Below the pieces are notes generated by a model. That model worked only from the letters and a program-made list of their open reading frames with translations. It did not search any database and was not told where the DNA came from. A DNA stretch of 64,000 bases from Brachycybe producta (taxonomy: Eukaryota; Arthropoda; Diplopoda; Playtdesmida; Andrognathidae), in the NCBI GenBank assembly GCA_036925085.1, contig JAUPFP010000045.1:744001-808000 (forward strand). Reading direction: 5' to 3'. Shown here in pieces: positions 1 to 64,000 of this stretch (position 1 is the stretch's first letter; every line of letters starts with the position of its first letter). The position numbers were made by a program, and so were the translations under genes.

Positions 1-462
1 CACTAAGCATTACCATCCTATTTATTGTGCGCCCCAATTTTTGCGCCCTGAGCTTGGTGCTCCTTGTCTTAGTTATGGCTTTGAAGTACATTATGATACC
101 ATATGAGTGCCATATGTGTAATAATAATAAATTTAATTAAAATGCACAAATTGCATATTATTAAGAAACGTGCATCCATAAATTTGCATAATTTCACGTT
201 TCTATAAAAACGCAATTTTTACTATAAAAAAAATCTACAAAAGGTTTTGTTGAGTTGGCAGATTGTTTTGATTTTGCAATTTCTCTTATTGCTTCTGATA
301 ATTATAGCGATTAATTTTTTCTGCAATTTCATTTTTTATTTGCATGAAACGCACAAATTACTGAAAATAATTTGCACATTTCTGAATTTTTATTTGCATA
401 AAAGTTTTGGCCAAAAAGTCACAACTTCGATTAATTATTTACCTGGACAGAAAAGACGTTAC
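1..462. repeat. Left-edge repeats: hAT-like fragment and TGCAT-rich element
   Basis: Bases 1-60 resemble the GCGCC-containing interior of the element at 931-1175. About 120-440 matches 11885-12240 (same orientation) and 28925-29235 (inverted) through shared TTTGCATAA, AAAAAATCTACAAA and TTTTGATTTTGCA stretches. No coding exon of the REJ gene is recognised here. Confidence 0.6.
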
Positions 463-3400
463 TATTAATATCGTCTGAGTTGGTTGACAACAACGGTGGT
501 CCCATGATGGCCATCGGAAGATGATACTCTGGAGCGTTAAGTGACATCGGAGACCCTTTGTAATTAATGAACACTTGGTATCTTAAGGGATAATTCTGGT
601 GTGATGTCGCACACGAGTCGACATAAACATAAGTCTATATACAGACACCATAAACAAAAAAAAAATAATAACAATGAGAAATGCCAACAGGGGTATTCAA
701 GGAATATCTAACCATTTTGAATGGCTCGTAATCTGGAACGATCACTCTGCAATTGGTAATGGGTCTCATAACGGTAAAGACGGCCATGGCCCATCCCAAC
801 TCTCCACGTTCGTTTGTCGCAGTCAGATTTACTTCGTAAAATCCGTTTGGCACAATGTAATCTGAGGAGTAAAAGACACCATTCTTTGTTTGGCAGCACG
901 TAATATAGATAACAACGTGTTCGTGTTTAACAGAGCTGTAACTAGGGCAAGGCGAGTGAGGCACTTACCTTGGGCACAAAACACACGGCACAGAAAGTGG
1001 AGCGCAAAATAACTATAGAATGATAATGCTAATGGGGCGCCAGTTTTATTATTGCCTCAAGCGCAAAGCTCAGAGGCGCAGAAATAGATGCTCAAAATAA
1101 CTAGAATGATAATACTAAGGGGGCGCCAATTTTTATGTTTGCCTCGAACACAAAAATTAGCTAGTTACGGCTCTGGTATTACGAGACAATCACCTTTGCG
1201 TATGATGAGAGTCACTTGGGTTTGATGTTCATCGATTTTCGTCAACAACGAATACGGTGCCAGGTCTTTAGTAAAGCCTGCATAAGTTAATTATATATAC
1301 TTTTATTAATAATTCTAGTGTAATGTATAGATTCTCTGGATCTTGTTAACCTGTGATATTCCATTTGACAGATGCAATCGGATGTGAAGAGTAGATGGAA
1401 GCCGTGACTTTGACGTTAGTTTCTGAAGGAATCTGATGCACCAAGTCAAAAACCTCTGGTATAATTTTGAAGTTGTCTTCAGGCACAACGGAATCAATTG
1501 TCACCTAGTAAAAAGCCAACAAATATATTGTGAAGTGGCTCTAATAAAACTAACAAAAAAGAAGTCTGGATACTCTTGCGTTTTAGAAGCAATTTTAAGA
1601 ATAAATTGAAAGTGTTTGAAAAACTAGACTAGCAAAAGAATCGCCAGATTTAATTTTTTATATTGAGATTTTTTTTAAATAACCTTTGTCACAGTTTGAA
1701 AACGTTTTTTGTAATTTTAAAATTGTGATAAAAAGTTGTTTTTTTTAAAGGTAGCTGGTGGTCCTGAGACACGGATCCACATACTTTACGACTGTAAGCT
1801 ACCTATGAGAATATGGACAAGAGGGAGGCTAGCACGTATGATGAGTAACTGTAGGCATCCATGGCTCTTAAAGATGGGACGACACTAAGTTGCAATCATA
1901 GCTGTTCTTTTTACAGTGGCGGAAATAAATGAATATAAGGAGGAAGGGCAATGACAATGCAACTACGAAAATTCATTGCAAATGAACTGGAAGAGCGACA
2001 ATAGAAATGTTAATTGCAAAACTTTCCCAGTGAAGCCTGCAAGAGAAGAATGTATTCATTACTTGTGTGCAAAGTCCGATTCAAAAGTGGCATTCAGGGT
2101 GGGCGTGGTTGAGATGCTCTTGACGCAAGTATGTAGCTAATAACCCACATTGTGCTCGAATTAAGTAACTTGGCGGATTAAGCTTAAAGCTTATATGCGG
2201 GTGGACCTTAACCAATTGCAGCAACATGAAAAAAACACCTAAACCTTTTCTTTTACTCTTCTACGAGCAGTTCTTAAAACACTGCCAACTTTTTAAACTC
2301 AGGCACAAATTCAACAAAGAAACTGGGCACTTGAACTTCAACCTTAACCTTCATGGAGTATTTTTGAACAACATTTTTCCAGTGTCGCGTTCTAGGTGCT
2401 TGGGGGTTTCGGGAACCCCTGATGTTTGACAACTTTTTTCCCAGCAAATTAAACAAGAAAATTAAAAATAATTATATCTAATTGTTTATTTTCCACAATT
2501 ACTAATTTATCTGTGGTCCTCCTGTAAATAAATGAGTAATTGCGGAAAATGGCAAAAGTTTTGAATTCTTGGAGCCTCTAAAAATTGGAGGCCTTAAGTT
2601 GTTGCCTTAAGTTGAAAATTGTTTAAAGGGTTAAAATGCCAATTTTTTTGTTGAATTTTAGCTTCAAAATATATTGTATCTGAAGGTCTTTTAGTTCATC
2701 CAAACAAACCATTGGAGAAGTTCCGTTGACGACAAACACTTTGACAGTTTGCGTTTCACTCAACTCCGAGGAATTCAAAGGCGAAAATGCGTTGATGTTG
2801 AACTGAAGACGACTACCTGCACGAAAGCGACTTGTCGGAATGGACAGTACACTATCGCGAGTGATCGGTTTCTCGACCAACAATGTTTCTTTATTGTTTA
2901 CATCGTAGTTGTAGCATGGATTCATGTCCTTAAAAATGTGTAAAAAGTATTTTTTTTAACTTAGGATTTCTAGTCAAAATTAATTTTAATAAAAATTTAA
3001 CATACATCTTCCAGACATTCCCATCGATAAACAAGTGGAACGTTTTGAGTGACCACATGGTATGATTGAGACGCATTCAGTACAAAAGGTGTGTCACTTG
3101 CAGCAGCACCCAATGTTCTTTCAGTGCCACCTGATACAATGGCTCGTACCGAGGAAGGAGCTGTTTGAAAAGTGACTGAAGATCGGCTCGAAAGGTTATG
3201 ATCGTTGTTTAGCCAAACCTCGACGCTAAAAGTTACGTTCTCGTTGGCTAAGAAAAGAAAATAACATCAAAACCTACATTCAAGTTGATTCAACAGGAAA
3301 AAACTGAGGTTCTTGTTGTAATTTACGGTGAAGAGTGTATGGTTCGATGGTGTACGAGGAGGAATTCATCTGCAGAACGTCAAACTTGACCTTTGGATTA

Positions 3401-6400
3401 GAAGTGGACCAACGGAAGTGGATGGAATAAAGTTCTCTAAGGCAAGTTGGAACGTCCAGGTGAGCATGAAGGGTGAATCTTTTGTTGAGACAGATTAAAT
3501 GTTAAAGGTAACATATGCTTGTTATTGTAGATTTCGAATATTTTTATTTTACTGTCTATGGATGTCAATTGTCGTGTTGTAACTGGCAATACTTGGTTCT
3601 ATGATGACCGCAGGAACATCCAGATAAGACTGCATCACGATGAGTGAGGCTGTTGAACTGGCGGCTCCATTCGTAATGTCGCCGTTGGAAACTGTCATCG
3701 AGAATGTGTACGTGACACGATACTCTAAATCGGATGACTGGACAATGATCGATGCGCCGTTCGTTGATGTCGCCTCTAAACATTTGAAAATAACAAAAAT
3801 CAGGTTGTTTTAAAGTATAAAACGCTTCTTGAACTCCGATTATTCTGTCTTTCAGAAGGAAAACGAAGAGAAAGTAGAAAATGTTTTAGTAACTAGAAGA
3901 GTAGCTCAATCATTTTTATGTTGGTATCTTTCAATATAAGCTTTATATGTGGGTTTAAAAATAACACAACTTTAAATCTGTGTCAATAAAAAGTTTATTT
4001 TGAAAGATATTAGCATAAAAATTCAGTGATTGAGCTATCCTTCTACTTTCTACGATGCTATCAATGTTTTTTTTAAGTGTAAACGCCTTTCGAGAGTAAA
4101 ATTAAGAGAAACTTGAAAGTGTTTTAAAAACTAGAAGGGTGGCGCAATCACTTAAGGGTATTTTCATTTTGATATCTTTAAAAAAAAAGCTTTTTATGAG
4201 TTTTAAAATGAATACATTTTTAATTTTTGTATATAAAAAGTTTATTTTAAAAGATAATTAACACGAAAATACTATTAAGTGGTTCGGCTACCCATTCTAG
4301 TTTCTAACACACTTCAAATTTATCCTTACTTGTTCCTCTTCTGAAAAGCAGAATAAAACTGTTCATAAAACAATTTCATGCTGTTTCTGAAAAATGTTTA
4401 CCCGTTCATTTTAAACATTTTAAAATCATTGTTTAAACACCGCGCTAATTACTTAAAAGAGTAATAACACTTACTGTCCACGAGATCTTGAAGATTTTTG
4501 TTAATGGCCGTATCACCGGTAATGTTGGATGGCACATCGGTTGTTACCTTCCAAATGTATCTTGCTCTTCTGCTTTGTAAACCAGTTGATTGGTGTCCAT
4601 CGATAACGAAATCACCACATGGAGGCACTTGGTTCGGACCGACGAGAACGGCCACGGGTTGCTCGTCCGCCAAAGAGAACTCAACCGACTTTAATAAAAG
4701 AAAAAAAAAGACCTGTTTTACTGTGGTATGATAAAGTAGATTTTTCGGTCACTTTGTAATTTTACCAGTTTATAAGCTGAATCAGCATACATTTCACCGT
4801 CGTGGTAAATAGTTTTATCTTTGAAGTTCAAGATAACAGCTGTAAAAATGTTACATAGTATATAAAGTTAGCTTACGTAGTTAATATCAACAGGACCGAT
4901 TTTAGGCCGATCTCACTGAGCCTCCGAGTCATGAGGGGAACATGAGCGCGTTTATATTTGTTGCGGACCCATAGGCACTGCGTTTTCTGAAGAATAAAAA
5001 TTGAGTGACGGGACATGTAACGTTTTGAAACAAAGCTCATCAAATAAACAGTACGAGCTCGTATATACATAAATCGAAACGTAATATACTGTAGTTTCAG
5101 CAATTAGTAATTTATTTGTAATTCTCTTTATGCAATAAATGAAAGAAATTTTCATAATTATTTTTAATTTTCATCATATTCATTTGATGGAGAAAAATGT
5201 CAAACATCATACACCCGAAAAATTCCACAGTGCCGAGAGGCATCAACAGAGATAAACAATGCCGTTGTAAATAAAAGGTGTTTTTTTTTTTGCGTCTCTG
5301 CTGTGGGCCTCACTAAGATAGTTTAAAATCGAATCCGTAATTTTCTTAAACTGGCCCTGAATATTGAAAGTTTCTTCCAATCTTGTTCTTTACCGTCGTT
5401 ACTTGTCGTTGGTAACATGGTGGTGGTCGAGAATGTGTTAACATTGAATGTTGTTTCATTAGTGGTAGCATTCTGATCTACTGGAGATGATGGTTTAATA
5501 GTCGACACGACGTTACTTTGTGTGTCCAAAGTGACCATCAGTTGTTGTTTGGTTACCCAGATACAAGTAGCATTTTTACCGAGAGACGATGTCATACTCT
5601 CTTCAGTAAATATACTCGAACAATTGGTTAGATTCGATATAGCTACGTCACGATCGAAGAAAACGACCACACTGTCACCTAAAAGTGTCACAAGTAACAG
5701 AATTTGAATTTTAAAAATTACTCTTCAAGCAGCCAAGAAGACCGGTGACAGAGGGACAAAAGTGCAATTGCAGCATGTGAATTGCATTGTCAAAACCCGA
5801 AGATAGAAACCCAATAAAACGAGTGCAATGTGGTTCGGTGCAGCTGAAATAATGCATTGTCAAAAAACGAAGAGCCCAGAAATACATGTTTAATTCATGT
5901 ATAAAGTCAAAAAAAGTAACAACACAAATTTTACCTAATGTATGGTCGTATTTGATTTGTTACCTTCAGGTAGAGGAAGGAAATAGGTGATGTTTGGTGG
6001 TGAAGCGTAGAAAGTGATACTAAATGGACCTGCCACAGGTTGCTTTCGATCGAAAGATACGTTGACGTATGCTGACGTCGAGTGAAGTGGATACGGAAGG
6101 TTACACGTAGCTTTGTCTGCGCTCACGTTTTTCGATGTCACCACAACTGGAATCTTAAACTCTTAAATGACGAGAAAGTTTGTACAATTGGGAATGTAAT
6201 CGACAAATGTTAATTTTTTGAAAAGTAAGTTGGTTTGTTACCTCCTCCAAAAATGGTGCAAAATATTTTGTCAATCTTTTGAGTGTTTCTAGTTGTAAAA
6301 GTAACCTGCACTTCAGAGGCGTTTACTTTTGGAATTGTTACTGCTGATGGAGACATCGAGTCTACTGAAGCTGCCAAAGAAAACAAATCATACCATATGG

Positions 6401-9365
6401 TTTAATTAATTATTTCTAAATTAGACTTCAGACCACCGTAAGAGTCTTTTTTTAAGGTGGTTTTAAAGTGTAAACATCACTGGATCGAACTCTGCTTATT
6501 CTGTCTTTCGAGAGCAACGTTAGGAGAAAGTTGAAAGTGTTTTAGAAACTAGAATGGTAGTGCAGTCACTTAAGGGTATTTTCATGTGGATATCTTTCAA
6601 AATAAGATTTTTATGTGCTTTTAATGATTCGACTTTAAGCAAACGATATTTTTTTAATTTTTGTCTATAAAAAGTTTACTTTGAAATATATCAAAATGAA
6701 AATACTATTAAATGATTCGGCTACCCGTTCTAGTTTCTAACACAAATTCAATTTCTCCTTATGGTTGTTGCTTTTTTTGAAGCGTAGAATAACCAAAGTT
6801 GATTAAATTCCACATAAACATATTTAATTTAATACCCGCGTTTGAGTAGACAATGAAGGGCACTGAAGAGTTTGAATAATCAATTTTTTCTCCGTTTAAT
6901 AACGTAATTCCAACATGCAGCCTGTAAATTCCTTCTGGTGCCTTTATGTTACAGGTGATTTCTGTTCCGGAGATGTCTGCCGGAAACTTTTCTTCGTCTC
7001 TTCCGTCTGCTTGAACGTCTTCTCTGATGAGCAGACAAACAGAGTGATATTTGCTCTTCAGTGTGACTCCAACCACATTCACCTGTGGTCAAATACAACA
7101 GGTGATCGTCATCTTGATTAGTCAACTTTCTCGAAAGAGAAAAACAACAATTGAATCATTTACAACACTTACTTTTGTGAGTATGTCACTTGGTATCACG
7201 GTAGGATATGCACTTGCAATCATTGTACAAGTGTCGTTTTGCCCCGAACAAACGCCGCACATATCCTGTTCTGCCCTGAATTGAATGAATTTGAATGATT
7301 GAATTTCAGTTTGTATTATTACTAGCAACCCAGAGGGCCTGTATTGGCATGGAACCGTAACTAGGACACGGCAAGTGAGGCACCTGCCTCGGGCTCAAAT
7401 ATCAAGGGCTCTAGTTTAATTCATGTCTCAGGCGTAAAATAAGCTAGTTACGACTCTGCTATGGCATCAAGGACTATATAGTCCAATGTTTCCAAAATGG
7501 TATTTCGTAAAGAAAAGTAAGGGTTCTGCTAGAAAACTAATTAAATCGGACATAAAAAAATAATTTAACAAAATAGAAAATGTTAAACCCTTCTCATTAA
7601 AATTTTGTTGTCAGATTTATGTGATTTTTTAATATTAATAAACTGTGAATCTGATATCGTAATTATCATTTTAATTAATAATGCATACTAATTACTAATA
7701 TCCAAAAATGCTATATCCATACGAATAGCCATGTCTATTTTTTCTGTTATTTTTCTAGCTCCATACATGATATTGAGTAAGCTTTTATGTTAAAATACTA
7801 CTGAGATTCTGTAATATGGATTCCGTTGCCAAATTAAATTGGGCACCTCTATTCTAGTCCAAAAACATCAGAAAATTAGTGTTGCGCCAAATTACTGTTT
7901 GAATTTGAATGTTATGTATATTTGAATATTCAAAGTAATTAATCACAATTACTAATTATATCTGTGAAAAACGAATTAATTACAATTACTAAATTTAAAA
8001 AAAAGAAATTAATTAGGAATACGATTGTAAATTTTCTTTAAAAAAAACGTCAAAAACAAAAATTATAAAACTAAATTCAGAAAGTCAAAGCTTAAATGCA
8101 ACACCAGCTTAACGCGTGATCTAATGAAAAATAAGTTTCAAATTTCCATAAAAAGTTTAAAATTAAATATTTTGCCAATAAAATGTATGTTAACATATTC
8201 TCCAACTATTCTAGTTTCTAAGAAACATTTATATGTTCATCTTTATAAATTACTTAGCAAGTTTACAAAAATCTCACTTTGGACAAAGGCACGTTACAGG
8301 GTCTGGAATACAACGTCCACAAGGATTTAGAAGAGACGCCTTTTTGGTGGCAGTGTGTGGACCAACACATTGATTGCAGCTTTCATTCGATGCAGTGGCC
8401 ATTTGATTGACCGTTGCTACGAAAAGAAGAGACAAGAATAAATTAGCAAAAATGAGTTACTTTTTGTTCTTGTCCACAATTGCATTTATATATGAGCTGT
8501 TGTTTACCTGGAGCATAGCAGGTCCCAGTGCAGTCCAGGTAATGACTAGGACTCACATTATCGTTACTCGTTGTGCTCAATGCTGTCGTTGAGCGTAATT
8601 CTTGGATTGTCATGTTAGATTGATCTTCTTGACCAAGAATCTCATGTTCTGAAGTGACATTTGTTTGTTGAGAAGTGACATTCTTCTGTTGAGAAGTGAT
8701 ATTCTTCGTTGGTGGCGATGGAGTTACAGGCCCCAATACTTGTGCCACAGTCTGTTCCTTAGATTGGAGTATACAGACACCGCAACTGTCTGTAGTATAA
8801 TTGAGACTGGACGATTTGTGCAGTGGTCGTAAGTTACAAAGTTTTCTGCAGTCACGAGGATGTTTCTGAAATGAATCGTCACTTGCGAGTGTCGTTTCTG
8901 CTGTCGGAATCACTGTAAGGACGTTTCCATCTGTGAAGGAAACAAGTCTTGAAATGTCTTCATGGTATGCAAGTTAATAATTGGGACGATTGCAAGCTTG
9001 GTCGAGTGTTCGTCACTTACTTATGCACTCGCCACTACATTCATCCCAGTAAGAATTTCCATTGCATTTCCCAGCACAATCAGTGAATGCAAGACCACAT
9101 GTTCCAGCACAGTCAACGCCAAAGTCTGCAGAAAGACCGGTGGTTCCTTGAACGCAATAACCACATTTGTTGAGTGTTGCTCCCGGAAATCCTCTCAGTT
9201 CACAGTCTGTTACAACTTCAGAAAATATAAAACGTTTTAATTATTATTTAGCTTTCAAATATTTAATGTTTTAAAATTTCTTTTCTTTTTACCTGTTGAA
9301 GTGACTTGAGCAGAAATGTCACAATATAAAAGTCCAAAAAGAAGCACTGGTAATGTATACAACAT
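463..9365 (-). CDS. REJ-module extracellular protein, 5' 19 exons, C-terminus beyond left edge
   Basis: Exons in transcript order: 9365-9293, 9206-9021, 8930-8508, 8416-8278, 7275-7173, 7082-6836, 6370-6242, 6161-5964, 5678-5394, 4839-4766, 4688-4475, 3775-3553, 3478-3327, 3247-3006, 2928-2710, 1504-1351, 1277-1194, 861-713, 634-463. All junctions are GT-AG and every phase joins, giving 1155 codons before the edge. The start MLYTLPVLLFGLLYCDISA is a signal peptide. Then come a Cys-rich region, beta-sandwich (IPT-like) repeats and a REJ module, recognisable from GPNQVPPCGDFVIDG and its following Ig-like segments. REJ modules occur in sea urchin egg-jelly receptors and polycystin-1 relatives, usually ahead of a GPS site and membrane helices; those would lie to the left. 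Likely role (inference): cell-surface or matrix recognition. The ligand is unknown. Many N-x-S/T sites fit an extracellular location. Confidence 0.85.
931..1175. repeat. hAT-like palindromic element
   Basis: Starts cagagctgtaactagg and ends ctagttacggctctg, inverted repeats in the intron between REJ exons 17 and 18. It fills most of that 332-base intron. The GGCGAGTGAGGCAC interior resembles common hAT-type MITEs. A relative lies at 7350-7458. Confidence 0.7.
3802..4372. repeat. F1 foldback elements, two adjacent copies
   Basis: Family F1: termini TTAAGGTGGTTTTAAAG and complement, then CGAACTCTGATTATTCTGTC, a core GTTTTAGAAACTAGAAGGGT, AAAATAAACTTTTTAT, and the same in mirror order. Here two copies lie in the 3554-4474 region, in the REJ intron 3776-4474. 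Confidence 0.75.
5964..7082 (-). other. IPT/TIG-like beta-sandwich repeats of the REJ protein
   Basis: Exons 6-8 encode beta-rich stretches such as VNVVGVTLKSKYHSV, CNIKAPEGIYRLHVGI and CNLPYPLHSTSAYVNVSF, with a single Cys per unit followed by a Tyr/Val-rich strand. This resembles IPT/TIG repeats found upstream of REJ modules, but the match is by overall pattern, not by a decisive motif. Confidence 0.5.
6452..6808. repeat. F1 foldback in REJ intron 6
   Basis: Nearly complete copy with left TTAAGGTGGTTTTAAAGTG. It occupies most of intron 6371-6835 and ends about 28 bases from the exon 6 donor. Confidence 0.75.
7173..9206 (-). other. Cys-rich N-terminal block of the REJ protein
   Basis: Exons 2-5 encode repeated Cys-Gly-x-Cys motifs (CGYC, CGVC, CGRC, CGVCSGQNDTC) and DCAGTC/DCAGKC motifs, a pattern seen in several invertebrate extracellular proteins next to IPT and REJ modules. 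Between them, exon 3 carries a Ser/Thr/Asn/Gln-rich linker with three tandem 7-residue units (NITSQQK, NVTSQQT, NVTSEHE), each with an N-glycosylation sequon. I read the Cys motifs directly; the disulfide-rich fold is inferred. Confidence 0.75.
7350..7458. repeat. Short hAT-like element in a REJ intron
   Basis: Same termini as 931-1175 (ggaaccgtaactagg to ctagttacgactctg) but only about 110 bases. Flanks attggcat and tatggcat may be a decayed 8-base target duplication. Confidence 0.6.
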
Positions 9366-9468
9366 GGTATTTTCTTAAGGTGTTCCTGAGTGACAGTTAC
9401 GTTTTCATAACATCAATCTTTCTGTCCACTTCAAATAATCTGCAAGAAGAAGTTTTCTCAATAAATAA

Positions 9469-9867
9469 CATTGTTGGAAAGTAACTTGTTAAAAAGTAAT
9501 GAATTATTGTAATTAAATTACTTTGGAAAGTAATTACTTTTTATATTACTTTTTTGTGTTGACGTTTTCGGACTACTCGGCACTTGCTTTAACTATTTCT
9601 AATTATAGTCAATTAGACTTATTTGCATTTTAGATTAGACTTTTCATATTCAGTTTTATAATTATTAATTGTTGCTGTTGTTTTTGCATCTGATGATGTC
9701 ACACTCTTTTTCTATCATCTGGTTTATTGTAATTAAAAAAGTCATTGAAATACTTTTTACAAATGACTATTTGTAATTAACTTCTTTTTAAAATCTTGTA
9801 ATTGTCATTAATTAGTTTTTCAGTGATGTAATTAATTACTTTAAAAAGTAATATGGGCGCAACACTG
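9469..9867. repeat. hAT-like MITE 5' of the REJ gene
   Basis: Left ATTGTTGGAAAGTAACTTG, right complement of CAGTGTTGCGCCCATATTAC, both followed by AAAAAGTAATTAATTAC-type arms. It starts about 100 bases upstream of the REJ start codon. A decayed relative may span 7878-8106. Confidence 0.6.
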
Positions 9868-11302
9868 ATAACTGCAATAAAAAAGGCTAGTTATTATAGA
9901 ATTAAAATACATTGGAATTAGAAGTTGTTGGTTAACTCTAGCCTCTAACCATCTTTTTTTTTATTGCAAAAAGCATAATTTAGGGAAGAAATCACACACG
10001 AATATCTCACGGAATTTCACTTCGTAAGGAATTTAACAGAAGCGCCATATATCTTTTCAGTGCAAAGAACAATAGAAATATTCTGATTTTATTTTTCTAT
10101 TTCTGTTTTCTGGTGGTTCTTCAGTGTGCGTGATTTTTCAATAAATGATAAATTACGTTCACGTTTAAATTACTTTATTGTACAATTTAAATAAGAAACA
10201 CTTGTCATTCTAGATTAGTGACCACTTGCATCATTTATCAGTGATGTTGTGCTGTCTGCAATTACACATGAATGATATACAGTATATCTATAATTTTTAT
10301 TATTTTATATCAAAATTAAAGACCCATTATTAATTGGGGTTGTGTATGGTTGGAAGAAGTATATAATCTATATAAAAAAAAAGCAGAACATCCCAAAGAA
10401 CAGCTGTTTACTTGTTCTAGATTCCATTGTTTTTCTTTCCTAGTTACTGTAACATCCTAGACATATGTAACTATGACTCCACAGGTGACCCACTGACACG
10501 ATAACATGGATAAATTTCACCAAGACAACATATTATTACAATTATTAGCATGTTACTAAAAGTCTAAAGGAATATAGACACACAGGGATTTCATTCCTAG
10601 AACCAAGACCAGACTTCTAAAAAAATTTTACTATTAACAAATACCAATAAATATTTCAGATTACAAAAAAAAAATAAAACATTGAAAGGATCTGAACTTT
10701 CCTACAGTCGCACAATTCATTTTTTTTGGGCCTGAACTTCAGAGTTAGCATTTATTTCCAATGATGATTGTTGTAACAATTGTAGTATTTGAGCAGGTGT
10801 TTTTTTATAACTGACTCAATGTGAACCTCCCTTCATGCAATTGGGGCCCTCAATGTAGACAAGGTGCTTGAAAAAACAGCTGTTTCAGTCGAATTTCACT
10901 CTCTCTCACACACATGTTGAAGTGAGGTTTGCAATATCAAAGAAGGGGGGCAAAATGAAAATGGGGAGGAGGATGTCTACTCATAATCAACATCATATTA
11001 TGACGTCACTTTGGAAATTGAAAGAAAAACATGGACACTCAAAGACACGAGCATATGGCTAAGAGAGTTTTTTTTTCTATTGAAAATAAATTTGTCATTT
11101 AGGTTAGTGGTTCTCAACCTATTTTGTATGTCTATGTATTTTTTATGGTCATGGCACACTAAAAATTTCAATGGCTATGGCCACTTAAAATATGTTCACC
11201 TTATTAAGTCATATATTTTTTAAAAAAAAACTATATTTAGAAATTATTTTTGTGGCCCACTTTTAAGTATTTCTTGTGGTATAATTTCAAATTCTAAATT
11301 GC

Positions 11303-11876
11303 TTAAGGTGGCTGTATAGATATGTATTTTGTTTTTGTCTCTCCGGATGGCGCGCCTACGTGGCTATTATATTCTTAGAGGAGGTCTTCTCCTTCCACCT
11401 GCAGTTTTGAGAAAAATTGTATTTTTTTAAGGAAACATTTTGTAGGAGAAACATTGCGAAGAAATTCAAAGTGTTTTAGAAACTGGAATAGTTGGTGATA
11501 ATGTTAAAAGTTTTTTTCATGATGATATCTTTCAAAATAAACTTTTTATGAGAGTTTGAAAAAGGCGAAAATAGTTTTTTTTTCATGAAATGTCAATGGA
11601 AACCCTTAAAAACGAGGCATTTACAAACTGCTATAAAATGTTTATTTTTGAAGATATTGCCATGGAAAAAACTTTTAACAATCATTTACCATTCCAGTTT
11701 TGAAAACAATATGAATTTTTTCATAATATTTTTTTTAAAAAAAACCGTTTGGTGACATTTTTGCATCCAAATTTGACAGAAACATTTATGAAGCATAGCG
11801 CATTAGCCACGGCCAACTGTAGTGGCGCCATTCATAAAGACAAAAGCAAAATAAATATCTATTCAGCCATCTTGAG
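11303..11876. repeat. F2 foldback element
   Basis: Family F2: termini TTAAGGTGGCTG and ATAGATATTTATTTTG, a GGCGCCA-containing subterminal block, and a core (GTTTTAGAAACTGGAATAG, GTTGGTGATAATG) related to F1. Both arms present. Confidence 0.75.
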
Positions 11877-11884
11877 TTAAAACA

Positions 11885-12240
11885 ATATTAACATCCATAA
11901 ATTGCATATTTTTTTGGAAATTTGGATAAAATTTGCATAATTTAATTTATTTCTTTTAAAAACACTTTTTGGTCAGAAAAAAAATCTACAAAGAGTTTTT
12001 TTTAAATCGTTTTGATTTTGCATTGTCTGTTATTGCCTCTTGTGGTTGTCGCTATATGCTCGTAAATTGATATATAATTTTTTTATTTGCATATAAAACA
12101 ATTTTCTAATATATTTTGTATTTTATTTCCCATTTACATAAAACGCATAATTTTTTAATAACAATTGCACATTTTAAAACTTTTTAATGAAAAGTTTTCG
12201 TCTTAATTGATGACATTATCTAGATTGATTTATTGTTTTA
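11885..12240. repeat. TGCAT-rich repeat, second copy
   Basis: Parallels about 120-440 of the window in the same orientation: TTTGCATAATTTAATTT, AAAAAAAATCTACAAAGAG, TTTTGATTTTGCATTGTC. Starts immediately after an F2 element. Confidence 0.6.
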
Positions 12241-13472
12241 GGTATACTTTACATTTTGCATATTGTCGAGTGGTTATGCAGAATAACTAATTTTTCACTT
12301 TGGCCGGTAATATATGGTACATGCGCACATAAAATATTAAATTATTTAATAATTATTATTAGTTATTGTAGTTCGTATATATTATTTGAATTTTAATATT
12401 AAAATACAACTTAGAAGAAAAATTTATAATAATTAGTAGGTAGTTTTTATAAAAGTAAAAAGTTTTACATACTTACATGAAGAAAAAAAACTTTTGTTTT
12501 TGCCAACAAGGCAAATTTAATTCCAAATAGAGAAAAATTTGTTAAAAATGTTTAAACTGAAATTTTAAAAAAAAACTTTCCTACTAATCCACTGTAGTTA
12601 TTAATTATGACTAATTTCTTTTAGTCAGTCCATGTAAATTAAAAAAAAATAAATAGGAAAAAGCGTGTATAATAGAAGTGCTTCAATGCACATGTTAACA
12701 TAAGGGTTGTATAAGGCAAACTGAACCAAATGGGCCTCAAATGTGACGTCATCAATGTCAGTATGAAGGTTCTATTATACTGAATAGGGGAAACGACTGC
12801 CATTACGCTCGTATTTTCGTTTTTAGCACCTGTATTTCACGTTTACATTTTTAACACTGAACACTAACGAAATAATTTGTTACAAATGTAACTGTTTGTA
12901 ATAAATAAATGAATACATTATTAATGAAGTGTTATTTTTTAGCAGCAAAAATACTGGTCTAGGGTTAGATGAACACGGGGTTATTGAACTTATTTGAAAG
13001 CTCTCTTAAATAATTTCTAAATGTAGGCCCTACAACTCGCTTTAAAATGGGGAAAATAACGTTGATTTAAATTATTAATCACCTAATTATCATCCAGGTT
13101 AAATTCAATGAGCTTCCAAATTGGCATCTGAATGATTCACCAATTAGGAAAAGGTCATCAATAAATAATAATTACATATTTATATTTTTTTTTTACAAAA
13201 TTATTTAAATACTTTTTTTAAAGAAACTTTTTATAAATAATTTTTAGAAAAGTGAATTTTTTTGTTAATCGATTTTTATTTTATTTGGCCCCACATACTA
13301 TGTTTATTATGATGCATGATACATGAGGGGAAATGATGATGATGATGATGATTCTCATTTGCATGTATCATAAAAAAAATGTGCAATGGAAAATCAATTA
13401 GATTCAGATCACGAAAATGTTATTATATCAAATGGAAACATTTTTTATATCTTAACAACACATTAATGACTG

Positions 13473-14495
13473 TACGGTGGAAACTGTTTAACACGAAATG
13501 AAAAACCCTAGAGTATTTGTCTTCGTGTTAAACGAATTTCCTGTTTTAAAAATGTTAAAGACTTATTTTCTAATGTATGGCCTATTTTTATGGTATTAGA
13601 ATATTGTAATAAAGGTGAAAACGGCAAGAAAAAGACACAAACATATATTTAATGCAAACATTATATAAATTATTTAAAACTTCAGCTTAAATTTTGACTT
13701 CGACTTTTTTTTAAAAAAAATTACAGTAATTCTTTATTACAAATTATTTATTAGGCCACTAATTTAGTTTTTTTAGTGTGTGTATGAAAAGTACATGTAT
13801 TTTACAGATACTATCTCAAAGAGAATTTGGAAAAACCAGGCCTTAACTTTATTTGATCGAATTATTCTGTTGCAGAACTTGGATGGGACATATTAGCAGT
13901 TCGTAGGACTGACTTCAGCCTCAATATTCTTAAAAAAATGTTAGTGGGGTCTTGTCCAAAGTCAAGCACTAGTACCACTGCACAAAGCCGTGCATATGGG
14001 TAGGCGTGACCATTCTTAAGAAAATAAGAGATTTTTGCACGTATTCGTATTCTTGGATGATTCCAGAGGGGATTTTGCACGGGAAACGTATGATTTAGGG
14101 AATGTATTAAATAAGGCATTGTTATATATGTATATATGTTAAACTCAATGTTATATTTGCATGGGGAATTGTTATAGTGGGTGATAGAAGTTTATTATGA
14201 CAATCCATTTCTAAGCTACTTTTGGACTAAATAGGTAGACTGTTATTGGCCCTCTGGGCTACTTGCAGAGTAATTATTTTAAATTTAAAACAAAAAAAAA
14301 CATTTTAGATAGATTTGCATCCTTGGAACCGTAAATTTTGAATTTGTATTAACCAATATTTTCAAGTTACCCGTTTAGGCTTAAGTTAATTTAAATATAT
14401 AGAGATTCCTATCTTAAAGGACCAGATTGGGCATATATTTCGTGTTACCCGATTTTTTGTGTTATCTGTTTTCGTGTTAAACGATTTCCACTGTA
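13473..14495. repeat. Pogo-like element of about 1 kb
   Basis: Left TGGAAACTGTTTAACACGAA and right TTCGTGTTAAACGATTTCCA, then CTGTA, are inverted and match the small pogo-like elements elsewhere. CAGTGGAA ends next to TA are typical of the pogo/Tc1-mariner group. Inside, a minus-strand 85-codon frame (13862-14119) matches nothing I recognise. Confidence 0.65.
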
Positions 14496-16431
14496 TTTGC
14501 ATTTGCAAAGCAGGGGAGATGATATATCTAATTATTATTAACTAAGACATGCAATGGAAATACAATAGTTCTTTATAAGACTCAAAGTTAAAAGTTATGA
14601 ATAATTGAATAACAGAAGAAGCTTCTTTGAATAAGAAATTAAGTCAACTAAAAGACAAAAACAATTGACTCCACACCCACAACAAACATATTTATGTCTA
14701 GACTTGGATTTTATTTTAATAAAAAAAATATAAGAGAAACTTTAATTACAATTGCATTTCGAAGCATTTTGTGCTGATTACATACTATGTATTAAAATTT
14801 TTAAAAATGTAATGAACATATAAGTGAAATATAAATAATTCTGAAGCGTCAAATGCATTCGTATGTTCATTTGTCTATTATATGATTGTCTATGTAATTT
14901 TTTTTTGGATGTGGCTTTAAAAAATCAATATTGATCAATAGCTGAAAAAAGGAAAAAGAGAGTGCAGTGCCCTCTACTGTGATAAATTAGAAAAAAATTC
15001 TGGGTCCCTGGGAAAATATAAAAACGTTTTCCAGTCAATAGCGACACCTAGGTTATTTCAAAGGCAATAGCATCAGATCTACATGCAATTTTTCAGCATA
15101 GGTTTTAGCATAAGGTCCTAAGGTTCGAAGGCTTAATGATTGCTAAGTCAAAGCTAATGCTAAACTCATGAATTTTTAATAGGGAATTTCATATGAGAAT
15201 TGATGAATTTAGCACTTGCTTTGACTTAAAAATCATTTCGAATACAATCATACTAACTAAGGCAAAATGAATGATGCTTTTTGCAACCAACAATTCAAGA
15301 TCAACTTTATTTTAATTCTAGAAAAACTCTAGCCTCTAACCATTAGCTTTGTTTGCAAAAAGCATAATTCTTTTTATCTTATTTATGACATAGGTTTAAT
15401 AAATTAATGGATAACAAGGGTTGAATTAATTAATGTTAAGAATAATTAAAAATAAGTGAAAAAATGTAATTATTGATTTTATTCCAATATATACATTATT
15501 TTAAAAAAAAGTTGTTTAATTTTAACGTTTCAAATTTAATTATTAATTTTATTGTTTATAAATAAATTTAATAATTTTAAATGCTTTTTTTTAGTATAGG
15601 CCTATTATTGAAATTTTGCATCAAATATTTTCACCTTGAACTTAGTTCTATATTTTATACAGTATATTAGCCTAGGCCTTAGTTGCTATTATAATGAAGG
15701 TGGTTTCCGTATCCAATTGATATTTGAAGTGGATAGGCAAGTAGACACCCAAGATGACGTCATCCTATTATTATGATATAGGAAACGGAAGCAATTAATC
15801 AACACATTGAAAGCATTTTAAAAGGATCTTAATGACCATCTTAACGCCAATATCATAGAAATACTTGTCGTCAAAAAATCTGACAAGTCCAGGGACCAAA
15901 CTCTTTATTGTAAATCTCGTTTTTTTTAAAAAAAATTCTTTGAGATTTACAATAAATGAATTCGAATTGGATGTCATGTCCTTCTTAACTTTAGCCTTCA
16001 TTTTATTTGCATCCTTATTTATTATAAAACTTTTTTTATATATAATATTAAAAAACACTTGAATAAAGCCAATATCACGGCCAATCATAAAACACTTTCA
16101 TCCGGTTTTTTCCCTTTCTAATGTTGTACAATATAATTGATTTTATAAGAGATTGCCCTAGAGCTCTTCTATCTCATTTTTTCTCAATTATGGAAATCAT
16201 GGTAAAATTGGCCCCTGTTATGTAGGCAATCACTGTTAGCATATTTGTATTTTCTTATCTGTTTGGGATTTTAAGGCTTGTTTCTTAGTTAAAATTAAGT
16301 GACTGAATATTTTCAACTAATCTTTAATTTGAATTTTTTAGGTGAAAATTGCGTTTGAAATATTTAATTGAATTGATTTTTTATGTTTTTTAACTTTTTT
16401 TTTTAATATCCTTGCAGTTGTTTAAAACGTA

Positions 16432-16665
16432 TACCTGCCTCATCATAAGAAGAAGATTGTGACGTCAGAGGGGTTGACGAAAAATTTAGGATTGTTGTCA
16501 TTTAGATGAATAGCAAAGGGATGATATAAACAGCTTAAACAAAAGGGTTTTTTGATTTTGTTGTTGTTACAACCGTTTTATTAGGCAAAATGACACAAGC
16601 TAAAATTTTTCATCAACCCTTATGACGTCACGAGCTTCTTCTTTTACGATGAGGCACGTATATAA
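16432..16665. repeat. F3 foldback element with CRE in each arm
   Basis: Family F3: starts TATACCTGCCTCATC, then AAGAAGAAG, then TGACGTCA (16460-16467), GGGTTGACGAAAAATTT and, after a short spacer, the complement with TGACGTCA at 16623-16630. Confidence 0.75.
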
Positions 16666-17126
16666 ATTGGCAATTATTAAGGAAAATTCAAGTAGTTACA
16701 AATCAGAGCAACCCGGAGTTATTAGTTGGGGTATTAAATCCCGACACCCACATTTTAAGATGACGTGATAATGGGTTCCATTAAATGGTTATGTCATACC
16801 CTGGGTATTTTTTGTTGTAAATATTCCTTGAAGGCATTTCTCTGTTTTTTGTATTTAAAAAATGAGTATGCACAATTTAATTTGTGTAACAATGAACATA
16901 TTTGATGAGAAAATTATCACGTTTCCTAATAAAGACCAACATGTTTTATGCAAATAGATCAACATGTTTTATGGAAAAAAATGGATATTTTTTTTGAAGG
17001 AAATTAGCTTAAAGCCCTGTTGAAAAATTTCAGTGACAAAAAAATTGGTTTTCTCCCTCACTAGTCTTGTTATTATTGCTATTAAATTGATCAAAAGAAC
17101 ATAAAGGGTTGAACAAGTTTTTAATA

Positions 17127-18100
17127 TTCTCTTATATTTCTATTAAACAACTGCTATACTGTTTAAAACGAAAATGAATAACACTAAAAATCGGATAACA
17201 CGAAATATATTTTTGGGTCTGGTCTCTTATAATAGCATAAAAAGACTTTTTTTTTAACACGAAACAATATTCCGGTCGCTTTAATTTTGTGTTAAAAGTT
17301 ATCCACTGTATATATTTTTATTATTATTATATATATATTAAGTCCCGTCTGTGTATGTGTGTGTGTGTGTGTGGACCTAACGCTGTACAAATATTTATAT
17401 AAATTTAAATGAATAAATGAACCGCTTTTTTTTTTAAGGTCAACTATATGTTGCACACTCCCCATCCAAGAACCCCACGATATTAAATTGGAGAGGGGAA
17501 AAGGTTGGAAAGTGTAGAAGAGGGGAGAGAGAGAGAAACGTGGAGGGGGAAAAAAGGGGGAGGGGAAATCTGAAATTGAAATGAAAGGAGTAAAAAAGGA
17601 ACAAACGACGCGCATGCGCACACCAGAGAAAATGAAAATCTCATTTTCTCTTTCAAATATAAAAAGGGGCGGGGATAATAGTAGCAAAATTAAACTAGAA
17701 TTTATCACAGGCAACTGTGCCCAGCAATAGAATTTCTTTTCCTCTGCCCTTTTATGAACGTCATCAATTTCTAATTGGTTTGTTACTTGGTCTGACGTTA
17801 TAAAAGGGCGGAGGAAAAGAAATTCTAATGCTGGGTATAATTGCCAGTGAATTTTGCCCCGTCATTTATGACGGGTTACCCCACCAGTTCTCTTATATTT
17901 CTATTAAACAACTGCTATACTGTTTAAAACGAAAATGAATAACACTAAAAGTCGGATAACACGAAATATATTTTTGGGTCTAGTCTCTTATAATAGCATA
18001 AAAAGACTTTCTTTTAACACGAAACATTATTCCGGTCGCTTTAATTTTGTGTTAAAAGTTATCCACTGTATATATTTTTATTATTTTATATATAATCAAT
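17127..18100. repeat. Duplicated block with two pogo-like elements and an inner foldback
   Basis: 17127-17335 and 17887-18100 are nearly identical, including about 25 bases outside the pogo-like element on the left. Between them lies a separate foldback at 17710-17845 (arms GGCAACTGTGCCCAGCAATA and complement around CTCTGCCCTTTTAT). Confidence 0.7.
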
Positions 18101-18141
18101 TTTGAAACTTTATGGCTTTTCTAACAACAAACTTAAATTAA

Positions 18142-18539
18142 TTAAGGTGATTTTAAAGTGTAAACGCCTCTCGAACTCTTGAATATTCTGTCTTTCAGTT
18201 GCGAAAGAAATAAAACCATTAAGTGTTTTAGAAACTAGAAGAGTCGCGCATTCACTTAAGGATATTTTCTTGTTTATATTTTTCAAAATAAGTTTTTTTT
18301 ATGGCGGTTTTAAAAAACAAACTATTTTAAGCTTAGTAGATAATATTTTCTAATTTATTTATTTTTTTGCTATAAAAAGTTTATTTTGAAAGATATATCC
18401 AAACAAAAAATGCTTTTAAGTGATTGAGCTAAGCTTCTTGTTTATAAAACACATTTTAGTTTCTCTTGATATTTTTGTTTGCTTCTGAAATGGAGAATAA
18501 TGAAGATTTCGAAAATCAGCTGTTCATAAACCATCTTAA
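18142..18539. repeat. F1 foldback, full length
   Basis: From TTAAGGTGATTTTAAAGTG to AACCATCTTAA, both arms and the core present; about 1.4 kb upstream of RFX4 exon 1. Confidence 0.8.
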
Positions 18540-19905
18540 CCTTTAACCTTTTATTTTTTTTTAAAAAAACAAAAAAAGATAATTATAGATGTTTGTTTTC
18601 ATGTTTTATTAATTTTTTCAATAACATGTATATTTTTCTTTTTCCATTATTTTAATGTTAGGTGAAAAATAAGATCTCTTATATAATAATAATATAAAAG
18701 GGTAGAAAATGCTGAATTTTTAAAATGTCTAGTGTATATTATATATATTTTTTTAATATATATGTATATGAAGTGTGTGACGTCATATGTACGAGCGTAA
18801 GCCACTCAAAATTTCACAAACAGTTTGTTTGCTCGTAAATATCTGTTTGTAGGGACAGCAACAACCCCCCAAAAATAAAAATTAATAGACTTCCAATGGT
18901 AATTTGAAATAATATTTTTGGCGCGGCATATCTACAACTTAAGAAGAAGAATATATGATAAAGAAAAATAAAGAAGAACTAAAAAAAAACGTCATTAGAT
19001 TGTATAGCTAATGAGATGACGTCAGAGATATGAACTCTTTGAAAAGCATTCACAACCAATCAGAGTTAAGGATCTTTGATAGTCAACAACCAACCAAAAA
19101 TGTTTGCAATTGATAATATGGATGCTGTTGACAGATTTTTGGCAAAAAAATAAAGATGATGCACACAAGATTTTTATTTGTTTTATATTTATATTTTTGG
19201 AAGTTTTTTTTTTCTTCTTCCTTTTGTAATATATAAATATATATATGACAGAGCTGAAAAATTGAATTGCATTTATTTCAACATTTGAATCGAACAGAGA
19301 AACAACCCATTAATATGAGATATACAGTATTATATTAGAAACAAATCATCAATTTTAAACTATATAGCAAAATCTAGGGACTTCTTATAGTGATAAAAGA
19401 TGAATTGTAGGTCAATTTTACATCTTTATTAAGAAGAAGAAGAAAAAAAAAAGAGTTGCAATAAAACCAAAGGTAAGATTATTTGCAATTGCAATTTTTA
19501 TTGTGCAAATATCTGATTTTGCAATTACAATTTTAAGAGCTTTTAAAAATTAATATTTTAACCATTTTTTGTTTTTCCTTGTTGCTTTTTTTTCTAGGTC
19601 TTATTTTGGAACCATATTGTAGTTAAAGATTATTAATTAATTTCTGATTATAGATTTTTCTTCTTCTGACATTCTTTTCATTTTTTTATTGGTTTCATTC
19701 TATATCTTAATTTTGAATATGTCCTGACTTTTATTTTAATGAAATTTTTTCCTCTGCCACCTGTTAGATAAATTAGTTAGTAGCTCAGTATTATTTAATT
19801 ATTATATTGTATTTTCAACTATTTATCAATCGTCGCCATCTCTTTCTTCATTTTTTAAATCATCAAATTTTAATTCACTTGGACTACAAATACAAGAAGA
19901 CCTCA

Positions 19906-46784
<26,879 letters not shown>

Positions 46785-46788
<4 letters not shown>

Positions 46789-47272
46789 GGTGATATTAAA
46801 AAGTAAACGACCCACCCCCCCCCTCAAACTCTGGTCATTCTGTCCTTCAGAGGCAACATTAAGAGATACTAGAAAGTGTTTTGAATACTAGAAAAGTAAC
46901 TCAGTCACTTAAGGGTATTTTCATGTTGATATCTTTTAAAATAAAATTTTTATCTCAGTTTGAAAATCATCCATATTTAAGCAATCGATTATTTTTTTTA
47001 ATTTTTGTCTACAAAAAGTTTATTTTGAAAAATATCAACTTGAAAATACTATTAAGTGATTCACCAACCCAGTCTAGTTTTTAGCATACTTTCAAATTTT
47101 TCTAACGGGCTATTTAAGCCAAAGTGACACTTAAACAAAGCTAAACTTAAAAAACTCGCTATAGACTTATTATAGAGTTTTGCTTGAATATTAGGGTTAG
47201 TTTGCTCTTCTGAAACGCAGAATAACAAAGTATTTGAAAATTAGCTGTTAATAAACTATCTTAATTAATTTA
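46785..47272. repeat. F1 foldback starting at the RFX4 stop codon
   Basis: The left end TTAAGGTGATATTAAAAAG begins one base before the TAA stop (46786-46788). The right half is interrupted near 47100-47200 by another inverted-repeat arm. Confidence 0.7.
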
Positions 47273-47412
47273 TGAAGAGTAACTTCCGTATTGAAAAAGT
47301 TGCTTAAAATAAAGTCAAACTTAAACCATGCCGCAATACAAAACTGGCTATAGTAAGTCTATAGAGAGTTTTTTTAAGTTTAGCTTTGTTTAAGTGTCAC
47401 TTTGGCTTAAGT
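47095..47412. repeat. F11 inverted arms
   Basis: AAGCCAAAGTGACACTTAAA with CTATAGACTTA at 47110-47175 is mirrored at 47345-47412. The same motifs occur at about 55940-55985 and 63914-64000, the last cut by the window edge. Confidence 0.6.
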
Positions 47413-48821
47413 AACGTTTTAGAATATGGTCGTAAGTTTTCATTTTATTTTTCATCTGTTTGTTTGCTTTACTATTAATTAATTTGACTTTAACAAACAA
47501 AAGAGGTGGATTAAGTTCCAAGATGGACACAATACCCCCCCTCCTTTTTTTTTTGGTTGTTTCGACGTTTTTTGACAATCAAAGATAAAACAAAAACGAG
47601 AAAGAGAATTGTGAAATTAAAAAAAAATCGTTGTGTCGTGTTTATTATTCGTGTGTTTCCATTTTTTAGAGAGTTCTATGCATAGCATATTAATGTAATC
47701 AAATATATTCTTGCAATTATTCTCATAACATTCCAAACTTTTCGTATATATATATATTTTCAATTGATGCAGATCAATTAATTAATATCTGCACACATTT
47801 TTGTTACCAAGAAAAGAAAAGAAATACAACTTAAGTGATTATTTATATCTTTGTTAATAAGAAACATTCCATTTATTTGGTTTATTGTCACAACTAAGAA
47901 TGCAACAAACTAAAAATACAAATGGATCTTAAGGACCCAAATGTTACAAAAGGACCTTAGGGGACATAGAAATCATTTTAGAAACACACATTTTCGATGT
48001 TGTGAGATTCATTTCATAGTTTTCTTTGATTTTATTTTATCAGTATTATTGTTAATAATTTAAAATAGATTTCGCAGTTCTCTCCCCCTTTTTATTATTT
48101 CTGTGTCCCAAGAGGCCTTTTAATTATTGTACCTAATATTTATTAGAATTTAGAAAGCCAATTATTAATTATATTATTTGTATGAAGTGCATGGTCAGTA
48201 ATTAATTATTTAATGCGTAATAATATCTAAAATTAGCTTTTAATTAATGTATTTTAATGTTTTGGTGTGCAATGAGACAAATATTGTAACATTTGAAATA
48301 TTCAAGTTAAAATATTCCAATCGAGTCACAATTTATAAAATTCTGTGATAAGTTTGATAATATTTCAATTCAGAATAGATGTGTATATAACAATGATATT
48401 TATAAGATCAAATATTTTGATCTTGATCAAACAAACAAAAATTACTAAAACATTGAAATAGGATTTTAATGTTAATTAACTTAGGAATGCAAACGAAAAA
48501 TCAACACAGAAAAAAAAATAACCATTAACTTGGCTTTGAATGTATTTGTATAATGTGCAATTTATTTTGTACATAATTTTGACGTTAACTAGAAGAAAGA
48601 AGATGGTGGGCCATTTGTAGCTGCCTAATATTTACTAATACAGCATAAAAGACAATTTTGGCAATAATATATCTTCTACTCAAATCATTTAAAATGTATA
48701 GAAAAACAAATATGCTCGTAATTAGGATTGTGATTAAAAATGCAACAAAAATATATTGTGACCGTTTTAGTGATGTTAATTTAAAAGTTATTTTGAAATG
48801 TGTCTCAGCCCTTCATGTAAA

Positions 48822-49066
48822 AGTATACCTGCCTCATCCTAAGAAGAAGCTTGTGACGTCATAAGGGTTGACAAACAATTTAGAATTGTGTGATTTAGTC
48901 TGATAAAAAAAAGAGATGATATCAAACGTTTTCAATAATTTAAACAAAAGGATTCTTAAATTATATTGTTATTGATCCTTTTTATCAGACAAAATATGAC
49001 ACAATCTTTAGTTTTTTTTTGTCAACCTCTGACGTCACAAGCTTCATTTTATAGTGAGGAAACTTG
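48822..49066. repeat. F3 foldback
   Basis: GTATACCTGCCTCATCC start; TGACGTCA at 48854-48861 and 49030-49037 in mirrored arms. Confidence 0.75.
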
Positions 49067-49090
49067 TATTTAATGGAATTTCTATTAACA

Positions 49091-49412
49091 TTTTAAAGGC
49101 TGTTTTATGAGTAGTAAGTCAAACGCTCCTTCAACTCTAGCTATTCAGTGTTTCAGGAGGAGAAACTTGAACGAGTTTTAGAAACTAGAAGAGCAGCTCA
49201 ATCTCTTAAAATGAAGCTTTTTTTATGTCAGTTTAAAAAGTTTATTTCGAAATACTGTATATCAACGTGAAAATACTAATTAAGCGATTCAGCCAATGTT
49301 TTAGTTTCTATTCAGTTTCTCTTTAATGTTGTTGCTTGCTCTTATAAGAGCTTGTGCTTATAAGCACAGAATAAACTGAGTTCCCAAATCAGCTTTTCAT
49401 AAAATAGTTTAA
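49091..49412. repeat. F1 foldback, deleted centre
   Basis: GTTTTAGAAACTAGAAGAGC core in the left arm; the central spacer is short. Confidence 0.65.
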
Positions 49413-50009
49413 TTTTTTATGCAGTTTATTAGCCGTAGTAGGTAGATACAATTCAAAGGTAGAAAATTGCATTTTTTTATAAAAAAAAAATACCTTTTGA
49501 GGACATACATAGTGACAAAGAAAGGGATGGGAGCAGGCACAGTTGCCAGGAGACGGCCATCTTGTTAGCCGAACAAGCAAATTAAAAAGTAAGTACATTA
49601 ATTTAAGTGGAAACATTTATTTTGTTGAAACCAAATTAGAAAATAAACCAAAAATTTTGTGATTCCGTGGAATATCTCTAGTTAGAGACAAGTCTATTAA
49701 AAGGTTATGAATTTATTATGAGAAAACTATTTATGAGAATTGTCTTTTTGAATCTAGATGTCCTTCAAGTCACATTCATTAAAGAATTTTAACTCTTTTT
49801 TTATGGATGAATTGACTGAAATGCAAATTACAATCACTTTAGAATTTAAATGCATTTCGAATAATGACCTTTAGTTTATTCTTAAAGCCACATTTATAAT
49901 TAACCTTTAAATTTAAATGAAGTTACCCTGGCAATGCGCAAAAGAAATAATTTCATTTTCTAGTTTTAATGTTAATTATATGAATTACATATACACATTT
50001 ATTGCATTT

Positions 50010-50345
50010 GAGGAATTTTTAAAGTCTAAATGCTTCTCGAGCTCTTATTATTCTGTCTTTGAAGTGAAAAATGAATGTGTTTTAAAAACTAGACGGGTAG
50101 CTTAATCACTTAATGGTGATTCTCATGTTGATATCTTTCAAAATAAGCTTTTTATGTTAGTTTCAAAATGGCCCAACTTTAAGCAGATGATATTTTTTTT
50201 TTAATTATTCGTGTCTAAAAAGTTTATTTTAAACGATATCAGCATAAAAAATACTCATAAGCTACCCTTCTAGTTTTAAAGTCACTGTCTAGTTTTCTTA
50301 ATTTTGCTTCTGAAGGACAGAATAATTAACAGTTTTATTATCAGT
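50010..50345. repeat. F1 foldback
   Basis: TTTTTAAAGTCTAAATGCTT to GGACAGAATAATTAACAG; both arms present. Confidence 0.7.
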
Positions 50346-51206
50346 CATGCAAGTTATATTATATTTTGCATATATTACTAACCAATTAAATACTTTGCAT
50401 TTTTGCACAGCCATTTTTTTTTTTGCTATATTCAAACTTTAGCCTCTAAATATAGAACGGCTTTTTTTAAACATACAAATACTTTAAGTTTTCTATTTTT
50501 TGTCCGTATTCGATTAAACCCAATTGAATTTTATTTATTTTAAAAAAAATAATACAAAAAAAGAAGAAACGGAATAATTAGTCTTGATGCAAGTTGAAAA
50601 GCTCTATATATATTTATATGTATAAAAAAAGCAAGATGGCTGCCATACTTATTCCCTCCAAAAGTTAATTCTCAAATTATTCCGTTTCCATGATTGGAAC
50701 TGGGAAACGTTCTTTCACACGTGACTAATAACAAAAGTAATTCGATTAGTCGCTACTTGATATATAGAATGTGTGAGGCCTCGTTGCCTGGGAATGTGCA
50801 AACAATAACTTTTTTTTTTTTTTTCCCTATCTTTTTTTTTTACCATTGGAAAAATAGGTGATGCATATGAATAATGAAAAAATATATGATTTTTCGACAT
50901 TTGTTAATAACCTTATCACAAAAAAATAAAATTAAGATGAAATTTGAAAGCAGTTCAGACAATTATTTTTTAATTTATCTGCACGGATAATCTCATCATT
51001 ATTATATTCTAAATTTGTCTGGCTCTAAACTTACAACTTTTTGATTATTTTTTTTTTGTTGGAAAATTGACATTCTACAGTTTTTGCTGCAAACAAAGTA
51101 GAAAACCAATCATTATACTGATATATCAATTACGGAATTTCTTGGTAAATTTGCACAGTTCCTGTAACGTTTTATTCATTTTACAAAATGCCTGGTAAAT
51201 TGGGAA

Positions 51207-51676
51207 CAATCCTAGAATATTGGACCATGGCCAATTTGAATATATTAGAGCTTGATGAAAAATCTTTCCATGTTTCCATGTTTTTGACGTAAACAACAAA
51301 CGCGTGCAAAAAATACGTGAAAAAGTTTGAATTTACATGGAGGTCTATGGCGTTTCAAAAAGTTTTTTTTTTGCTATGTTAATATGGGCGTTGAATAAGC
51401 TAATAATTTTTAAATGTAACAAACCCACCCTCTACACCCAGGCCCCCTGCAATAAGCTTAATTTAACCTAAACCAACCGAACCTTACATAGGTTAACCTA
51501 GCCCACCCATACAAAATTTTTTTTAAAATGCCATAGACCTCCATGTAAATTTTAACTTTTGCGCGTGTTTGGTGTTTCTGCCAAAAAAGATTTGTATATT
51601 CATACTCAGCTCGACAAGATCTTTTCAATGAGCAATGAGTATATTCAAATTGGCCAAGGTTTCATATTCTAGGGTT
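51207..51676. repeat. Single-copy 470-base foldback
   Basis: Left CCTAGAATATTGG, CCAATTTGAATATATT and TACATGGAGGTCTATGGCGT; right mirror ATGCCATAGACCTCCATGTA, TATTCAAATTGGCC, CATATTCTAGG. No second copy seen in the window. Confidence 0.7.
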
Positions 51677-52150
51677 ATACCATAGCCTCCTAAGGATAAG
51701 GAAGTTATACCCATAACTTGAGTAAGGGATATGGAAAAAAAAGTGATCTAAATTATGCATTATTATATTTTATAATCTCATGACCTATTCTAAATTCATT
51801 CATTCAATGCTATTTGACGTTATTTTAATGCCGCAAATTGCTTTTATTTTTTGCATTATTCAAGTTAGACTTAACCGGAGCATTACATATACATTATACA
51901 TGTACAATGATCTCTTATGTGTTGACATGAGCGTTTATTTTTCCGTAAACGTTTGATGCAACTAGATAACAGGAAATATTTAAGTACAAAGGGACACCTA
52001 ATATGGCGGTTGGCTCTGTAAGTTCAAATGTAAAGTGCCATATTCAGTTTATTAGTATCTGTAATTATATGCCATTAATTATTGACGTATTGCTCTCAAT
52101 TGAAATAAGAGCGTTTATGCCACAAGGGTGACGACATAGAATAAAATCAT

Positions 52151-52500
52151 ATACGAGATTCACTAAGATTCACAGCAGAGCGTATGTCTGGCAAGCCGGT
52201 TCACTTTTCATACGTGTTTTACTTAACATTCGAAATAGAATTAAATTTTAAAAATCTAGTAAAAACACGAATAAAAAATAAAATGGTTTGCCATACTATA
52301 TGAGATTCACCTCTTTCACCGATGTCGTTAAAGAAGGGGGTGAATCTCGTACGGCACAGCAAGCTAATTTAATTTTTATCCGCGTTTTACTGTATTTTCA
52401 GATTTTAATTCTATTCTGGGTATCAAGTTAAATGCGGATAAAACAGCAAAATGGTTTTCCATATTTTTTTTTTTTGTAAATCTTTAGTGAATCTCGTACC
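52151..52500. repeat. RPL15: 350-base foldback directly upstream of RPL15
   Basis: Arms start TACGAGATTCACTAAGATTC and end TTAGTGAATCTCGTA, with GTGTTTTACT / AGTAAAACACG-like inner blocks and a centre GAGATTCACC..GGTGAATCTC. Ends 48 bases before the promoter CRE. Confidence 0.65.
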
Positions 52501-52547
52501 TGATTTTCTTCAATGTCGGGCTCCCTTTAATGTCGTTTCTTTTGTTA

Positions 52548-52657
52548 TGACGTCATTCATTATGTAGTGCTGCCGCCACTCGGTTCTTTGAAGAAACTTA
52601 AGGTCATTTCCTTTTCCGGTTTGTAATTTGTGAACGTGTGGAGGACATTTTAGTTTG
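52548..52657 (+). promoter_or_regulatory. RPL15: RPL15 promoter: CRE palindrome, TOP-like start, noncoding exon 1
   Basis: TGACGTCA at 52548-52555 lies about 55 bases upstream of a pyrimidine tract (CCTTTTCCGG at 52610-52619) typical of the terminal oligopyrimidine start of ribosomal protein mRNAs. TOP control of translation is established for this gene class; the exact start base is inferred. The presumed noncoding exon ends at AGTTTG before GTACGT. Confidence 0.6.
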
Positions 52658-52828
52658 GTACGTTATTTTTTCTTTCGTTTCTTTTTATCATAATCTGTGT
52701 TTTATTTGCGTATTTTCGTAGCATCTATATAAAATGTGTACAAATATGCGTAGCGTAATAATCTTAGAAGATATTCGACTTATTAATTCGTTATTAAGTT
52801 CGTTTCGTTATCGTTATATTTCAGTACA

Positions 52829-54901
52829 ATGGGGGTGTACAAATATATGCAAGAATTGAGCCATAAGAAGCAGTCTGAAGTGTTTCGTTTTCTTCATCGT
52901 GTTCGAGTATGGCAATATCGTCAATTATCGAGTGTTCATCGAGCTCCGAGGCCAACTAGACCGGACAAAGCGCGTCGTTTGGGCTACAGAGCCAAACAAG
53001 GTAGAAAAAAAAGACCACAAAATGAAAAAAAAAAAACGTGGTACATATTGACATATAACGTTTAACACGAAAAAAATGGATCGGAGTATTTATTCGTGTT
53101 AAAAGACAGGATTTTTATGCTATTTTGTGAGTCCGAATCGAAAATATTTCGTCTTATCCGATTTCTCGTGTTAAACGATTTTCACCTGTATATCATACAG
53201 TAGTCAATAAACACCCTTTTTTGTTTTTACACATTACAGTTGTAAGGAGATTGAAATTAATGGTGTTTTTTGTGCAGATTTCTAACGTGTTGCAGAAAAA
53301 AAGGACGAAAACTTAATTTTATGAAAGAATTTTTTTTAACATTTGTTGGAGACTAGAAGAGTAAACGAAAATGCAATGATATCTTTGAGATTGAACTTTT
53401 TCATCGACACAATTTTGTAGTTTTGTTAAGTGCATAACCTCTCGAACTCTGATTGAGCTGTGTTTCGAGAGCAGAATTTTGAGAAACTTAAGTGTTTTAG
53501 AAACTAGAAGGGTAGAGTATTTTCATGTTGATAACTTTTTAAATAAACTTATGTGAGATTTGAAAATGGCACAGCCATAAAAAGTTTATTTTAAAAGATA
53601 TCTATATGAAAATACTAGTAAGTGATTCAGTTACCATTCTAGTTTCTAACATATTTAATTTCGAAAACATATTCTCGTTTTCTTTTAGTCTGTTGTAAAT
53701 GTTACGTTTCGTTTACTCTTCCAATTTTGATTAGATCTTGAAATTTTTTTTTTAAGTTTCACCAAAAAGGCTTGTTTTCGTCCGTTTTTCTGCATCGTGT
53801 TCTTAAAGAAATCGATTGAATCGTCAAAATGATGATAAATTTACCTAGTTACATTTTTGTGAACGTTATCTTCTTCCTTTGGGTGCGTCCAGACTACGAC
53901 AGAACACTGCTCGTGAACAGTGGTGACGGTTTCCCGAACGTTTTTTCTGTAACAAATTTTGTAAGTGGTTTTGTTTGAGCCCAATCCACCAGTTGTCAGT
54001 TTTTGGCCGTCACATCAAAGGATGTTTGCGTTCGGCCAGGAGTAGTTTGGACGTCTAGGCGAATATTTCTCCGAACATTTAGTCATTGGTGGTTCTGAAA
54101 GCAGCCGAGGTTAAAACTGGGAAAACGTTGAGAACATGTTCTGTGCAAGTCTGGACACTCCGACCACAGCAAGCAGAACAACGAACATATTCTGTTCTAG
54201 TCAGGATGCACCCTTAGATGTTTGATTTCAAAGTTCTGTCAATACATTTCGACCCTTCTAACTAGTTTCTTCTATTGAGATAGATTTTTTGTCATTTGTC
54301 GTTTCCGCCCTCCTGCTTCTTAGGTTACGTCATTTACCGGACTCGTGTTCGTCGTGGTTCTCGTAAACGTATCTGTCACAAGGGACAGACGTACGGAAAG
54401 CCGAAGAATCATGGTGTGAACCAGTTGAAATATGCTCGAAGTTTACAAGCTCTAGCCGAGGTGCGATTATTTACTTTTATTTAAGTCGTTTCTAATTGAA
54501 ATTTTGTTATTCAGTAATCGTGTTCTCGAATCATAAAGTCATATTTATTGAGTTTTAATTGTCGAGAGATTTCTCGTGTTCGCTCTCAATTCTAGGATCG
54601 TGTCGGCCGTCGTTGTAAGTCGCTCCGTGTGCTAAACTCTTATTGGGTTGCTCAGGACTCGAGTTACAAGTTTTTCGAGGTGATCCTCGTCGATCCTTTC
54701 CATAAGGTAATTCGTCGCGATCCTGCCATTCAATGGATCTGCAGAGCCACGATGAAGAGGCGAGAATGTCGTGGTCTCACTTCGGCATCGAAGAAGTCTC
54801 GAGGTTTGGGTAAGGGACACAGGTATTCGCAGACCAAAGGTGGATCGCGTCATCGTTGCTGGAAACGTAGAAACACTCTACAGTTGCACAGGAAACGTTA
54901 A
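52829..54901 (+). CDS. RPL15: 60S ribosomal protein L15 (eL15)
   Basis: Coding exons 52829-53000, 54324-54460 and 54596-54901 (205 codons with stop; 204 aa, the same length as the human protein). The sequence begins [18 protein letters not shown] and ends [12 protein letters not shown]; the diagnostic [15 protein letters not shown] and KSRGLGKGH segments are intact. A noncoding first exon of about 48 bases probably runs from the pyrimidine tract at 52610 to a donor at 52657/52658, with the acceptor at 52824. The first coding intron (1.3 kb) contains three different foldback repeats; the second is 135 bases. The protein is a core component of the large ribosomal subunit. No frame damage is seen. 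Confidence 0.98.
53055..53192. repeat. Pogo-like element in RPL15 intron
   Basis: ACGTTTAACACGAAAAAAAT to TCTCGTGTTAAACGATTTTC, starting about 55 bases after the donor. Confidence 0.7.
53425..53690. repeat. F1 foldback in RPL15 intron
   Basis: CTCTCGAACTCTGATTGAGC left end, GTTTTAGAAACTAGAAGGGT core, mirror to TTCTAGTTTCTAACATATTT. Confidence 0.72.
53881..54213. repeat. Foldback with GGGTGCGTCCAGACTA ends in RPL15 intron
   Basis: Right end TAGTCAGGATGCACCC. GC-richer than its surroundings (GTTCGGCCAGG, CCGAACAT). No other copy in the window. Confidence 0.65.
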
Positions 54902-54938
54902 AATATTTGAAATTGTCTTACGTGTAATAATACGTAGA

Positions 54939-54944
54939 AATAAA
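54939..54944 (+). terminator. RPL15: RPL15 polyadenylation signal
   Basis: AATAAA 38 bases after the stop codon, giving a very short 3' UTR, usual for ribosomal protein genes. Confidence 0.75.
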
Positions 54945-55279
54945 CCCCAAAAAAAAATGTTTGAAAAGGTTTTTTTTATTTGAAATATTTGTGTTAACAA
55001 AAAAATGTGTTTTCTATTAGAATGAACTAAAATTCTCATTACAGTGTGAAACATTTCTTCTGTAGAACTTTCAGATCTCATTACAGAAAGAAAAAAATCC
55101 TTAATTTGTGAGAATCACACTTTACGATGTCGCTGCTTATGATCTATCATTTTATGATTGATATATTATTCTGCAGGGTTATTAAAATAAAAGCGAAACG
55201 ACTGAAATTGCAAACAAAAAACTGGTCTCGTCTTGCTGCCGTCCTAGTAACAGTCACAAGAGCAATTTGAATACTGTAA

Positions 55280-55427
55280 AGGTTGCCCCACACTAGACCG
55301 GCTCGGAGCCGGAAACATGCGGATCGCTGTCTTCTTATTAGACCGGGCCTAGTGTCGGTTTACCTATTCGTTTCTTTGGTTTTTATTCCATTCTTTTCCG
55401 ATTCGGGCCAGTCTAGTGTGGGACAAA
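55280..55427. repeat. Foldback between RPL15 and FANCB
   Basis: CCCCACACTAGACCG left, GGCCAGTCTAGTGTGGG right; about 145 bases. The rest of 54945-56114 holds no recognised gene; an F11 fragment is at 55940-55985. Confidence 0.65.
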
Positions 55428-56114
55428 ATATAAAGTCCTCAACTTGAGCAATTCCAGAGGTTTATGCGGAAGTTAAGATTACAGAACCAATTGATGTGGA
55501 AGCATTGCAATTGAGGTGTTTTTTTGAAAACTTCATAAGTCTTATATCTTTTTACATATGAAAGGATTCGGTTTTTGTGTTTCCTGAAAGAATGTGACTC
55601 ACTGTAATTGCAAAGTTTAAAAAAAAGCTCAATTGTAAAGGGAATTGCTGCAACCACGTATGTACAAAACCGTATAAGTTGGTGATGTACTGTATTGAAA
55701 AAGAAAATATGGTGTTCTTGAGCAGACAATATGCTTCTTTGCTCATTTAAATATGGCAGCTATGTATACTACAAAGGATGATATCACAAGGTCTACCGTT
55801 GAAAACAATGACCAGGGATCAGTGCAAGCTACTGATATGACCTTGATCAGTGATCAACACTGATAGGCGGTGGTTGCCACATGTAGTGGGGCTTAACGAC
55901 TAAACGCCCCTAGTGCCAAAAAGAAACGTAGCAGTGGCTTGGGGAGGGTTTTTAAGTTTCACTTTGGCTTAAAAATAACGTTTTAGAATATGGTTGCTAA
56001 ACAAATAAGGGAATTGGCTTATGAATAGACTGTCTGTTATGGTATTCCGCTGTAAATAAGCTAATTGTGCCATTGAATTCTTAAAACGGAAAAATAAACA
56101 TAACATTTTTATCC

Positions 56115-56120
56115 TTTATT
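56115..56120 (-). terminator. FANCB: FANCB polyadenylation signal
   Basis: AATAAA on the minus strand, about 30 bases beyond the stop codon. Confidence 0.65.
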
Positions 56121-56150
56121 GAAAACAAAACTAAATATACAAAAATAAAT

Positions 56151-59100
56151 TCAGGAATTTTTTGTTGTTGATTCTGAAATGATCAATTTATCTGTTTTCG
56201 TTTCTAGTAAAAGCAGATCTTTTCTGAAACGAATGTAGTCGGAAACATTGAATGTTTGAAATTCTTTTGAACGGCTGTTTTGATTTGTTTGTTCTTCGTA
56301 GGTTTTTCTAACCTCGCTCACATCTCGTAAGGGTCGCAAATCACTTCGTTCGTTATCTGGGGTGTCTTTTTCGAAGAAGTCTTTAATGAAGTTAATTTCT
56401 TGCGAGAGACTAGTGTTAGCACTTGAGCGTGGCACTTCGTTGTCGGAATGTGGTAATATGACGATATCCTCTGGAAGAACGTTGTATAGATAATGAACCA
56501 AAGTAAAGAATTGGCTCTGGTTTCTGTAAAACAAAAAAGTTTGAAATTTTCTGATTAACAATTATTTAATTTTCTAAAATTTCCGATAAAACACTTTAAT
56601 TTTAAATTGTACTTAGTATATGTCATCAAATGAGCTTTGGATTTGTTCTCGATATGAGTAACATTAAAAAAGACTCCACTTAAGACATCTCTTTCTGATT
56701 TATTCCAATAAAAGACAGAAAGATGTTGAGCATAACCAAAGCCACAGGATGATTTCTTTATGGTTTCCTCTAGACAAAACATATCCGTGTGTTTCGATAC
56801 TAAAGTTACTTCTGTGGCTTCCGTTGTTGCTCGTACTGCTGCAAAATCGCAAAGTAGTTCTGAAATATCTGAATAAAGAATAACATTTTGAAAATTATGG
56901 AAACATTTCTTTAAAAAAACAAAATACACACCGTTTTCTTCTTGAAAGTTTGTACGAAATTTATCTTTTAGCAAAGTGTCGACACTTAGCACAATTGACG
57001 GACACTTAACGTAACTATTTCGTATGTTACTGTTTACTTGTTGTTCGAAAGTAACAACGGTATTTATCGACAGTTCCGATTCGTGTTTCAGAAATCCAAT
57101 ATCGAGAGAAGTCGTTAAAATAACTCGTTCGAAACTCTCCAAAATATTCTCGGTTTCCGATGGAAGATCGTCGTCTTCACTTTTGAATTTCTTACGCGGA
57201 GGTTTTTTCATTGTGGTCTGTATCGACGATGAATATGATTTCATACGGAAGAGATTTGTTGTGTGAGTTAATTCACGTTCTTTAGAAGATAAAACGAAAT
57301 GCAAACCCCAGATAGGCCTGCAAAGCAAATTTTATAATTTGAATAATTGCTCTGGAAGCAGAGATCAAAGGATTTTTTTCTATCTGCATATTCCTTTATT
57401 CTTCATATTTATATGAAATTAATGTCAAACACTGCTGAATAAATCGATGAATAACAGGAACGTGTGGATAGAAAAACACTTAACTGAATTTCTTAGAATT
57501 TTAAGATTAAGATACCCTTTTGTAATATTAGTGATTTCGATTCCGATAATCCATTTGTCGTTGATTATACGTTGCCAGGGTCTTCCGACGTGAAGCGGTT
57601 CGTAGCATTCGTTATCGACCAATGTTTGGCTATCGAGAATGGACACGTTTTCGAGTCTGCCGTCCGTTTCACTGTTTAGCAGGTTGAATAAGGGAGTCTG
57701 TTAAATACACCAATTAGAAAAAATATTTCATCATAGAAAACTTTTATTTCAGTTATCCATGTAAGAGCCCGAGACACTACAGTGCGTGCCCATGCTGTAT
57801 GATGACGTCATAAACGTAATGTTTATAAAACATGGTCTTGATTTTAACTACAAATCTCTTTTCAAACTGTATTTCGAACAATAATCGTAGCTGCATGCGC
57901 GTTTAAGAAGCGCTTGCAGCTTCGATTGGTTGCAATATTTAAAGAGGTTTTTAAATGGTTTTGAATTATGCTAATTTGCTCGACTCATGTTAAAGTTCAT
58001 TGACCTCAAAAAGGTCCATTTTGCTAACAACCTTTCGGTTCTTTAGAAATATCTTTCAGCTTTAAGAAAAATCTAATGTATTCCCTAACATGTTCTTCGG
58101 ATATTAAGGTAATTTCATGACGTTTCGAACTGCCGTATGATTGCTAGAGCCATTTTGAGCAACTTGGGAGCCAGAAAACTGACCAGGTCTCGTAGGCACG
58201 TACAACTCTGGAGTGTCTTTAGGATCTTAACTATAACATAAATAGACCATTTGTTCTGATCTTCTAGCCTCGTGTCCGATTGTGGCTTCATGTAACGTCT
58301 GGCAAACATTGTTCACGACTCGATCGAGATGTTCCAGATGCTTTTCATTTTGCTTCACAGCTTCTCGACCAGCCTAAAATTAGAAGTAAAGTTTTTTTTT
58401 AAGAATTTGAAGTTTATTGGTAACGAAGTAAGAGAAACAAAAAGTTACGATGGATCTCGTTTCGAGAGCTTTCTTCGCTGCAACTAAACTCGGTTCGATA
58501 CAAACTTCCTCGGTGGCGTTCTGTAAACAAATAACAATAATATGCTTTTTAAGAGAAGAAACGGGCGCAACCTCGAAGTAACTTATTTTTGCCTTTGATG
58601 TTAAGTTATCACTGTTTAAATCTGTCATTTTGATGATTCGACATTCTTCTAGATCTTTATCCGGAACTCGATTGACCATCAAGAGAATTGTCGAAGGTCC
58701 GAAACGAAAGAAATTACCCACGTAGACGTCACTTACATCGTCGTATGTCTTTACTACCTGAGTTGACGTTAAGTATAACCGATATATATATCTTTGGTTT
58801 GTTTTAATTTCAATTGTCGCGAATGCAGATTTATTTCTTATTTTGAAAAATAACAAAAAAGATGAAATTTATTTGATTTGAATATCAGATTTTCGAATAT
58901 TAATAATATAAAATAAATAATATAATTTAAAATAAATAATATAATTTAAAATAAAAATAAAATTTTAAAAAATAATAATATAATTTAAAATAAACAATAA
59001 TATAATTTAAAATAAATAACAATGTAATTATTCAGTAGTTTCAGAAGAGATTTAATAGGATTTCCAATTTTTGAGATATTTCAAAATAAACTTTTTAAAA

Positions 59101-60470
59101 AATATCGTCGGCCATTTTGAAACTCACATAAATAGTTTATTTTGAAAGATATCGCACATTAAAATATCCTTAAATGATTGAGCTACCCTTCTAGTTTCTA
59201 GCACACTTTGAATAAAAAAATCTTTCTGTTTGATTTAATTTATAATTATTATTTAATTAAAACAATTTCGATCTTAAAGCCTTGTTTTTCTATTGGGGTT
59301 GAAATTTCAACCATTTGATTATTTCAACTGGTGAAAAATAGAGCACACGTGGCTCCTACCTATTCACTATCGTAAGCAGGAGCCACGTTTGTTCTATTTT
59401 TCACCAGTTTTCTTACAAATTTTCACGCCAATGGAAATAAGGCATAAATCTGTGAAAACTAAAAAAAAAAGGTGTTTAATCTGTGCCTCAAAACGGTTCA
59501 AATTGATTACAGATGCCTTCGATCGAGACTGAATGATGACGTAACGTTGATCAGATCTACTTCTGCACGTGTAATGAACTATCATTCTATCAGCTGTAAA
59601 ACCGATATCGGTATTAATATTGGTGACGGAACCGTTGTAATCGAATTCGACAAGTTCACCAACACCGTTGGAAACAGAACACAGAAACCGTTTTTGACGA
59701 TAATCGTCAACGAAAGAAACCGATTGTGCACGAGTTAAGTATTTCTCATGAGCCGATTGTTTTAATGTAGTGTTTGATTCAACATTAATCGAATTCTCGT
59801 ATGGTTTTAATAGAATCTTCGTTAAATAACTTGACGATTGAGTTCGTACGATTAAAAATAAATTTACGATAAAAGTCGTTGTCGTCGTCGTCGATGAAAT
59901 CTGTTCGTATTCGCTTTTCAAACATAAAAGAGACGGTGAAACGACATCGGGTAACATGATTTTCATCGTTACATAACGACTATTCGTTGTCAGTAAGTAA
60001 TTAATGTATAGAAATTGATTTTTAAACCAGAAAATAATCGGTCCATCGGTTAATTTGACGTTAAGATTTAAAGCGTAAGTGATTTTCATTGGAACTCCCC
60101 AATAAACAAGTTCGAAACGATCGCCGTTATCGATCGATAAAACTGTGACCAGCAATAATTTTAATTTATCTAATTGATTATATTTTTTTCCTATTAATAT
60201 TACTGGAATTTGTAATTGAGATTCACCGATTGTCACTAAATTACAATCCAAAATTACCGCCTTTTGTTGGTATCTGAACTGAGCAGCGTTTTCGACGCCG
60301 TTTTCAATCTTTTTCAGCCGCTTTTCAGTCTCGTTCACTACGTAAACATTACAATTTAACATATAATACTTAGAAATATTATTGTAAATTATCTCAAATT
60401 GCAACAGTTTGTTGGTAAACGTCAAAACGTGTTTTTTATCTGAATATTCAGACGACGATACAGACGCCAT
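56151..60470 (-). CDS. FANCB: Fanconi anaemia core-complex protein FANCB
   Basis: Exons: 60470-59511 (canonical donor; homology would favour an end at 59481), 58757-58572, 58520-58449, 58373-58248, 57697-57516, 57317-56932, 56868-56613, 56523-56151. Total is 846 aa, or 856 with the longer first exon; human FANCB is 859. Aligned landmarks in the right order: LTDGPIIFWFKNQFLYI (human LNGPLILWRHVKAFFFI), VGNFFRFGPSTILLMVN with IIKMTDLN (human FIGSGTEQVLLLF with FKITDLG), PWQRIINDKWIIGIEI (human IWYRVIDDSLVVGVKT), and the late LVHYLYNVLPEDIVIL. Identity is low throughout, so the call rests on order, spacing and total length. Known role: with FANCL and FAAP100 it forms the catalytic module of the core complex that monoubiquitinates FANCD2 during crosslink repair. 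A 63-base intron (56931-56869) is in frame and free of stops. Confidence 0.85.
58900..59035. repeat. AT-rich minisatellite in FANCB intron 1
   Basis: Irregular tandem units of AATAATATAATTTAAAATA. Confidence 0.8.
59060..59270. repeat. F1 right half in FANCB intron 1
   Basis: TTTTGAAAGATATCGCACAT, GAGCTACCCTTCTAGTTTCT. Confidence 0.65.
59328..59407. repeat. 80-base hairpin in FANCB intron 1
   Basis: CTGGTGAAAAATAGAGCACA at the left and the near-perfect complement ending TCTATTTTTCACCAG at the right; roughly 32-base arms with a few mismatches. Confidence 0.75.
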
Positions 60471-60522
60471 TATTATACATAAGACAGCACATTCTGTTTA
60501 TTCATCGTTTTGACTAGCAACG

Positions 60523-60561
60523 TGACGTCAAGTCTATGTATAATCTATAGGCGTGACGTCA
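60523..60561 (-). promoter_or_regulatory. FANCB: Pair of CRE palindromes upstream of FANCB
   Basis: Two perfect TGACGTCA sites at 60523-60530 and 60554-60561, 31 bases apart start to start, 53-91 bases upstream of the FANCB start codon. CREB/ATF proteins bind this palindrome; its activity here is inferred. Confidence 0.6.
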
Positions 60562-60894
60562 TACTGCTGGATAAGTCGATGATGAAAGGAAAGTGCAAAG
60601 CGACATGGTAGACCTATTTAGAAAGGTAAAGCAACTCCAAATTAGAAAAATAAAACGCCAAAAGTGAGTGAAGAATCGTCTGCTTTTCAAAGCTAGAAGG
60701 AAGACACGTTTTATGTATTGTGCATTGAATCGTATCGTAACTGAATAGTTAGCGCCATCTATTGGCGACACTCAGTTTAGACACTTTTCTAACCTTGTGA
60801 AAAGCTGTAAGTTGAGTTACCTCTGTATAAGTGTCTTTGTGACAAGAATAGTCATGGCCTCCTATAAGGAGTTATATTATAGTTCAATGGAGAA

Positions 60895-61230
60895 ATATCG
60901 ATACAGATATCGAACTTTGATTATTCTGTCTTTCAGGTGCAAAATTAAAAACTAGAAGGGTGGCTCAATCACTTAAATGTATTTTCATGTTAATATCTTT
61001 TAAAATAAACTTTTTATTGTAGTTTGTAAATTAACCAACGATATTTTTTTAATTTTTGTCCATAAAATTTTAATTTTAAAATAAATCTAATATGAAAATA
61101 CTATTATGTAAATACAACTACGATTCTAGTTTTTTAAGACTTAATTTCTCCTTATTGTTGCTCCTAAAGTGAAAGAAAACAAGAATTTGAAGAAATGTGT
61201 ATTTCACAAAACAACTTATTAAAGTTTGTT
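60895..61230. repeat. F1 foldback between FANCB and the POLR1D-type gene
   Basis: ATCGAACTTTGATTATTCTG left; AAAACTAGAAGGGTGGCTCA core; mirror decays near 61200. Confidence 0.68.
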
Positions 61231-61434
61231 TTAAAAGTCAAATTTTTTTTTGCAATACTAGCAATTATTGACGGATAACGTAATAAATGTGCTAAAGAAG
61301 CCGATTTTTAAAGTTATTTTGCGGCATTCAATCCTTCTATTTCAGCTTTTGCAATGATAAAAACAATTAAAAGATAACAATTCATTTTATTCGTGATAAT
61401 TTAATAAATATAATACATAATGAATGTTAAGTTT

Positions 61435-61942
61435 TTAATTTGTTGTTTGTTTCTCATCATTATTCCTTAGTTTCTTATGGCCGTTCTTTCGTTCGGATAG
61501 GATTCTTTCATTAGAAGAGACATTTGTATTTTTTGTCTCGTGATTAGATTCTTTGCTTTTTCTCTTATGCCTGGACAGTTGCATCTCGTCAGTGAATGTT
61601 CTTTTGCATTGCTCTTTATGTCGACCAGATGTTGTTTGTAGAATTGTGTTACGAAGAAACCGCTTGTTCGCTTTCGGAATAGGACACTTCATCCTTTAGC
61701 ACAATTAATCAATATTAATTATTAGACCATGATAGATTTCAATTTATAATGTTATTACCATCCTTGTGGTCCCAATTGGTCAGCTCGTATTGATGCTCTT
61801 TGAGTTTCCTTTAAAATTTCCTCTCTAGCGAGCCTAAAAATTTATAAACAAGTGTGCAATAGGAATTAAGGAATAGGATAATTTGTTGAACTGCATTTTT
61901 GATTAAATAAAATGACCTTTCTAATTCCTCTTTTTCGGACAT
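61435..61942 (-). CDS. POLR1D isoform-2-type small protein
   Basis: Exons 61942-61917, 61833-61759 and 61693-61435, with GT-AG junctions and compatible phases; 119 aa (the human isoform-2 protein is 122). The start MSEKEELERLAREEILKET parallels human MEEDQELERKAIEELLKEA; then LGPQGWMKCPIPKANKRFL parallels MGPMGWMKCPLASTNKRFL, followed by a Lys/Arg/Ser/Glu/Asn-rich disordered tail. In human this protein shares only its first exon with RPAC2, the subunit of RNA polymerases I and III; its own function is not established. No RPAC2 domain is encoded between here and the FANCB gene or in the introns. An acceptor at 61964/61963 and a strong donor (AA, then GTAAGT) at 62319 suggest a noncoding first exon further upstream. 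Confidence 0.85.
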
Positions 61943-62024
61943 GTACGTTATTGAAAATGTTTCTAAATAAAAAAAATATATATTAATAAACATCAATTGA
62001 CGTTAGATTCAATGAGAACATGGA

Positions 62025-62145
62025 TTCAGCTACCCTTCTAGTTTCTAACACACTTTCAATTTCTCTCACATGTTTTTTTTTCCTAAAACGTATATTAACC
62101 AAAGTTCAAAAAAAAATAATCAGCTGTTAATAAAACATCTTAACG
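62025..62145. repeat. F1 right half in the POLR1D-type 5' intron
   Basis: AGCTACCCTTCTAGTTTCTA to AATAAAACATCTTAA; the left arm is absent. Confidence 0.65.
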
Positions 62146-62478
62146 TCCCATTGACGGCAAGGTCATTAGGAACAAACATTAAAAGAACACAAATCGAAAG
62201 TCATTAGAAAATTATCAACTCACAATTCAATCCCATTGTTATTTACCTTGATCATTGAAAAGTTCAATTCAAGAATACAAACAACGCTAGGCGCTTTATA
62301 TTAACGGCGGCGACTTACTTTGCTTTTTGGGGGTTTTATTCAATTAAATAATTTCATTTTTTCTTATTACATTTTTTTATTAGAAATAATATTTCAAGAC
62401 AACAAATTTTGTTGATTTAAAAAACTGAATCTAAGTCTCTTTATAATTTTAATAATAAAAATTGTTGGTTTGATTGGC

Positions 62479-62493
62479 ACGCCGCCATTTAGA
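62479..62493. promoter_or_regulatory. YY1-like site between divergent genes
   Basis: GCCGCCATTT (reverse AAATGGCGGC) matches the YY1 core found at many housekeeping starts. It lies between the minus-strand POLR1D-type gene and the plus-strand gene starting at 62893. Function is inferred. Confidence 0.4.
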
Positions 62494-62892
62494 AATAAAT
62501 AATTTAGCCGCTAATATTTTTTTTATGCACAACCCCTCGTTTCTCGCTACACCCGACCCCACTCGTAGCCTCTATCACTCCATATAGCCTCTATGTAGTC
62601 TCCAATACTGAAAAGAGGCTATGCCTCCTCTTCCCTCCCTCTTTCGTTATTAAGAATGTAGCCTCGTTCTACCCCTACATTTTTATCTCCCCTCCTCCCA
62701 TAGAGGTTTATGGGAGTGATGCCATTGGTTCACTTGTATTTTTGATTTTTCCGTATCACGTTTCAGCAGAAACCCAATGGTAATTATACAATGAGCAGAA
62801 GTGGTCGGTGTGTTCGCATGTTGGATTACGCGTTACGTTTAATGATTTTTCGCTGTTTTTTTGCTAAATTTTTAAATTAATTCACTTACCAA

Positions 62893-63375
62893 ATGTCGGA
62901 CGGGGTGTTTAAGGGTAAGCTAAATCTAATTTATATAATTTCATTGAATTCTAACGTTTAAAACGTGAGAAAACCATCTTAAAACATTCGACGTTGACGT
63001 TGTAATTACGAAGGATTTTTTTTCTCTTCTTCTTCTGTATATATCAAGGGGGGGTCTCAACTTTCCACACTGCTTACTTTTGAATTTATAGTCGTACATT
63101 CATGAAATAAAGTTTTTCTGAATGTAAAAGGGCTAAATTTTCTAAATATGTCGAAGTTATTTCATAATTTTAAGTGGAACCATTCGAAATCTGAACGAAT
63201 TTGAACGACCTCAATGGTGACACAATGGTCGTCATCGTTGTTTCTCTCTCTCTATTCGTTAAGACAAGTGTCGAAATGATGTTTAACGATTAGAAATATA
63301 TTTAAATTTTATTTATTTATTTTTTATTTTCTAGCACCGAAAGCGAAAAAAACGGTGAAAATCGAAGAATCACCG
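62893..63375 (+). CDS. 5' end of an unrecognised gene (two coding exons seen)
   Basis: ATG at 62893 opens a 22-base coding exon ending in a consensus donor (GGTAAGC, 62914/62915). Joined to an exon at 63335-63375 (acceptor ctag, donor GTAAGT) it reads MSDGVFK then APKAKKTVKIEESP in one frame. The Lys-rich, acidic-ended start resembles many small cytosolic or muscle proteins and is too short to identify. The rest lies in the remaining 600 bases as intron or beyond the right edge. Confidence 0.5.
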
Positions 63376-64000
63376 GTAAGTTTTTTTCCGTTTTTTTTTA
63401 TTACTTGTGGAATTGCATTATTGGCCTTGTGTATTTTTCACGTTCTCTCTTTCTCTCTCTTTCCCTCTCTCTCAATGGCGTTTTCGTCTCTCTCTCTCCT
63501 CTCTTGAGGTTACAATATGGCGGGGTGAACCTTTTATTACCCCTTATTTTTTTTATAAGTTAACATTATTGTATATAAAACATAAATTTCTATATTTCAA
63601 TCCATCTTTAATGTTTAAACTGATTGTTTTCTTGATTAGAAACTGTCGTAATCGTTGTTTACTTGAAGTTTTCACGATTGTCAATGACAAAACAAAAACT
63701 TTGCTTGACCGTTTTCTCGTTCTGGTCAGTTTTCTAATTTCTTGAATCACTTTTTAAAGTTAACTCATGATATAATTTCATTAGAGAAAACTTATTTTTT
63801 TGATAAGAGATTTGCTTAATTCGCTGTTAATCAAAAATATTCTTGTTGAAATTAGTTTTTTAATGAATTTTTTATTAGATTTAACACCTATGTTTTCAAG
63901 AATGTTATTTAAAATAAAGTTAAGCTTTAAACCATGACGTAAATCGGTAGGTTTCTATAGTAAAAATGACCAAATGACGTGAGTCTATACTTTCTATAGT

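What the first reader, a model, noticed from the sequence alone, without database searches (positions are those of the whole stretch)
3802..62145. One long-palindrome family (F1) present about 20 times in 64 kb
Copies share TTAAGGTGG termini, a CGAACTCTGATTATTCTG block and a GTTTTAGAAACTAGAA core, in mirror order. They occur in introns of REJ, RFX4, RPL15 and FANCB and between genes, at different stages of decay, so amplification was repeated. TTAA at both ends suggests a TTAA target as in piggyBac-type elements, but no transposase is present here.
Basis: partly seen in the sequence, partly recalled or inferred. Interest (0 to 1): 0.72.

Follow-up and report, generated by a model that had tools for sequence, protein, structure and literature searches.

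The report
Ancient hairpin-shaped mobile element family
The window holds about two dozen worn copies of one short, hairpin-forming piece of jumping DNA that probably needed another element's enzyme to move and that appears to be common across this genome; it is a family of a familiar kind, and probably not of the piggyBac type first suggested.

Summary
F1 is a palindromic (foldback) MITE of about 385 bp with no coding sequence: arms of about 130 bp, a spacer of about 55 bp and a different tip at each end. The window has 26 merged matches (3 belong to a sister family, F2). Twenty 10-kb stretches elsewhere have 46, covering 5.7%; shuffles have none. Scaled up, that is tens of thousands of copies and fragments.

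One is TTAA-GGTGGTTTTAAAGTGTAAACG, the other TTAA-GATGGTTTATGAACAGCTG. Readable ends of spacer-oriented copies always keep this order (left A 23:0, right B 13:0).

TTAA looks like the target: T at -4 precedes at least 91% of exact F2 tips in C1-C16, and two joined-flank matches look like empty sites (places only).

piggyBac is not supported: five of nine piggyBac loci gave an end pair, all pyrimidine-first. TTAA plus purine tips fits Kolobok, but no coding element with these tips was found. F2 shares F1's inner module under different outer sequence. The kind is ordinary, the abundance notable. No repeat library could be searched, so whether the family is catalogued is unknown.

The parts
3802..4356 (+). 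Two adjoining F1 copies (3802-4076 and 4085-4356), outer ends decayed
   Evidence: nhmmer profile; sequence read
6452..6826 (+). F1 copy; A-end TTAAGGTGG at 6452, right end decayed (limit approximate)
   Evidence: fold z -9.3 for 6452-6806
18142..18539 (+). Full-length F1 copy, 398 bp, A-end left, B-end right, TTAA at both ends
20484..20872 (-). F1 copy, 389 bp, TTAAGGTGGTTT at 20872 (tip scored 'unclear'), B-end at 20484
22836..23412 (-). Two adjoining F1 copies, outer A-end TTAAGGTGG at 23412
24349..24652 (+). F1 copy, ends decayed
31026..31371 (-). F1 copy, B-end readable
32282..32650 (-). F1 copy, 369 bp, A-end at 32650 (TTAAAGTGG), B-end at 32282 (TTAT in place of TTAA)
38003..38380 (+). 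Full-length F1 copy; its joined flanks match the continuous stretch C7:7748555-7748656 (candidate empty site, letters not read)
42140..42468 (+). F1 copy
45700..46083 (+). F1 copy, ends decayed (limits approximate)
46785..47104 (+). F1 copy, A-end TTAAGGTGA at 46785
49121..49400 (+). F1 copy
50008..50390 (+). F1 copy, ends decayed (limits approximate)
53337..53661 (+). F1 copy inside the RPL15 intron
60864..61219 (+). F1 copy, ends decayed (limits approximate)
62022..62143 (-). F1 fragment with B-end TTAAGATGTTTTATTAACAGCTG at 62143
1561..1753 (.). F1 fragment; other fragments at 8096-8290, 30554-30649, 33522-33604, 43671-43824, 59050-59212
11303..11742 (+). F2 copy, tip TTAAGGTGGCTG at 11303, far end not placed
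26870..27240 (-). Short F2 copy (371 bp), TTAA at both ends, tip TTAAGGTGGCTGAATAGATAT at 27240
39530..40049 (+). F2 copy, 520 bp, tips TTAAGGTGGCTG and TTAACGTGGCTG

Best explanation
F1 is an old family of non-autonomous foldback MITEs. Each unit is a near-palindrome of about 385 bp without coding sequence that was cut out and pasted into TTAA sites by a transposase supplied by another element. Shown here: dispersed copies, the palindrome, two fixed unlike tips, a TTAA beside the tips, and a sister family F2 with the same first bases (GGTGG) and a related inner module. Inferred: movement in trans by cut-and-paste; a helper that reads the short purine-rich tip (GRTGGTTT in F1, GGTGGCTG in F2) next to TTAA; an inner inverted repeat that arose by inverted duplication inside an element with unlike ends and is now shared with F2. 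The helper is more likely Kolobok-like than a pyrimidine-tipped piggyBac.
For: 26 elements or fragments in the window, 46 in 200 kb elsewhere, 0 in shuffles. Tips at up to 3 mismatches genome-wide, against the reversed control: A 369 vs 0, B 741 vs 0, F2 3114 vs 0. Tip order is fixed relative to the spacer: of 50 near-complete copies 17 had an unclear spacer; in the other 33 the left end was A in 23, B in 0, unclear in 10, and the right end B in 13, A in 0, unclear in 20. Copies with TTAA at both ends. TTAA rather than only TA: in C1-C16, 10 exact F2 tips have a non-T at -4 against at least 100 with T; 35% T would be expected. Joined flanks of two copies match continuous stretches across the junction (C7 77%, C23 75%). 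Consensus arms agree at 115 of 132 positions; the F1 consensus matches the F2 inner module at 96 of 126 and 88 of 116.
Against: No coding element with these tips was found; a pattern for F2 tips followed by non-F2 bases gave 9 places, none paired and none near a listed PF20700 or piggyBac match. The candidate empty sites are known by coordinates only, with net gaps of 10 and 5 bases, so the TTAA there was not read; the other nine joins sent gave no spanning match among the 40 candidates scored of 365. A palindromic TTAA that belongs to the element cannot be fully told from a target duplication without reading an empty site. The spacer consensus used to orient copies came from an alignment oriented by a profile that includes tip A, so the test is not fully independent for the left end; tip B was not in that profile.
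Confidence: 0.8

Rival explanations
1. F1 and F2 are MITEs of Kolobok-superfamily transposons specifically: TTAA target, purine-purine tips, helper with THAP and DDE domains.
For: Kolobok is described as TTAA-targeting with an RR terminal sequence, and frog T2-MITEs as TTAA plus AGGRR (PMC6004289, passages). F1 tips are GG and GA, the F2 tip GG. The genome has 53 matches to PF20700, and a Kolobok-like stretch typed from recall hits PF20700 at E 3.6e-6, 26.6 bits against a cut-off of 26.5.
Against: The recalled stretch found nothing in this genome (no positive control, so weak). In four PF20700 loci no end pair like F1 was found: none at all in L033-L035, two AT-rich pairs of other sequence in L036; their true ends were not reached. 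Frog tips in that paper start AG, not GG. The THAP search did not complete.
Confidence: 0.5
2. F1 is a MITE of a piggyBac element.
For: TTAA target; 93 piggyBac domain matches in this genome. One fetched locus, L032, has a GGTGG-type tip (TTAAGGTGGCTTC at 4803), but about 760 bases outside that piggyBac's own end pair.
Against: Nine piggyBac loci fetched; five gave a TTAA-bounded end pair around the gene (TTAACCCTTT, TTAACCCATT, TTAACCCTTTCAG, TTAATCTCTG, TTAACCTTTT), all pyrimidine-first. The end-pair search had no shuffled control, and four loci gave no pair.
Confidence: 0.12
3. The palindromes are host hairpin RNA genes or regulatory elements kept by selection, not worn transposon copies.
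For: Strong folding of the one copy tested (z -9.3).
Against: No Rfam match at gathering score in the window; the copies are widely diverged (K2P mean 0.31 over 49) and very numerous by extrapolation.
Confidence: 0.04

Closest known systems
T2-MITE (Xmix and relatives) of Xenopus, thought to be Kolobok-linked (PMC6004289, passages seen)
   Same: MITEs with a TTAA target and purine-first tips, prevalent and long-lived.
   Different: T2 tips are AGGRR; F1 tips are GGTGG and GATGG, with a long internal palindrome. No coding partner was linked here.
piggyBac-type MITEs (recalled)
   Same: TTAA target.
   Different: The five piggyBac copies of this genome with a readable end pair have pyrimidine-first tips; F1 and F2 have GG or GA.
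Foldback elements in general (recalled)
   Same: Long inverted repeats filling most of the unit, strong hairpin.
   Different: In F1 the outer 25 or so bases are not part of the inverted repeat: the two tips differ beyond about 8 bases.

Membership tests
MITE / foldback non-autonomous DNA transposon | Short, non-coding, repeated, with inverted repeats | tested here: met
   About 385 bp, too short for a transposase; consensus arms agree at 115 of 132; dispersed copies
MITE / foldback non-autonomous DNA transposon | Defined ends flanked by a target duplication | tested here: met
   TTAA at both ends of better-kept copies; T at -4 in at least 100 of 110 exact F2 tips in C1-C16; two candidate empty sites, letters not read
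MITE / foldback non-autonomous DNA transposon | Coding partner with the same ends | tested here: inconclusive
piggyBac | TTAA target | tested here: met
   as above
piggyBac | Pyrimidine (CCY) tips next to TTAA (definition recalled) | tested here: not met
   F1 GG/GA, F2 GG against CC or TC in the 5 of 9 piggyBac loci that gave an end pair
Kolobok | TTAA target and RR tips | tested here: met
   GG and GA tips beside TTAA; definition from PMC6004289
Kolobok | Transposase with DDE, THAP and H2CH motifs between the same tips | tested here: inconclusive
   PF20700 matches exist but element ends were not reached; THAP search unanswered

The most novel reading that the evidence does not exclude
F1 and F2 show that a self-complementary core of about 130 bases per arm was traded between transposons with different outer ends, so that the core, not the tips, is the unit that spread; the tips only had to satisfy a TTAA-GRTGG helper, possibly of a TTAA group distinct from both piggyBac and Kolobok.
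Probability: 0.12. Interest if true: 0.5.

Novelty: new member of a known kind. Interest (0 to 1): 0.3.

Why it matters
One MITE group covering 5.7% of the sampled stretches and 11.8% of the window is a large share of a genome of this size, and at least one copy sits in a ribosomal protein gene's intron. The fixed unlike tips and the module shared with F2 give markers for tracing how foldback elements form and exchange parts. Otherwise it is an ordinary class of repeat.

Tried and rejected
piggyBac as helper: disfavoured on tip sequence in the five loci with an end pair. A TA-only target: disfavoured by the T at -4. Two equal TTAAGGTGG ends: rejected. A coding F2 element by pattern (F2 tip followed by non-F2 bases): 9 places, no opposite-strand pair within 15 kb, none near a listed PF20700 or piggyBac match (compared by eye). 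Recalled Kolobok stretch: no match, no positive control. Ends of PF20700 elements: not resolved. Empty sites inside the sequence already fetched: the spanning matches belong to joins with poorly placed ends and to F1 itself, and one search gave none. Pairing among the first 100 listed A tips (of 369) and B tips (of 741): one A-B pair in opposite orientation spanning 335 bp, two same-strand A-A pairs, one B-B pair 11 kb apart; too few to weigh. Paper searches were seen as listings with abstract starts, plus passages of PMC6004289; none of the listed items describes this family, but the lists were capped, TTAAGGTGG alone occurs in 147 papers of which ten were listed, and no repeat library such as Repbase or Dfam could be searched. 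The host species was not identified: the COX1 search did not complete.

Full report
Setting. The window is G000:C45:744001-808000 of a 295.3-Mb, 442-contig genome with no name; the window is 31% G+C. The genome was searched by the tools, not read whole; about 299 kb of it were fetched.

Observation. The quoted core has 39 matches at up to 3 mismatches (shuffle mean 3.6) and the quoted block 11 (mean 0.04). A profile iterated from the copy at 6452 finds 26 merged elements or fragments in the window (7,559 bases, 11.8%). In 20 stretches of 10 kb, which I placed at round positions on 20 of the larger contigs, it finds 46 (11,377 bases, 5.7%), with none in 5 of the 20. Five dinucleotide shuffles of all this give 0. 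Scaled by hand to 295 Mb, 46 per 200 kb is about 68,000 elements and fragments; the spread between stretches allows roughly 41,000-95,000. The stretches are not a true random sample, and the profile also picks up F2 through the shared module. A DNA search with one copy saw 6303 candidates genome-wide, of which it scored 40.

Anatomy. Forty-nine near-complete copies give a consensus of 392 columns including some flank; K2P to it is 0.15-0.52, mean 0.31, and six of the eight highest values are F2 copies caught in the set. The arms of the consensus agree at 115 of 132 aligned positions. The copy at 6452-6806 folds at -111 kcal/mol against a mean of -66.7 for 100 shuffles, z -9.3. The better-kept copies with both ends run from 369 to 408 bp; the fuzzy end search as a whole gave 292 to 485, plus one nonsensical value, because many ends are decayed.

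The two ends differ. I oriented copies by the spacer, then scored each end against tip A (GGTGGTTTTAAAGTGTAAACGCCTC) and tip B (GATGGTTTATGAACAGCTGATTTT). Of 50 near-complete copies, 17 had an unclear spacer and were dropped. In the other 33 the left end was A in 23, B in 0, unclear in 10; the right end was B in 13, A in 0, unclear in 20. The spacer consensus came from an alignment oriented by a profile that includes tip A but not tip B, so the left-end result is not wholly independent. Genome-wide at up to 3 mismatches, A-end plus block has 369 matches and B-end plus block 741, both with 0 in the reversed control.

Sister family F2. Three of the window copies (11303, 26870-27240, 39530-40049) carry another tip, TTAAGGTGGCTGAATAGATATTTATTTTGTTTT. 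It has 3114 genome-wide matches at up to 3 mismatches, control 0; the listing stopped after 100 exact ones, in C16. The F1 consensus matches the inner module of F2 at 96 of 126 (39530 copy) and 88 of 116 (26870-27240 copy) positions. F2 tips are better preserved: at least 100 exact of 3114, against 4 of 369 and 1 of 741 for the longer F1 patterns. I read this as F2 being younger.

Target. TTAA stands directly outside GGTGG or GATGG. If only TA were required, the base before TAA should be T in about 35% of cases (T content of the window). Among exact F2 tips in C1-C16 there are at least 100 with T and 10 with another base (21 in the whole genome). A search with the joined flanks of 11 copies (365 candidates, 40 scored) gave two matches that run across a junction: C7:7748555-7748656 for the copy at 38003 (query 1525-1636, TTAA at 1567-1570, 77% identity) and C23:1261484-1261592 for the copy in L003 (query 3-116, TTAA at 91-94, 75%). 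Both hold a net gap (10 and 5 bases). Most other non-self matches fall on a repeat in the left flank of the L008 copy and do not reach its junction. The letters could not be fetched, so I call these candidate empty sites.

Helper. piggyBac domains are present (93 matches, 63 of them on C1). Nine loci were fetched. Five have a TTAA-bounded end pair around the gene (11 to 14 of the first 14 or 16 bases alike; no shuffled control), starting CCC (L029, L030, L031), TCT (L032) and CCT (L041); none starts GG or GA, and four gave no pair. L032 also holds a GGTGG-type tip, about 760 bases outside its piggyBac. Kolobok is described as TTAA with RR tips, and frog T2-MITEs as TTAA with AGGRR (PMC6004289, passages); F1 and F2 fit RR. 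That this links PF20700 to Kolobok is my inference. In four PF20700 loci I found no end pair like F1; L036 holds F1 copies of its own near the gene, which I take for chance. The element ends were not reached on at least one side. A search for F2 tips followed by non-F2 bases gave 9 places, unpaired. The coding partner therefore remains unknown; an old one may be lost.

Host genes. RPL15 is in the window (52829-53002, then 54323-54898 with an intron inside, by comparison with a recalled human sequence), and the F1 copy at 53337-53661 lies in its intron.

Verdict. F1 is a real, old, very abundant foldback MITE family with a TTAA target and two fixed unlike tips, grouped with F2 by tip and inner module. 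By inference it moved like other trans-mobilised MITEs. Membership in piggyBac is not supported; membership in Kolobok is possible and untested at the decisive point, the transposase between these tips.

Noticed in passing
G000 contig C1 (22.2 Mb), mostly 5.5-18.4 Mb: Transposase domain matches crowd on this contig: 63 of 93 piggyBac and 31 of 53 PF20700, though C1 is 7.5% of the genome; one gene can give several matches. It may be a low-recombination or sex-linked region.
   Followed up: no
G000:C1:6141124, C1:12714159, C1:13384735, C26:525118: Four piggyBac matches with the same score and an open frame of 620 aa: probably young copies.
   Followed up: partly
L033 and L034 (G000:C107, C1): PF20700 transposase frames; the longer one (967 aa) has a C-terminal stretch that looks like a YqaJ-type nuclease (by eye; that frame was not scanned with profiles).
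   Followed up: partly
window 25076-25144 and 46323-46404; L003 around 1410-1500: Another repeat (TTTCAACTTGAACC); in L003 the flanks of the F1 copy pair with each other, so F1 seems to have landed in a second palindromic repeat.
   Followed up: partly
L012:6998, L013:1529, L017:3360 and 3758: A separate repeat containing TTAAGGTGCACATT; the bases before its TTAA are shared too, so it does not look like an F1 tip.
   Followed up: no
window 25707-25834: Long AT dinucleotide run that dominates a plain inverted-repeat search.
   Followed up: no
L032:4803: A third tip, TTAAGGTGGCTTCATACAGTAGATATTCCTG, perhaps another family of the same group.
   Followed up: no
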